Positions 1 through 64,000 of a stretch of 64,000 nt of DNA are shown one piece after another. Positions within the stretch are counted from its first letter, which is position 1, and every line of letters begins with the position of its first letter. The notes below the pieces were generated by a model. That model did no database searches and had not been told where the DNA came from. It saw nothing but the letters and a program-made list of their open reading frames with translations. Origin of the DNA: Harmothoe impar (Eukaryota; Annelida; Polychaeta; Phyllodocida; Polynoidae); assembly GCA_947462335.1 (NCBI GenBank), contig OX381720.1, positions 65,245,946-65,309,945 on the forward strand, in the 5' to 3' direction. Made by a program: the position numbers and the translations under genes.

Positions 1-1
1 C

Positions 2-328
2 GCTCCGGGTGACAGAGTGAGGATGTTGAGAACTAAAGGCGCCTTCGACAAAGGGTACGAGGGAAACTGGCGCGAGGAAGTGGTCGACGTTGCTAAGACG
101 TTGGGAAGCAGAGGGTTCGAGCTGAAAGACGACAAGGGCGAGGAGATAAAAGGCGTCTTCTACCCGGAAGAGGTTCAGAAGGTGTACAAGAGTCGTTACG
201 ACAACAACTACCTGATAGACGAGGTGTTGCGCCGCAAGACCGTCGACGGTAAAGAGTTAGCTTTCGTACCTTGGTTAGGTTACGACGACAAGTTCAACGA
301 GTGGATCCCCGTCAAAAAAATAACGTAG
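2..328 (+). CDS. Polinton integrase, C-terminal part with chromodomain (partial)
   Basis: This is the last 108 codons of a retroviral-type integrase; the catalytic core lies before base 1. It corresponds in frame to the end of the integrase in element B. The first part resembles the small barrel that follows the catalytic core in such integrases. The last ~35 residues have the chromodomain pattern, with W-L-G-Y-D-D followed by N-E-W-I-P. Chromodomains at this place are known in Maverick integrases and are thought to guide target choice. Copy A reads GAG where copy B has TAG, so A keeps the tail that B has lost. The stop is 17 bases before the minor capsid start. Confidence 0.88.
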   Translation, partial: APGDRVRMLRTKGAFDKGYEGNWREEVVDVAKTLGSRGFELKDDKGEEIKGVFYPEEVQKVYKSRYDNNYLIDEVLRRKTVDGKELAFVPWLGYDDKFNEWIPVKKIT

Positions 329-345
329 AAAAAAAAAAAAAAAAA

Positions 346-1465
346 ATGAACATCACTCTACCTAGCAACAGCTCTATGGAGTATTATCCTGACAACAGCT
401 TGACGTCTTTCCGAACTCACTTCGACTCGCCGCTCCTTATGCCCGAAGTGTACGAAGCGGCTCTGACTGAGATCATCCTCCCTTCAGAATGGACTAACGT
501 GCACGACGACGACTTGATCATCGTTGTTCCTCTGCGCACCAAGGGTTCGCTAGAGGAGGCGATCAAGGTTTCAAAAGACACTAAATTCGCCGAAAGAAGA
601 AAACCGCAGGTAGACTGGAGGGGAATGAAAAACGCGAACGGTCTGAGCAAGCTAACGTTCAGCTCAAAATACCCGCTGAGCTGGAAGGAAGCGAGCTATG
701 TAACGGTGGAAGATATATCAGACACGTCGGAAGAGCAGCGATTGAAACCGGAAACAAAAAGGTTCAAGAGAGAGGTCGACTTGAGACAGACGAATGCCGT
801 ATACAAGCAGTTCTTGTCCCCGGCGGTGAAGAAGAAGGCGATCAGCGATCAAGCAAGACAGATGATCGAAGAGATGGAGAAAGCCATGGGAGTGCGCAGT
901 TTCATGCCAAACATATTCGAGATACCTCCTATTTTCACCGGAAGCAACCACACCCTAGTCGAGCGCTTGAGTGAGACGTTGCGAGATGACAGACTAGAGG
1001 GCTCCAGCTTCTTGCTCAAACCGATGGGGATCTTATCGTACGACTCAAAGACGAAACGCGTCACCATCAAACCGCCGAGACACTGTGCTGTCCTGCTGAC
1101 TCAGCATCTCGCATGCGTTCTAGGCTTCGGAGAGAAGACGTGTTTCGCATCGCCGACTACTGGCGCCTACTCGATGGATGTTTTCGGGGACGTGCACTCT
1201 GTGTACATATACACCGACATGATCCAGGAGAGACGTGTGGGCGACATGCAAGTGCCGCTGTTACGCTGCGTCGCGGTGGACAGAGGCGGAAAGCGTCGAG
1301 GTGGCGTGCAAGCTATCAGTTTTCCCCATTTGGATTATTTCCCCTTGAAATCCAAGAGGTTTACCGAGGTCGGCATCTATTTAAGAGACCGATCCGGTCA
1401 TTCCATCCGTTTTCGGTAGAGGCGAGGTGACCGTGACACTTCATCTGAGACCTATTGAGCGCTGA
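346..1465 (+). pseudogene. Polinton minor capsid (penton-like) protein, frameshifted near its C-terminus
   Basis: This is the Polinton/adintovirus protein encoded between integrase and pX, taken to be the minor capsid (penton) protein of the icosahedral particle. The start is the ATG at 346, directly after a run of A residues. The open frame stops at 1419. Comparison with the intact copy in element B shows one extra base at about 1408-1414, after which the original frame runs on to 1463-1465. The lesion replaces the last ~16 residues. Until then the two copies differ by scattered substitutions only. It sits between integrase and the pX-like gene, as in B. Confidence 0.85.
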
Positions 1466-1476
1466 AAGAGAAAAAA

Positions 1477-1902
1477 ATGATGCGTCAACGCGTTCCGTAC
1501 TTTCCACCCAGGCGCACCGTCGGCAGAGGGTACAGCGATTACTACAACGCGCAGCTGGGCAACGGCATCAACGTGTACAGCGGGCGCTCTTTCCAGAGCG
1601 GGCACGGTTTGGGCGGCGCTCTGTTAGGTCTGATGCGCTCGGCTACCCAGCTATTGAAGTCGGTGGGAAAAACGCTGCTCCGCGCCGGTGTGGGCGTAGC
1701 TAAAGATGTGCTGGCGGGTCGGACTTTAAAGAGCAGCGTGAAAGACCGAGGCGCAGGCGCTCTGAAGAGACTGGCGAGTACGGCGTTCTCGGGAGGAAAG
1801 ACGACTGTCGCGTCTAAGAAAGGGTCGAAACGTCGCCGGCATTCTCCTCAGACGGGCGGTGGCTCTTGCAAGAGACGTAGAGGGGATGTATTCGACCGGT
1901 AA
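1477..1902 (+). CDS. pX/pVI-like basic virion protein (intact copy)
   Basis: This predicted 141-residue basic protein has the look of adenovirus pX/pVI-type core proteins found in Polintons. It has an N-terminal Arg/Tyr-rich segment, then a glycine-rich hydrophobic amphipathic stretch (GHGLGGALLGLM), then a lysine/arginine-rich tail with KRRRH and KRRRG clusters that could bind DNA or act as a nuclear signal. It starts 12 bases after the minor capsid stop in element B's frame and ends just before the major capsid promoter. Copy A is the full-length version; copy B has an in-frame stop after residue 83. The family assignment is by position and composition, not by a catalytic motif. Confidence 0.75.
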   Translation: MMRQRVPYFPPRRTVGRGYSDYYNAQLGNGINVYSGRSFQSGHGLGGALLGLMRSATQLLKSVGKTLLRAGVGVAKDVLAGRTLKSSVKDRGAGALKRLASTAFSGGKTTVASKKGSKRRRHSPQTGGGSCKRRRGDVFDR

Positions 1903-1919
1903 GCGCCTAGGCTTTCAGG

Positions 1920-1932
1920 TATAAATAAAAAG
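1920..1932 (+). promoter_or_regulatory. TATA-type promoter of the major capsid gene
   Basis: The sequence TATAAATAAAAAG lies about 50 bases before the major capsid ATG at 1982. The same motif at the same distance precedes the capsid gene in element B. It is the strongest TATA box in the copy, as expected for a highly expressed late gene. The function is inferred. Confidence 0.6.
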
Positions 1933-1981
1933 ACTGGAGGCGGCCGGCGTCAGTCTGTCGTCCGCGTGAAGAGAAAACACA

Positions 1982-3288
1982 ATGGCTTACGTACACGAGA
2001 GCAGTAACGAGTGCGCGCTCTCTGAGCTCGACCGGCACACCTTAGCGCCGACTCAGACTACTATCTTAAAGTCGTCTTTCCTGGGGATAGAAACAAAAAA
2101 CTCTTTAGAGGATGGAGGTAACATAAATTTCACCATCAACAAGTCGCAAGAGTACACAGACCTGAACGAGAATTACCTTCATCTGGAATGTCAAGTGCTG
2201 AAAGCAAACGGAGCGGCGCTCGAGGACACCGACGCGGTAGCTCCGGTGAACAACTTGGCTCACTCGCTCTTCAAAGACGTCCAAGTCTCCATCGGCGGTT
2301 TCAAAGTGTCTGGCATAACCGAGACCTACCCTTACCGAGCTTACTTGGAAGGGTTACTCAACTACAACAAAGACGTGAAGGACGGCGTCATGAGCGCCCA
2401 GGGGTGGCATGAAGATACGCCCGGTCAGTTTGACGCGTTGACTGACGCGAATGCGGGGTACAAAGCGCGCAAGAAGCTAATCTCCAACAAGCGCTTTTCG
2501 CTGATGGCGCGACTGCACTTTGACCTGGCTCATCAACCGAAGCTCATCGTTGGAGAGACAGAAATCAATCTCACTCTGAAACAGGCAGCGCCCTCTTTCT
2601 ATCTGATGTGCGCCGCTGACAGAGGCTACAGCTTGAAGATCTACAAAGCAAAGCTCTACGTGCGACGCGTGTTGGTGGCGGACGCTGTAGCGGAAACGCA
2701 CGAGAGAGCGGTGATAGAACACGGGCCCTTCGACTACCCGGTGAACAGAGTGGAGGTGACGAAGTACGCCATCCCTCAAGGTAACAGAGATCACAGCTAC
2801 ACGCACTCCAACACAGGCCAGCTTCCCAAGTCGATGATGATTTGCTTCCTGGACCACGACGCCTTCAACGTTAGCTACACCAAGAACCCGTTCGAGATGA
2901 AGCATTACGACATCAGCTCGCTTCAAGTGATAGTGAACGATCAGAAAGTGCCGAACGACGCCTACGTGCCCGATTTAAGACCAAAGCGGCCGTGAGAGAG
3001 TACTTGGCGCTACACACTGAAACGGGGATGTACGAGGGCGCGCGCTCCTGCGGTATTTCATACGATCAATTCCTGAACGGTTACACGGTGTTCCCCCTCG
3101 ATTTAACCCCAGACAGATCGCACGACGGGTGTCGCGTGAACCTTATAAGAGCGGGTCAGCTGAGGGTGGAAGTCAGTTTCCGCTCGGCGCTACAAGCGAC
3201 AACAACGGTGCTACTCTACTTGGTGTACGACAACGTCGTCGAGCTGACCCGAGATCGACACCCCATCACCGACTACCACATGAACTGA
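1982..3288 (+). pseudogene. Polinton major capsid protein, frameshifted
   Basis: This is the double-jelly-roll-type major capsid protein of the Polinton/adintovirus lineage, nearly identical to the 435-residue intact copy at 45423-46730. The frame is open from 1982 to a premature stop at 2993-2995. Copy A has lost one base at about 2973 (GATTTAAG against GACTTTAAG in B), so about the last 100 residues continue in another frame to 3288. The second jelly roll is therefore incomplete. The gene follows the TATAAATAAAAAG promoter and is followed by the protease 30 bases after the stop. Confidence 0.9.
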
Positions 3289-3317
3289 AGACAAGACAGC
3301 GGTACTTAACGTATCGT

Positions 3318-3751
3318 ATGAACACGCTTGAAATAAGCAGAGTGTTGAAGGAAAACGTTCACACAAAACATCGTTTCCTGGGTGTTTTCTCTTGTGACAC
3401 TATTCCGAAGCACCCTATCAAAGACACTTGTTTCGTGAGCAACACAGATCCCCAACATTTACCAGGTCAGCATTGGGTGGCGTTTTACGTGTCGAGCACG
3501 GGTGAAGTGTACTACCGCCGCTGAGTGCGGAGTTCTTGTCTTTCGTGGAACGCTCTGCTCCGTTCAAGTGGCAAAGAAACCGCGTTCAACTACAAGACAC
3601 TTCTGCTGACACCTGTGGACCTCATTGCGTTCATTTCCTAATTGAAGCATGTCGAACAAGAAACCCCAAGAAGTGCGTCATGCGCATGAGCAAAATCCCA
3701 AAGCTGAGCGACCGGGCAGTGAGTCAGAAGCTATCGATGATACTGTTGTGA
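3318..3751 (+). pseudogene. Adenovirus-type cysteine protease, inactivated by a 19-bp deletion
   Basis: The start ATG at 3318 matches that of the intact copy in element B. The catalytic His region (Q-H-W-V-A-F) is present. A 19-bp deletion at about 3511-3516, between two TAC triplets, then removes the F-D-S-F-G segment that supplies the acidic catalytic residue, and shifts the frame to a stop at 3522-3524. The downstream Gln and Cys motifs (Q-D-T...C-G-P-H-C) are still readable in the other frame to 3751. Family role: maturation cleavage of virion proteins. This copy is dead. Confidence 0.9.
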
Positions 3752-3777
3752 CGGGTTGTCGCGATGGCGGCCGTTTC

Positions 3778-3948
3778 ATGGAGGCAAAGATTCTCTGCCT
3801 TGCCGAAATGGTGTTGGATTTATCCAAAGTCGTGCAATGTCTATCGGAGAGAAGTCGTCCGGGGTGTGGTGGTGCGAGTGACGGCGGCGTGAGACTTTGC
3901 GGCCTGTTGGGTTGTTGCAAATCGAAGAAGCGAGCTAAAAAAGCATAA
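3778..3948 (+). CDS. Small Cys-rich basic ORF downstream of protease (56 aa)
   Basis: A 56-codon ORF follows the protease and ends with a Cys/Lys-rich tail (C-C-K-S-K-K-R-A-K-K). It has a counterpart with two or three substitutions in element B (44744-44914). I do not recognise it. The frame is also open further upstream, where it overlaps the protease in another frame, so the start is uncertain. Because A and B are recent copies, their similarity says little about selection. Confidence 0.3.
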   Translation: MEAKILCLAEMVLDLSKVVQCLSERSRPGCGGASDGGVRLCGLLGCCKSKKRAKKA

Positions 3949-4008
3949 ACTTGTGTGTTTTTTTGATTGAAATGAAAATAAAGAATAAAATGAAAAAAAA
4001 GAAATTAT

Positions 4009-4446
4009 CTTGTTGTGTTTTTATTTCTATATATAAGTTACATAACTTTTTTGTTTGTTTGTTTACAAACAGTCACGTGTCACGTGGTGTTGTTTACAAA
4101 CAAGAGAGCCACGTGGTGTTGTTTACAAACAAACCCTAAGTAGGTCACGTTACCCTAGTTACCAGAATGCCGGCTTCTGATTGGCTGAGCCTAAGTAGGT
4201 CACGTGACGTAAGTAGGTCATGTTACCATGGTTACCAGAATGCCGGCCTCTGATTGGCTGAGAGCTTCTAAGTAGGTCAGTAGGTCACCCAGAATGCTGG
4301 CTTCTTATTGGCTGAGAGCCCTAAGTAGGTCACGTTACCATGGCAACGGGTCACGTGACCAAATGGAGGCCTCTGATTGGCTGCATGTCGATTGAGTAAT
4401 AAACAGTAGTTAACTATAGTCCCGTTCCGATACATACTATACTACT
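4009..4446 (+). repeat. Right terminal inverted repeat of copy A
   Basis: About 438 bp matches the TIRs of element B. The inner part has GTTTACAAACA motifs with CACGTG. The outer part repeats CCAAT boxes, CACGTG and RFX-like palindromes (GTTACCATGG and related). It ends in the sequence shared by all Polinton-like termini in the window. Confidence 0.9.
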
Positions 4447-4596
4447 GTTGAGTGAAGCGGACAGTTTTCTTGAAAACTGCAGTTATGATTAAGGTCAGAA
4501 AGTCTTTTAAAAAAAGAATAATTCTGATCCAGCTACATTCACCAATATTAAGTCATTGGTTTGTAAAAATAAATTGAGGAAATGATATATACTTAC

Positions 4597-4790
4597 CTTG
4601 AAATAACCGAATATACAATTACATTTACTCCACTATTGACTGAACGCACCATTGTCACAAGACCTGTCAGTTTTGCTCTATCGGCTATTCCAACAAATAG
4701 ATTACCATTGAACATTATTAACTTTATTATCACGTTTGGCAGCATCGTTATGATATAGAGTAAAATAAGTATCATCAGCATGTAGACAAC
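4597..4790 (-). CDS. GPCR exon: TM6-TM7
   Basis: This 194-nt exon is bordered by TTTGCAG and GTAAGT. It encodes TM6 with a kinking M-L-P and TM7 ending N-S-G-V-N-V-I-V-Y-S. The usual TM7 Pro is Val and the TM6 C-W-x-P Trp is absent. The intron before it is about 18.9 kb and contains a retroelement and element C. Confidence 0.85.
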
Positions 4791-6963
4791 CTGCAAAGAT
4801 TATATCAACATCGATGAAGAAACGTTTGAATTCAAATCCATAATATATAAAAAAAGGTACATTTGGTTATCAATTCTAAGAACTTTTACTCCTGGTCGGA
4901 TCAATTTGAACTATTTCAAGTATTTTTCTCACAAATTCATGAATAAAGGCTGTTTATCCAATCAGGTATATGGCTCAAACTCCTGACTTATGTTGTTTTA
5001 GGATAGAGGAAGTATAAATCAGAAAGTTCTTAGTATGTTTAAACAAGTTTATATTATTGAAAGGTATATAGCTAGGCTCCTTGGAACACTTAACGATACA
5101 TCTCTAACCCTAGCGGTTGATTTTTTTATTGCCTCACGAACTCGATTATCTGTTTTAGGGTGACTCCGAGTCCAAAATAAGGTGATTATGTACATTATGT
5201 CTTATAGCACATCACAGCTACTAATAATTTCATTTACAAACTGGGACAACATATATCTTAAGACATACCAAGTATGGATAACCTCCTTCAAACAGTTTTT
5301 GGGATGCAGCTCGATGAATTTTGAAGATTTATCAAAATATGAAAATTTCAACCACATTCTCTCAACTTTACCCTAGTTCACTCAAAATGGTTCAATTAAT
5401 TGTCAAAATCAGTGTACAATATCCTGATGGTATATACTTTAGAAAATATGGACTATTAGGATCCCCTGTTGAACCTACTAGGCACAGTATTGTCCTAAAA
5501 ATCTGCTATCTCACCTTATTCCGGTCCCGGAGTCACCAGGGTGACTCCGGGACCGAAATAAAACATTCTATGAATGTAGGTTAAATTAGTGGAATCATCA
5601 GATTTTTGGTTTAGAGCATTGGAGGGATTGGATAGGAAGCAGGGCCAATTAAGATAACTGAAATATATTGGATATTAACAATTCTGTGTGGGTCTTAGTA
5701 TTATCAGCAAGGCGAGTAACTCCGAGACCAAGGTAAGTATCACAACACACATTTGGTCCTGCAGGCTAGAATATTGGATTTTTTTCAAAATTTCTTTTTT
5801 CTGGCAAGAGACTCAATAGTTACCTCACAATTTGGGGTACAAGGGAAACTGTTTGTATCTACTTTATTTACTGTATAGGGGTATCAAAATGAAAGAACAT
5901 TTGAACATTTTGCTGACAATACACACTCAAATGGCTGTGGAGAAAAAAATATGGTACATATCAAGTAAAATCCTCATGAATCAATTGACTAACAGAGGCC
6001 TAACAGAAAATGATATTTGGGATGGGCTCTTGTAGACATAGGAGACATGTAAAACATCTCATTTTTAGCCTTTTTGACGTGTTTAGGGGTTTTAGGGCTT
6101 TGAAGGGCCAGAAAATGAAAAGTTTTAGACTAATACCCCCCAAAAATCACACCATAAAAGTATAGGATTTTTTCTCACATATACCAAATATTTGAAAAAA
6201 TTGATGCAAAGGTTGTTATTCTGTAGGGGTATACGGCTGAAAAGGGCCAGAAATTGCCCAAACTGCATAACTCAGAAGTTTGGGCCTCACATATGCAAAA
6301 ATAATACAAAAATGGCAACCATGTCATGAAAAGGCTGTGTCTCACGACCTTGAGCAAAAGTTTTTGTCTCTGATCGGGTGCCGTCTCTGACCAGGTGTGG
6401 TCTCTGACCAGGTGTCAGAAAACAGGTGTTTTAAAAAGAATTATACTCATATATATAAGGATTTGTAAAAACATTATGGCGGTTGTTATATAATTATAAT
6501 TATAATTACAATTAGCCTCCTGCTGTTGGTATTTTGACCTTATCAAGCCAAGCCACTCAGAGACGGCACCCGGTCAGAGACGGCACCCAGTCAGAGACGG
6601 CACCCAGTCAGAGACAAAAACATTGGCCCAAGGTCGTGAGACATAGCCAAATGGTGAAATGATGTTTGTGTGAGGGTATCACATGTATGTGCATTATGAA
6701 TTATGTGTTTATAGATATATATATTGGAGCCGCGCTGCAGTATCCCTTGTTCTCATCACTGCTACCGACTGGGCTGCTGTTTGATTGCTACCTGGGCACC
6801 CCGGGTCAGGTGCATGGTCCTATACAGCCCCTGACTGCCACAAAATTCAGATCTTTTCATAATAAAGATTAAGGGTTGTCAACACCAAATTATGTGACAA
6901 ACAACAAGTATGTTGTTTATTTGTTATCATTGTATTACTTGATTCTTCACTCGAACAGGGATA

Positions 6964-7015
<52 letters not shown>

Positions 7016-10000
7016 TAGAGTTTGTCTGTTCTAGCCTGTCTGTTCTAGCCGAACTAGCGAACAGATTTACAACCCCTTGGTTGTAACGAACCGCCAGTTC
7101 TCGTTGCGCCTCCTGGAACGTATCAACTTCCCCTTGGATAGTATCATGGATAGATGGTCCGTCGATTAGAAATAGAATTCGACAGGCTTTGGAGTCATTC
7201 GTAAGCGATTGTCCGGAACCTGGGTCATTCTAGGTTCTGGTCGAGTCGACTCCCCTGTCTTTTCTAGTACTGGGTAATCGTCAGAAAATGAATCATGTTG
7301 AGCAGACTCGTCATCCTTCGAACTATGCCATACTTTTGCTGAGGCTCCATCACTCAATTCAGACGCCAATGATGATGGCCTCGAACTTCCACCAGTCCTT
7401 CCGTGCTTTTTCTATGATCGGGCCGTGGCTCTCTCGGGACCAGACTTCTTCTCTTCCCGCCCTGCAGGACTCTTGCTTGCCCTCCTATTTTCTTGGGTGG
7501 ATCACCCCGATATGCACACACCAGGGTGTACATCTCGTCTGATAGCCTAAACTTACGTTTAGCCTTCAAGAGTGCTACCCTCCCACTCAACTTTCCATTT
7601 TGTGCGTCATGCACAAAACAGAAAGCATCAGTCCTGCCGTTGATGTTCTTAAAGTCCTTGATTGTCAACATATTGAATTTAACCAGCACTTTCTCATACA
7701 ACCCAATGATTCTTTCTTTGGCAGCTGCCATGCCGGGACTATGACAGTACTTGTAGTGTCTTATCATAGTCCCTCTTCTTGGGGTAACACTCACAGGTAG
7801 CTCTATCCCTCTGCCCATCAAGATTCGCACACTTGTACACCACTGTGTGATGCATATGGCGTTCACACAAGTGTCTTACGAATCTCTTGTCCGACAAATA
7901 GGTCTTATCCGTTCCATAGTCTTCCAGACATATGGTAAACGGACAGTACCTCTTCTTTTCTTGCCGATACCAGCTCTGCAACGCCCACCACAGTTTCCAT
8001 TTCCCTGTTACAGTAGGTGTCAGGGAACTTCTTTATCTGCGCTAACCATTGCTCATAGTGGGTCGATGGAAGAGGGTCTGCGTCAGTGTCACGCAAGCAG
8101 TCTTCGTCATCACTTTCACCATTCTTATTATAAGGGTTCGGGCAGCCATACCTTTTCTTTTCCTTCTCGCATTCCTCAAAGCTGCCGGGAATAAAAAATT
8201 TAAAGTCCGCGGCACGTTCTTCCATATCTCCTTCTCTCTGCCCCTCTTTTCCACCGTCCTCCTCTACCTCCTTCTCTTCGTCTTCCATATTCGGATCCTC
8301 TTTCTCTTCCATAACAGACTGTTCAGGTTCGTCTTTCCCCTCAGGGTCGGGCTGTTCGGGTTCGTCTTTCTCATGGTCATACTCCTCCATAGCCTCTTCC
8401 CCCTTGGTATCACTCTTCCTTACCAAATCGTGTTTCTTAGATTTGTCAATAACGTTGCCCACCCCAGCGATAGCAGCTGCCTGCACCGCGACCAGATTAC
8501 CCCCATACGAAGGCGTTTCAGAATCTTTGTTTACAATTTCGGTAACCTTCTCAATCACTTTACTTGGGATGATCATTTTTAGCTAGTCTTTCCTTTCACC
8601 TTTGACTTAGGCTTAGTGCTTTTAGTATCACTGTCCCTGTCACTCTCTGTCGGTGCTCCTTTCTTGCCCTTCGGTTTCAGTAGTATATATTGTATCGGAA
8701 CGGGACTATGCTTAAGTACTGTTTATTACTCAATCGAGATGCAGCCAATCAGAGGCCTCCATTTGGTCACGTGACCGGAAGTGACCTACTTAGGGGATTA
8801 GTGGTGACGTCACGTGACCTACTTAGCCAATCAGAGGCCGCCATTTGGTCATGTGACCGGAAGTGATGTCATATGACCTACTTATGGACCGGAAGTGACG
8901 TCATATGACCTACTTAGGGGACCGGAAGTGACGTCATATGACCTAATTTAGGATCACGTGACCGGAAGTGACCTGAAGAGTCACGTGACCGGAAGTGACG
9001 TCACATGACCTAATGGACAACCGGAAGTGACGTCATGTGACCTCATTGAGGATCACGTGACCGGAAGTGACCTGATTGATCACGTGACCGGAAGTGACGT
9101 CACGCGACTTAATGAAGAGATTAGCGTCTTTAAGGGGTCACGCGCTTTAAAATGTTATATTTTTTTTTTTTGGAGGAGGCGAGTCTTATTTTTTATTAGC
9201 GACTGGAAGTGACTTATTTAACTAGGTAGAAGTGTTCTTTAGAGTGTATAAGGGGGGAGGGGGAGGGGAGGGGAGGGGGGGGAGGGGGGCCCTTTAAGAT
9301 GCATTGGGAGGGGGGCACTTTTAGGATGCATGGGGTGGGTGGGGGGGGGAGGGGGCATTCTAGGGGGGGGCACTCTAAGGGGAGTTTGTCTCTTTTAAGA
9401 AAAAAAGAAAGAAAAGATTTTTTTTTATTTTAATCAAGAGACACACTTCTTCCTCTTGAGAGGAAGAAGTGTGTCTCTTAATTTTTTTGTTTAGGAAGTG
9501 ATGGTCTTTAGGATCACGTGACCGGAAGTGACCTGATGAGTCACGTGACTAGAAGTGACATCACATGCCCTAATTAGGAGATCAGCAGCGACCGGAGGGA
9601 GTGACACTTTAACAGGACACGCGACTTAATTGTTATAATTTTTTTTTTTTTACTTACTAATAAAAGAAGACATATGAAAATAAAACACAACAATAATTTT
9701 ATTTTATTTTTTTATTTTATTTTTTTTCAATTCTAATAAACACTCTATTTTTGAAAAGATGCGCTCAATCAATCAATAACACACTTTTTTTTTTTTTTTT
9801 TTTTCATATCTCTAAAGGACTCGTTGTCACACCGTCAGAATGCACGCGATGCTTATAATACAAGTAGCGCACGCCATCTTTCTCTATGGTGTAAGTGACC
9901 ATTTTGTTTCGTACCACTTTGAAATTTCTATTTACCGCAAGGAGAGTTTTTCGTTTGCGAAGAACATCCAAGAAGTCGTTTGGTTCTTTAGGGTTTTGTT

Positions 10001-12715
10001 TCTTCTGTACACCTTTTGCACTCCATTTTTTGGATTTTCTTTCACCGGTGCCGCTGACTCAATCGTAGCAAATGTAAGTCTTAGGGTTGAGACTTAGGAT
10101 CCCATCACCTTCCCACTCCGCTTTCATAAGCCCCGAAGTTCTCAGATCGTGAAGGTAACGTCTCTCAAAACATCCGCCGGGCAGCAGACACCGTTCTCGC
10201 ACTCTTTCCGTTTTTATCTTCACGAAAAGCTCTAAGTGATCGTCGCACACCGCTGTCGGAATCCACTTTCGTTTCTCTCTGAAGTACGTCTCTCTCAGGT
10301 GAGGTTTGACTAGGTCATCCAACGTGTCACCACTGAGAGCCATGTAAAGACTGTCAGTGTCCATTTGACAAAGAGCAAAATCGCGCCGATCGACGAATCT
10401 ATCCAAAAAGTCGTATGTGAACTCTAACATTTTCAACTTTGCGTACTGGTATACCATGAACCCTATTTGAATAGGGAGGTTGTTCTTGACTGTTTTCGGT
10501 TGTAGTTCGACTTCAAACAGATCAGAACTCAACTCGGACGCCTTTTTGATGCGCCACGAATTGGCCAATAGTTCGAACATCCGACTGTCAGTGTATCTCA
10601 CCGCCGTGTGTTTTTCTTTGTTGCAGATTGTTTTACCGTACGTGGCGTTTCCCATTAACTTGTAACAGTCTGACAGAATTTTCTCGTTCTCGTTCACGTC
10701 GCCACGTCTTCGCGCCGCCGTTACTTCGTCCGCGAAACCGGCAAAGGAGCGTTTAGGTAGGTATTCTACGACCAGCTGTACTTTGGTGACTATCAAACCG
10801 TGCTCTAAATACCACTTGAGAAGTGGCGTTCCCAAGAGAATATTTTTTCCGTGGTAACTCCCTATCAGACATCTCTGAGGCGTGTTCAACAGCTTTTCTT
10901 CCTGCGCAAAGTCTGACATGTGAGGTCCTATGTCTGATTTTGAAACGGATACGTTCTTGAAAACGGGGGTCATTTCTTCGAAGTAGTCTCGTAGGTGAGG
11001 CGGCGTAGTGATGTCCACTTGAACTAAACCGAACATTTTCCCGTCTTTGACAACGGAAAGGATGTCGCTCTCGCTCATAGCGTTTCGAGACACTTTCAAA
11101 GCGTCAACCTTCCAGTGTTGTTGGGAGGCCTTAACCCGTTCATCTCGACGCTTCATCTCTCTCCATTCGCACTCCCACACGACGACCAGCTTGTAACCTA
11201 GCGCTTTCAAGTAAGCGCTTACTCTAGCCGTTCTGTCGCGTCTCTCCTCCCTTAGTGAAGCGCACTGATATCGGTGCGACGGGATTCTCTGACGAAGCAG
11301 ACCGGCCCCTCCCACCCCGGAAAGTCGGATGCGACGCTAGCCGACAAAGGGACGTGATCCCACAGCAGGGACACGTGTTCGGTCGACGGTTCTCTGCACG
11401 GTCTGAAGAAAGCCTCGAAATCGATGGTGATCTTGTAAGGGTAGATTCCGGAATGTTCTCGAATTTTGGTAGATGCCACCTACGTAGCGCAACTTGACTT
11501 GTCGGCAAGAGGAAAGCTGGTTCCTGTGTCTCTTCAGCAAGAACTCGGTGGTGAACGCCGCCTTACACTTGCAACATTCGTATATGCCCGCGTACGCGTT
11601 GAAGTCTGTGACCAGAGAGACGTGCAAACCGCCTTTCGCCTTCAGGTGTAGGTTGACTTTACCTCGGGCGGCCAGAGTTCTGGAAGGCGGTCTGATCAGA
11701 GTAACGCGTCTTCTCAACTTCCGCCCCGGCACCTGACGCGACGCGGTGTAAACCGCTATTTGTATGTCAAACAAGTTCTCTAACGCGGGTAAGTCACGGA
11801 TGTTCAAACCTGGAAAGGTTTCAGGTGTGGCAGCGGGACAGAACTGACGTAACAAATCTGAAGCGCGCTTGCTGGTGTTGTATAAGTGAAAGGAAATGCA
11901 GCGGAAGACGCAGAGGTTGTCCTTGTTGGGAAAATCTAACACACCGCTTCTCTTTCCAACTCGACCGGCCTGAGTGATCCTACCGCCTATGGGAAATTCC
12001 CCCGGTCCCATGTAAACGCAAATGTTCAAATTGGTAGGAAAAAGAACGTGCCACTTGGTGTCAGCGTCGCAAAGTTTCCGTACTTCCTCGTAAGCGACGG
12101 TGTTTTCCATTTTTGAGAGGAGCTCTTCCAAAGTTTCTGAATTAGTTATAGTAGGGAGCGGTTGTATGTGAGTTGCGTTGTTCTGGAAGGCGTGAAAGTA
12201 GCGCAGTTTGCTCTTGTCTTCTCTGTGTTCTAAGAGTAAGCCTACCGAGAAACCCACTTTGTATCTGAATCTTTGCGTGAAGTGAATGCGACGCATAGTA
12301 TCTACAGCGTCACTCAACTCGCCGGTTGATAGTCTGACGTTTGTTACACTCACGCGAGTCCCGTGCATCCTGACACCCGTTCGTATTGCAGGCCAATTCG
12401 CCGTGAACGTTTCCTCACCGTTCGGTACAGCACATATGCGCGGAGGGATAGTCACCCCGTCCAGAGATTCGCGTCGACAGGTGATCTTTCGGCAATCGCC
12501 TTCGCCGCATAGAGGGCAAAACTTAGGTATTACTCTACATTTTTCTACGTGTCTGTCGTGATTGTACGGTCTTTTAAAAATTTTGAAACACTTTTCGCAG
12601 ACGTACTGCGTCATGTTTTTTCGTTTTTTGTTTTTTCACTTAGTTACCAATTATTAAAAAAAATTAAAAAAAGTTTTTTTTGAGTTTTTTTTTCCAACTA
12701 CTTAGCCGTCTATCA

Positions 12716-12809
<94 letters not shown>

Positions 12810-14395
12810 ATATCTATCTATCTATCTATCTATCTATCTCTCTATCTATCTAACTATCTGTCTGTCTGTGTATCCGTCTGTCTGTCTCATACAGCGTACG
12901 TCAATCACTGTGTGTGTGCGCGCGTGAGCATTGAGAGTCTCTCATTCCAAATCTATACCGAGAAATTTGAGAATAATCTCTGTTTTGTCATCCAACTCTT
13001 TGAGCGCTCTGGCGTACAACGTCACCCCCTGCTGTGTGGGTTTTTTGTCAGGACCTTCGTAATTGCGCACGTTGATTAGGTTCTTACCGCTGTAGTAGCT
13101 CACAGCTGCGTACACTTCGCCCTCCTCATCCAGCACTGTGATCAAGCGGGTGTGATTAGGTCTTCCTTGCGCGGACGCTGTGTCGCGTATGCGCACCACT
13201 GCGCGGATCTCGGCGATGCGCGCTATTAGCTCGCGCAGCGCGTCGGCGGTGAAGTGCACTCGCTTGCCTCTGGTCAGAGACGCCTCTTTCACCTGGCCGT
13301 CTTTTGTGTAGCGCGGCCTCCTAGACAGTCTAGCCTCGTCCTCCCAGATCTCCAGCGTCAAAGTCCCGTCTAAGCAGAACTCTAACCCGAGAGGACGGGG
13401 GGTTTTCTCTGCTTCTTCTCGTCCATCTTCTTCTTTTTCTTGTATTTTTCTCTTCTTAGTAGGCCTTGTTGTTCTGGAACCCGCCTTAGAACGTTTCAGA
13501 CCCGCAAGAAGAGTAACACCATCAGCGTGAGCTGAATCAGCAGCAGAACCAATAACAGGAGCAGCGTCTGCGCTGGTATCCGACAATTCGTTGTTGGAAC
13601 AGGGCAGCCACACGCCGTCGGTGCTGAGTGTAGCGGTAGAAGATGAAGCGCCGCCACCCTCGTAAGGTTGTGGTGAGGGCAGTCGCCACGGACCGGACGC
13701 GCTACCAGTGGAAGTGAGGTCGAAAGTAGTGGAAGAGGGGAGCCGAAAAAACGTACCGTCCACCCGTAGCCCTTCGGGTTCGTCGTACGCCTCGTCGTCA
13801 GCGTCGTTCTCTGTCTCACCCTGTTGCTGCTGCTCCTCCTCCTCCTCCTCCTCCTCCTCTTCTTCTTCTTGCTTTAGGGCATATATGTCTACTACGCGCT
13901 GCTGGGGCTTAGTGTCCGAATAGCTGTAAGTCTCAGCGTGCGTTGATGGCGTCGGTTGATGTAGTGGTGGAGAGGTGCTGTGCAACGTGCAGCGGTTCAT
14001 CAAAATCAGCAACAGTAGTGGGCAGGTAAAAACCCGGTTGCCAGTACTGCGCTGTGCCAGGAGAGTTGTCGTCAGTAGTAGTAGCGGCAGCAGCAGCAGC
14101 AGCAGCAGGCGCAGCAGTAGCAGGCGCAGCAGCCTCAGCAGGCGCAGCAGTAGCAGGCGCAGCAGTAGCAGGCGCAGCAGTAGCAGGCCCAGCAGTAGCA
14201 GGCGCAGCAGCAGCAGTAGCACGAAGAGCACCAGCAGCACGAGGATCACCAGCACCAGCAGCAGCAGCACGAGCAGCAGCAGCAGCAGCAGCAGGCGGGG
14301 CAGCAGTAGCAGCGGCAGCGCGCTTAGCAGCAACAACCGTCGCGAGTGTAACAACGTCGCTACCACGACGACTACTACCAGTAGTACTGCTACTA

Positions 14396-14448
<53 letters not shown>

Positions 14449-17400
14449 GCTGCGAGCGCTCGCTACAGCGGGAGGATGATAAGACCAAGCGGTTGCGGCG
14501 GTAGTCTCATCTTCAGTAGCAAGAGGAGACGCTGACGCTAAACGAGCGCTGTTCCGCCGCCGCCGCCGCTGCCGCCACCGCCGCCGCCAAGACGAGACGA
14601 GATGAGTGGTCAAGCTATTCCACTTTCAATCTCGCCTTCACCCCCTTGTCCGCCTGAAAAATTACTGCGGCTTCACGACATGAGACGCGCGGTGCAGGCC
14701 GATGGGGAGAGTAGAGAGGTAAGACAGCAGCGCTTAGCATATAGGGACGCCTTGCTTCGTCAACTAGGTAAAGAGTTGAGCGGCTCTTGGAGAGTGTTGG
14801 GCAGTAGCTTAAAAGTTACCGCCGCCCGTATGGATGCTCTAGTAGAGCGCAGTGTCAAGACACCGGAGGAGCTGTGTACGGCGATGTTCCGAGCTTGGTG
14901 GGTTGAAACCCAGCATCGTCATAGATGGGGAGAGCTCGGCCGCGTCTTCACCCGCATTAGACGAGTGGAACTGTTGGCTCAGTGGATGACCCTTCTCCAC
15001 AGGCAGGGGTTGGATTTCGAGAACCCCGACTCGCACGTGATGCATAAGCACTTGGGCGCCCTTGGCAGACGCCTAGGTAGCAGGTGGAAAGGGGTTGGGG
15101 GACATTTAAAAATGTCGCCTGAGAAGTTAGATAAGATCGCTGAAGAATGCGAATGCGGAGGAAGTCCCGCTGAGTGGGCCTTCCAAGTGTTGAAAATGTG
15201 GCAAGCTGAAGCTGACAGTGCCGGCAGTACACCTTTTGAACTCCTTCGAGTGTTGACTGAGGACATGGGAAAGTTTGACCTCGGCATCACGATATTACTT
15301 GACTTTATCAAGCAAGAAACAACGACGAGAACAACGGACGTGTGAATTGTTGTGTTTTATTTTCATACGTCTTCTTTTATTAGTAAGTAAAAAAAAAAAA
15401 AATTATAACAATTAAGTCGCGTGTCCTCTTAAAGTGTCACTTCCTCCGGTCGCTGCTGATCTCCTAATTAGGGCATGTGACGTCACTTCTAGTCACGTGA
15501 CTCATCAGGTCACTTCCGGTCACGTGATCCTAAAGACCTTCACTTCCTAAACAAAAAAATTAAGAGACACACTTCTTCCTCTCAAGAGGAAGAAGTGTGT
15601 CTCTTGATTAAAATAAAAAAAAATCTTTTCTTTCTTTTTTTCTTAAAAGAGACAAACTCCCCTTAGAGTGCCCCCCCCCTAGAGTGCCCCCCTCCCCCCC
15701 CCCCCACCCACCCCATGCATCCTAAAAGTGCCCCCCTCCCCATGCATCTTAAAGGAGGTCACATGACGTCACTACCGGTTGTCCATTAGGTCATGTGACG
15801 TCACTTCCTGTCACGTGACTCATCAGGTCATTTCCGGTCACGTGATCCTAAATTAGGTCATATGACGTCACTTCTGGTCCCCTAAGTAGGTCATATGACG
15901 TCACTTCCGGTCCATAAGTAGGTCATATGACGTCACTTCCGGTCACGTGACCAAATGGCGGCCTCTGATTGGCTAAGTAGGTCACGTGACGTCACCACTA
16001 ATCCCCTAAGTAGGTCACTTCCGGTCACGTGACCAAATGGAGGCCTCTGATTGGCTGCATCTCGATTGAGTAATAAACAGTACTTAAGCATAGTCCCGTG
16101 ACGATACAATATAGACTACTGGTTTCCTTCCTGTTTTGTTCTTTCGAATACTCGCCAACCGCTCTTTCTGTTCAGCGGCAGTCGGCTCAGAATATTTTTC
16201 CCCACACGTACACTTTTGTAGCATACGTTCCTTCTCGGATCATTTCCTCACATTTGCTCATTCGTTGTAATAATTCCTTCCTTTTCAGTGTATACAGGCG
16301 AGGAGCTCGGGCAAGACTTGCCAACTCCTCCCAATCCTCCCTACAACTGGGCATTTAAACCTTTTCGGGTTCGCGGAAGAGCACATCTGCTTCGATGTCC
16401 CCCCCTGTAATGCCCATTCTTTCTTTATCGTCCATTGGTGGTTACAGAGTGGCCAGCCTTTTCTGTCGATACGCCACATCACAGTCGATCATGGCTCACC
16501 TCAGTCCCTGATGCACCTGTAGTCCAGCCTCCATGTCTTTGAAAAACAACAACTAGTTCGCAGGCAGGCTGGCATACTCCTTCCGAGATAAAAATTCTCG
16601 TATACAATCTTGAACTTCCTGACCCATACGCCTTGCGGCAGCATCAGGCTTTCGGACTTTCAATAATAGTGCGTGAATATGGACTTCTCGTCCATCGTAC
16701 CGCGAGAGGAACCCGTCCATATTAGGTTTGTCCAGCATCGTCACCACCCGTTTAGGTCTTTACTTATACACACTGGGCTACTCCAAGGACTGGTACTGGG
16801 AGTGATTACTCCCTCTGCCAACATCTTCGAAATCTCCTCCTCTGCTACTATTTTCTTTGCGAGGGGTAACCGGCGATAAGGTATCTTGACAGGGATGGCT
16901 CCCTCCGTATTAATGGAATGTAGGACCACATTCTGTCAACATCTTTCTTAGAGCCATTCTCTGATCTTCCGTCTCCATCCCTGCCTGTTCTATTAACTTT
17001 TCCACTCCTTCATCCACCTCACAATCCATCTTCAAATCGGATACCCTTTCAAAACTACTGGTGACCGCCTCCGCAAATGTCACTTCCCCTATGACAGTGC
17101 CTTTTGGTAGGTAAATTCTTTTCGAACCCGGGTTTGTGATGGGGGCCACACCCCAGGCAATATTCCCGATGAGCGTTTCTGCCGATTCCAACCCCCTTCT
17201 TTCCAATTCCGCCACATTCGGTTCGAATACCCAGGGATCACCTCTTTTAATCCTACTCGAGGCGATAAGCACTTAACAGGCCATACCCGGAGGTATTTTT
17301 ACCGTCTGTACCACACTGGTTACTCCACTTATCTCCTGCGCTAAGCACTGCACTTTAGCTCTGTAGGGATTGGCTAGTTTTAATTCGCCTGTGACAGGAT

Positions 17401-20400
17401 CCAATTTCGCCCCGTATAACGACGCGAAATCCATCTCAATGATCCCATCATCCTCTATCCCGGCTACGGTCGGGGAAATGACATATTCCCTTCCGCAAAC
17501 CAGGATGATCATACAAGTCCTACCAAAAGTCCGTATCTTGCTTCTGTCTGCCGCACATGCATTTACCCTCGTTGTGAGGTCATCATGAACGCCCGACGCT
17601 AAGTCAAAGAACCTTTTCGACATCGGGGAGTGGCTAGCTCGGGTATCCAACAAGATTTCTCCCATCCTCCTGTTAATACCACCTCTTTCCTCCCATCATT
17701 GAGGGATTACTTGAGAACTTCTTGACATCGTCCGAAATATCAAAATCAAACCCGAACCCTTTGAGGTATCCCAGGCACGGATGACCTTTGGGAAGGCGGA
17801 TTCCACCGATCAGGGATAGCTCCTCTACCCAACCTTCCTCTCTACTGGTGACCGGTTTCCCTTCTTTGCTCTCCCTGGCAATTGTCTCACCAACACCCCT
17901 AGCCCCACACACTTCCGGTTCTATAGCATTACTCGTGCTGCTAGGCGGATATACTTCCGAGTCCTCAGTCAGTTTCATATGGACAATACTATGGCTCACT
18001 TCAGTAGGGGTTACCAGTTCGCCTATACGGATAACCCCTTTTAATTTCCCGGTTCTTCGTTCTTTCTTTCTCTCCAGACGGGCTTTTCTGCTGTGCACTC
18101 CCCTGCAAAATGTCCCATCTCTTGGCAGCGGAAACATTTTACCGTAGCCCTATCTTTTTTTGGCTTTCACTTAAACTCCAAGAGGCCCTTCATTTCATTC
18201 ATCATAACCATCAAACTTTTTCACTTTCAAGGTCTCTTCTGGCACCACGGTGGATTTGACAGGCACCGGGTTGGCTTCCCCTTTCTCGGATGGTTTGCTG
18301 GTGTTCTTTTTCCACCACTTCTTCTTATCTTTCCTGTCCTCATTCAAGGCGGCTATCCGTTCATGATCAGAACTCTCAGTTCCAGACTCCCCCTCTTTAA
18401 CGGAAGCCTGTACCCCTGCCACCCGATGGTTGGGCACGAACCCGGCTAGCAGCCGCCTTTTCTTATCATGCTGGTCTATAGTTAGGAAGAAGTCAACCTT
18501 GGACGACCCTCTTCCCCATTCTTTCTGTACCAATTTGGCGTGCGACGGATCTCTCAATCCTTTTATGAAAGTTGTAAACAGTTCGTCCAGGAAGTATTCA
18601 TCATCTCTTTGCCATAGTGTTCGGGCCTTTGGTAACAGCCTCTGTAATTCTAACCCAAAAACTTTGGGAGATTCCTTCGGTTTCTGGGTTCGCGTTTGGA
18701 ACTCCGACCAAGGATCATTCGGGGACAACATACCAAATATATGAGTAGCCGCAGACACCAACGTATCGTAGTCCCTGGATTCCCCATAGGTCAGTCTCCA
18801 GTCGTCCACTGCAATCCGTCCAGGTCCTTCACTCAACCACTTAATCAGTAGACCCAAAGACGCCTCTTTATCCCACCCATGATATTGGTTATCATCACAA
18901 AAGTCCTGGTAGCTTTCCTTCCAGTTCTCCCCTGTAAACTTCCGAGGGGTTCGGATTGGATTTCGGGCACTATTTTGACTCCAGACCAATCGATCTGATT
19001 GTCTTCGACTCCATTCCATAATTTCTGAGGCATTCTCCACAGTTCGGCTACAACAATCGATGCCCATCCCCTGAATGCAAGGATCCGCATTCACAATCGC
19101 GGCCTTTCCAGGCCCCATCGCACAGAGAGGGGGCTGCTTGCTTCATTCGAATTCCCTCCAACTGGACGGGTTCCCCCCATTCCTCCCCTGTTTGGCGGCG
19201 ACGCCTCATACTGATACTTAATATTATAAATCTGGGTAGGAGGAACACTATATAACGGCCCGGATAGAGTGTAGTCCACAAACAGGTGTAGGGACCCGTA
19301 GCTATGGTTCATTCGTTTGGGAGGCAGGTGGTCTTCCTGACCTGAAATTTGTTTCGATTCCGTTCCCCCGTATGTCACCTTCCGATCCCCTTCTTGGAAT
19401 AAGTCGTTCCTCCGGTTTCTTTCGTACTTCCCTCTACACACATTACCACGTGTTCCACCATTCCCCGTAGGGTCACTCTGCTTGAGAATCGACTTCGGAG
19501 TGGAAGCAAGTCGAGCGTTCCCCCCGAGGCTCGCTTCTTTCTCCGTCTCCTGGCTCTCGCGAATCAGGTTGCTTTTTTTCTCCTCCATATGGAGCTGGTA
19601 TGCTAGGTAGGAGTCATTCATTTCCTCCTTCTTCTTACTCAAGTTTTCCAATTCCTTACGAATGTCCTGCCAGGCCGTCGTCAGGGCCTTCATTTCCAGT
19701 TCCAAATGTTCCCGTAGGTCACGACTGGACTGTTCCTCTTTCGAAAATTCACCTTTAATTTGTTTGATCTTGTCGGACTGTCGGCTAATCTTGATCTCGT
19801 AAGTGTCTCTTAGATCAAGAGACTTTTGGGACTCTTCCTTGTCCTTCTTTAATTTGGCCTGCTCCAGATCGAGTTGTTTCTGGGCAGTCCCTAATTCTTT
19901 CTTGACGTTGGCCAGCTGCGCGGACTCTTGCGCAAACTGTTCGTTAACATAGTTGCGATTGGTGCTAAGCCGATCCCTATCTTCCCGAATCTGTTCCAGA
20001 ATTTGGGCATTTGCCCTGGTGGCCTGGTTCCGTTCTCCAGTCGGATTAGATCCTCATTCATGGCCACATATCGGTCCCGCATTTCATCTTCTTCTGCTTT
20101 CAATCGTTCGCAATACGCATCCTAGTCCAGAATCAGTTTTCCCCTTCTGGACAGATCCTTCTCTAGCCATTCATGGGTCTGTTCAACCGGAGCCACTTCC
20201 TTCCATGGATTTCCTTCGAACGGATCCCCGCAGGTATCCTCCTTCGGGAGAGGGTGTTCCCTCGGGGTTCGATAACTCAGACTTCGTCGCCCCTTCCTCC
20301 GCCTGTCCGGAGTATGTAGTCTCCGGGCTGATCCCACACCCTATCGATGTGTGTCAGACTGAGATCTAACTCTCCCACCTCTAGGGAGTCTTTCGTTCTT

Positions 20401-23400
20401 AGGGCTTCAACCTATACAACAAGGCTAAACGTTTCGTCCTAGCATTCGCTAGTGTGGTCCTCGGTATCGTTCAAGAAATAATTTACGGGGCCTGAGACCT
20501 GAGAAGGTCTGCCTGAACTAGGGGAAGGGGAGCAGCTTTTATTCTAACTGTTGATGCTCGCAGCGACCCCTGGATCAGGCTCCACACAATACTGAGTAGG
20601 CGTTTGATTAATAACATAAGTATTCGTGCCCCTACATATACATATATATACATTTAATGTAGCTGGTCCAACTATCTGGGTAACCAAGAGACAGCAACAA
20701 AATAGGATGAAATTAATATAAGACACTACCAAGGGGACCCTGGAGCAGTAGTATACCAATGATAATTATAGTACAACCTTAAGCTCTATTCAAGAGTGCC
20801 GGAGCACCACCTGAACTAGACTACATTGTTATAGGCTCAAGGTAGCAGGTAACAGGCTGTCGTATTTACTGTATGAAAGTGGTCACATGACTATCACCAC
20901 CAGCATCCTCTGATAACCAGTAAAAACCCTCAATTGTGTACTGAATCCAGTAAAGAATAAAGACTTAATGTTGGTATATTACTCGGTACTTATCTAAACC
21001 TATAACGGTGGTACCTAAAAAAAAACTGTCGGTATGTATACATGAGGAATTAAATCAAAAACTTTTTTTAATAAAATAGTTTGACGTTAATGTGTGACAA
21101 TCAGAACCATACATGGATATGTATACAACAAATAAGGGTATTAACATGACCTGTAACATCACTCCCATCAGCAACGTAGGCAGGCTTGGATTTATAGCGA
21201 GGAACACCTTCTGTGTATATTATATACTAAAGAATATCTATTAAAACCGGTAATGTTAACCTTTCTACTTTTAGTGACAACAAGGCATGAATTTATACAT
21301 GAACAGACATAGTCAAAGATAACATTTATGTAACAGTTTATATGTAATATGGTGGTTCACTCTCACCAAATGGATGCAACTCATTCAGTGACGTACATGG
21401 TAAGTTGCTGATTGCATGATTTGGGTTCAGATCAGTTTCAAAGTGGGCTGCCCGATTTGGGTTCATGTTGGGCAGATGACAGGAAGGCCGTCCAAAACCC
21501 AATTTGAGCCCAATTCGGGCAGCCCACTTGGGGCCACACCAAAACCCAGTGCCCTTAACCAACGGGCGCCCTTCGGTTAGCCCACTCCAGGCCAATGAGG
21601 GCTGAGGTTGGGTTGAGACAGGGCAACTTGTCTAGTAGTCCTGATGATTGACACAAGATGTCACTACTATACAATATATAGAGTTTTCCAACAAAGGCCG
21701 ATGAAAATGATTTCATACAATAATACAAGAAAAGGTTAAAGTGTGGTAAAATAGGAAACAATAAACAGATGCTCTCACAGTTTGGAAATAAGGTAGACTA
21801 TATATTTTGGAATGATAAAAGGAAGGTTATCTAAGCAGCTATCCAGTGTAGACACTATTTCTGTGGCATTACAATTTGCTTAACACAATCTCATATACTC
21901 CATGTGGGTATAAACTTCGGATTTGAAGGCCAATGTACACCCTGAGACCTGTCTATGCTGCATGTGGCTCAAACCTGATGATAATAGGCCTACTTGATAC
22001 TTCCATTATTGGCTAGGAAGAGTATGATTATGCCTTGGGTTGATTAGCAGGACCTAGGATATCTGGTTCAAAAATGTTATGGGAAATCATTTGGGAATGA
22101 TTGAATAGATTCAAAGAACCCATAATCAGGCAGTGCTGTGGCACTTAACTAATGAGCCCGTCCAAAAACCGATCTGAGCCCGCTTTCAACCGTCCAAAAA
22201 CCGATCTGAGCCCGCTTTCAACCGTCAAATACCTGATCAGAACCCACTTTCAGCCTGTCCAAAAACTGATCTGAACCCAAAGTGGGTGACCCGTCCTAAA
22301 CCCGGTCTGCACCCAACATGGGCAGCCCGCATGGGGCCAGACCAAAGCCCAGTGCCCTAAACTGACAGGAACCCATCAGTTAGCCCACTCCGGGCCACAC
22401 TTGCAAACACAGTCTGGCCCCGTCCCGGGCCTCAGTGTGTTTTCTACTAGGGTAGGTGACATATCTGGTCAAGTGGCATACATGGTCATGAGACATACAT
22501 GGTTGAAAATACTTAAATAGATCATGTCCTACCAGATAGAGTTCTCTTTAATGTATCATGTCACCATTATGATTTATGAAGTATGAGGTAGGGACTACAC
22601 AATTCAAATTTAAAAAAACTAAAACTTAGAATAGATATGGATCCCTTGACAACTAATTAATTATTCGAAAGAACATGTGATAAAAATGATATGTTGGACT
22701 GGCACAGAGCGTGTATACTGAGGAATACTGTAAATATTAGACAGGTAAATGCCAGATTCTATATTTCAAAAATGAATGTGATGAGACACTAAAAGACTTA
22801 AAATTTCTAGACACTGCTGAGTACATAAACTCCTTTTTTACATCGGACCGAAGCTGACTGAAGCTCATACCCTACCATGGCGTTTCCAAGGTGATACGTG
22901 TGAGATTGATATGCCTTTGATTTCTCTGATAAGCTCATTGTGGAATGTGTACAGAATCTAGATGCGTCTAATTCTCCTTTTTTGAATTATAGACCGACTA
23001 ATGTAACAAGAAATAGCTAAGTATTTCATATATATGATAAGTACAGAGTGGTGGCGAGAACCACTGTCTAATAAGTATTGACTGCGCATGCGTGAGCACT
23101 ATATCTGTCTCCTCAGTTTGTGATAGGCCATTGTTGATTCCGGCCTGGAGAGAAGCACAAGCTGGCGTGTATAAGGGAAAGTTAAGCTGTTTTTGTCCCC
23201 TGTCCCCCCTCGGGCCGGCAGCTGGGTCCCCCCAGCTTGTTCAGAGTCTCCTCCTTGTTGTGTGCCCCTGGCTGGGTTGTGCAACCAACTATGGGTGCAG
23301 TTCTAGTTATTGCCATTATAGGTGCCATTACAGGTCACACAAACCACCATTTCCCAATGGAAATTATGCCTTAAAAAACAAGTTGCTGTTGCTCTGCCTG

Positions 23401-26400
23401 CTTTGCTTGCTACATCAATAGTCCCATGGAGCTATCCCCCTCCTATGGCGGAGAGTTTCAAAGCCTCTGAGGGTAGGCACCAGGGGGCACTGTTAGTCTC
23501 ACTAATATGAGGATAACTTCCGGATGAAAAAAGAAAAGTAAAATTGCTAACATTATTGTCTAATCCCTTGTGCAAAGAGAAGATGAGAAAAATCTGCCAA
23601 AATTGACACTATTAGGATCCTAATAATGTGTCTTGATGAGAAAAAGTGAAACGTTTGTTTGGGACCTTGAAGAAATATTTATACCATCCTTCTTCGACAC
23701 AAGATATAAGCTCACCTTGAGACGACCTTTTTCTGTCTTACATTCTGCACTGAAACAAAGAATTGAAAGAGAGTAAAACAAATAGAAATTGAACTGGCTA
23801 TTTGGTGACTAGAGTAATGAAAGCAATTTCTAGATACATAGTTATGAAGACAATTTCTAGACATCTAGATAGTGGCAAATGGATGGGTTAGGAGCTCATA
23901 TGGAGTCAATTTTTATCTTCCTTTGCACAATGTTTTTTTTTGTGTTTGGAATCTTCATATAAATGTGTGTGTAGCTTTTTTAAATCTGCTGGTATTTATA
24001 AACGCATATAATATCAGGGAAACCAAGTCAAGGGACCCCTCTCTGAATATAGATTGGTCCCACTGTGATATTATTATGACCTCAACTGCTCTATCGCACC
24101 CAACAGCCAGGCAGCATTAGCATAGCAACCTCTCCTGAAGCAGGCACAATTATGAAGCATTATTTGGTATTAGTGATTGTGATGAGTGCATGACTCCAGT
24201 AACAGTGAGGAGCAGGGAAGAGTGCCATATATATTACTGGAGCGCCACTAATTTATGGAATGTGATGTCTGCAAATGTGTGGAGGTCCGCAAATTTGTGT
24301 AGAAACAGCTCCCAGCAGCAAGCTATATAAGTGAGCCCTGTCCCCCTCTGTTGGAGTCATTTCACACACACAAAGCTGGCTGTGGAACCCATTAACAAAA
24401 AGTATGTAAACCCAGCAATAACATAGAAGATCAATTGTTTAGTAGTTTTTCCATCAACCAAAAAATTCTATCATCACACAATCTGATCATGTGTATGTTC
24501 CTTACCTTGGATCCTGTACAACATAAACTTGATTAATTTATTATTCTGGATATAGTTAAAGGCCCTAGGCTTATCCTGGAGATTGACACAATATAGGCTT
24601 ACCTGGTATCTCCATTCATCTCCCGTGCACGTTTGATGCTGGTAAGCAATGTCCTTATGACTGATATGTAGTTGAAGCAAAGAATCGGCAGAGGCACGAT
24701 TAAGTAGAGGAACATAGCATACAGAGGCCAATGGAAGTCGAGCCTATTCAAGTGGATGCATCTAAATGAAGGATGGCTAACAGCCTGCAACTATGTAACA
24801 GATAGAAAGGATTGAAAATGTTGCTCTTTCTAACTAGTACACTACTTTATGAGGATTTAGTAGCTGTCAAATGCGAATGTAATATCAACTTTATCTTATC
24901 TTGAAGTCATTATTACATAGGAAACACAGTAATCACCACCTTTAGAAATTAGATAAAGAGGATTGAAAGCAGTCGAAAGATTACCAAGGGAGGAGAGAAA
25001 GTATTGGGTGCCAGATACACTGTGAATTATAATTGCAGTAAAGAGATTCAGTGAAGACAGAGCTTGGTAAGGCGTACAGAAGAGAAAGAGAACATATTAA
25101 GTGATGGCAGGTTCCAGAGAATCAAGGGGAAAAAGAAATGCAAATGGAAAAAGAAATAGGGATTAGAAGGAAGGGCAGTGGTTACTGAGGGCACAACACT
25201 GGAGAGACTTAGGAGGCAAAGTAAGATGAGGAGCAGGAAGCAAGAGTTTATAGTCAATTATTACATTTCAGGCTTACCCCAACAGTTAAATAAGAATATG
25301 GGAAAACCTCCAGTCCTGTTATAATCCAGTTCATGAGAAAAGCTATAGCAGTTCTCTTAGGTGTAAATTTGAAAGTTTGATTCATTGGCAAACATATGGC
25401 AAAATACCTGCAGGAGCAATTACAATCATCATTTAAACACCAGTGTACATAATAATCCAGGCCAATGAGATTGGGGGAGGGCTCTTCTCAAATTTGTCTT
25501 TTGGTTATTAACTAGAAAATATATATTTCTAATGGTCTGTTATCAATTCTTCATTCTGCACTTTCAAATAACTAGATGGGCACAAAAGACGGGTATAGAA
25601 GGTATTTCAACATATGTACTGCACCTAAAAGACCCTAATGATTTTATTGGAACTATCAACATTTCCCTTTGATTCCTCTCTTACCTTGCAACAGCAGTTG
25701 GAAAAAGTATGTGCCTTGCTTCCATCCTAATCAAGGTATACAGATTTTTTTTCTGCAGAGCTCTTTGTTGCCTAGTAACAACAACTCTAAATATCCCATG
25801 CCTAGCAACTAGCACAATATCTTACTCTCTGCCCAAGATTGTTTCCCATTATCCATCAGCAAATATATGTATATATATACATATATATATATTTAAAAAA
25901 TATATATATATCCTTAGGACTGCCAGTACTTTCTGGAGGCGCACTGCCATAGTGTATTGTTTCCAATGCAAACGCAAAATCTTGGCTTTCAGGGGGCCCT
26001 TTTTACTATACGCATTGGCCCGCTATGGCAGTGCTAAGGATATATACATAAATTAGGTTCGTGAACATAGCCATCCTTCACCCTATAGCAATCTTAAGGT
26101 ATACATATTTTAGTATTACAAGTATCTACATGTTTTTCATTAACACATAGCTTTATAATGATGAGTAAGAATGAAATAACTATTGGGTGATATTACTTAA
26201 GTGTTTTGGAGGGGAGGGAGAGGGTTGGATAATGGTAAGCAAACAATTCTTGTATAACATTTGTAACCGGTAGTTTTAACTGCTGTGTTATTTGTATATC
26301 TATTCTATGTGGCTGTTATGATTGAACATAAGACGGTTCTATTACTTTTCATGACATGTTTATTCATTCATAATGAGTACCAACGGTTCTTTCCATATAC

Positions 26401-29400
26401 CGTCGTAATCATATACGGATGTATACTGAGGTTAGTGATGTTACCGACGGTGACTTGTTGTTAAGGGTTTTATAACATTTTACACAACCATCAACACTAG
26501 GTGGTTCTGCTGGTATGGTGATCTGACTAGCACAGGCCTGTATATAATGTGGACTGCTCTCCATGAGAAGGCAGTCTGGTTTGGTACATGCTGAGGCACA
26601 CACCACCCTGCACTCTGTGTTAAATACGCTATGCTGTAGCTTATTTACGCCCTGCTGGTATTATTGTCATGTTCTGATACCTGTGTGTGACTGTTTTAAC
26701 CGACGGCTCCCTCAGAGATAGTACCTGTTTGTTATTAAATAAAGTTGCTGTATATTAAAGCTTAATTGTACTGTGTCCGGTCGTTGTTCTTTAAATAGAG
26801 TCACTTGTAGCTTAGACCAACTACACAAATTTAGAACAGGTTAATATTAATGCTCAATATCTTTTAATAGAGGATGTATTCATACAAATGCCTTTAGTAA
26901 TTAACTTATAACAATTGTGATATGCACATAAATTGTAAAATTTAATATTTACAATACTGTTGTCCGATATTAACAGATATTGTATTTTTTTTTGCTTTTT
27001 TTCCAATCTGATAGAAATATACATCTTAGTCTTTATCATACTACACTATCATATTTTGAAAGATTTGGCGAGGAAATAGATTGAACCCAAGTCAATGTGC
27101 TGGCCTGTTTGTTTGTCATTTTATTCATCCCCACTGATACATTGATCCTGTTAACCCTTCTTTTTAGGTGTTTCAAGTCTTTCATCAGCTATGACTTCGG
27201 TGTTTTCTTCAAGAATGACATTTATGGATTGTGGCTTATTGTTTCGTTTCTTGTAAGCTCCATTTCCAGCTTGGACATGGTGTCCCCATCTTGGTTCCAC
27301 CATTATTCTGATTGTTTCCTACTTGTAAGTGACCAAGACCCAGGACAGATTCAACTTGCTCAAACCAACCCGACTGTTTTTTCACAAACGATAGTGTTCA
27401 GGGTTTCTCTGTGTATTCGGGAGGTTAACCTCTTCCTCCTTTTTTTTTTGCAAATCAGGTTTAATGCTCTGTCAAGATACAATTTCCTCTGTATCTGTTT
27501 TTTTCTGAATATCCATGAATGTTTGAAGGTTTGTGACAGTGGTTTCAGTCATCATGCTGAAGGTAGCATGACCTGTTGTAGCCTCTAGCCATCTGACGTC
27601 ATCTTGTCCTCTCAGTGGTCGCCCTGGCCCTCCTTAATGTCCTATACCTGCCGTAATGCATGGAGTATGTGTTTATTGTCCGGTATATCAAGTATGGATC
27701 CTCTCCTATGAGTTTGACTAAGGTTTTTCCCGGAGGATTTTTTTACATGTGATATAAGTTACAGAGATCTCATGTCCTATGTTGCCTCACTGTTAATGTG
27801 TAATGACTAACCAGTTAGTCAGTCTATTGAAGACAGGGACACCAGCCTCCATACTCCCTAGCTCAGGTGACGCTGTGATGTCATTCCCCTCAGCCTTCAT
27901 CAACCCATCAAATATTTTTATATGATAGGTCCATTCTCCTTCATCGCAACAATTTTTTTGGGGATGTTATGTTGATTGATAAGCTGTCTTCTTAGTCAGC
28001 TCAACTAGACATAGTTCTGTGTAAATACTTCATTAGGTATGGAGTTGATACTTTTACTGCATAAATACTTCTATGCCTCATATCACAACAGCATTGAACT
28101 GGGACTGAGGTTCCAACTAGCTTCTTGTCAAGTAAGACCAGCTAACTACTCCTGCCAAATAATTAGGCAAGGTGAAAACAAGAGGTGCCAATCAGCAAAA
28201 CTCAGTACTACAATATAAAACATTAGCACTGTCCAATTAATGCAGCTCACCAGAACTCACTTACCTTTCAAAGCTCAGGATTATGAAAAGGTTCACCACA
28301 CCAATCTGAACCGTTTCCCTCAGTGTGTAGACAGTCAAGCAGCCAGCCGGCCCAATAAGTGGATCTATATAAGTCTTCGCGATGGATACTGGGTACTGGA
28401 ATGTAACATATAATTGTTCTCTGTGTCTGGAATATATGTATTGCGGTGGTCAGGGGGTCAGGGATAAGGATTGTAGTTCCCCAATGGGATGGGAAATGGT
28501 GCATCAGAGCGTCTCCCCACAGCCTCAGTACCCCTACTTCTCTGTGGCCATCAGAGCGTCTCCCAACAGCCTCAGTACCCCTACTTGTCTGTAGCCATCA
28601 GAGCGTCCCCCCACAGCCTCAGTACCCATACTTCTCTGTAGCCAACAGAGCGTCTCCCAACAGCCTCAGTACCCCTACTTCTCTGTAGCCATCAGAGCAT
28701 CCCCCCACAGCCTCAGTACCCCTACTTCTCTGTAGCCATCAGAGCGTCCCCCCACAGCCTCAGTACCCCCACTTCTCTGTAGCCATCAGAGCGCCCCCCC
28801 CCCCCCCACAGCCTTTCCGGCAACAAGCCATAAAGAGGAGGTGGAGGAGGATGCAGTCTCCACTGCGGCTGGCACCCGCACACCTGAGATCCAGCCCAGC
28901 TAGCAATACTCGTAGTTAATCACGTAATCTCTACATCTTTTCTCAATAGATGTTTTCTACATTTGGTTACGTCGTATTCTTAGGCTCATTACGTCCTATA
29001 TGCAAATGGTTTAGACATCATTCTTCGGACATCTTTTCAATGTAACATAATAATGTTAATATGACCTGCTTTGAAAGATTTGAAAGACATCAGGAAGATG
29101 TGATATAAAGATGTAAGTAAGTGGAATAATTGTAACATTGTGTGAGGTGGGTATATTCCAAAATCTTTTTAATTGTGGTATAAATTTATTTCATAAATAA
29201 AATGCCAGATGCAAACACATTTTAGACATCATGAAAAGACATGTATCTAACGTCTACCCTACACCTAGAGTTAGACTTCTCCATCAGAAGTAGGTCACAT
29301 TGAAGGCAATTGATTTAATCAGTGTATTTTGCCTGTAGACATCACCAATATTCCTTCAGACTTGGCACATTGATCCGAGCACAGTGGCCAAGATGTGATG

Positions 29401-32400
29401 TCAGCTCATGGTCAGTCTATGGGATTTGAATAGATTTAGCGACCAAAGAAAAGGTGTGCTCATGTTAATCTCCTGGTTCTCCCATATATAATTATTCTAT
29501 AGAAACAAAAATAACAGATCATACATGCCAGGCAAAAAGTTATTCAAGTTTCGTCTTCTATGTAAATTAATTGTGTTGAATAGATACTAATTAATGGTCA
29601 AACTACTGCCAATGTAGATTGTATTCTATTGATATTGGCAGAGGGAGACATCTTGTGTCAAAAGTATGAACTATTTAAGAGCTAAATAACAGATTTCTTA
29701 TAGGCGTCATAATCTAACAGGATAAAGATGTACTACATATATAAAGTATGCCTAATGTTGATGTCAAATTTATTATGTCATTTTAACATGCACCTTAAGG
29801 CATGAATTCGACATTAATGTTTCATGTGTTTAATTTCTCGAAAAAAAGATTTGATATTCTGATCAAGATTTAATCACTTGTTACATGAAATAATGCCCAC
29901 ATAGATATGTATGGATGCTATCAAATGGTTATGTCTCTTTCTAATTGCCATTTAGATGTAAACAATACATCAGTTTCCGGTCAAACTGCTATGTATAAGG
30001 ATTTACTCCCTTGAGACGTCATGATCAGGTCATTTTTACGTATCAATGTGAATATGACCAGTAAAAGACGTGCTTTTTACATAAGGTGCTAGCTGGGAGG
30101 GTAGAGGTACACTGTTTCAGCATATAGGCTCAGCTATAACCATGTAGAGGTACACTGCTGGCTGTCTTAGATTAGGGACAGGCCAAAATGAAAAAAATCC
30201 CTAAAACAAGTTTTACTCTCCTTATATCTGTTGCAAGTGTTCCAAATCAGTTTTATTTCTGTTAGATTGTTGATTAGAAGCTGAGCAAAATGGATTTGAA
30301 ATGTTGGATATGGGGAGTGCATCTGCTATATAAAACTATGATTTGGGACTGGCTTTCTGCTGACAGGCAGACTACCACAATGTAGGGTGCCTTAGCACAT
30401 TGAGTGATGCCAAAGGTGGGAAACTACATTTGAATAGGTAGGTATGTGTCACAATGGAAGAAGGATTAAGACCATGTGGTGAAAATTTGGATACCTGGAG
30501 GAATGCATAAGACCCTGGAGGTAATATTAAAACATGCACAATGGATATGGAAAATACTCAATTTGGAACATTTGGAAGAGATAGAGGGACACAGAGATGG
30601 TGATCAAGCAGGATATAAGTTGGAAAGGAAGACCTGGGAGTGATGGTCAGCCTAACACATGACTACTTACCTCATAGAGAAGATTACTTAATGAGCACAA
30701 AATGTCTGTCAATGCAATCCCAGCCAGCAACATGTTTGTTGTAGTTCTTAGTACCTTTCTTGTTGAAATTGCAATCAAAATCAGTATGTTTCCTGAAATA
30801 TATCAATCACATTGTATCAAAACTATGAAATTACGAATTCCTAATAATTAAGTTAAATAGGTAACATAGTTCATTTCATGGTCAATATGGCAATGCCATT
30901 GACTTAACCAAGGAAGCCCATATCCCCCATGACATAACCCACATCTGTAATTCAGGGATTTCATATCATCACATTTGTAGATTCAACCACTATAATTTGG
31001 CTTTTAAAGAGCAATTAAATCAATTTTAAGAATATTGTTCATGGAATAAACACAAATGAGCACTCATTGAGTTCCTGACTGAGAGTTATTTCATGAGGCT
31101 TTACAAATGTGAAGCCGAGTAAAATAACCCTCAGAGAGCAACTCTGATCCTGAATATTATTGCCTGTTTGACCTTGTAGGAGGTAGATGACCTCTGTCAT
31201 TCGACAGGGAGAATACAATTGTTAACTTAAAATCATATTTATGGGCCATAAACCCAGGTTTAAAAAAAACAGGCTAATGAATCTTTCTTGAATTTACCTA
31301 CCAAGGATACCAAATATCAATCCCATTAAGGCGATGGTTGTATTGACAATAAAAAAATAGGGACTATCTGTCACCATTGAACGAGGTAGATATTGAATGC
31401 CAAGTTTGAAGTAACTGCTTGATCCAGGACGACATTGGGTAGAATATTTCCCCCATTGTGGCCAACTAAATATAAAACAGTAGAATTTGGCACGGAGTTC
31501 CGGATTTTCTGCTATTTCAATCATTTTGACTTTATCAGTAGATGTCCAATGGCTGGTCACGCCATATAGTACTTGGGACATAGGTTTGACATAGGGCCAA
31601 GCATTGCGTAGTCCATCCTGTAGCAAACATTATAAGAGGGGTTAGACATGCTTTGCATTGGTCAATGATCAACAGGTTTCTCATCATGCTTTGTTATAAG
31701 GAGGGGCAGTGAGACCATCCCAGCAAATTGGGGTGAAGCTAGGGCATGCTAGTGCCAGCTTGTGTAAATTGCTTTTGTGCCTAGCTCAAAAGGTGAGGTT
31801 GAATGACCTTTGGGTGAGCAGCCCTAACCCTTCCACTGGCCCACCCAATCCCACCTAGTATCTAGCTGGTGGTTAGGGAACTTGGGTGAGAGCTGGGTAA
31901 GGGCTTGCACAAGGTGTGGGGTGTAAGCTATTCGTGGCCTGTCCCAAAGGCCAAAATATTCCAAGTGCAATATGTATAAATAACTTGTGTTGTTGAATCA
32001 TATAGTTGAGTTCAGTGTTTTACTTGACACAACCAGTATGTGGCAGAGTTCCTCTCATGTCTGTGCATGAGGGTTTCTTCCAATACTGCTTATGCCTCTT
32101 GATTGCTTATGTCATCAGAGAAAACCAACAGAAATGTTGGCCCTAACTTAGGGTTGATACCAATTTCATGATTACATTTATAGGCAAAGTGATTGTTGAA
32201 CCCTTCAATAATTAAAGTGAAGGATGTTTAAAACACAACAATTATCTTTTTCTGTTGTACGGAAAAAGCTTCCTAGTTGAAGGTTACATACACTCTGAGT
32301 AGAGGTCAAAGATCACACCAAAAAGGATGACAGAAAGGAGTATGTAATTCAGACTGTGCAAATCCTCCAATTTCAGATGTAAAGTTGTTTGGGCTAAAGA

Positions 32401-35400
32401 GCACTACAGACAACAATGTAAGAATGCCAATGCTACAGAAATATGCAATGATTTTATGGCCAAATGTTAAATCTTAAGATCCTGACTATTTCAGGGTATA
32501 ATTGATGATATTGTGGAGGTTCACAGTTATTCTAGTTTAAGGAACAATGAGAACGGCAGTTTCCAGGTGCGAGAATAAACAGACTTTTATTACAAAGCAC
32601 TCATGTTTCTGAACAGGAAAAACTCAGTATGAAAATAACACACAGCTTTTGTCATGTTTCTATATATATATATAGGAAAGAATCAGTATAATAAGGATAT
32701 ACAGCTTTGTCCACACGGTGGGACCAGGTGAAGTACGCCGTCAGCCCGGCCTGCACTGACTGACCTCACGAGTAAACACACAGGTCTTATATAACCACCG
32801 GTCCTTTGGTCACATGACCAGGTAGGAGGGTCGGCGACCAGTACTCCATTCCCCTGGTGGGAGTAGTAGGAGATCTGGCCTCCCGGGGTGTCGGCTTGGC
32901 CGTTAACCCCATGTGGTACGTCAAAGAGAGGGGATCCTTTGATCTAGTGGTCAGGCTACTTTAGGGCGGCCACCTCCATAGTCCCCCTGCCATAAGTCAT
33001 GGGGACTACCGGTACTGTCTGTAGAAGAAGTCGGACAATGGCAGTAAGTATCCAGGCCACTCTTACTACAGAGAGACTCTTCTTCCCGGCAAACCCGGTC
33101 CATTTTTTGATCTTTCCCTTCAATGTAGAGGGTATTCGGGTATTTCCTTTAGTACCCTTTTCCTTCCAGAACCTGATATTCCCCATTATAGGAATTATCA
33201 ATATCTGGGGCCATGGTTCCTCCTCTTCCTGCTGGGAGAGGATGACCGGGTACGAACGCGGGCAGGGTGGGAGGAGCGACTCCTTTCGTCCGGCTGGTGG
33301 AAGTTTCAGCCTCCTCGATGGGAGGAACAACTTGCACACATGATGAACACATCCACAACCTCACAGAAGTATGCTGCTGCTGGTCAGAGCTTATTCAGTA
33401 GCTCTGCAGTCATAGCCTCATATTGGGAAATGACTGCTTCATGCAGGGCATTGACACGGTAACCTGCCACACTGATTCCCATGTTATAGCAATCTTTCAT
33501 GTGACACACAAGGTCACCTCTACGGGATTCTAAGTACCCGTTGCAGAGAAAAGATTCTCTGTCCACAGTCAGATCACAATGATACATTAACCTGTGATGC
33601 ATATGGTTCTCACAGAAGTGTCTCAGGAAGCGGGGCTTGGTGACATACACCGTCCTGTCAGTGCCATTCTGATTCACACATGTGGTGAATGAACACCAGT
33701 TCCTGTCTTGCTGATCATACCAGTGAGTCATAGCAAAGATTAATTTATCTTTCTGCTCTTTACTGTAGTAATATTCTGGCCACACTTGTAGCTGATCTAA
33801 CCATTGCTGGTAGAAAGCAGGTGGAGGACGATCCCGCGGGGTGTTTCAGATCCAATCCTCATCATGACTCAGCCCTAGACAATCTGTCGCGAGTGAGCAG
33901 CCAAAGTTGGTCGGCCCAATAGGACATTGTTCCCAGGAAGTGGGAACAAAGACACGGAACTAGCTATTTGCATTGTTCCAGATGGTTCTGGAAGATACTT
34001 CTTCCTCATCTTCCTTGTCCTTGGACTTATTAGAGGACTAATATGGGCCGGGTTGACCATTAGTGCAGCGCCTAATGCGGCTGCAGCTCCCTTGACAATT
34101 ATGTCCTCTTTCCACTTGGCTAAAGTGGAACACTTTTCCTGCTTCAGGGAGGTGGGGTGGTTCGTCCGAAACGACAACCCCCCCTAGTTACAGACCTGTT
34201 AATGGATGACTCCGTCAACAACTTGTTGACTTCCTCATGCAGATCTTCTTCCCCCCCCCTAACTTCCCACTTTTCGGGTCAAGGTCGCTCTGAAAAGTGC
34301 AGCAGAGTCCAACCCAAGGATACCATCATCTTCAATCTCTGCTATGTTCGGGGCCCACACAAACTCCTTCCCAGCCACAGAGATAATTAGAAAGGTCAGA
34401 CCAAATTAATGTCCTCATCCTAGTACCATCAGCCGTGCATGCATTTACCCTCATTGTTAGGTTATCACACATGCCCGGCAATAAGCCGATGAATCTCTTA
34501 GAGACCATGGAATGGCTAGCTCCAGTGTTCATAAGAAACTCTCCAATCTTTCCTTGTACAGAACAGGAAACATACCACCTCTTCCCATCAGTTACTGAGG
34601 GATTCCTAGTAAACCGGTGAAGGTAACTATCAGTGCCAAGATCAAATCCGCATCATTCCAGGTGTTCCAGACAAGGATGACCCGGGGGAAGCCTTGTTCC
34701 TCCAACCTTAACCAACTCTTTGGTTATTGACTCCTCTAAACTGGCACTAGGTTTCCCATCCGGATACGCCTGAGCGTCTGTTGTACTAGTCTCCCAAGCC
34801 TCATGGTTTCCGGGATGATCAGTCCCATCTCCCTTCTTGCTGGACGTATTCATTGCTGATGAATCTTCAACACCAACGTTGGTGATGATTTGGCATATTT
34901 TCTCGGGGGTTACCTTAACGCCATCCCTGGTAGCCCATTCTAATTTCCCGAAGCCTCACTCCTTAGGACCTTCTTCTCTGCTTTACATCTGGATGCAAAG
35001 TGTCCAGTCACCTGACATCCTTGACACTGCACCGTGTTACGATCTACTGGAGGGTGACACAGTGTTTCCTTATCAAACATTTTGTTCATGCAGGTTATCA
35101 TAGATTCTATTAGGGTACTTAAAATGGCACCGACCATTTTCGACTCACAATCCTAGTATTGTTCTAGTCTGCCATGTTGTAAGTGTGAGTGGTGAGAATG
35201 CCCCTTTAAAAGACTATCGGACACATTTGTATTTTCTGGAGTGGTCTTCTTCCCCTTCAGAATCTTCAGCAGAAGAGTCCTCATCATTTATAGAATGTTC
35301 AATTCAGGAGACACGCTGATTCCTGCTAGCAGGAATAACCCTAGCCAACAGTATTTTTTTATTTTTTATGTTGCCATGAACAAATCTGCTATTGATGAGC

Positions 35401-38400
35401 CGGCTTCCCAAACTCGCTATGAACCTTTGCGTGTTCTGGGTGACTAAGACCACTTATGAACCTCACAAACAGGGATTCCATGTAATACTCTGTGTCCCTA
35501 CTCCATTCAGGTCTGGCTTGACGCAATTCCAAGCCATATATATCTTAGCAGACTCCTCAGGTTTCTGAGTACTCCTCTGAAACAGAGTCCAGTGATCTAT
35601 GGTCACCATTTTCCCAAATGTATAACAAGCTTATACTTCCAATTGGTTGTATGTAGCACCCGGACCATAGTATCCCTCCATTCTTCTACTTGTCTTTTAC
35701 CAGGTCCATCACTTAGCCAAATCACAAAAGCCCCCAGTGAATCTTCCTCACTCCAACAATCATATTTACAGTCATCCAAATGAGCCTGACATTCCTCTTT
35801 CCAGGGATGCAAGGCCCTGTAGGGCTTAGTGATCCGTGCCGTTCGTTTAGCTGCATAAGTGGAATGCACTAATTGACCTGACATAAGTCTACTCAAGGCT
35901 AACAACAAGTCACTCTCCTATTCAAACCTGTTTATAGGAAACTCATTACGGTATTGGCTAATGCCAGTACCCATACAATCATCAAAGCGTGGCTCTTGAT
36001 ATCTTGTCAAACCTGTGACAGTTTTAGAGGCTGTGGGTGACATAGTCTAAGCATCTCAATGATGTTTATGATTAAACTCCTTCTCATTACTCTTCCCTGA
36101 ATGGTGAGTGATGCCTGGGGCTATATCTGACACCGGAGGAGGGTAAGAGTAGGCAGCATCTGGGAAAAATGTATAGTTACCCTTTTCACTTTTCATTATA
36201 GGGTACTTCATATTGAGCTGGGTCATCCCCAGAAAATGGGTTCAGGGAACCATAACTATGTTTCCCGATTCTTCTTTTTAGTGCCGGGATAATTCCTCCT
36301 CAGGGGACCTTTCCTTATTTGGAGGCGATTTATCATCCCCTTTTCCTCTATGTGGACCCTGTTCCTGGCTCACAGAGCGACTAGCTACATTCCACCGCCA
36401 AGAAATAGACTTATTACCCTTGTACACCTCAGATTCCACATGCAACGACGCATTCCGTTTTCAAATGGATTATACTGAGGCAACACTTCGTGCTGACTTT
36501 ATTCAGTTTCCTTGCAGTCTGTTGCATCCAATATGTTCTTTCCTTCCTACATTTCCTTCACATATTGCTCATGTGGCTCGGCAACTTTATTCATCTCCCC
36601 CTGCATGATAGTCCTCCTAGCTTCCAGGGAACAAACGGCTTTCACCTCAGCCTTCCTTTTTCGTTCCAATTCCTCAGTTTCCTCCAGGATTTGTAGCCTA
36701 GTCTCTTCATTATTTCTGACCAACTGGTCCCTGCCTTTTTACAGTTCCTCCTTCCCCTAGGCCTGGACAATCCGGGAAAATCTCCATTACAGGCATATCT
36801 GCCTACCCCGGGAGTTCTGCCAGCAAGGGCAAATCTTCCCTTACTTTGGGCCGCCCCCAGGTCGGCCTCCTGCCCTTATCTCTGTAGAGATAAGGGCTGC
36901 CAGGAGAGATATGGGCGCCCCCCCCCCCCCCCCCCCCCCCCCGTCCGCATCACCAAGGGGAAATCTCCCGGTGCGGTATCTAATCCAGGTGGGGTGGTGA
37001 GGGAGAGGTGAAGGGGGGAGGGAATCCACATATAAATATACCTTATTTCGGCCATATTTTGTCATTAAAATCAATATATTTCACAAAATACAAGTAAGTT
37101 ATTTAATCCCTCCAGCATATACCTAGCTAGTTATTTTATCTACCTGTATACAGGTTAATCATTTTCCGCAAATGATGTTTAGATATCAGCAAATTGGATT
37201 TTCTGGTTGAACCTAAAGTTACATGTATATCAACCCAAAATCAAGGGGAGAAACCCCCTCATTCTCTTTTCTCCCGGCAAGGTATAAAAGGTAGGATTTC
37301 CCCAACCTGTCCCCTGTTTCAAGGCATACCATTCCCTTGAGAATTGTTTCAACTCCTTTTTCATATTTCTCTTTCAGGGATAGAGAATCCTCATTAGCCA
37401 TCTTTGTTTTAGCTAACTCTGCTTGAATTTTCTGAAATTCATGCAATTCAAGAGCAACCTTCTTTTTCACATACCAATTTTCCTCCACCAGTCTCTCCAT
37501 TAACTCAATCAAGGCCACCTTCTTCTTCAGATTGTCAGCGAATATCCCATTTCTTTCCTTTATAAGGGAAGCCAATTCCTCAGTAGTTGTCACATATTAA
37601 TCCTCCATTAACTGTCAGTCCAAGTGTACATTCTCCGAGTATAATTCCTCCCTGTCCTTGGCATAGCGTTCGTCATATTCCGTCTGGAATCTCTCCTCCC
37701 CTTTGTTAGGACTCATTCGGAAAATGTCTTGCACTTTCCTTTTCTTGTGTCTTGTCTCCACTTGAGATAGATCCACCTGCCTCAAGCTCTCCACAGGATC
37801 AAATCCTGCCATTTCCTGGTGAGTTGATTCCTACTCTCCATCACTCAGTTCTGATCCAGAACTGCTTGGCCTACCCCCGGTAGCCATTCCAAGTCCACAA
37901 AGGACCTGCTGTTTAGACAAGCCTGAACATATTCCCGAAACATTTCCTTGTTCTGCTACACTTACTGCAACTGGTCACGGTATCAGTGTGGAGGTTCGGG
38001 GTTTTTCTAGTTTAAGGAACAACGAGAACAGCAGTTAACAGGTGTGAGAATAAACAGACTTTTATTACAAAGCACTCATGTTTCTGAATAGGAATAACTC
38101 AGTATGATGATAACAAACCGCTTTTGTCAAGTTTCTATATATATAGGAAACAATCAGTATAATTTTGTACGCATGGTTGGACAAGGTGAAGTACGCTGTC
38201 AGCCCGGCCTGCACTGACTAGACTCACGAGTAAACACACAGGTCTTATATAACCACCGGTCCTTTGGTCACGTGGCCAGGTGGGAGGGTCGGCCACCCAC
38301 CTGAGAGCGGTAACCTGGAGAGGACCCAAGTCGCCTCCCAGACACTGTGTGCATTAGTTCCAGGTTAATATGTTACAAAAGTGGACAGTGACTTGTTTAG

Positions 38401-41400
38401 GTTGGATGGGGAGACTCATATTCTGGTGGCTGAAGGGATTTGTGTTCAGCAATACCAGAGGTGATAACCCCACCCAGCTAACAAAAAAACGTTATTTTAC
38501 ATCAAAATAACGTCCTAGATTTTATATAACGTTATTTCATATTAAAAAGCCTTAGAAAAACGTTGTCATATAACGTTATATAACGTTATAAAATGGTGTA
38601 TAACTTAATTTGTTTACTTTTATGTAACAGTTTAAATGTGTCCATGGACAGGAAATGCTTTTATCCACATGTGCAAAGAGACTGTTACCCTACAAAGACA
38701 GATCTTATCTTTTCTGGAGAGATTATGTTTTGATCACTTTATCAAAGTATCTGTACCAAACATGTTGTTGCTTATAAGAACATTTAAATCGTATATATAG
38801 AGGAAAGAAAACAATTATCTTCACTGTGACCCTATAACTAACTGTCACATAATTTCTCTGAGGCTATAATTCATGGTCAATTGTTACATATACACTGATA
38901 AAGAATAGTCTAAGCATACTTACCAGCATTGTCTCATTTTTGGGAAAAACATACTTGATCTTCTTAAACCAAGGGTCATTGAGAACATCACCCGGGGGGA
39001 AGGTGACCCACTCTGCCTCAGTAGTGGATGCAGGTGAGTCTTCCATCATGTTCATACCATCAGTAATGGTTTCGTTGCTCCCTAAAAAGTAATACAGCAG
39101 CATTGCACTGAATGAAGGTTGACTGCTGACCAAGAGTCAATGATATCTTTGAAAATACAACTATACTAGAATCCAATAGAGTCTGTGTGTTATGGTTAAC
39201 ATGACAATAGAATGTGGCGTCAACCATGTGTTGCAAAGTGACCCGGCCTATTTATTAGAATAAACACACAAAAAAAGTTGCTGTTGCTCTGCCTGCTTGC
39301 TGCTTTGCTTGTCCAGTGGTGCTACCCCCTCCTATGGTGGAGAGCTCCAATGCCTCTGAGGAAAGGCACCAGGGGGTTTCATCTGCCTTCTCCATTGCCA
39401 CGATCCATTGCCACGATGGGCTGCCCCTTGGCCTGTCCAGTGTCCCTAGATGGGTTGGGAACACCACACTGTGGGCACTTTTTGCTGTTTCCATTGTAGG
39501 AGGCATTACATGCCACACATGTCACCATTGTGACATGAAATAGGAACAATGGTGTTCCCCCCTCCTATGGTGGAGAGTTCCAATGCCTCAGAAGGAAGGC
39601 ACCAGGGGGCACTGTCTGTCACTGGAAGTTACGCCTAAACATAGAAATGCATAACATAGCCCCCTGATGAACACAGATGTTCACTGGTGACAAAATATGT
39701 CAAACTCGGTCCATTTTGTCCCATAATGTTTCCTACCATTTATTTCACACAATATTCAAGGATGAAAAACCAGCTTATATAGTTGCTTTAGCATTTGAGC
39801 CTCAGCAGATGTTTGAGTCCACATACTAGTGATGCTGCAGCCTATTTCTAATTCACTATATTTGTACCACATAATTGGTGTTGATACCATGGCCAAGTCA
39901 TGAAAGCTTTTCAAGTAATTCAACTCTATTATCATGATGAAAGAGGCTTGTTAGTATTGTTGTGAACCAACAACTATAGGATGTATTATTACTACATATT
40001 GGATGTCTTTATCATTCAGACTTCCTGTATGCTATAAACTATGTGAAACCTTGCCAAGGACGGTAATGTTGATCCCTCGTCACCTGGCGGATATGGCGGA
40101 TAAGGTGGATCCCGCCAGGTGGCGCGTCATCCACCGCCCCTATATAACGTAGAGAGGCCAGTGGGAGAGGAGATTTTCCGGCGCCTGCCCGACACATGGC
40201 TCGCAAGCTGATGGGAGTGAGCCCCCCTCCTGGGTTCCACAAAGATCTGCAGGTGTAAGCCTACTGTGAGAGGGAAGTGGAGATGGATAAGAGGGCCCAA
40301 GGGGAGTTGGTCATCTGGTGGAGGGAAGACAAAGCCAGGAGGCTGGAGAAGCTGGCGGCGGAGAAAGCTGATCAGGCTACCAGGTGGAAACCCGCGCCGA
40401 AATCTGCCGGGATTTGAACAATGGAACGTTGGTCCCTAGGCAACGCCAGATCCACCAGATCCACTGCATCTGGCTCCAGCGCGTCCGCTGCATCTGCCGC
40501 ATCCAGCGGGCCAGTGGCCTCCGCAGGACACTTGATACCTGTTCCACCGCCCACATCAGCCACGGGGTTGTCAGGAATGATTGGATCCACAGCCTCGGCT
40601 GTTCCTGGGGGAGCGTTGGGTTTTAATCCCACAGTGACCTGGGGCCAGGCTCCCCAGGGGTCGGCTGCACAAGCAACAATCCTGGTGGGGCACCATTGTT
40701 ACTGTACCATGGACCTCGGCAGGTGACACTTGCTCTGGAAGATCAGGAGAACACGGCATTTGCAACGCACCGGGGGCTGTTCCAGTTTACGGTTATGCCC
40801 TTTGGGCTCTGTAACCCCCCCGGGGCGTTCGAGCCAGAGAGCTTAATGCAGGTCTGAAGCCTCTTGGGGCTGGCCAGCTACTACAGGTCGTTTGTCCCGG
40901 ACTTAGCTGTGGTGGCCAAGCCTCTCACATCCTTGGCAGAGAAGGGCAGGGTATTCGGGAGTGTCAGAGTGCCTTCGACACATTGCGGGGGCTCCTCATC
41001 TTGGCCCCTATCCTGGGATAGCCTTAATACGAAGGCCAGATCGTGCCCCTATCTCCGCTTCCCCTGGTGGAAGACCAACGGAAGGACACCCTCTCTACAG
41101 GTGCAGCAGAGGAACCTGGACTTCTGCTTCCCTCCTCCAAAATCCTTTAAGGCAGGGGTAATAGCAGACCAAACCACGGCAAACGCGGCAACCTACCATC
41201 AGCGTTTGTTTCCAACCCTTCTTATCTGACTCCCCCCTTGGGGTCACCCCGGTGGTCCAAAGGACTGTGGAGGCCAATAAAAAGGCATCCCTAGCCCGCC
41301 TGGTGGATTACACAACCGGGTTGTTGGAGTCCCTGAGCGACTCAGGAAAGGAAAAGCTGCCCCTGGAGTGGATGAGCTCCTTGAACCCAGCAGCTACTAG

Positions 41401-43824
41401 GTAAGGACCGTCCAGCCGCGCCCAGTGAGGCCTCCACAGCCACAGCAGCTACAGCATCTCCACCACCTGGTCACTGGGGTTGGCTGCAGACAGGAGACAG
41501 AAACCGGGTTAGGGGCAGGGGGGATCCCCAAGCCTTCAGGTACCCGCTACCCACTCCGTCCCCGACAGCAGCAGAGGCAGCAACAGGAGGGCATCTCCTC
41601 CTAGGTTGTACTAGGGAAACTACATCGGGCTGACAACTAAGGGTGTGAATAGCTGTGATACGAGGGAGGGAAGAGCATATGTCGCAGGCTGATGTGAGGG
41701 AAGGGGCTAAGTGTGTTATGGGTAGGAGAGATAAGAAAGGGATAAAACTGGAGCCTTTTTGGTTTTACAGCATCAGTCACGAGAGGGGACTTCAGGAAAG
41801 CGTGACTACTGAATACTCAGGGGGGAGTAGCGGCCAGGTTAACCAGGTTAACCTGGTTAACCCCCGCGCAGCTTCATCAACTTCATCTTCATCCTGTGAA
41901 GGGCTGGTGGGAGGGGCCGCAGAGCCCAGACCCCCGGCTGTGTATCCACCACCCAAGCCACCTTCACCTCATGGAGGGCCGACATGAAGGGCTGTATTCT
42001 TTGCCCTGGGAGCCAGTCGGGCTTCCACTGACGAATCAAGTGCATCCACATCTAGATAAGGCAGCTGTGGTCATGTGCCACATCTGGGTTCCTGTTGATG
42101 TTTCCTTGTTACTGTCCAAGACATCAAGGGTTTATCAATGACATGTGCATTTCATTTTCGTATAAATCTCTCTGACAAGCTGTCCAGTGCCAAGTGGTTA
42201 TGTCTGTTAAATGTCATTCTTAAAAGTAGGAGTCATGTTACAGTAGCATAAGTGCATATTGCCAGAGTCATAGCGAAGAAGGATACACCGAAGAAAATCA
42301 TATCATTGTTCTAGTATACTGCCTGCTGCCCAGATGGCAAGAAGTGGCCAGGCTCAGTAACTGTCCTGTCTAAATAAGTAACCACCAAGTCTATAGCAGT
42401 TTTAACAAAAACTTCTCTTTATTGAGTAATTAAAAATGCCTGTATTGGTGACGTTTGCGTTCTACCTTTTAAACTAGTTGTTCTGGTTGGAGCTGAGGAA
42501 GGGCTTAGCCCACTATCTTAACCATTCATGTAAAAAGGGTTTTCTGTCCTCATAATGTGTTGGAGGAGACTTCACATGTTAAGGTGAGGGGAAGATGTAG
42601 TGGGAGCAGTGGATCAGTGGCGGATCCCTCGTCCCGTGGCAGATCCCTCTTCACGTGGCGGATCAGGCAGATCCTGCTAGATGGTGCGGTATCCGCTGCC
42701 CCTGTTAAACGATCTGCCACGGGGCTGGCTGATCAGTTCACTCCAGCAAGCCAAAGCGTACAGACATGCCAGCCTTAGCTCTGCTCCCACTACAGCAAAT
42801 TGCATGACCTTGTATTTCTCTAGAGATTCAATATACAGAACTTAACCTTAATTGGACTGGTGTTCTTACTGGTGAATTATTAAGTACTTGTCTTGCCCTA
42901 GTTCCTTTACACTTGTATTATGATAAGTTTATTACATTTTTATATACAGGAGCCTCCTGATCGCATTGAGTTTATTACCATGGATCATAAGATTAATGCA
43001 TTTCCCGTTCCTATGCGACCTGTCATGGTTATTGTTAAATCGCATTCATAATTCTCATGTATGAATACCTCCTAAGACTCTATTGCCCTTGACTTTCCCT
43101 TTTGATTTAACAAGAGGTCCATGCATTTTATCCATCAGCAATGACCATTTCCCATTCCCATTTGGCCTGAAACACCACCCTGACACTCTATGTATTTTTC
43201 TATAATTTTTATATGTTCCGCAAGTGAACAACTGTTGCCCATATGGGGCCCACCTCAGTTTTGACCAGAGAGAAAGCAGGGGACCATATGGGCTTGCCCG
43301 TCTGAAATGGGTTGGCCATTATTGAAATCTAAGTGGGACCAAGGGGCTCCTTTAGTTGGGGAATACCCAAGTTGGGGGTGTGGTTGGGGGCTGGGGGAGA
43401 CGGCTACAATTTTTGTTTAGATACAAGCTTAGGCGCTTCGTAGTTGATGACTTTATATTAAGAGTAGTTAACAATGTGTATTTAAGTGGGTTTATTAATC
43501 TATCTGAATCTCAAACTACTATAAGTTTGTTTAGTAAATAACAGTAGAGGTTTTAGAAACTATTCCCTTCAAATAAGCCTGCCACTTACATTGAAAAGGT
43601 AAATTTTCCATACTATGCTATTTCAGTGGACACAACACATAACGATGGACAGCAATGTCCAGTGTAACATAAAATGGTTCAACACAGTTTTTTGTAGCAG
43701 TATTAATAACCCATGCTAGTATAGTGGGAAGGTTTTGATACAATGTGGATATTAACCGGAATTGAATGGAATTGCTTTACCTTGTCCGTGAACAGAAGGT
43801 GCCAAGACCAATATGACTATATAC
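4597..43824 (-). CDS. Rhodopsin-family G-protein-coupled receptor gene (nine exons traced; 5' and 3' ends not found)
   Basis: Nine exons join with consistent phases into 1311 nt (about 437 residues): 43781-43824, 38924-39081, 31302-31617, 30671-30792, 28265-28395, 25278-25407, 24603-24784, 23716-23749 and 4597-4790. The order is a hydrophobic signal-peptide-like end, an extracellular N-terminus of about 150 residues with N-E-T sequons, then seven transmembrane helices. Landmarks are G-N in TM1, L-T-D in TM2, Cys in A-G-C-L and F-E-R-Y in TM3, N-W in TM4, V-P-L-P in TM5, M-L-P in TM6 and N-V-I-V-Y in place of N-P-x-x-Y in TM7. All junctions have AG/GT borders. The layout suggests a peptide-type receptor, but I cannot name the ligand. 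The ATG exon lies above 43824, and a C-tail exon must lie left of 4597, beyond copy A. Confidence 0.85.
4860..5158. other. Intron sequence, no feature seen
   Basis: AT-rich intronic DNA between the TM6-TM7 exon and the first MITE-like element. I see no coding signal or repeat structure. Confidence 0.5.
5159..5537. mobile_element. MITE-like element with ~27-bp inverted ends
   Basis: The left end GGTGACTCCGAGTCC returns at the right end as the reverse complement, with a few mismatches, over about 27 bp. The 379-bp interior has no ORF. A further copy of the same end motif starts at about 5539 and a degenerate one lies near 5715, so several family members or fragments are clustered here. Confidence 0.55.
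6333..6648. mobile_element. MITE-like element with long inverted repeats
   Basis: The left end GGCTGTGTCTCACGACCT and the right end are reverse complements of each other. Inside both ends are tandem ~18-bp units (CTCTGACCAGGTG and variants on the left, CAGAGACGGCACCC on the right), giving about 80 bp of imperfect inverted arms around an AT-rich centre. No ORF is present. Confidence 0.65.
6966..7012. repeat. (TA)n microsatellite
   Basis: Uninterrupted alternating T and A, about 45 bp. Confidence 0.9.
7166..8576 (-). pseudogene. Third ORF of the retroelement: acidic N-terminus plus C2H2-like zinc-finger region
   Basis: The start ATG at 8576 follows the stop of the upstream polyprotein by a few bases. 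The first ~150 residues are very rich in Glu/Asp. Then comes a conserved block with H-x-E-Q-W-L, followed after a frameshift near 7980 by C-x4-C with a later H-x3-C-x2-H-M-H-H cluster. After a further frameshift there is C-x-C and H-Y-K-Y-C-H. The same block occurs in the sister element at 33384-33785. It stands where an env-like gene would be, but no signal peptide or membrane helix is seen. A nucleic-acid-binding role is inferred from the Cys/His spacing. At least two frameshifts break it. Confidence 0.55.
8673..8678. repeat. Target site duplication GGTTTC, left of element C
   Basis: This is identical to 16121-16126 on the other side of element C. Six base pairs is the duplication length typical of Polintons. 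Confidence 0.92.
9250..9371 (+). repeat. G-rich tract in the left TIR of element C
   Basis: Runs of four to nine G residues repeat over about 120 bp. A shorter C-rich counterpart lies at about 15667-15745 in the right TIR. The spacing fits G-quadruplex formation on the plus strand, which would have to be tested. Confidence 0.7.
9436..9479. repeat. Perfect 21-bp-arm hairpin in the left TIR of element C
   Basis: Two 21-bp arms are exact reverse complements around a 2-base loop. The arm starts AAGAGACACACTTCTTCC. The same hairpin, with loop CA instead of TG, is at 15562-15605 in the right TIR. Confidence 0.92.
9805..12614 (-). pseudogene. Protein-primed-type family B DNA polymerase (broken)
   Basis: This is the replicative polymerase expected of Polintons. 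From the ATG at 12614 there is a C2H2-type finger (C-x2-C...H-x4-C), then a block D-N-L-C-V-F-R-C typical of the N-terminus in these polymerases, and a second C2H2-like finger. A frameshift at about 11465 leads into exonuclease motif I (I-D-F-E-A-F). After another frame change near 11260 come W-E-C-E-W, polymerase motif B (K-L-M-G-N-A-T-Y-G) and motif C (M-D-T-D-S-L-Y). A TGA at 10059-10061 interrupts the C-terminal region, which resumes in frame to 9805. Exonuclease motifs II/III and polymerase motif A were not found, so an internal deletion near 11260 is likely. This is the only polymerase in the window. Confidence 0.88.
12711..12870. repeat. (TATC)n microsatellite
   Basis: About 35 to 40 tetranucleotide units lie between the polymerase and the PC4-like gene of element C. 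The last units are degenerate (TGTC). Confidence 0.95.
12942..14000 (-). CDS. Possible PC4-like ssDNA-binding protein with acidic N-terminus
   Basis: The chosen start is the first Met in frame after a leucine/valine stretch that comes only from trinucleotide repeats (ATG at 14000; 352 codons). It has a Glu/Gln run, a Ser/Thr-rich middle, and a nuclear-signal-like K-K-R-K-I. The C-terminal ~150 residues look like two PC4/p15-type units. The second has a strand with K-N-L-I-N-V-R-x-Y, then a Pro-Thr-x-x-G-V-T-L turn and a final helix, as in PC4. Such a protein could coat single strands during protein-primed replication. The N-terminus is uncertain: another frame (14613-13933) encodes an Ala/Ser-rich stretch ending in non-repetitive sequence, so a frameshift near 13950 is possible. 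The function is by pattern only. Confidence 0.5.
   Translation of the reverse strand: MNRCTLHSTSPPLHQPTPSTHAETYSYSDTKPQQRVVDIYALKQEEEEEEEEEEEEQQQQGETENDADDEAYDEPEGLRVDGTFFRLPSSTTFDLTSTGSASGPWRLPSPQPYEGGGASSSTATLSTDGVWLPCSNNELSDTSADAAPVIGSAADSAHADGVTLLAGLKRSKAGSRTTRPTKKRKIQEKEEDGREEAEKTPRPLGLEFCLDGTLTLEIWEDEARLSRRPRYTKDGQVKEASLTRGKRVHFTADALRELIARIAEIRAVVRIRDTASAQGRPNHTRLITVLDEEGEVYAAVSYYSGKNLINVRNYEGPDKKPTQQGVTLYARALKELDDKTEIILKFLGIDLE
14602..15345 (+). CDS. Tandem Death-domain protein (247 aa)
   Basis: This intact intronless ORF lies on the strand opposite to the other element C genes and ends exactly where the right TIR begins. Two Death-domain-like units are visible. Unit 1, about residues 47-125, has L-G-K-E-L-x3-W-R-V-L then L-K-V, M-D-A-L and a helix with A-W-W. 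Unit 2, about 145-232, has L-G-R-R-L-x2-R-W-K-G-V then L-K-M, L-D-K-I-A and a helix with L-K-M-W. Both keep the helix-2 Trp and the amphipathic spacing of the fold. Death domains join apoptosis and innate-immune adaptors by homotypic contact. A viral copy without an effector domain could act as a decoy or inhibitor; that role is inferred. No signal peptide or membrane segment is seen. Confidence 0.75.
   Translation: MSGQAIPLSISPSPPCPPEKLLRLHDMRRAVQADGESREVRQQRLAYRDALLRQLGKELSGSWRVLGSSLKVTAARMDALVERSVKTPEELCTAMFRAWWVETQHRHRWGELGRVFTRIRRVELLAQWMTLLHRQGLDFENPDSHVMHKHLGALGRRLGSRWKGVGGHLKMSPEKLDKIAEECECGGSPAEWAFQVLKMWQAEADSAGSTPFELLRVLTEDMGKFDLGITILLDFIKQETTTRTTDV
15346..16120 (-). repeat. Right terminal inverted repeat of element C
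   Basis: This is the reverse complement of 8679-9692 apart from scattered changes and about 240 bp missing. It includes the hairpin at 15562-15605, a C-rich tract, the ETS/CRE/E-box array, and the outer end ...ATAGACTACT. Confidence 0.9.
15562..15605. repeat. Perfect 21-bp-arm hairpin in the right TIR of element C
   Basis: The arms are identical to those at 9436-9479 and the loop is CA. The arms stayed perfect while the surrounding repeat changed. Confidence 0.92.
16121..16126. repeat. Target site duplication GGTTTC, right of element C
   Basis: Second copy of the six bases at 8673-8678. Confidence 0.92.
16127..17665 (-). pseudogene. Retroelement pol remnant: aspartic protease and RT start
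   Basis: The region at 17273-17665 starts with a retropepsin-like L-L-D-T-x-A-S-H-S (the usual Gly is Arg here) and continues with I-I-E-M-D-F, as in gypsy proteases. A linker at 16910-17272 follows. The segment 16741-16929 has the Ty3/gypsy RT entry P-V-K-I-P-Y-R-R and I-x-P-S-x-S-P-W-S-S-P-V, and then breaks off. From 16750 down to 16127 there is a basic coding-like region broken by stops and frame changes that I cannot assign. The RT catalytic Y-x-D-D, RNase H and integrase core are absent, so a large deletion is likely. Confidence 0.65.
17673..20369 (-). pseudogene. Retroelement gag remnant with CCHC zinc knuckle
   Basis: A long coiled-coil-rich region at about 20.1-19.1 kb (Glu/Lys/Leu-rich) is followed by a capsid-like part at 18195-19118. 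At about 18094-18135 there is a zinc knuckle of the C-x2-C-x4-H-x4-C type, which marks retroviral nucleocapsid. Several frame changes and stops break the gene. The same arrangement, with coiled coil, capsid-like part and knuckle, is seen in the sister element at 34653-37812. Confidence 0.65.
20370..23700. other. Intron sequence with two copies of a GC-rich interspersed repeat
   Basis: No coding exon is seen here. At about 21380-21620 and 22150-22440 two copies of a repeat rich in GGGCAGCCCAC and CCCAGTGCCC occur. The second starts with two or three ~32-bp tandem units (CCAAAAACCGATCTGAGCCC). The segment 23390-23510 shares a block (CCTCCTATGG...GGCACCAGGGGGCA) with 39277-39370 and 39550-39625. 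Confidence 0.5.
23716..23749 (-). CDS. GPCR 34-nt microexon: intracellular loop 3
   Basis: The flanking exons end in phase 2 and begin in phase 0, which demands an intervening exon of 3n+1 bases. A 34-nt stretch bordered by TTTCAG and GTGAGC fits exactly. It encodes a short basic segment ending G-R-L-K directly before TM6. Confidence 0.7.
24603..24784 (-). CDS. GPCR exon: extracellular loop 2 and TM5
   Basis: This 182-nt exon contains a loop Cys (F-R-C-I), TM5 with L-I-V-P-L-P, and the basic start of intracellular loop 3. It is bordered by TTGCAG and GTAAGC and ends with two bases of a codon. Confidence 0.85.
25278..25407 (-). CDS. GPCR exon: TM4
   Basis: This 130-nt exon starts with the Tyr that completes E-R-Y and contains TM4 with M-N-W. 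It is bordered by CTGCAG and GTAAGC. Confidence 0.85.
25906..26045. mobile_element. MITE-like palindromic element
   Basis: The ends TATATCCTTAGGACTGCCA and TGGCAGTGCTAAGGATATA are inverted copies with few mismatches. The 140-bp unit sits in TA-rich DNA and has no ORF. Confidence 0.5.
26050..28264. other. Intron sequence, no exon seen
   Basis: About 2.2 kb between the TM3 and TM4 exons. A stretch at about 26270-26790, ending with AATAAAG followed by GT-rich sequence, could be a solo LTR, but no second copy is in the window. Nothing else is supported. Confidence 0.4.
28265..28395 (-). CDS. GPCR exon: TM3
   Basis: This 131-nt exon holds the conserved Cys at the top of TM3 (A-G-C-L) and ends in F-E-R. 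The Tyr of the E-R-Y motif comes from the next exon. It is bordered by TTCCAG and GTAAGT. Confidence 0.85.
28505..28820. repeat. 47-bp minisatellite, about 6.5 units
   Basis: The unit begins CAGAGCGTCTCCCAACAGCC and repeats every 47 bp with small differences. The last unit runs into a C tract. It starts about 110 bp upstream of the TM3 exon. Confidence 0.9.
28895..30097. mobile_element. Possible non-autonomous DNA element with CCCAGCTAGCA ends
   Basis: An 11-bp perfect inverted pair, CCCAGCTAGCA and TGCTAGCTGGG, bounds 1203 bp of AT-rich non-coding DNA with many GACATC/GATGTC-like words. A similar head, CCCAGCTAACA, starts at about 38473. No clear target duplication was seen. Confidence 0.4.
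30671..30792 (-). CDS. GPCR exon: TM1-TM2
   Basis: This 122-nt exon contains the TM1 G-N-I-L motif and TM2 with A-L-T-D, the conserved Asp position. It is bordered by TTTCAG and GTAAGT. Confidence 0.85.
31302..31617 (-). CDS. GPCR exon: N-terminal domain and start of TM1
   Basis: This 316-nt exon has the acceptor CTACAG and the donor GTAGGT. It encodes the rest of the ectodomain, including two Cys, and a hydrophobic helix that ends in G-I-L-G; the Gly codon is split with the next exon. Confidence 0.82.
31640..32511. other. Intron sequence, no feature seen
   Basis: Non-coding DNA between the N-terminal receptor exon and the LTR element. A GC-richer patch at 31730-31900 looks like part of an interspersed repeat. 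Confidence 0.4.
32512..32840 (-). repeat. LTR (3' LTR of the minus-strand element)
   Basis: Homologous to 37987-38298, starting at TGTGGAGG. The exact inner border is uncertain by a few bases. Confidence 0.75.
33149..34177 (-). pseudogene. Third ORF of the retroelement, sister copy
   Basis: The segment 33384-33785 has the same C-x4-C, R-F-L-R-H-F-C-E-N-H-M-H-H and later Cys/His block as the ORF at 7166-8576. The 5' part at 33875-34177 lacks the long acidic stretch. Stops and frame changes separate the pieces. A protein conserved in two diverged copies implies it was functional in the family. Confidence 0.5.
34332..34532 (-). pseudogene. Retroelement aspartic protease fragment, sister copy
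   Basis: It begins N-T-G-A-S-H-S with a downstream R-V-N-A-C block that matches the protease at 17273-17665. The fragment keeps the Gly that the other copy has lost. Confidence 0.6.
34653..37812 (-). pseudogene. Retroelement gag remnant, sister copy, with zinc knuckle
   Basis: Coiled-coil pieces (37219-37812), a capsid-like piece (35603-35908) and a C-x2-C-x4-H-x4-C knuckle at about 35000-35045 are in the same order as in the copy at 17673-20369. A run of about 24 C residues at 36919-36942 and many stops show decay. Confidence 0.55.
37987..38298 (-). repeat. LTR (5' LTR of the minus-strand element)
   Basis: Homologous to 32512-32840. The adjacent inner sequence on the minus strand (GATACCGTGACCA) may be the primer site; I could not match it to a tRNA. 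Confidence 0.7.
38300..38923. other. Intron with AACGTTAT cluster
   Basis: Non-coding. Between 38484 and 38595 the palindromic word AACGTTA/TAACGTT recurs about six times in a short AT-rich stretch that follows a CCCAGCTAACA head. Confidence 0.5.
38924..39081 (-). CDS. GPCR exon: extracellular N-terminus
   Basis: This 158-nt exon encodes an acidic extracellular segment with two N-E-T glycosylation sequons. The acceptor is TTTTTAG and the donor is GTAAGT; it ends in phase 0. Confidence 0.75.
40197..41230 (+). pseudogene. Gypsy-type retroelement fragment (gag start and RT piece)
   Basis: A gag-like start at 40197 soon meets stops. At about 40735-40945 there is a reverse transcriptase piece with A-F-A-T-H-R-G-L-F-Q-F, M-P-F-G-L-C-N-P-P, and then L-G-L-A-S-Y-Y-R-S-F-V-P-D as in the RT/RNase H connection of Ty3/gypsy. 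The catalytic part between them is deleted. This family differs from the two minus-strand elements. Confidence 0.6.
42596..42794. mobile_element. 199-bp element with perfect 14-bp inverted ends
   Basis: The ends TGTAGTGGGAGCAG and CTGCTCCCACTACA are exact inverted copies. The interior repeats GGCGGATC-like words that also occur at 40070-40140, upstream of the gypsy fragment. It could be a MITE or a short solo LTR (TG...CA). Confidence 0.55.
42795..43780. other. Intron sequence, no feature seen
   Basis: AT-rich non-coding DNA upstream of the ectodomain exon. A patch at 43221-43380 (GGGCCCACC, GGGACCAAGGGGC) looks like an old repeat. Confidence 0.4.
43781..43824 (-). CDS. GPCR exon: end of signal peptide
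   Basis: This 44-nt exon encodes a short hydrophobic stretch ending A-P-S-V-H-G-Q. It is bordered by TTCGTAG before and GTAAAG after. It ends with one base of a Gly codon completed by the exon at 39081. No ATG is in it, so at least one more exon lies upstream. Confidence 0.65.
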
Positions 43825-44234
43825 CTACGAAAAAACAAAGAGGTTCATATTAATTCAAATTTGGTAATGTAACAATCTAGCTACCAAACATAATCAAGAG
43901 ACAAAAAGAAAGGACAACTCTAGAGAAACTTTAATAGATCAAGTTCTCACTCAGGACTCCATTGTGCAGTACACCAACTCCAGGCAGCACAGGAGACCTG
44001 ACAACCCTATGTCAGGCTATCTCACCATACAAAGTAATGAGGTAAGACCTTCTACTTAGCAAAGCTCTTTACTCACATATTTTACTCCATCTAGGGGTAC
44101 TTCCCCGATCGAAAATGTTCAAACTATTTTGACTATAAATACAATCAATCTACCATGCCCCTTGACAACAGCAATAACAGTGACAGAAACCTTGCCCAAA
44201 GAGACAGCAGCAGCCTGCTCACAGGCGTTTGCTC

Positions 44235-44240
44235 TCCATC
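44235..44240. repeat. Target site duplication TCCATC, left of element B
   Basis: Identical to 54755-54760. Confidence 0.92.
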
Positions 44241-44680
44241 AGTAGTATAGTATGTATCGGAACGGGACTATAGTTAAGTACTGTTTATTCCTCAATCGAT
44301 ATGCAGCCAATCAGAGGCCGCCATTTGGTCACGTGACCCGTTGCCATGGTAACGTGACCTACTTAGGGCTCTCAGCCAATCAGAAGCCAGCATTCTGGGT
44401 GACCTACTGACCTACTTAGAAGCTCTCAGCCAATCAGAGGCCGGCATTCTGGTAACCATGGTAACGTGACCTACTTACGTCACGTGACCTACTTAGGCTC
44501 AGCCAATCAGAAGCCGGCATTCTGGTAACTAGGGTAACGTGACCTACTTAGGGTTTGTTTGTAAACAACACCACGTGGCTCTCTTGTTTGTGAACAACAC
44601 CACGTGACACGTGACTGTTTGTAAACAAACAAACAAAAAAAAGTTATGTAACTTATATATAGAAATAAAAACACAACAAG
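44241..44680 (+). repeat. Left terminal inverted repeat of element B
   Basis: It pairs with 54334-54754. It contains four CCAATCAG boxes, three RFX-type palindromes (for example GTTGCCATGGTAAC at 44340-44353 and GTAACCATGGTAAC at 44452-44465), several CACGTG E-boxes, and GTAAACA forkhead-like words in the inner part. Confidence 0.93.
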
Positions 44681-44743
44681 ATAATTTCTTTTCTTTTCAT
44701 TTTATTCTTTATTTTCATTTCAATCAAAAAAAAACACACAAGT

Positions 44744-44914
44744 TTATGCTTTTTTAGCTTGCTTCTTCGATTTGCAGCAACCCAACAGGCCGCAAAGTCT
44801 CACGCCGCCGTCACTCGCACCACCACACCCCGGACGACTTCTCTCCAATAGACATTGCACGACTTTGGATAAATCCAACACCATTTCGGCAAGGCAGAGA
44901 ATCTTTGCCTCCAT
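44744..44914 (-). CDS. Small Cys-rich basic ORF downstream of protease (56 aa)
   Basis: Counterpart of 3778-3948, with only two or three different residues. It is unrecognised and may be part of the 3' untranslated region instead. Confidence 0.3.
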   Translation of the reverse strand: MEAKILCLAEMVLDLSKVVQCLLERSRPGCGGASDGGVRLCGLLGCCKSKKQAKKA

Positions 44915-44940
44915 GAAACGGCCGCCATCGCAACAACCCG

Positions 44941-45393
44941 TCACAACAGCATCATCGATAGCTTCTGACTCACGGCCCGGTCGCTCAGCTTTGGGATTTT
45001 GCTCATGCGCATGACGCACTTCTTGGGGTTTCTTGTTCGACATGCTTCAATTAGGAAATGAACGCAATGAGGTCCACAGGTGTCAGCAGAAGTGTCTTGT
45101 AGTTGAATGCGGTTTCTTTGCCACTTGAACGGAGCAGAGCGTTCCATGAAAGACAAGAACTCCGCACTCAGCGGCGGTAAGCCGAAGGAATCAAAGTAGT
45201 ACACTTCACCCGTGCTCGACACGTAAAACGCCACCCAATGCTGACCTGGTAAATGTTGCGGATCTGTGTTGCTCACGAAACAAGTGTCTTTGATAGGGTG
45301 CTTCGGAATAGTGTCACAAGAGAAAACGCCCAGGAAACGATGTTTTGTGTGAACGTTTTCCTTCAACACTCTGCTTATTTCAAGCGTGTTCAT
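44941..45393 (-). CDS. Adenovirus-type cysteine protease (adenain family), intact
   Basis: The protein has 150 residues. The start is the ATG at 45393, 30 bases after the major capsid stop; the longer open frame upstream overlaps the capsid gene and is not used. The catalytic set of the family is visible: His52 (Q-H-W-V-A-F), Asp68 (Y-Y-F-D-S-F-G), Gln99 and Cys106 (C-G-P-H-C), with the Gln-to-Cys spacing of seven seen in adenovirus protease. Role in the family: cleavage of virion precursor proteins during maturation. Copy A lacks the Asp segment by deletion. Confidence 0.93.
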   Translation of the reverse strand: MNTLEISRVLKENVHTKHRFLGVFSCDTIPKHPIKDTCFVSNTDPQHLPGQHWVAFYVSSTGEVYYFDSFGLPPLSAEFLSFMERSAPFKWQRNRIQLQDTSADTCGPHCVHFLIEACRTRNPKKCVMRMSKIPKLSDRAVSQKLSMMLL

Positions 45394-45422
45394 ACGATAC
45401 GCCAAGTACCGCCGTCTTGTCT

Positions 45423-46730
45423 TCAGTTCATGTGGTAGTCGGTGATGGGGTGTCGATCTCGGGTCAGCTCGACGACGTTGTCGTACACCAAGTAGAGTAG
45501 CACCATTGTTGTCGCTTGTAGCGCCGAGTGGAAACTGACTTCCACCCTCAGCTGACCCGCTCTTATAAGGTTCACGCGACACCCGTCGTGCGATCTGTCT
45601 GGGGTTAAGTCGAGGGGGAACACTGTGTAACCGTTCAGGAATTGATCGTATGAAATACCGCAGGAGCGCGCGCCCTCGTACATCCCCGTTTCCGTGTGTA
45701 GCGCCAAGTACTCTCTCACGGCCGCTTTGGTCTTAAAGTCGGGCACGTAGGCGTCGTTCGGCACTTTCTGATCGTTCACTATCACTTGAAGCGAGCTGAT
45801 GTCGTAATGCTTCATCTCGAACGGGTTCTTGGTGTAGCTACCGTTGAAGGCGTCGTGGTCCAGGAAGCAAATCATCATCGACTTGGGAAGCTGGCCTGTG
45901 TTGGAGTGCGTGTAGCTGTGATCTCTGTTACCTTGAGGGATGGCGTACGTCGTCACCTCCACTCTGTTCACCGGGTAGTCGAAGGGCCCGTGTTCTATCA
46001 CCGCTCTCTCGTGCGTTTCCGCTACAGCGTCCGCCACCAGCAGGCGTCGCACGTAGAGCTTTGCTTTGTAGATCTTCAAGCTGTAGCCTCCGTCAGCAGC
46101 GCACATCAGATAGAAAGAGGGCGCCGCCTGTTTCAGAGTGAGATTGATTTCTGTCTCTCCAACGATGAGCTTCGGTTGATGAGCCAGGTCAAAGTGCAGT
46201 CGCGCCATCAGCGAAAAGCGCTTGTTGGAGATTAGCTTCTTGCGCGCTTTGTACCCCGCATTCGCGTCAGTCAACGTGTCAAACTGACCGGGCGTATCTT
46301 CATGCCATCCCTGGGCGCTCATGACGCCGTCCTTCACGTCTTTGTTGTAGTTGAGTAACCCTTCCAAGTAAGCTCGGTAAGGGTAGGTCTCGGTGTTGCC
46401 AGACACTTTGAAACCGCCGATGGAGACTTGGACGTCTTCGAAGAGCGAGTGAGCCAAGTTGTTCACCGGAGCTACCGCGTCGGTGTCCTCGATCGCCGCT
46501 CCGTTCGCTTTCAGCACTTGACATTCCAGATGAAGGTAATTCTCGTTCAGGTCTGTGTACTCTTGCGACTTGTTGATGGTGAAATTTATGTTACCTCCAT
46601 CCTCTAAAGAGTTTTTTGTTTCTATCCCCAGGAAAGACGACTTTAAGATAGTAGTCTGAGTCGGCGCTACGGTGTGCAGGTCGAGCTCAGAGAGCGCGCA
46701 CTCGTTACTGCTCTCGTGTACGTAAGCCAT
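45423..46730 (-). CDS. Polinton major capsid protein, intact (435 aa)
   Basis: This is the major capsid protein of Polintons/adintoviruses, a double-jelly-roll protein that forms trimeric hexons. The length of 435 residues is usual for the compact members. The N-terminal part (S-S-F-L-G-I-E-T-K-N-S and I-N-F-T-I-N-K-S) and the middle block ending in L-N-Y-N-K-D are typical of this family, which often appears in invertebrate gene sets as an uncharacterised protein. The gene has its own TATA-type promoter at 46781-46794 and is followed by the protease. Copy A is frameshifted at the corresponding codon 331. Confidence 0.93.
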   Translation of the reverse strand: MAYVHESSNECALSELDLHTVAPTQTTILKSSFLGIETKNSLEDGGNINFTINKSQEYTDLNENYLHLECQVLKANGAAIEDTDAVAPVNNLAHSLFEDVQVSIGGFKVSGNTETYPYRAYLEGLLNYNKDVKDGVMSAQGWHEDTPGQFDTLTDANAGYKARKKLISNKRFSLMARLHFDLAHQPKLIVGETEINLTLKQAAPSFYLMCAADGGYSLKIYKAKLYVRRLLVADAVAETHERAVIEHGPFDYPVNRVEVTTYAIPQGNRDHSYTHSNTGQLPKSMMICFLDHDAFNGSYTKNPFEMKHYDISSLQVIVNDQKVPNDAYVPDFKTKAAVREYLALHTETGMYEGARSCGISYDQFLNGYTVFPLDLTPDRSHDGCRVNLIRAGQLRVEVSFHSALQATTMVLLYLVYDNVVELTRDRHPITDYHMN

Positions 46731-46780
46731 TGTGTTCTCTCTTCACGCGGCCGACAGACTGACGCCGGCCGCCTCCAGTC

Positions 46781-46794
46781 TTTTTATTTATACC
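46781..46794 (-). promoter_or_regulatory. TATA-type promoter of the major capsid gene
   Basis: TATAAATAAAAAG on the minus strand, about 50 bases before the capsid ATG, as in copy A (1920-1932). The ATPase upstream region has the related AATAAAAAGG at 51847-51856. Confidence 0.6.
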
Positions 46795-46809
46795 TGAACG
46801 CCTAGGCGC

Positions 46810-47235
46810 TTACGGGTCGAATACATCCCCTCTACGTCTCTTGCAAGAGCCACCGCCCGTCTGAGGAGAATGCCGGCGACGTTTCGACCCTTTCTTAGAC
46901 GTGACAGTCGTCTTTCCTCCCGAGAACGCCGTACTCGCCAGTCTCTTCAGAGCGCCTGCGCCTCGGTCTTTCACGCTGCTCTTTCAAGTCCGACCCGCCA
47001 GCACATCTTTAGCTACGCCCACACCGGCGCGGAGCAGCGTTTTTCCCACCGACTTCAATAGCGGGGTAGCCGAGCGCATCAGACCTAACAGAGCGCCGCC
47101 CAAACCGTGCCCGCTCTGGAAAGAGCGCCCGCTGTACACGTTGATGCCGTTGCCCAGCTGCGCGTTGTAGTAATCGCTGTACCCTCTGCCGACGGTGCGC
47201 CTGGGTGGAAAGTACGGAACGCGTTGACGCATCAT
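46810..47235 (-). pseudogene. pX/pVI-like basic virion protein with premature stop
   Basis: It aligns with the 141-residue protein at 1477-1902. A TGA at 46984-46986 replaces the TTA (Leu) codon of copy A after residue 83. The remaining frame stays open to the normal stop at 46810-46812. The lost part is the Lys/Arg-rich tail. The gene starts 12 bases after the minor capsid stop. Confidence 0.85.
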
Positions 47236-47246
47236 TTTTCTCTCTT

Positions 47247-48365
47247 TCAGCGCTCAATAGGTCTCAGATGAAGTGTCACGGTCACCTCGCCTCTACCGAA
47301 TGGGATGGAATGACCGGATCGGTCTCTTAAATAGATGCCGACCTCGGTAAACCTCTTGGATTTCAAGGGGAAATAATCCAAATGGGGAAAACTGATAGCT
47401 TGCACGCTACCTCGACGCTTTCCGCCTCTGTCCACCGCGACGCAGCGCAACAGCGGCACTTGCATGTCGCCCACACGTCTCTCCTGGATCATGTCGGTGT
47501 ATATGTACACAGAGTGCACGTCCCCGTAAACATCCATCGAGTAGGCGCCGGTAGTCGGCGATGCGAAACACGTCTTCTCTCCGAAGCCTAGAACACATGC
47601 GAGATGCTGAGTCAGCAGGACAGCGCAGTGTCTCGGCGGTTTGATGGTGACGCGTTTCGTGTTGGCGTCGTACGATAAGATCCGCATCGGTTTGAGCAAG
47701 AAGCTAGAGCCCTCTAGTCTGTCATCTCGCATCGTCTCACTCAAGCGCTCGACTAGGGTGTGGTTGCTTCCGGTGAAAATAGGAGGTATCTGGAATATGT
47801 TTGGCATGAAACTGCGCACTCCCATGTCTTTCTCCATCTCTTCGATCATCTGTCTTGCTTGATCGCTGATCGCCTTCTTCTTCACCGCCGGGGACAAGAA
47901 CTGCTTGTATACGGCATTCGTCTGTCTCAAGTCGACCTCTCTCTTGAACCTTTTTGTTTCCGGTTTCAATCGCTGCTCTTCCGACGTGTCTGATATCTCT
48001 TCCACCGTTACATAGCTCGCTTCCTTCCAGCTCAGCGGGTATTTTGAGCTGAACGTCAGCTTGCTCAGACCGTTCGCGTTTTTCATTCCCCTCCAGTCTA
48101 CCTGTGGTTTTCTTCCTTCGGCGAATTTAATTTCTTTTAAAACGTTGATCGCCTCCTCTAGCGAACCCTTGGTGCGCAGAGGAACAACGAAGATCAAGTC
48201 GTCGTCGTGCACGTTAGTCCATTCTGTAGGGAGGATGATCTCAGTCAGAGCCGCTTCGTACGCTTCGGGCAGAAGGAGCGGCGAGTCGAAGTGAGTTCGG
48301 AAAGACGTCAAGCTGTTGTCAGGATAATACTCCATAGAGCTGTTGCTAGGTAGAGTGATGTTCAT
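47247..48365 (-). CDS. Polinton minor capsid (penton-like) protein, intact (372 aa)
   Basis: The start ATG at 48365 comes directly after an A-rich stretch, as in copy A. The N-terminus (N-I-T-L-P-S-N-S-S-M-E-Y-Y-P-D-N) and the following L-T-E-I-I-L-P block are characteristic of the Polinton/adintovirus minor capsid protein. Role in the family: vertices of the icosahedral capsid. It lies between integrase and the pX-like gene. It is full length here, while copy A has a frameshift near the C-terminus. Confidence 0.88.
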   Translation of the reverse strand: MNITLPSNSSMEYYPDNSLTSFRTHFDSPLLLPEAYEAALTEIILPTEWTNVHDDDLIFVVPLRTKGSLEEAINVLKEIKFAEGRKPQVDWRGMKNANGLSKLTFSSKYPLSWKEASYVTVEEISDTSEEQRLKPETKRFKREVDLRQTNAVYKQFLSPAVKKKAISDQARQMIEEMEKDMGVRSFMPNIFQIPPIFTGSNHTLVERLSETMRDDRLEGSSFLLKPMRILSYDANTKRVTIKPPRHCAVLLTQHLACVLGFGEKTCFASPTTGAYSMDVYGDVHSVYIYTDMIQERRVGDMQVPLLRCVAVDRGGKRRGSVQAISFPHLDYFPLKSKRFTEVGIYLRDRSGHSIPFGRGEVTVTLHLRPIER

Positions 48366-48388
48366 TTTTTTTATTTTTTATTTTTTAT

Positions 48389-49525
48389 CTACGTTATTTT
48401 TTTGACGGGGATCCACTCGTTGAACTTGTCGTCGTAACCTAACCAACGTACGAAAGCTAACTCTTTACCGTCGACGGTCTTGCGGCGCAACACCTCGTCT
48501 ATCAGGTAGTTGTTGTCGTAACGACTCTTCTTCACCTTCTGAACCTCTTCCGGGTAGAAGACGCCTTTTATCTCCTAGCCCTTGTCGTCTTTCAGCTCGA
48601 ACCCTCTGCTTCCCAACGTCTTAGCAACGTCGACCACTTCCTCGCGCCAGTTTCCCTCGTACCCTTTGTCGAAGGCGCCTTTAGTTCTCAACATCCTCAC
48701 TCTGTCACCCGGAGCGATGACGTCGACGGCGGACGTCTTTGTTTTTTTCTTCTTTTTCCATAATTCGTCGATTTGTTTGTTAGTTGGGAGATCTTGTCGG
48801 TAGAAAACTGTTTTGCTGTTTTCCGAGCTGACTTGAGCCGGCGCCATTTTCAACGTCTTGTGGTGAGTGCGATTGTAAGAAGACACTACATGGTGCAGTA
48901 CGTCTACGTAGCGATACGTGCGCTTGTGTGTGAAATAACGCCACAGCTTCTCCTTCAGACTGCGGTTCAAGCGCTCCACTAGACTAGCTTTGATGTCGTC
49001 GTTCTCGCCAGTGAAGAACTCTATGCCCTCGCTCTTCAAGTGATCTTGAAAGATCTTGTTCAAAAACTCTTTCCCCTTGTCTGTCTGAACAGTGCGCGGT
49101 CGTCTCTCGCCAGTGCCTGTCATCTCTCGGAAGGCCTCGGTGACATCAGCGCCGCTCTTGGATTTAATGGGAACGGCCCACGCGTACCTAGAGAAAACGT
49201 GGATCGCCGTCACCACGTACCGGAAGCGGTCGTTGTGAGACGCCAAAGCTTGCATGTCCATCAGATCTATCTGCCACTGCTGATCGATTGCGCCGGTTAT
49301 AGTCTTGTTCCTTGCGAATTTTCTCCGAATGGGTTTATGTTTAGTGTAGGCGTCCAGCGACACTAAAGCATCTCGGATGACGGCCGGGTTTAGGTGGCGA
49401 AAATGATGTTTCTGGAGTTTAGTCACGCTAGTGAAACTGGAGGGCGCTTTGACGTCGGTATATCTAGCTACTATGCGCTTCTTTTCTTTTTCCTTCTTGG
49501 TCAGTCTCTTCACTGGTTTGCCCAT
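48389..49525 (-). pseudogene. Polinton retroviral-type integrase (DD35E) truncated before the chromodomain
   Basis: The catalytic core is complete, with Asp87 (Q-I-D-L), Asp149 (Q-T-D-K-G-K-E-F) and Glu184 (L-V-E-R-L-N-R-S), the last two 35 residues apart. A TAG at 48575-48577 replaces the GAG of copy A, cutting the protein at 316 of 378 residues and removing the C-terminal chromodomain, which is still readable to 48389. Role in the family: cutting target DNA with 6-bp stagger and joining the element ends. The start overlaps the end of the upstream 390-residue gene by 16 bases. Confidence 0.92.
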
Positions 49526-50682
49526 GGTGGGCCTGTTGAGGGCGTGAACGACGACCTCGCCGCTAGGCGGTTGCGCCCTTTCCTTTTCTTACTCGCCACG
49601 CTCCTATAGGAAGTCGGAGTTTGGAAAAGTTCACTGTCCTCCTCGTCGTCAGAGGATGGATCGTCCACCTGGAGAGAAGAGTCTGCTGCTGCTACTGCTG
49701 CTGCTGCTGCTGCTTCTCCTTCTTCCGAGTGGAAGCTCGGTCGTTTCCGACCTCTGTCAGCGAGCCGTGTGTCTAAGCTTTGGCCAGGTCCGCTCGCTTT
49801 ATACAGATGGTTTCCGATCAAGGAGTCTGTGGGAACTGCTTTGCGCAGCGCTTTCGTGAACGGAGAGTAGCCCGCCGGTCTGGGCGCCGTCTTCCTGAAC
49901 CTGGCGGCGTCGTTCAGTAAGTCCACTATGTTGATGCGATGCTCAGGTGGTATTCTCCGACCCGACATCTCGCGCACCGCACGGTCCTCGTTCCACTTGA
50001 TCACACCGGATTTCTCCAAATGTTTGTACAGCGCCACGGTCCGGGTGCGATTCCTCTTGGGAACTTGGTTCGCCAACCGCTCAAGTAGGGACGCGCTGGC
50101 CTCTTCAGCAGACTGACGGAGGTGAGCCGGGGGAGAAGAAGAGTAGGACAAAGAGATGTTGCTGTTGTGGGGATTCGCGAGAAAAAATTGCAATCTATTC
50201 AACAACCTTCGGTATTTCAACATTTTCTCGCGCGATTCCAAAGTGGGATCGTTAAACACTAAGTCCAAGTCCCTGTAGATAAACTGTAGCACCTGGTGCA
50301 AGGCCGCGTCGGGATGAAGGGACTGTTCTGCCTGCTTGTGGTAATAGGCCATGTCGGCAGGTAGGCGGGCGGCGGTGGCAGGAGCGGAACTCTCGTTCTT
50401 TTCAGTGCGCTCATCAGGAAGAGGAGGAAGGTTTGGAGCAGTAGAAGTACTAGCAGCAGCGACTGCAGTAGTAGCAGCGCTAGTAGTAGCAGCAGCGGGC
50501 ACATGATGAAGTAGACCTGCTCGTGATGATTTGTAGAGCGTCTCAGGATCCACGAGCGCTAAGCGTTTGTAGTGTTGTTGCTGCTCTGAGTCCGTCATGG
50601 GGACGACGGTGGCAATGACGCTGGTGGTGGCGGTAGTGGTGGTGGTGCTGTCGGCGAGTAGGTGTCGAATGAGGTGTCTCAT
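49510..50682 (-). CDS. Conserved Polinton/adintovirus protein of unknown function (390 aa)
   Basis: The N-terminal ~110 residues are low-complexity Thr/Ala-rich. The middle is helical. The block G-V-I-K-W-N-E followed by N-I-V-D-L-L-N-D-A and P-A-G-Y-S-P-F is the conserved signature of a protein commonly found next to integrase in Polintons. The C-terminus is acidic and then Lys/Arg-rich (K-K-R-K-G-R). Its ATG overlaps the stop of the 110-residue gene (ATGA) and its end overlaps the integrase start, so the three are probably co-expressed. The function is not known. Confidence 0.75.
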   Translation of the reverse strand: MRHLIRHLLADSTTTTTATTSVIATVVPMTDSEQQQHYKRLALVDPETLYKSSRAGLLHHVPAAATTSAATTAVAAASTSTAPNLPPLPDERTEKNESSAPATAARLPADMAYYHKQAEQSLHPDAALHQVLQFIYRDLDLVFNDPTLESREKMLKYRRLLNRLQFFLANPHNSNISLSYSSSPPAHLRQSAEEASASLLERLANQVPKRNRTRTVALYKHLEKSGVIKWNEDRAVREMSGRRIPPEHRINIVDLLNDAARFRKTAPRPAGYSPFTKALRKAVPTDSLIGNHLYKASGPGQSLDTRLADRGRKRPSFHSEEGEAAAAAAVAAADSSLQVDDPSSDDEEDSELFQTPTSYRSVASKKRKGRNRLAARSSFTPSTGPPWANQ

Positions 50683-51011
50683 ATACGGAGAATGCTCTTT
50701 ATAAGCGGTAAGGCCATCCCTATGAGAGCCGGAATGAGGAAACCTCCCTCTTGTACCAAGACGCGTCTCTTTTTTTTGATGGGCGTAGATTTTTTGCCGA
50801 CCTCCCTCAACACGTCAGCCGATTCTCGAAGCTTGTCCAGTTGTTTGTCGCTGAGCGGGATGTTCCCTACCAGTAAATTGTGACAGATCTCACTCAACGC
50901 TGCGATCAGATCGTCGCTTCCAGAGTCTATTAGATGCGAGCAGTCCTTTGGCGAGCACTTAGCTAAGTGCTTGAGAGTACCAAAGTGTCTTTCGAGTAGA
51001 TGAGAAGACAT
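50679..51011 (-). CDS. Small conserved Polinton protein with hydrophobic GGFL tail (110 aa)
   Basis: A helical N-terminal half with a short block N-L-L-V-G-N-I-P-L-S is followed by K-K-K-R-R and then E-G-G-F-L-I-P-A-L-I-G, a hydrophobic tail that could insert in a membrane. Proteins of this design are common beside the packaging ATPase in Polintons, but I cannot give a function. The start ATG at 51011 is preceded by an A-rich stretch, and the stop overlaps the next ATG by four bases. Confidence 0.65.
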   Translation of the reverse strand: MSSHLLERHFGTLKHLAKCSPKDCSHLIDSGSDDLIAALSEICHNLLVGNIPLSDKQLDKLRESADVLREVGKKSTPIKKKRRVLVQEGGFLIPALIGMALPLIKSILRI

Positions 51012-51016
51012 TTTTG

Positions 51017-51757
51017 CTACTGCTTTCTCTTGTTCTTTTTTTTGTCTAGCGGTACGAACACTAGCTGAGAGTGTATGGACGTCAAAGAGGAGCGTATTCT
51101 CAGATCGTCAGGTGTTGACTGCTTGAAGTCCAGAAGGAGGTATGAGTGAGGTCGCTTGAGTTCATGGGTAAATATACTAGAGAGGGCCGCCGCGTTGGAC
51201 GGAAACACCTGGCGAGACAGACTAGCTATTTGCCCCATGTCGCGCGGGTTCTTGAAAACGATCATGTAGTGAGCGTTCAGACTCATAGTTCGAAAGTCGG
51301 GTGATTTCTGGAATAGGTTCTGAGTGATGTATATGACGCTCACGTTCCAGTGATGCGAGTATTTAGTAAAGATGTCGGCTACCACTTGCTGATTGGAACT
51401 GCTCATCAGATCGTCCAATATCAGTAGAGTGTGGGGTCGTAAGGCGTCTTCTGCTACTTCCACGTCTCCCGCTATAGTCTCTTTGCTAGGAAGACCTTCT
51501 CTGAATTCCACACCGTACTGATTTTGCATTTTTTCAAACAGAGGTTGCCACTCGCCGTAATGGTAAAAAGTCTTTTCCACCGGCGGCGTGACCAAATTGT
51601 TCACGTCGCTCAGAAATTGATCCACCAAGCGCGTTTTTCTACAACCCGACGGACCGCTAATGATACAACTAAAGGGTCCTTGTAGTCGAGCGTCGAAATG
51701 AATTTCTGTGAAAAGTTTGCTTCTACTGCTCGACTTTTTTTTTTTTTTTTTCAGCAC
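51017..51757 (-). CDS. FtsK/HerA-type genome packaging ATPase (no ATG found)
   Basis: Walker A is G-P-S-G-C-R-K-T (residues 35-42 of the open frame) and Walker B is L-L-I-L-D-D (111-116), followed by an Asn/Gln-rich sensor region and I-T-Q-N, as in the A32/FtsK-HerA ATPases of Polintons that package DNA into capsids. The open frame starts at GTG. No ATG in any useful position lies between the promoter-like AATAAAAAGG at 51847 and the coding region. Instead a run of about 19 A residues occupies the place where the other genes have their ATG. The start codon may have been lost in this copy. Confidence 0.85.
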   Translation of the reverse strand: MLKKKKKKSSSRSKLFTEIHFDARLQGPFSCIISGPSGCRKTRLVDQFLSDVNNLVTPPVEKTFYHYGEWQPLFEKMQNQYGVEFREGLPSKETIAGDVEVAEDALRPHTLLILDDLMSSSNQQVVADIFTKYSHHWNVSVIYITQNLFQKSPDFRTMSLNAHYMIVFKNPRDMGQIASLSRQVFPSNAAALSSIFTHELKRPHSYLLLDFKQSTPDDLRIRSSLTSIHSQLVFVPLDKKKNKRKQ

Positions 51758-51846
51758 GCGTGAGAGAGCGGTTGTGTGTCTGACTGTCTGCTGTGTTTCT
51801 CACTCGAACGGTCGGTAGTGAATGGTTGTGGAGAAAAGTCCGCCGA

Positions 51847-51856
51847 CCTTTTTATT
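51847..51856 (-). promoter_or_regulatory. Promoter-like AATAAAAAGG upstream of the ATPase
   Basis: It shares AATAAAAAG and the following GC-rich GGCGG with the major capsid promoter (46781-46794), about 90 bases before the ATPase frame. The function is inferred. Confidence 0.4.
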
Positions 51857-51995
51857 GATTCCGGCCGGTGTCACAGTAGCGGCGGCAGAAGTGTCTTTTT
51901 TTTTCTTTTATTTTTTGCGATAAAATTCTATTTTCACTCAATAGTCATAAATACAATGGAGTCTGATACAAATATTTATTATTTTTTTTAAAAAG

Positions 51996-52100
51996 AAGAG
52001 GGAGAGGAGGAGGAGGAGGAGGAGGAGGAGGAGGAGGAGGAGGAGGAGGAGGAGGAGGAGGAGGAGGAGATTAATTTTTTTTTTTTTTTTTTTTTTTTGA
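51996..52100. repeat. (GGA)n and poly-T tracts
   Basis: About 24 GGA units are followed by a T run of about 26. They lie downstream of the 52390 ORF on the minus strand. Confidence 0.9.
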
Positions 52101-52390
52101 TCATTTAGGCAAAGCTCGTCGCTTTTTTTTCTATTTCTGTGTTGTGACACGATCGTCTCGAAAAAGCAATAAGGCGTGTGAGCGCGGCGGTGACAAATAC
52201 ATATTGGAGCGTATGGTTTAAAATAGTGCGTCCCTATCTTCTTCAATTCGGCTGCGTTGCAATATGCGGGATAACAAGTGACGACGTCGAAACGTTTAGA
52301 GACCGTGTTCACGTCGGCCACAACGCACGCCCACCGAGTGGGAGCTGCAGTCGCTCCCAAGAAACCGATCGGCTTGTCGAATCGTTTCAT
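52080..52390 (-). CDS. Unrecognised Cys/His-containing ORF in element B (about 100 aa)
   Basis: From the ATG at 52390 a non-repetitive sequence of about 100 residues includes W-A-C-V-V, V-T-C-Y-P-A-Y-C and I-C-I-C-H-R-R, then runs into poly-Lys and poly-Leu coded by the T and GGA tracts, so its true end is unclear. A TATAAAG lies just upstream (52405-52411). It is unlike any protein I know. It could be an early or accessory gene. Confidence 0.4.
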
Positions 52391-53474
52391 AGCACTTATT
52401 CTCACTTTATAAGAGGAGGCAGGGTGAGGAGAGTAGCGGCACTCTTTCTTTTCATGAAACGCCCAACGAGTGGGGGCGCTGAGAGCGGCTGTTATGCAAT
52501 GGTAGAGTAAATACTGTTCTGAGAAGACGGCTCTCGGCCATGTCGCTACGTTTTACTTTTCCGCTCTTGTATAACGACGATGGCGCTCAGCTTTGCATTT
52601 CTCGAGAATTCAGTACGCTTCAAGAGATGCGTGAACCTCAACTAAGTGACGCTCTCTCCTTTGAGATAAAAAAATAGCCGGGCAGTTGAGGAGGGCACTT
52701 TGTTCGCGCGACTGTCTTTTAGAAACTCGCGCCCTCTGCAGCGCCATATTTCTTTCCTCCGAAACAAAAAAGACTGAGTGAAAATAAAAATTTTAAAAAA
52801 CAAAAAGCTCAAAGAAAAAAAATAAGCAATAAGCAGACTCAGCTCGAAATTCCCTGCTGGCGTGATGGCGGTGACTGCAGGCGGTGGCGGCGGTCGGCTG
52901 GCCGGCGGTGGCGGTGTCGGCGGCGATGGTAGAAGGGTGTGTGGAAAGAGAGACGCATCTAAGTCTTTTATAGGATCGGCGAGTCTGACATTTTCAGCTG
53001 TCGCATGCTGACCTGCTGCTATCATAAGAGAAACAAAAGCCCTAATCACGCTTTTCAGCTGGATCCTTCCACCCCGCCAAACATGGATCCAGATGGGAAG
53101 GTGGTTTAAAATAAAATCCGTGTACCGACTGTCATACAATAGAGTAATTAGTTGAACGCGTGTTACCTGTATAAAGGATTAGCGGGTCATGGGCTCAGCG
53201 TGTGTATAGAAAAACAACTACAGGTAGCGTGAACAAAGCGACCCCCTCCCTTTCTGTCACTCTGTCTGTGACTAGAGGGTGCGCGTGTGGTAAGCGGCTT
53301 AAATCTAAAGAAAAACAAATCACCCTCTCCTGTCGTCAGCAGTCAGCCGGCCGGCGGCTGGAAAATGCGATTAGAGGGATGATGAGCCGCGTAGTAAGCG
53401 ACTTAAGGCTGATCTAAAGACCTGCCGTGAGGGGGCAGCTGGCCGGTGGCTTGAAAAAAAGGGGGGAGTAAGGG

Positions 53475-53482
53475 TATATAAG
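53475..53482 (+). promoter_or_regulatory. TATA box for the alanine-rich gene
   Basis: TATATAAG followed by a G run lies about 150 bases before the chosen ATG at 53635. It is the only strong plus-strand TATA in this part of element B. Confidence 0.55.
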
Positions 53483-53535
53483 GGGGAGTGAAACCGTATT
53501 CGGCATCGTCATCATCGTTCACGCTACTACTACTA

Positions 53536-53583
<48 letters not shown>

Positions 53584-53634
53584 GCACCGCGCCTCAATTT
53601 GCAGATCCCCATATTGGAAAGTTGCTACCGTGAC

Positions 53635-54246
53635 ATGAAGCGGAATGACGAAGCGGCGCGTGAATGTGAAGCTGATGCTGTAGCCTCTGCTACTGCTGCT
53701 GCTAGTGCTGCTCAGCGTGCTACTGCTGCATTTACTGCGGCTGTTAGTGACGCTGGTTGTGATGACGTTGTTGTTGTTGCCGCTGCGGCTGTGACTGCTG
53801 CTGTTGCTGCCGCCGATGCAGCTACTCATGCCACCGATGCCGACGCTGCTGCTGCTGATGCTGTTGCGGCTGCCGATGTCGCCGCTGATAACGCTGCTAG
53901 TGCCCGCTCTGCCGCCCTTGCTACTATCGCTGCTGCTGTTGTTGCTAATGCTCACGCTACTGCTGCTACCGCTGCTGCTGCTGCTGCTACCGCTGCTGCC
54001 GAGGCTGCTGCCGCTGCTGCCGATGCTGCTGCCGATGCTGCCGATGCTGCTGATGCTGCTGATGTTAGCAGTCGCGTCGACAAAGAATCGTCATTTGTCA
54101 CTCTTAAACCTCCAGTTGAACGCGCGACGAGTAGTAGGGCTACCAACGCAACGGCCGGATGGTGCAAATGGTGTCGTCGCTTCTGCTCGTGCGCTTGCTT
54201 TGCTTCCAGTCCTACCTGCTGCTGCTACGGTATGATAGTGTTATAG
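53635..54246 (+). CDS. Alanine-rich repetitive protein of element B (203 aa)
   Basis: The start at 53635 was chosen because the upstream in-frame Met (53488) is only six bases from the TATA box and is followed by a leucine run from a (CTA)n repeat. The protein has a charged start (M-K-R-N-D-E-A-A-R-E-C-E), then about 140 residues dominated by Ala with regular Asp and Thr, which should form a long helix, and a Cys/Trp-rich C-terminus (W-C-K-W-C-R-R-F-C-S-C). It is transcribed towards the right TIR, in the opposite direction to all other element B genes. I do not recognise it; a fibre-like or core role is possible. Confidence 0.45.
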   Translation: MKRNDEAARECEADAVASATAAASAAQRATAAFTAAVSDAGCDDVVVVAAAAVTAAVAAADAATHATDADAAAADAVAAADVAADNAASARSAALATIAAAVVANAHATAATAAAAAATAAAEAAAAAADAAADAADAADAADVSSRVDKESSFVTLKPPVERATSSRATNATAGWCKWCRRFCSCACFASSPTCCCYGMIVL

Positions 54247-54333
54247 TGTTTGAATGAGAACGCGCGTAGTTACACATAGACGCTGTAACAGATGTGCTTT
54301 TTTTTGAAAATATAATTTTAACATAACATGGAA

Positions 54334-54754
54334 CTTGTTGTGTTTATTTTCTATATATAAGTTGTTTGTTTACAAACAGTCACGTGTCACGTGGTGTTGT
54401 TTACAAACAAGAGAGCCACGTGGTGTTGTTTACAAACAAAACCCTAAGTAGGTCACGTTACCCTAGTTACCAGAATGCCGGCTTCTGATTGGCTGAGCCT
54501 AAGTAGGTCACGTGACGTAAGTAGGTCACGTTACCATGGTTACCAGAATGCCGGCCTCTGATTGGCTGAGAGCTTCTAAGTAGGTCAGTAGGTCACCCAG
54601 AATGCTGGCTTCTGATTGGCTGAGAGCCCTAAGTAGGTCACGTTACCATGGCAACGGGTCACGTGACCAAATGGCGGCCTCTGATTGGCTGCATATCGAT
54701 TGAGTAATAAACAGTAGTTAACTATAGTCCCGTTCCGATACATACTATACTACT
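54334..54754 (-). repeat. Right terminal inverted repeat of element B
   Basis: Reverse complement of 44241-44680 with few changes. It ends ...CATACTATACTACT. Confidence 0.93.
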
Positions 54755-54760
54755 TCCATC
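54755..54760. repeat. Target site duplication TCCATC, right of element B
   Basis: Second copy of 44235-44240. Confidence 0.92.
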
Positions 54761-54776
54761 CCCCCTAGACCCAACC

Positions 54777-55740
54777 ATGAACCTAGCCCCACTACCTCAA
54801 AGACAAACCCATCAATATCACAACAGTTCGATGGGGCCCGTCAAATCATGTACCAATGTATTTATCATCCGGACAAATTGCAAACCTGCCCTTGACTTCT
54901 TCCTACACCATCTAAAGACATGTCACAAAACAATAAAGTTCATAATGGAAGATTCTGACACTCAGTTTAACTTCTTCAACATCACAGTCATCAAAAACAC
55001 AGAAAACAAACTTGAAACCACACTCTACTGCCAAAACTGCCTGTTGTATTCCTCCAAACACCCAAGTTAGAGCCATCCTATACTCCAAATTCATCAGAGT
55101 GAAGCGTATATGCATTAGGGATTCCAAATTCCTTCAAAATTCACTTATGCTCTGCACACAGTTCCTGCACAGAAAATACACACACAAATTACTCATAGAC
55201 TCCCTAACAAGGGTGAAACTACATCACTGAACTAATCAAACCAAAAACAAAGCCTACAAACACAGGTAGACCTAAAGCATTCTACTGCATCACTGCCAAC
55301 AATCCTTACAATCCTCCAATAAAACAAATCCTCACAGAGGACTGGGACCAAATGAAAAAGACTACACAAGTATTTCACGAGCACAAACTAGTCTTTGGCA
55401 ACAGGCCAAATAAAAAGCTTTGGTGATGAAGTAGTGAGAGCATCCACCAACGAAAATTGTCTACAACCAAGGTCCCACACACTAGAAAATACCTTATAAT
55501 ACCCGTCTGAACTGTAAGTGCTGCCTGATTCTGAAAAAAAGGGGTTTCATCGAATCGACCACACAGAAAGTTCAGGACATTTACCTCCGTCAATTGCCAG
55601 AGCACCAATGTAGTATATGCACTAATGGCATACAATACATTGCCCAGACCCTGCAATGGATTATGGATTGGTTCCAGGGCCACAGTGGGGACATAGAGAA
55701 AAACTCGGATAAACCGGTAGGTAAACACTATAACCTATGC
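54777..55740 (+). pseudogene. Penelope-like retroelement fragment (RT end and GIY-YIG-like region)
   Basis: The first ~100 codons have I-K-F-I-M-E then F-F-N-I-T-V-I and a T-T-L-Y motif, as in the RT of Penelope-like elements. After a stop come Y-S-K-F-I-R-V-K-R-I-C and, further on, I-T-A-N-N-P-Y-N-P-P with E-D-W. At about 55620-55730 fragments like Y-I-A-Q-T and G-H-S-G-D-I-E resemble the GIY-YIG endonuclease of these elements. Many stops are present. It begins within 20 bases of the right end of element B. Confidence 0.5.
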
Positions 55741-57866
55741 CCCCCTCCAAAATGATGGGAACCACAGCTAAAAAGTACCATAGCCACTGCCTAACATGCC
55801 CCTATTTCCTTCAACCCCTTCTCATCCTGTTAAGCCCCCTCCTCCCAGGTCACTGCAATCTCCTACAATTTTGACAGTATCCTCGTAGCAAAAAACACAG
55901 AAATATGGATACATGATGCACGTCAAGGATATCTGTCAAAAGGTACAGGTAGTCCTCGTGCCCATTACAGAGATGACAATTTACCCCAGCTCATGCAACC
56001 TGTCCTGGACTTGTTTTATTGTGAGCCAATATCTGCCCTGATACTTCAACTGTGCAAGGTCCCACCTAGGTAGACAGTTCACCATTTGGCAGAACCCTCT
56101 TTTCAATAATACTTGGAATCCTGTGAATTGTCTATTCTACATCATCGAAAGGCACTTTTATTTTCTTTGATGCAGAGTGTCCTGGTGGTTGGAGAGAGAT
56201 GGAGACAAGGCAGAGTAGAACATGTCAGTCAGGGACCAATCTCACTCTTAACAGGGGCTAGAGACCCACACCCAAGCTGTCAGTCGGGAGCACCACTGTC
56301 AGACAAGAAACTCCTATGTAGTCAGTACAAATTGTAATAACATAGATCTATATGTATAGCCCTGATCCCTACATCACTTTCACTAGATATTTCAGGAATC
56401 TGCTCTTTTTTGAATTGCAACTTAAGTTGAAGGGCAGCAGAATAAGGAATTTGCACATTTGGAGGTTGCAGGGGTCCAGGGTAGTTTGCACGGAAAGATG
56501 AATTTCCCCTCTATCTTAGTGTTTCCAAGTTCACCTCCCAGAATTTGCTTTTGAGATGTTGAAGGAACATATTGATCATCATCAAACTTCCAATACTCTT
56601 TGCAACTAGCCTTGCCTTAAGCTGTCCCTAAATACCTCCTAGTTTCAGATCTTCACATGGCTTTTTTTGATCTGTTATGTTCAACATTGTGTACGAGGGA
56701 CTTAGCATGAGCTGACATCCCGTACTAAACCATTGATCAATACCTAAATGTGTTCTTCTCATGACCAGAGTGAGAGGATAATATGAAAGTATTACCATAA
56801 CCAGTATATCTTACACCCACCTACCTGATGCACTGCATGTTGCTGATGTGAGACAAGTTCACCATCCTCTTCTAGCAGAGTACTTTAGCACAGCGGAAGG
56901 ATGAGACTGAGCTGAGCTGGCTGTATCTGCAAATTGAGCCTTACAAGAAGACCAGTAGCACAGGGGTATCATGGGTGTGTCTGATATGACTAATTAATAT
57001 ATTGCATGTTAACATCCATGGGGTATCATGGGTGTGTCTTATACAGAGGTCCTGAGTGTTGCATGTCTGTGTTTCCATGTTTCTTTGTTCATTGACACCT
57101 CACTCATTAAGAACATATATGATGCATCACGTCATGCCATAGCACAGCTACATATTCTGGTAGGGTGTGACCCGGATCTACTCCTGTTACATACCAGAAT
57201 GCAATCTAAGTGAATGGGTGTGGTGAGGTGCAGTGTTGAAGGAGAACCTGCCGTGACATCAGTTAATTAACTCAACATTGATGGATTATGTTTTTACTAG
57301 GAGGTGAGGTGTATCATTGGTGTGTCTCACAAAGAGATGCTACAAGCAGACTCATCCAGTGAAGACAGCATCGAGTTTATATGCAGCGATAAGATGTTGA
57401 CAGCTAAAAAAGTGTATTTGAGAAATTTGATAAACTATTAAGAAATGTGAAGAAAAAATGTTTTTGATGTTGACAGCAAAAAAAATCACTTTTTTAAGAA
57501 ATTGCTTGAACAGCTCGAAAAGTGAAAAAGAAAAGTAGAAAATAGTGATTTGATGGCCACTGTAGTATTTGACGTAATAAGCGCCTCCGGCAGTTAAACA
57601 GTTGTTTTTATGGAGTTTTAGTATGTAAGAGTTGTCTACAATGGTCTTAAACATCTTATCCCAGTCTAAAAATGCCCCAATAAGAAGGGAGGGCACTTAT
57701 TAGGGCAAGGCGCTTATTATGTTGAATACAGTAGTTCCATTTCCATGCCACCAATGAAAGCAATCAGAAATCTATGTGATAGATATAACATTCCAGAGTA
57801 CATAATTAACAACAGGGGTACAGATATTGTCTGTAACAAAAGCAAAATTTATTATCTTTGAAACAA
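55741..57866. other. Intergenic or intronic sequence, no feature seen
   Basis: About 2.1 kb of AT-rich DNA. Short direct repeats such as GGGTATCATGGGTGTGTCT (near 56960-57040 and 57310) suggest repeat debris. No exon or RNA gene is recognised. Confidence 0.4.
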
Positions 57867-58982
57867 CCTAGTCACAACTCTCTATAAAAGGTTTGCCCGA
57901 ATAGCTATGGACATTATCAGCGGAGTAAAACCTACTACGAAAGGTAATATGTGTATGATGGTGGTCTCGGACTACTAATACACACGATTGTACCCCCTGG
58001 AGGATCACACTTCCCCTACCTGTGCGGAAGCACTGGTGAAGGGGTGGATTCTCCATTTGGGTGCTCCATTGATATTACAAAGTGATCAAGGGAGAGAATT
58101 TCAGTCTAAATTGTGGGCGGCTATGTGCCACCAATTGGCTGTTTGCAAGACCCGGGCGAATCCGTACTGACCACAGTCAGATGGACAGGTGGAACGGTTC
58201 AATCAGACTTTGATTCAGGTCCTGAAGCCCTTAGTGAATACTCATATGGATTATTGGGAAGATCAATGTGAGTTCCTGGTGCATGCGGTGCTTAGTTCCA
58301 CTAATTGTACTCTGAATCTATTGGTATTCGGAGAAGACTTAATCATGCCAGCGGACTTGGTGTTCGGAGTGGTAGGGATTAGTCCGGAGGCACCATGTCC
58401 GGTGCTATTTGTAGAATCTCTAAGAGAGACATTCAAATTTGCATATGAAACGGTGCGAGCTCATTTGCTGAAGGCTGCTTTATGGCAGAAAGTGGGTTAT
58501 GTCACTGGATTGAAGTTACGCCGGTTTGTGTAGGGGACAAAGTGATCCGCCTACATGAACCCCTATGTAACATCAAGCTGGCGAATAACTGGGATGGACC
58601 TAATACTGTGGTTAAGTGCATCAGTCAAACGACTGTGTTGATCCAGTCTGAATCAGGGCGTATGAAAACGAGTCACGTCGCCTGGTTACGTGCTTGGGCT
58701 GGGAGGGAGCTCACCCCGGAAACGGAGGTGGGAAAAGAGAATTCGGAGGCAGAGTTCCTACCCTTGGAGGCGGTATCACAGGATACCCCAAGGAGGCGGA
58801 TACGGAAGCAACCTCGGAAGACCGTGAAAAAGAAAGTCTCGGCAGGCGAAGGGAAGAGGGCACGGAAAACCAAACTCAAGGCTAGATTATTGGTTAAGAA
58901 CGAGTGTCCTCCGGCCAGGTTACTAGATGCGGATGGTAATCCTGTTCTAAGGAGCCCTAGGTTGGTGTCTAGGGGGCTGTAA
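57867..58982 (+). pseudogene. Ty3/gypsy integrase fragment with GPY/F-like tail
   Basis: The core motifs A-M-D-I, S-D-Q-G-R-E-F and G-Q-V-E-R-F-N-Q give the D, D and E of a retroelement integrase. A stop at about 58168 and a frame change near 58500 break it. The following N-N-W-D-G-P-N-T-V-V and H-V-A-W-L-R-A-W match the GPY/F module that ends gypsy integrases, and a Lys/Arg-rich tail closes the frame at 58982. It differs from the Polinton integrase. Confidence 0.75.
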
Positions 58983-59770
58983 CCTAGCTTGTTACACAAC
59001 GAGTGTGGTGTCCTGTGTTATTATCATGTTATATGTGTGCTATGTACAGGGGGCACAGAGTCATAAGGAAGGAATAGAGGAGTGATCCCAGAGGGTGGTG
59101 GACGGATAATCCGGTGGGATAATCTTTGATATCCTATATATATTCACTAAAACTCCCGATGAGCTTTCTATTCTAAGTACTTTTTGATTCTTGTGAGCCA
59201 CCGGAGTGGCATGTTGATCCCCAAGCCCCGGGCAGCGGGCGGTAAAGGGCGTGACCTCATTAACAAGAATTAGGTCACGCCAGATAACGGGTATCGCGTC
59301 CAATCACGGGAGACGCCGCGCATGCGCATTGTTCTAAGAACAAAGCGAGGGAACCGCCATATTGATTTCGGCGAGTAGCCAAATCAGTATGCCCGGGCTG
59401 CGGCTGCGAAGAAACGTGCTTTTGGACAGCTTTTGAGAGTGTAAAACCTAGGAAGAGAGTCGGTAAGAGAGTACCCTCTTTCTGCTTGTTCTTTTGAACA
59501 GTTGGGGGCGGCAGGAGACTGGTGTAATGGTGATCAACAAGTGAGGACGTCCCCTGGCTGCTGCGCCAAAACTTCCTCCCTGTGAAGTCCATCCTGGAGT
59601 AATACGTTTTCAACACTACTACACAAAGGAGGATACATGTACAAGACACTATCTTGACCTTTTTAAGTAGGTATCTTGTACCGTCTTGGTTTTAAACATG
59701 CTTTTAAGACATTGAGCGGGCTCCTATTTACTACACCTAGCCATTACACCTATCATTGCCCAACCCAAAC
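58983..59770. other. Possible LTR/UTR sequence between two retroelement remnants
   Basis: Non-coding. It could contain the gypsy LTR after the integrase stop or the 5' UTR of the following non-LTR element; no second copy is in the window to define borders. Confidence 0.3.
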
Positions 59771-60085
59771 ATGGCTGAGTCACTGGCGCCAGCGTTTTTA
59801 CCTGAGGGGGTAGAGCAGGCAGTTGATGAACTTTTTCTCAACAGAAAATCTTCCAGAATGCGGGATGATAGTGACCTGGTCAAGATTGGCTCCATTTTAG
59901 TTTATTTACTAAAAGAAGTTAAAAAACCATCAGAATCTAGCGCCGAGGTCGCAGCACTTAAGGAGTCTCTTAAATTTACGCAATCTGAGGTAGATAGCCT
60001 AAAGACTATAGTAGGGAAATTACAGGATGATATCATGAAGGTTGACTGTAAGCATTCTGTACTCGAGAGACCAACGAAGGGCTGA
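59771..60085 (+). pseudogene. Non-LTR retroelement ORF1-like N-terminus (coiled coil)
   Basis: From the ATG at 59771 the frame encodes a short Ala/Pro/Glu-rich start and a heptad-like region (L-K-E-S-L-K-F-T-Q-S-E-V-D-S-L-K), then stops at 60085. It precedes a truncated non-LTR ORF2, so it is probably its ORF1, with the middle deleted. Confidence 0.4.
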
Positions 60086-60305
60086 TATGAGATATGAGGA
60101 AATGCGGGAAATGCGGTACCTATTGATGTAGCCTTTGACATTTTAAGGTTTGAAATGATTTTATTGCCATAATCACAGGATACACAAGTGGTAGTAATGA
60201 CAATAATGATGATACCTGGTTTAATATTTTCTCACTGTTGGTTACACATTTTCGATGATATAAAGATGGGTATATATAAGATATACATGGCGCAACCCCG
60301 CCATA

Positions 60306-62336
60306 GTGGAAGCTGACAATGCTAATCTCATGTGGGATAGATTTATTGATATTATACGTACTATTTTAGATGATATGTGTCCTTTAAGGAAAATTACAGT
60401 ACCAGAGTTTACCCCAAGCTGGCTCACTCCGCCCATTATAGATGCTATGAGGGAAAGAGACAGACTGTATAATGTAGCCAGGCGCACCATGGATCTTGAT
60501 GACTGGCGCATAGGGGATTTCCATAAGAACCGAGTAGAAGGCCTCATTTTTAATAGTAGAAAGAATGAGATTGATATGCTTCTTATACACCGTAGAGACG
60601 ATCCTACTAAATTCTGGTAGGCCATACCCAAGTTATTACCAATAAAAACATGTGCAACACTGATAAAATTGAAAAATAAGTCAACAGGTTTAATGATACC
60701 GAGTGAAGACTGTGCGGATCACATTAACACTTACTTCTCTTCAATAGGAGAGACCTTAGCAAAGGCGCTGCCACCTGGTGAGGGGCAGCGTAACGAACAA
60801 AACCTGTACGGTAATCCCACCGCAGAGAAAGACCTCCTGAGTGCAATATCTTACGCAGAAACAATGAAGCACATTAAGGCCATAAATGTGAAGAAATCTT
60901 CCTCGATTAAGCATATAAAAACCCATGTTATAAAAGATGCTTTCATGTGTGTACCTGATATAGTACAATGTTTATTAAATAAGAGTTTATCCACATGTAC
61001 CTTTCCATCAAAGTGGAAAGCTGGCACGATTGTCCCACTTCCAAAAAAGGCCAATTCATTGGAAGTAAGCGACCTCAGACCCATTAGTCTGTTACCTTTA
61101 CCAGGGAAAATGTTGGAAAAAATAATTTGTGTAAGGTTACAATGTTATATGAAGGAATGTGGACTCCTGTCACCTTGTCAGCATGGATACAGGGAAAAGC
61201 ACTCGACACAGACTGCCATTAGGGAACACCTTCAGAACATCATAGAAAACATAATAATTAATAAATCAACTATCTCTCTATATCTCGACTACAAGAAAGC
61301 TTTCGACATGGTCTCACACTCTAAATTAATTCAGAAATTATCCCTTTTTGGACTTAACGAAAATACCGTAAATTGGTTCAAAAACTACCTCCACCAACGA
61401 ACGCAAAAGACAATAGCAAATAATACACTCTCAACTGAAAAAGCAATCACATATGGTGTTCCACAGGGTTCAGTCTTGGGCCCAGTGCTTTTCTCTATCT
61501 ATATAAATTCCTTGCCAAAAATATATAATTTTAATGTTACGCTGTACGCAGATGACGCTGTAATCTCCATGAGTTGTCCTATTGAAATGCAACATGCCAT
61601 AAATCGAATATCAAAATGGTGTGTAGAAAATAGCCTAACTATTAATGAAGGTAAAACAAAGTGGATGTTCTTTAATAATTTTAGGGGGTTAAACCCAATT
61701 TTTACTCTGAATGGAAAAATATTAGAAAGAGTTTACACTTTCACCTATCTTGGCTTAACACTAGACCCTGAGTTGAAATTTATTCAACACAGACTGAACA
61801 CTGTTAGAAATATACGCAATAAGATAATCCAATCCTGCAGAGCTAGAATATATGTAGATGTTTTTACTTCACTGACCATGTATAAGACTATGATTTTACC
61901 CTCTTTTGATTATGTCGATTACATATGGGATAGGTATAACGTAGGAGAATCACTCGAACTCCAACACTTACAAAATAAGGCTCTTAGAACTGTATATAAG
62001 GTTAAACTTGAGGCTCATCCTATGTATAATACCATGCAATTACATGATAAATGTGACTGCATGATGTTAGTCAAGAGAAGGGACATCCATCTCCTTTTCT
62101 ATGCTTTTACATTGAAAGAACAAAACAGACTCATAGATAAGAGAAACCTACCCACAAGACATAATCAAGGTATAAGGCTAAAAGTCCCTCGGTCACTAAA
62201 ACCCATTGTACTCAGGAGCTGCTTTTACAGAGCAATCAAACGCTGGAACATGCTCAAACCCTCCTATACTGTGATAGACAGCCTGGCTGCTTTTAAGATA
62301 GCGATAAAAGAAAACTACAACGAGTGCTTTATGTAA
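60306..62336 (+). pseudogene. Non-LTR (CR1/Jockey-type) reverse transcriptase, endonuclease missing
   Basis: The reverse transcriptase palm is complete: L-R-P-I-S-L-L, Q-H-G-Y-R-E-K-H-S-T, Y-L-D-Y-K-K-A-F-D, G-V-P-Q-G-S-V-L-G-P and the catalytic Y-A-D-D. The C-terminal part has L-Q-N-K-A-L-R. An in-frame TAG at 60618-60620 separates the connector region (60306-60617) from the rest, and the apurinic endonuclease domain is absent. A 3' UTR with AATAAAACA and an A-rich tail ends at about 62672. Confidence 0.85.
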
Positions 62337-62672
62337 TTAATTATCGTTTTATTAATGTGAATCTTAAGAATGCCTCCCATCAAATGTACACAATGCACCC
62401 CTCCACATCTCATCTCATCTCATCATTAATTTCTGTGATATTCAATTACCTGTATGATTTTATTGAAATATTATCTGTCTGTACACGTACTGATAATCTA
62501 CCTGCAATTTGTTACACCATAACCATTTACTTTTGAATATATGTATTGTTAATCGAGATCAATGATAGGGGACCTAGCGGAAGTAAGGCAATGTGCCTAT
62601 GCTAGGATGATGCATCTACTTTTGTATTTGTTATCTTTTACCCAATAAAACACTTTAAAAAAATAAAATAAA

Positions 62673-63029
62673 GATGAGTTAAAGATAGAGACATTATTTG
62701 GGTATACATTGACACCTCTAATTTTTGGATGTCTCACAAGTTTATGGTAACACATGTAATAATAACATATTATACAATCAGACAAAAAAATAAAGTAAAG
62801 TGAGCTACTTCTGAAAAGAGATTTGCCAAACCGACTTTGTATTAAGGCGAAACGGCAAAGATATTCATGAAGTTTAGACGAGGTGGGGTTATCTTAGCTT
62901 TTACAGTCTTCTACTTTCCTTCACTATGATATAGAAGCAATATACGCAGCCACGAACATAGAGTCACATCAAAGAAGACAAGTAGGTCCTCACCAACATC
63001 ACCGAGAGGTTACTATTTGTTTGCATATA
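62673..63029. other. Sequence between non-LTR element and orphan Polinton terminus
   Basis: No feature seen; AT-rich. Confidence 0.4.
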
Positions 63030-63075
63030 AGTAGTATAGTTTGTATCGGAATGGGACTATGGTTAAGTACTGTTT
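63030..63075 (+). repeat. Orphan Polinton-like terminus (third variant)
   Basis: 46 bp matching the first 46 bp of element B with three differences, starting AGTAGTATAG. It is cut off where a T run begins, which is the tail of a minus-strand non-LTR element. The rest of this Polinton copy would lie to the right of that element, outside the window. Confidence 0.8.
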
Positions 63076-64000
63076 TTTTTGTTTTTTTTGTTTAAATCAA
63101 ATTTATTCATTCACATGATATTCGATAAATTTGTTCCTCGTTGTAGTACAGGTTTCTCTAGGCAATGTCGTATACAGTTATGATAGTTATATATAAGTAA
63201 TATAATTATAATGTAGATGGACATGTGTCCTTTTAGAATAATGCTGCTATATTATAGTTCTTCTTCGTAGAATAATCTACTTTATCATAGACGGCTTTTG
63301 CCACAGCCTGTCTATGCTGGTGAAAACACATTGATGAGAGTTTGATGAGTTGTGCAAGCTTGAGCTACTGTGGGTCTATTTACCAGTCAAAAATGAGTTA
63401 CCAGGGGACGGTAATGAGGCCAGTGCTAAGTACCTCACTAGGCATAACGGGGCTATGTAATGATTATCATTACAACTTACTCAGGTTGGGAGGATACTAA
63501 CTACCAAGCCAACCGTTTGTACCATTCCAGCAGGCCTGACTAGGGTCGGCGGGTGGCCAATGTCATGATTAGGGCTCATGTTTGGGTGGGTCTAAGGGGG
63601 TAGTTTTATATAGACTTTTGAAAGCTGTAACAGAGGGTGCTTTCTGGACTTCAGGCTTTATCCTGTTCCAGAGTTTGATTCCTCTCGCGTGCGGGCCCTT
63701 TTTGTACTTCTGTAGGATTGCTCTCCTGGTGGGGAATTTGATCTTTAGGTCCCCCCTTGTCCTAGGATCTGCAATGGGCCTTAAAGCAAGACTCCGGGCC
63801 TCCTTGAACATCAGCAAGGCCAGCTGATACTCACGCCTTTTCTCTAGGTACTCTATATTGCATAGAGTATGCAACTGCTCTGTGCGGAACTCTATGTTAT
63901 ATTTCCGAGTGCAGACCCTGAGTGCACGATTTTGGAGTGTTTGGTATTTTGTGATCCTGGATTTCTTGCCTCCCTCAACCAAGAAACTGCAATAATCAAA
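63076..64000 (-). mobile_element. Non-LTR retroelement 3' part inserted in a Polinton terminus (continues past window)
   Basis: A T-rich start (poly-A tail on the minus strand) is followed by a ~490-bp 3' UTR and the C-terminal end of a reverse transcriptase ORF (63569 to the window edge) with L-Q-N-R-A-L-R-V-C, R-R-E-Y-Q-L-A-L-L-M-F-K and G-I-K-L-W-N-R-I. The catalytic domain is outside the window. Confidence 0.75.

What the first reader, a model, noticed from the sequence alone, without database searches (positions are those of the whole stretch)
8679..54754. A Polinton/adintovirus genome split over two elements: polymerase on one, integrase and virion genes on the other
Seen: element C (8679-16120) has the only DNA polymerase B and no integrase, ATPase, capsid or protease. 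Element B (44241-54754) has all of those and no polymerase. Each has its own matched long TIRs and an exact 6-bp target duplication, so neither is a fragment cut by the assembly. Copy A shows the same right-hand gene order as B. Known: canonical Polintons carry pPolB and integrase together, and bidnaviruses are a precedent for a bipartite genome with pPolB. Inferred: B and C are two segments of one virus lineage that complement each other. The alternative, that C is a non-autonomous passenger, is weakened by its distinct TIR and its own gene set.
Basis: partly seen in the sequence, partly recalled or inferred. Interest (0 to 1): 0.96.

Follow-up and report, generated by a model that had tools for sequence, protein, structure and literature searches.

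The report
Polinton split into complementary mobile segments
In this probably animal genome a virus-like mobile element has its copying gene and its integration-and-shell genes on two separate DNA units that share the same ends, present in thousands of copies with satellite units, which suggests a segmented form of a virus family known with one-piece genomes.

Summary
B (10.5 kb: integrase, protease, ATPase-like, capsid-type genes) and C (polymerase side) are separate elements, each with exact 6-bp target duplications. The window's own C is a deletion copy with a dead polymerase, but complete C units of 9.0-9.2 kb elsewhere in the host genome have open 1,377-1,380-codon polymerase frames and no B gene. 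B and C share only their outermost ~86-99 nt.

The terminus occurs 7,798 + 7,800 times. Class words give 1,580 B and 2,834 C copies, and three further classes share the ends: E (1,031), F (609), G (998). Of 39 sampled terminus pairs 37 are 8.7-10.5 kb. B and C have equal median divergence (2.27%, 2.29%) and show no linkage on the contig tested. No unit with both polymerase and integrase was found in the samples. The nearest relatives outside (~50% identity) appear, by matching contig lengths, to carry both genes on one 12.7-17.6 kb contig.

Best reading: a Polinton/adintovirus lineage split into mutually dependent units, B supplying integrase and capsid, C polymerase, with E, F and G as satellites. 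Packaging into particles is inferred, not shown.

The parts
44241..54754 (.). Element B, integrase/virion unit, 10,514 bp
   Evidence: TIRs and exact TSD TCCATC
44235..44240 (.). TSD of B, left
54755..54760 (.). TSD of B, right
44241..44680 (+). B left TIR; outermost ~86-99 nt shared with C, E, F, G
54334..54754 (-). B right TIR
44941..45582 (-). adenovirus-type protease
   Evidence: Pfam Peptidase_C5 21.9 bits, cut-off 21.3
45423..46730 (-). major-capsid-type protein, 435 aa
   Evidence: 26 homologues; 24% homologue beside the polymerase of another Polinton in the same genome. The name MCP is recalled; no Pfam or PDB hit
46984..47235 (-). 83-aa ORF, 83 of 83 codons aligned in copy A
47247..48365 (-). 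372-aa ORF, minor-capsid (penton) position; name inferred from order only
48575..49525 (-). rve integrase, 316 aa here (378 aa in relative P0039)
   Evidence: Pfam rve 2.7e-12; 126 scored genome copies at 99-100%
49510..50682 (-). 390-aa ORF of unknown function
50679..51011 (-). 110-aa ORF
51017..51757 (-). packaging-ATPase-like protein
   Evidence: Pfam Pox_A32 0.0012, Adeno_IVa2 0.0016, both below cut-off
8679..16120 (.). Element C, polymerase unit, internally deleted copy, 7,442 bp
   Evidence: TIRs, exact TSD GGTTTC; complete relatives L041, L042
8673..8678 (.). TSD of C, left
16121..16126 (.). TSD of C, right
8679..9694 (+). C left TIR blocks
15346..16120 (-). C right TIR blocks
11337..12614 (-). 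N-terminal piece of protein-primed-type DNA polymerase B
10059..11315 (-). C-terminal piece of the polymerase
12942..14438 (-). PC4-like (ssDNA-binding type) protein, weak match
   Evidence: Pfam PC4 18.9 bits, cut-off 25
14602..15345 (+). Death-domain protein, 247 aa
   Evidence: Pfam Death 1.4e-7
1..4446 (.). Copy A: the part of a second B-type element that lies in the window
   Evidence: 97.4% to 44241-48716
63030..63072 (+). Further terminus (D); no other blastn match of 60 nt or more between 63027-64000 and the window

Best explanation
A Polinton/adintovirus lineage in this host has a divided genome. Unit B (about 10.5 kb) encodes integrase, an ATPase-like protein, protease and capsid-type proteins. 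Unit C (about 9-9.8 kb) encodes the protein-primed-type DNA polymerase, a PC4-like protein and a Death-domain protein. Shown: separate units, near-identical AGTAGT termini, 6-bp TSDs, high copy numbers, equal median divergence of sampled copies, pN/pS below 1 for both enzymes, no unit with both enzymes in the samples. Inferred: C's polymerase starts copying at the shared terminus of all units; B's integrase inserts all of them; capsids made from B package units of about 9-10.5 kb, so each core unit spreads only with the other. E, F and G share the ends and the length but not the gene set, and behave as satellites. The confidence is for the split into mutually dependent units; about 0.42 of it goes with particles.
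For: 7,798 + 7,800 copies of the terminus (up to 2 mismatches), control 0. Of 39 adjacent terminus pairs from the first 100 exact places, 37 are 8,728-10,537 bp; classes B 10, C 11, E 9, F or F-like 7, G 2. The ten B are 10,419-10,537 bp, which leaves no room for the polymerase. Exact 6-bp TSDs in 7 of 7 complete elements checked. Word counts: B 1,580, C 2,834. Median pairwise divergence B 2.27% (45 pairs), C 2.29% (55 pairs). pN/pS: polymerase N part 0.26-0.50, integrase N part 0.25 over 10 copies. B and C words on C1 are not detectably linked: 5 of 74 B within 20 kb of a C (2.6 expected by rotation, 95% 0-7), 11 within 50 kb (6.1, 1-13); by coordinates the closest pair is a C inserted inside a B. 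Six longer units, sampled at two or three points each, show no polymerase-integrase combination. Outside relatives: polymerase and integrase hits share contig lengths 17,632, 16,628 and 12,657. Control: another Polinton in the same genome has polymerase and capsid-type gene side by side.
Against: No virion, transcript or extrachromosomal DNA was examined. Classes E, F and G spread without an intact core gene set, so C too could be a passenger that kept its polymerase. Sampled E and F copies are as young or younger (E 1.3%, F 0.9%), and two G centres are 99.1% alike. Copy numbers of B and C differ 1.8-fold. Class words leave about 750 terminus pairs unassigned, where a rare one-piece unit could hide. 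Relatives were not found in viral contigs. MCP and penton names rest on neighbourhood, not structure. Copy A's capsid-type gene is itself frame-broken (335 of 435 codons align in one frame).
Confidence: 0.72

Rival explanations
1. A one-piece helper (about 17 kb, exogenous or very rare in this assembly) supplies everything; B, C, E, F and G are all deletion or replacement derivatives that it mobilises.
For: The nearest outside relatives seem to be one-piece, on contigs up to 17,632 bp. G is a derivative of C whose polymerase is reduced to remnants. About 750 terminus pairs are not covered by the class words.
Against: No one-piece unit among 39 terminus pairs or in the sampled stretches of six longer units and no B-C linkage on C1. 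The class words sum to 7,052 against about 7,799 terminus pairs. C's polymerase and B's integrase both show pN/pS well below 1, not expected of pure passengers of another helper.
Confidence: 0.17
2. A split transposon rather than a virus: B and C complement inside germ cells but no particles form; capsid genes are relics or act only within the cell. (This is the particle-free part of the best explanation, not an addition to it.)
For: Huge copy number in one genome; no viral contig found; copy A's capsid-type gene is frame-broken.
Against: Aligned capsid-type codons of A versus B show pN/pS 0.40 (435-aa gene, 335 codons) and 0.54 (372-aa gene, 356 codons); 26 homologues of the capsid-type protein exist; unit lengths stay narrow even in units without the core genes.
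Confidence: 0.3
3. C is an independent polymerase-bearing satellite that parasitises B, while B itself replicates with a polymerase from unrelated Polintons in the same genome.
For: Other polymerase families with long open frames (up to 1,567 aa) exist in the genome (L106).
Against: No B/C-type terminus lies in the stretches held of the eight loci of one other polymerase family (1.5-kb flanks) or in the 9.5 kb of L106, though their own ends may lie further out; B and C termini are nearly identical.
Confidence: 0.08

Closest known systems
Polinton/Maverick (Eupolintoviridae), vertebrate Mavericks of PMC8097293
   Same: 6-bp TSD, (AGT)2//(ACT)2 end motif, TIRs, rve integrase, protein-primed-type polymerase, protease, ATPase-like and capsid-type genes, narrow size range
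   Different: There one unit of about 17 kb carries all genes, with a mean of 22 and a highest figure of 287 copies in the passages seen; here the genes are split over units of 9-10.5 kb, with about 7,800 units
Adintoviruses and other meldviruses (PMC11071296, 12 of 14 passages)
   Same: polymerase, integrase and hexon-type lineage; relatives at 50-54% mostly have an rve plus chromodomain integrase. That paper also notes genomes with adenovirus-class virion proteins that lack recognisable PolB and integrase
   Different: adintoviruses are defined with polymerase, integrase and hexon; in the passages seen segments are described for bidna-class parvoviruses, not for adintoviruses
Bidnaviridae (PMC4061559, 12 of 19 passages)
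   Same: two linear segments with conserved terminal structure and a protein-primed polymerase of Polinton origin, packed in separate capsids
   Different: ssDNA, parvovirus-type capsid, SF3 helicase, 6.5 and 6 kb; no integrase (recalled)
Polydnaviruses of parasitoid wasps (recalled; named in the listings and passages)
   Same: many proviral segments in an animal genome
   Different: circular packaged DNA, other gene families, domesticated by the host (recalled); not tested here

Membership tests
Polinton/Maverick | polymerase and integrase inside one TIR pair | tested here: not met
   39 terminus pairs, sampled stretches of six longer units, and 74 B against 94 C places on C1; not an exhaustive scan
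Polinton/Maverick | 6-bp target duplication | tested here: met
   7 of 7 complete elements
Polinton/Maverick | AGTAGT end motif and TIRs | tested here: met
Polinton/Maverick | rve integrase and adenovirus-type protease | tested here: met
Polinton/Maverick | double-jelly-roll capsid protein | tested here: inconclusive
   homologous to the protein beside another Polinton polymerase; no PDB hit; structure tool off
Polinton/Maverick | size about 15-20 kb | tested here: not met
   37 of 39 pairs 8.7-10.5 kb; the two longer ones are enlarged E units
Adintovirus | integrase with C-terminal chromodomain | tested here: inconclusive
   relatives at 50-54% mostly carry PF00385; the 99% relative is annotated with PF00665 only; the window frame is cut short
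Bidnaviridae | parvovirus-type capsid and SF3 helicase | tested here: not met
   no parvovirus match; only a sub-threshold RNA_helicase (PF00910) match, E 0.08, in the ATPase-like ORF
Segmented virus | segments share termini but differ inside | tested here: met
   86-nt identity table and control
Segmented virus | segments packaged in particles and needed together | not testable with these tools
   no virion or expression data

The most novel reading that the evidence does not exclude
A multipartite, integrating dsDNA virus of the Polinton/adenovirus branch: polymerase unit and capsid/integrase unit packaged separately in equal-sized capsids, with satellite segments of the same length (one with Death-domain and unknown genes, two almost non-coding), which together have occupied about 4-5% of a host genome.
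Probability: 0.42. Interest if true: 0.96.

Novelty: new variant of a known kind. Interest (0 to 1): 0.91.

Why it matters
Polintons are treated as self-synthesising one-piece elements. A stable split of the polymerase from the integrase and capsid genes, in well over a thousand copies each with matched ends and matched divergence, would be the first segmented member of that branch I know of (recalled; the searches named in Tried and rejected showed none). It would show how a bidnavirus-like bipartite state can arise, and it offers a natural test of whether Polintons depend on particles: the length limit on gene-poor satellite units is hard to explain without packaging.

Tried and rejected
Rejected: (1) B and C as halves of one broken element: each has its own TSD and TIRs and they show no linkage on C1. 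(2) C as an intact functional copy in this window: it is a deletion copy. (3) Longer terminus pairs as one-piece genomes: the 13.2 and 15.9 kb pairs on C1 and the 15.5 kb pair on C2 hold E pieces, the 17.2, 20.7 and 21.9 kb pairs hold C pieces; some sampled stretches in them matched nothing, and none matched B. They were sampled, not read whole; pairs of 24.3 and 29.1 kb were not sampled. (4) Unit-length public contigs (10,510; 9,882; 9,859) as proof of virions: high-copy repeats can collapse to unit-length contigs in assembly, and P0039 carries the mark used for proteins the window encodes. (5) TAA-type ends as a B/C co-variation test: of 11 TAA-type units sampled, 9 gave C, 1 E, 1 nothing (a twelfth, L062, is C), so no matching B was seen; this may be class-specific and does not support co-variation. 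(6) E as a third coding segment: its 438-aa frame has pN/pS 0.73 over 7 copies, weak.

Led nowhere: viral-contig scans with integrase, polymerase piece, terminus, and polymerase and integrase alignments; PDB sequence search with the capsid alignment and the 372-aa protein; PHROGs, which named only the integrase; a guess at the host for a literature search (0 papers). Literature searches for a bipartite, multipartite or segmented Polinton, polintovirus or adintovirus (listings; passages) showed no description of one; the Starrett 2021 adintovirus paper is not held.

Limits: classes were assigned from the first 100 exact termini on one contig; two of seven F assignments rest on short partial matches; counts use 31-nt words with up to 2 mismatches chosen from few copies; one locus (L025) carries both the C and the G word, so class sums can double-count. 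That the host is an animal is inferred.
Full report
What is in the window. B (44241-54754) and C (8679-16120) are complete, separately inserted elements with inverted repeats and exact 6-bp duplications. B holds an rve integrase, an adenovirus-type protease, an ATPase-like protein and capsid-type genes on one strand. C holds two pieces of a type-B polymerase, a weakly PC4-like protein and a Death-domain gene. Copy A is 97.4% identical to B's left 4.5 kb. The window's C polymerase is broken: compared with open copies, roughly residues 388-876 are missing or out of frame (coordinates). The window alone therefore could not decide between a segment and a dead passenger.

Complete C units exist. 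The polymerase N-terminal piece has at least 99 scored relatives in the host genome (7,726 first-look candidates); by hand count 27 of the 99 have an open frame of 1,300 aa or more. L041 and L042 are whole C units of 9,029 and 9,180 bp with exact TSDs GTTGCC and TCTACC, open 1,380- and 1,377-codon polymerase frames, PC4-like and Death-like genes (the Death gene of L041 in two frames), and no tblastn match to any B protein.

Census. The 31-nt terminus occurs 7,798 times forward and 7,800 times reverse (up to 2 mismatches), the reversed control 0 times. The first 100 listed places, all exact and on C1, give 39 adjacent inward-facing pairs; 37 measure 8,728-10,537 bp. Central 700-bp stretches of all 39 were read, with extra stretches for the two long ones (E word): B 10 (10,419-10,537 bp), C 11, E 9 (two of these enlarged to 13.2 and 15.9 kb), F or F-like 7 (two by short partial matches only), G 2. 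Class words, up to 2 mismatches: B 1,580, C 2,834, F 609, E 1,031, G 998; the sum is 7,052 against about 7,799 terminus pairs. At 9.4-10.5 kb each this is about 69 Mb, 4.5% of 1,512 Mb (my arithmetic).

The units share ends, not insides. Among 12 ends from all classes the outer 86 nt agree at 78-86 positions. Positions 101-200 agree at 18-31 of 100 for every pair of classes except F and G (99 of 100). This is the pattern of segments, or of satellites with a helper. The AGTAGT tip is the commonest vertebrate Maverick end motif and is expected to serve jumping-back in protein-primed replication (PMC8097293, passages).

No one-piece unit in the samples. Among exact words on C1:0-99.3 Mb, 5 of 74 B places have a C place within 20 kb (rotations 2.6, 95% 0-7) and 11 within 50 kb (6.1, 1-13). 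By coordinates the nearest pair is a C unit inserted inside a B unit: outer minus inner length is 10,529 bp, a normal B; the junctions were not read. In the earlier protein searches no listed polymerase place lay within 29 kb of a listed integrase place (99 by 126). As a control, L106 from the same genome is another Polinton with a 1,493-aa polymerase frame about 300 bp from a capsid-type gene.

Same age, both conserved. Median pairwise divergence of the central stretches is 2.27% in B (45 pairs) and 2.29% in C (55 pairs); E 1.3% (25 pairs), F 0.9% (6 pairs). pN/pS is 0.26-0.50 for the polymerase N part, 0.25 for the integrase N part, and 0.40 and 0.54 for two capsid-type genes, A versus B, although A's 435-aa gene is frame-broken (335 of 435 codons aligned). 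Some mobilised lineage thus keeps both enzymes working.

Satellites. E (L083, TSD CCCTGG) has 401-nt tandem repeats and one 438-aa frame. F (L084, TSD AACGTC) has no ATG frame over 104 aa. G (L105, TSD CATGTA) is a C derivative: its polymerase is reduced to remnants without a frame of 150 aa, it carries a 525-aa fusion of the N part of the PC4-like protein with Death domains and two inverted copies of a 283-285-aa gene, and its left end is F-like; it is still 9,786 bp. Gene-poor units that keep a length of 9-10 kb argue for a length limit such as packaging (inference; PMC8097293 makes a similar argument for 17-kb Mavericks).

Origin of the split. Polymerase relatives: 95%, 77% and 65% identity on contigs of at most 9,882 bp, then 47-50% on contigs of 17,632, 16,628 and 12,657 bp, then 42-44%. 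Integrase relatives: 99-69% on contigs of at most 10,510 bp, then 50-54%, among them contigs of 16,628, 17,632 and 12,657 bp (120 of 248 hits listed). Equal lengths suggest the same contigs, so this neighbouring group seems one-piece. In the polymerase tree (12 rows) that group is sister to the split group. In the integrase tree (21 of the listed hits) both groups are separate clades, but their order relative to a third clade is unresolved. Support for the four clades is 98-100% SH-aLRT. I could not read those contigs.

Verdict. It needs two changes: the window's C is not itself functional, and the system is two core units plus satellites. Whether it is a virus with particles remains open.

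Noticed in passing
A2 profile positions 867-931: The polymerase family has a stretch that matches Vsr-type mismatch endonucleases (1odg, 7.4e-6), as if a nuclease-like fold is inserted in the polymerase.
   Followed up: no
L105 1529-2386 and 7262-8113: The G unit carries two inverted copies of an unknown 283-285-aa gene, pN/pS 0.58 between them; no Pfam match for the one copy scanned.
   Followed up: partly
L084: F units of about 9.4 kb are nearly non-coding, yet sampled copies are about 99% alike and the F word has 609 places.
   Followed up: partly
L025: One polymerase locus carries both the C word and the G word, a possible C/G recombinant.
   Followed up: no
G000 C1:3023555-3043628: By coordinates, a C unit inserted inside a B unit.
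   Followed up: partly
window 60669-62336: 555-aa reverse transcriptase ORF (RVT_1 1.7e-37).
   Followed up: no
window 28455-28830: 47-nt tandem repeat array.
   Followed up: no
window 63030-64000: Terminus D is followed by sequence without a blastn match of 60 nt or more elsewhere in the window.
   Followed up: no
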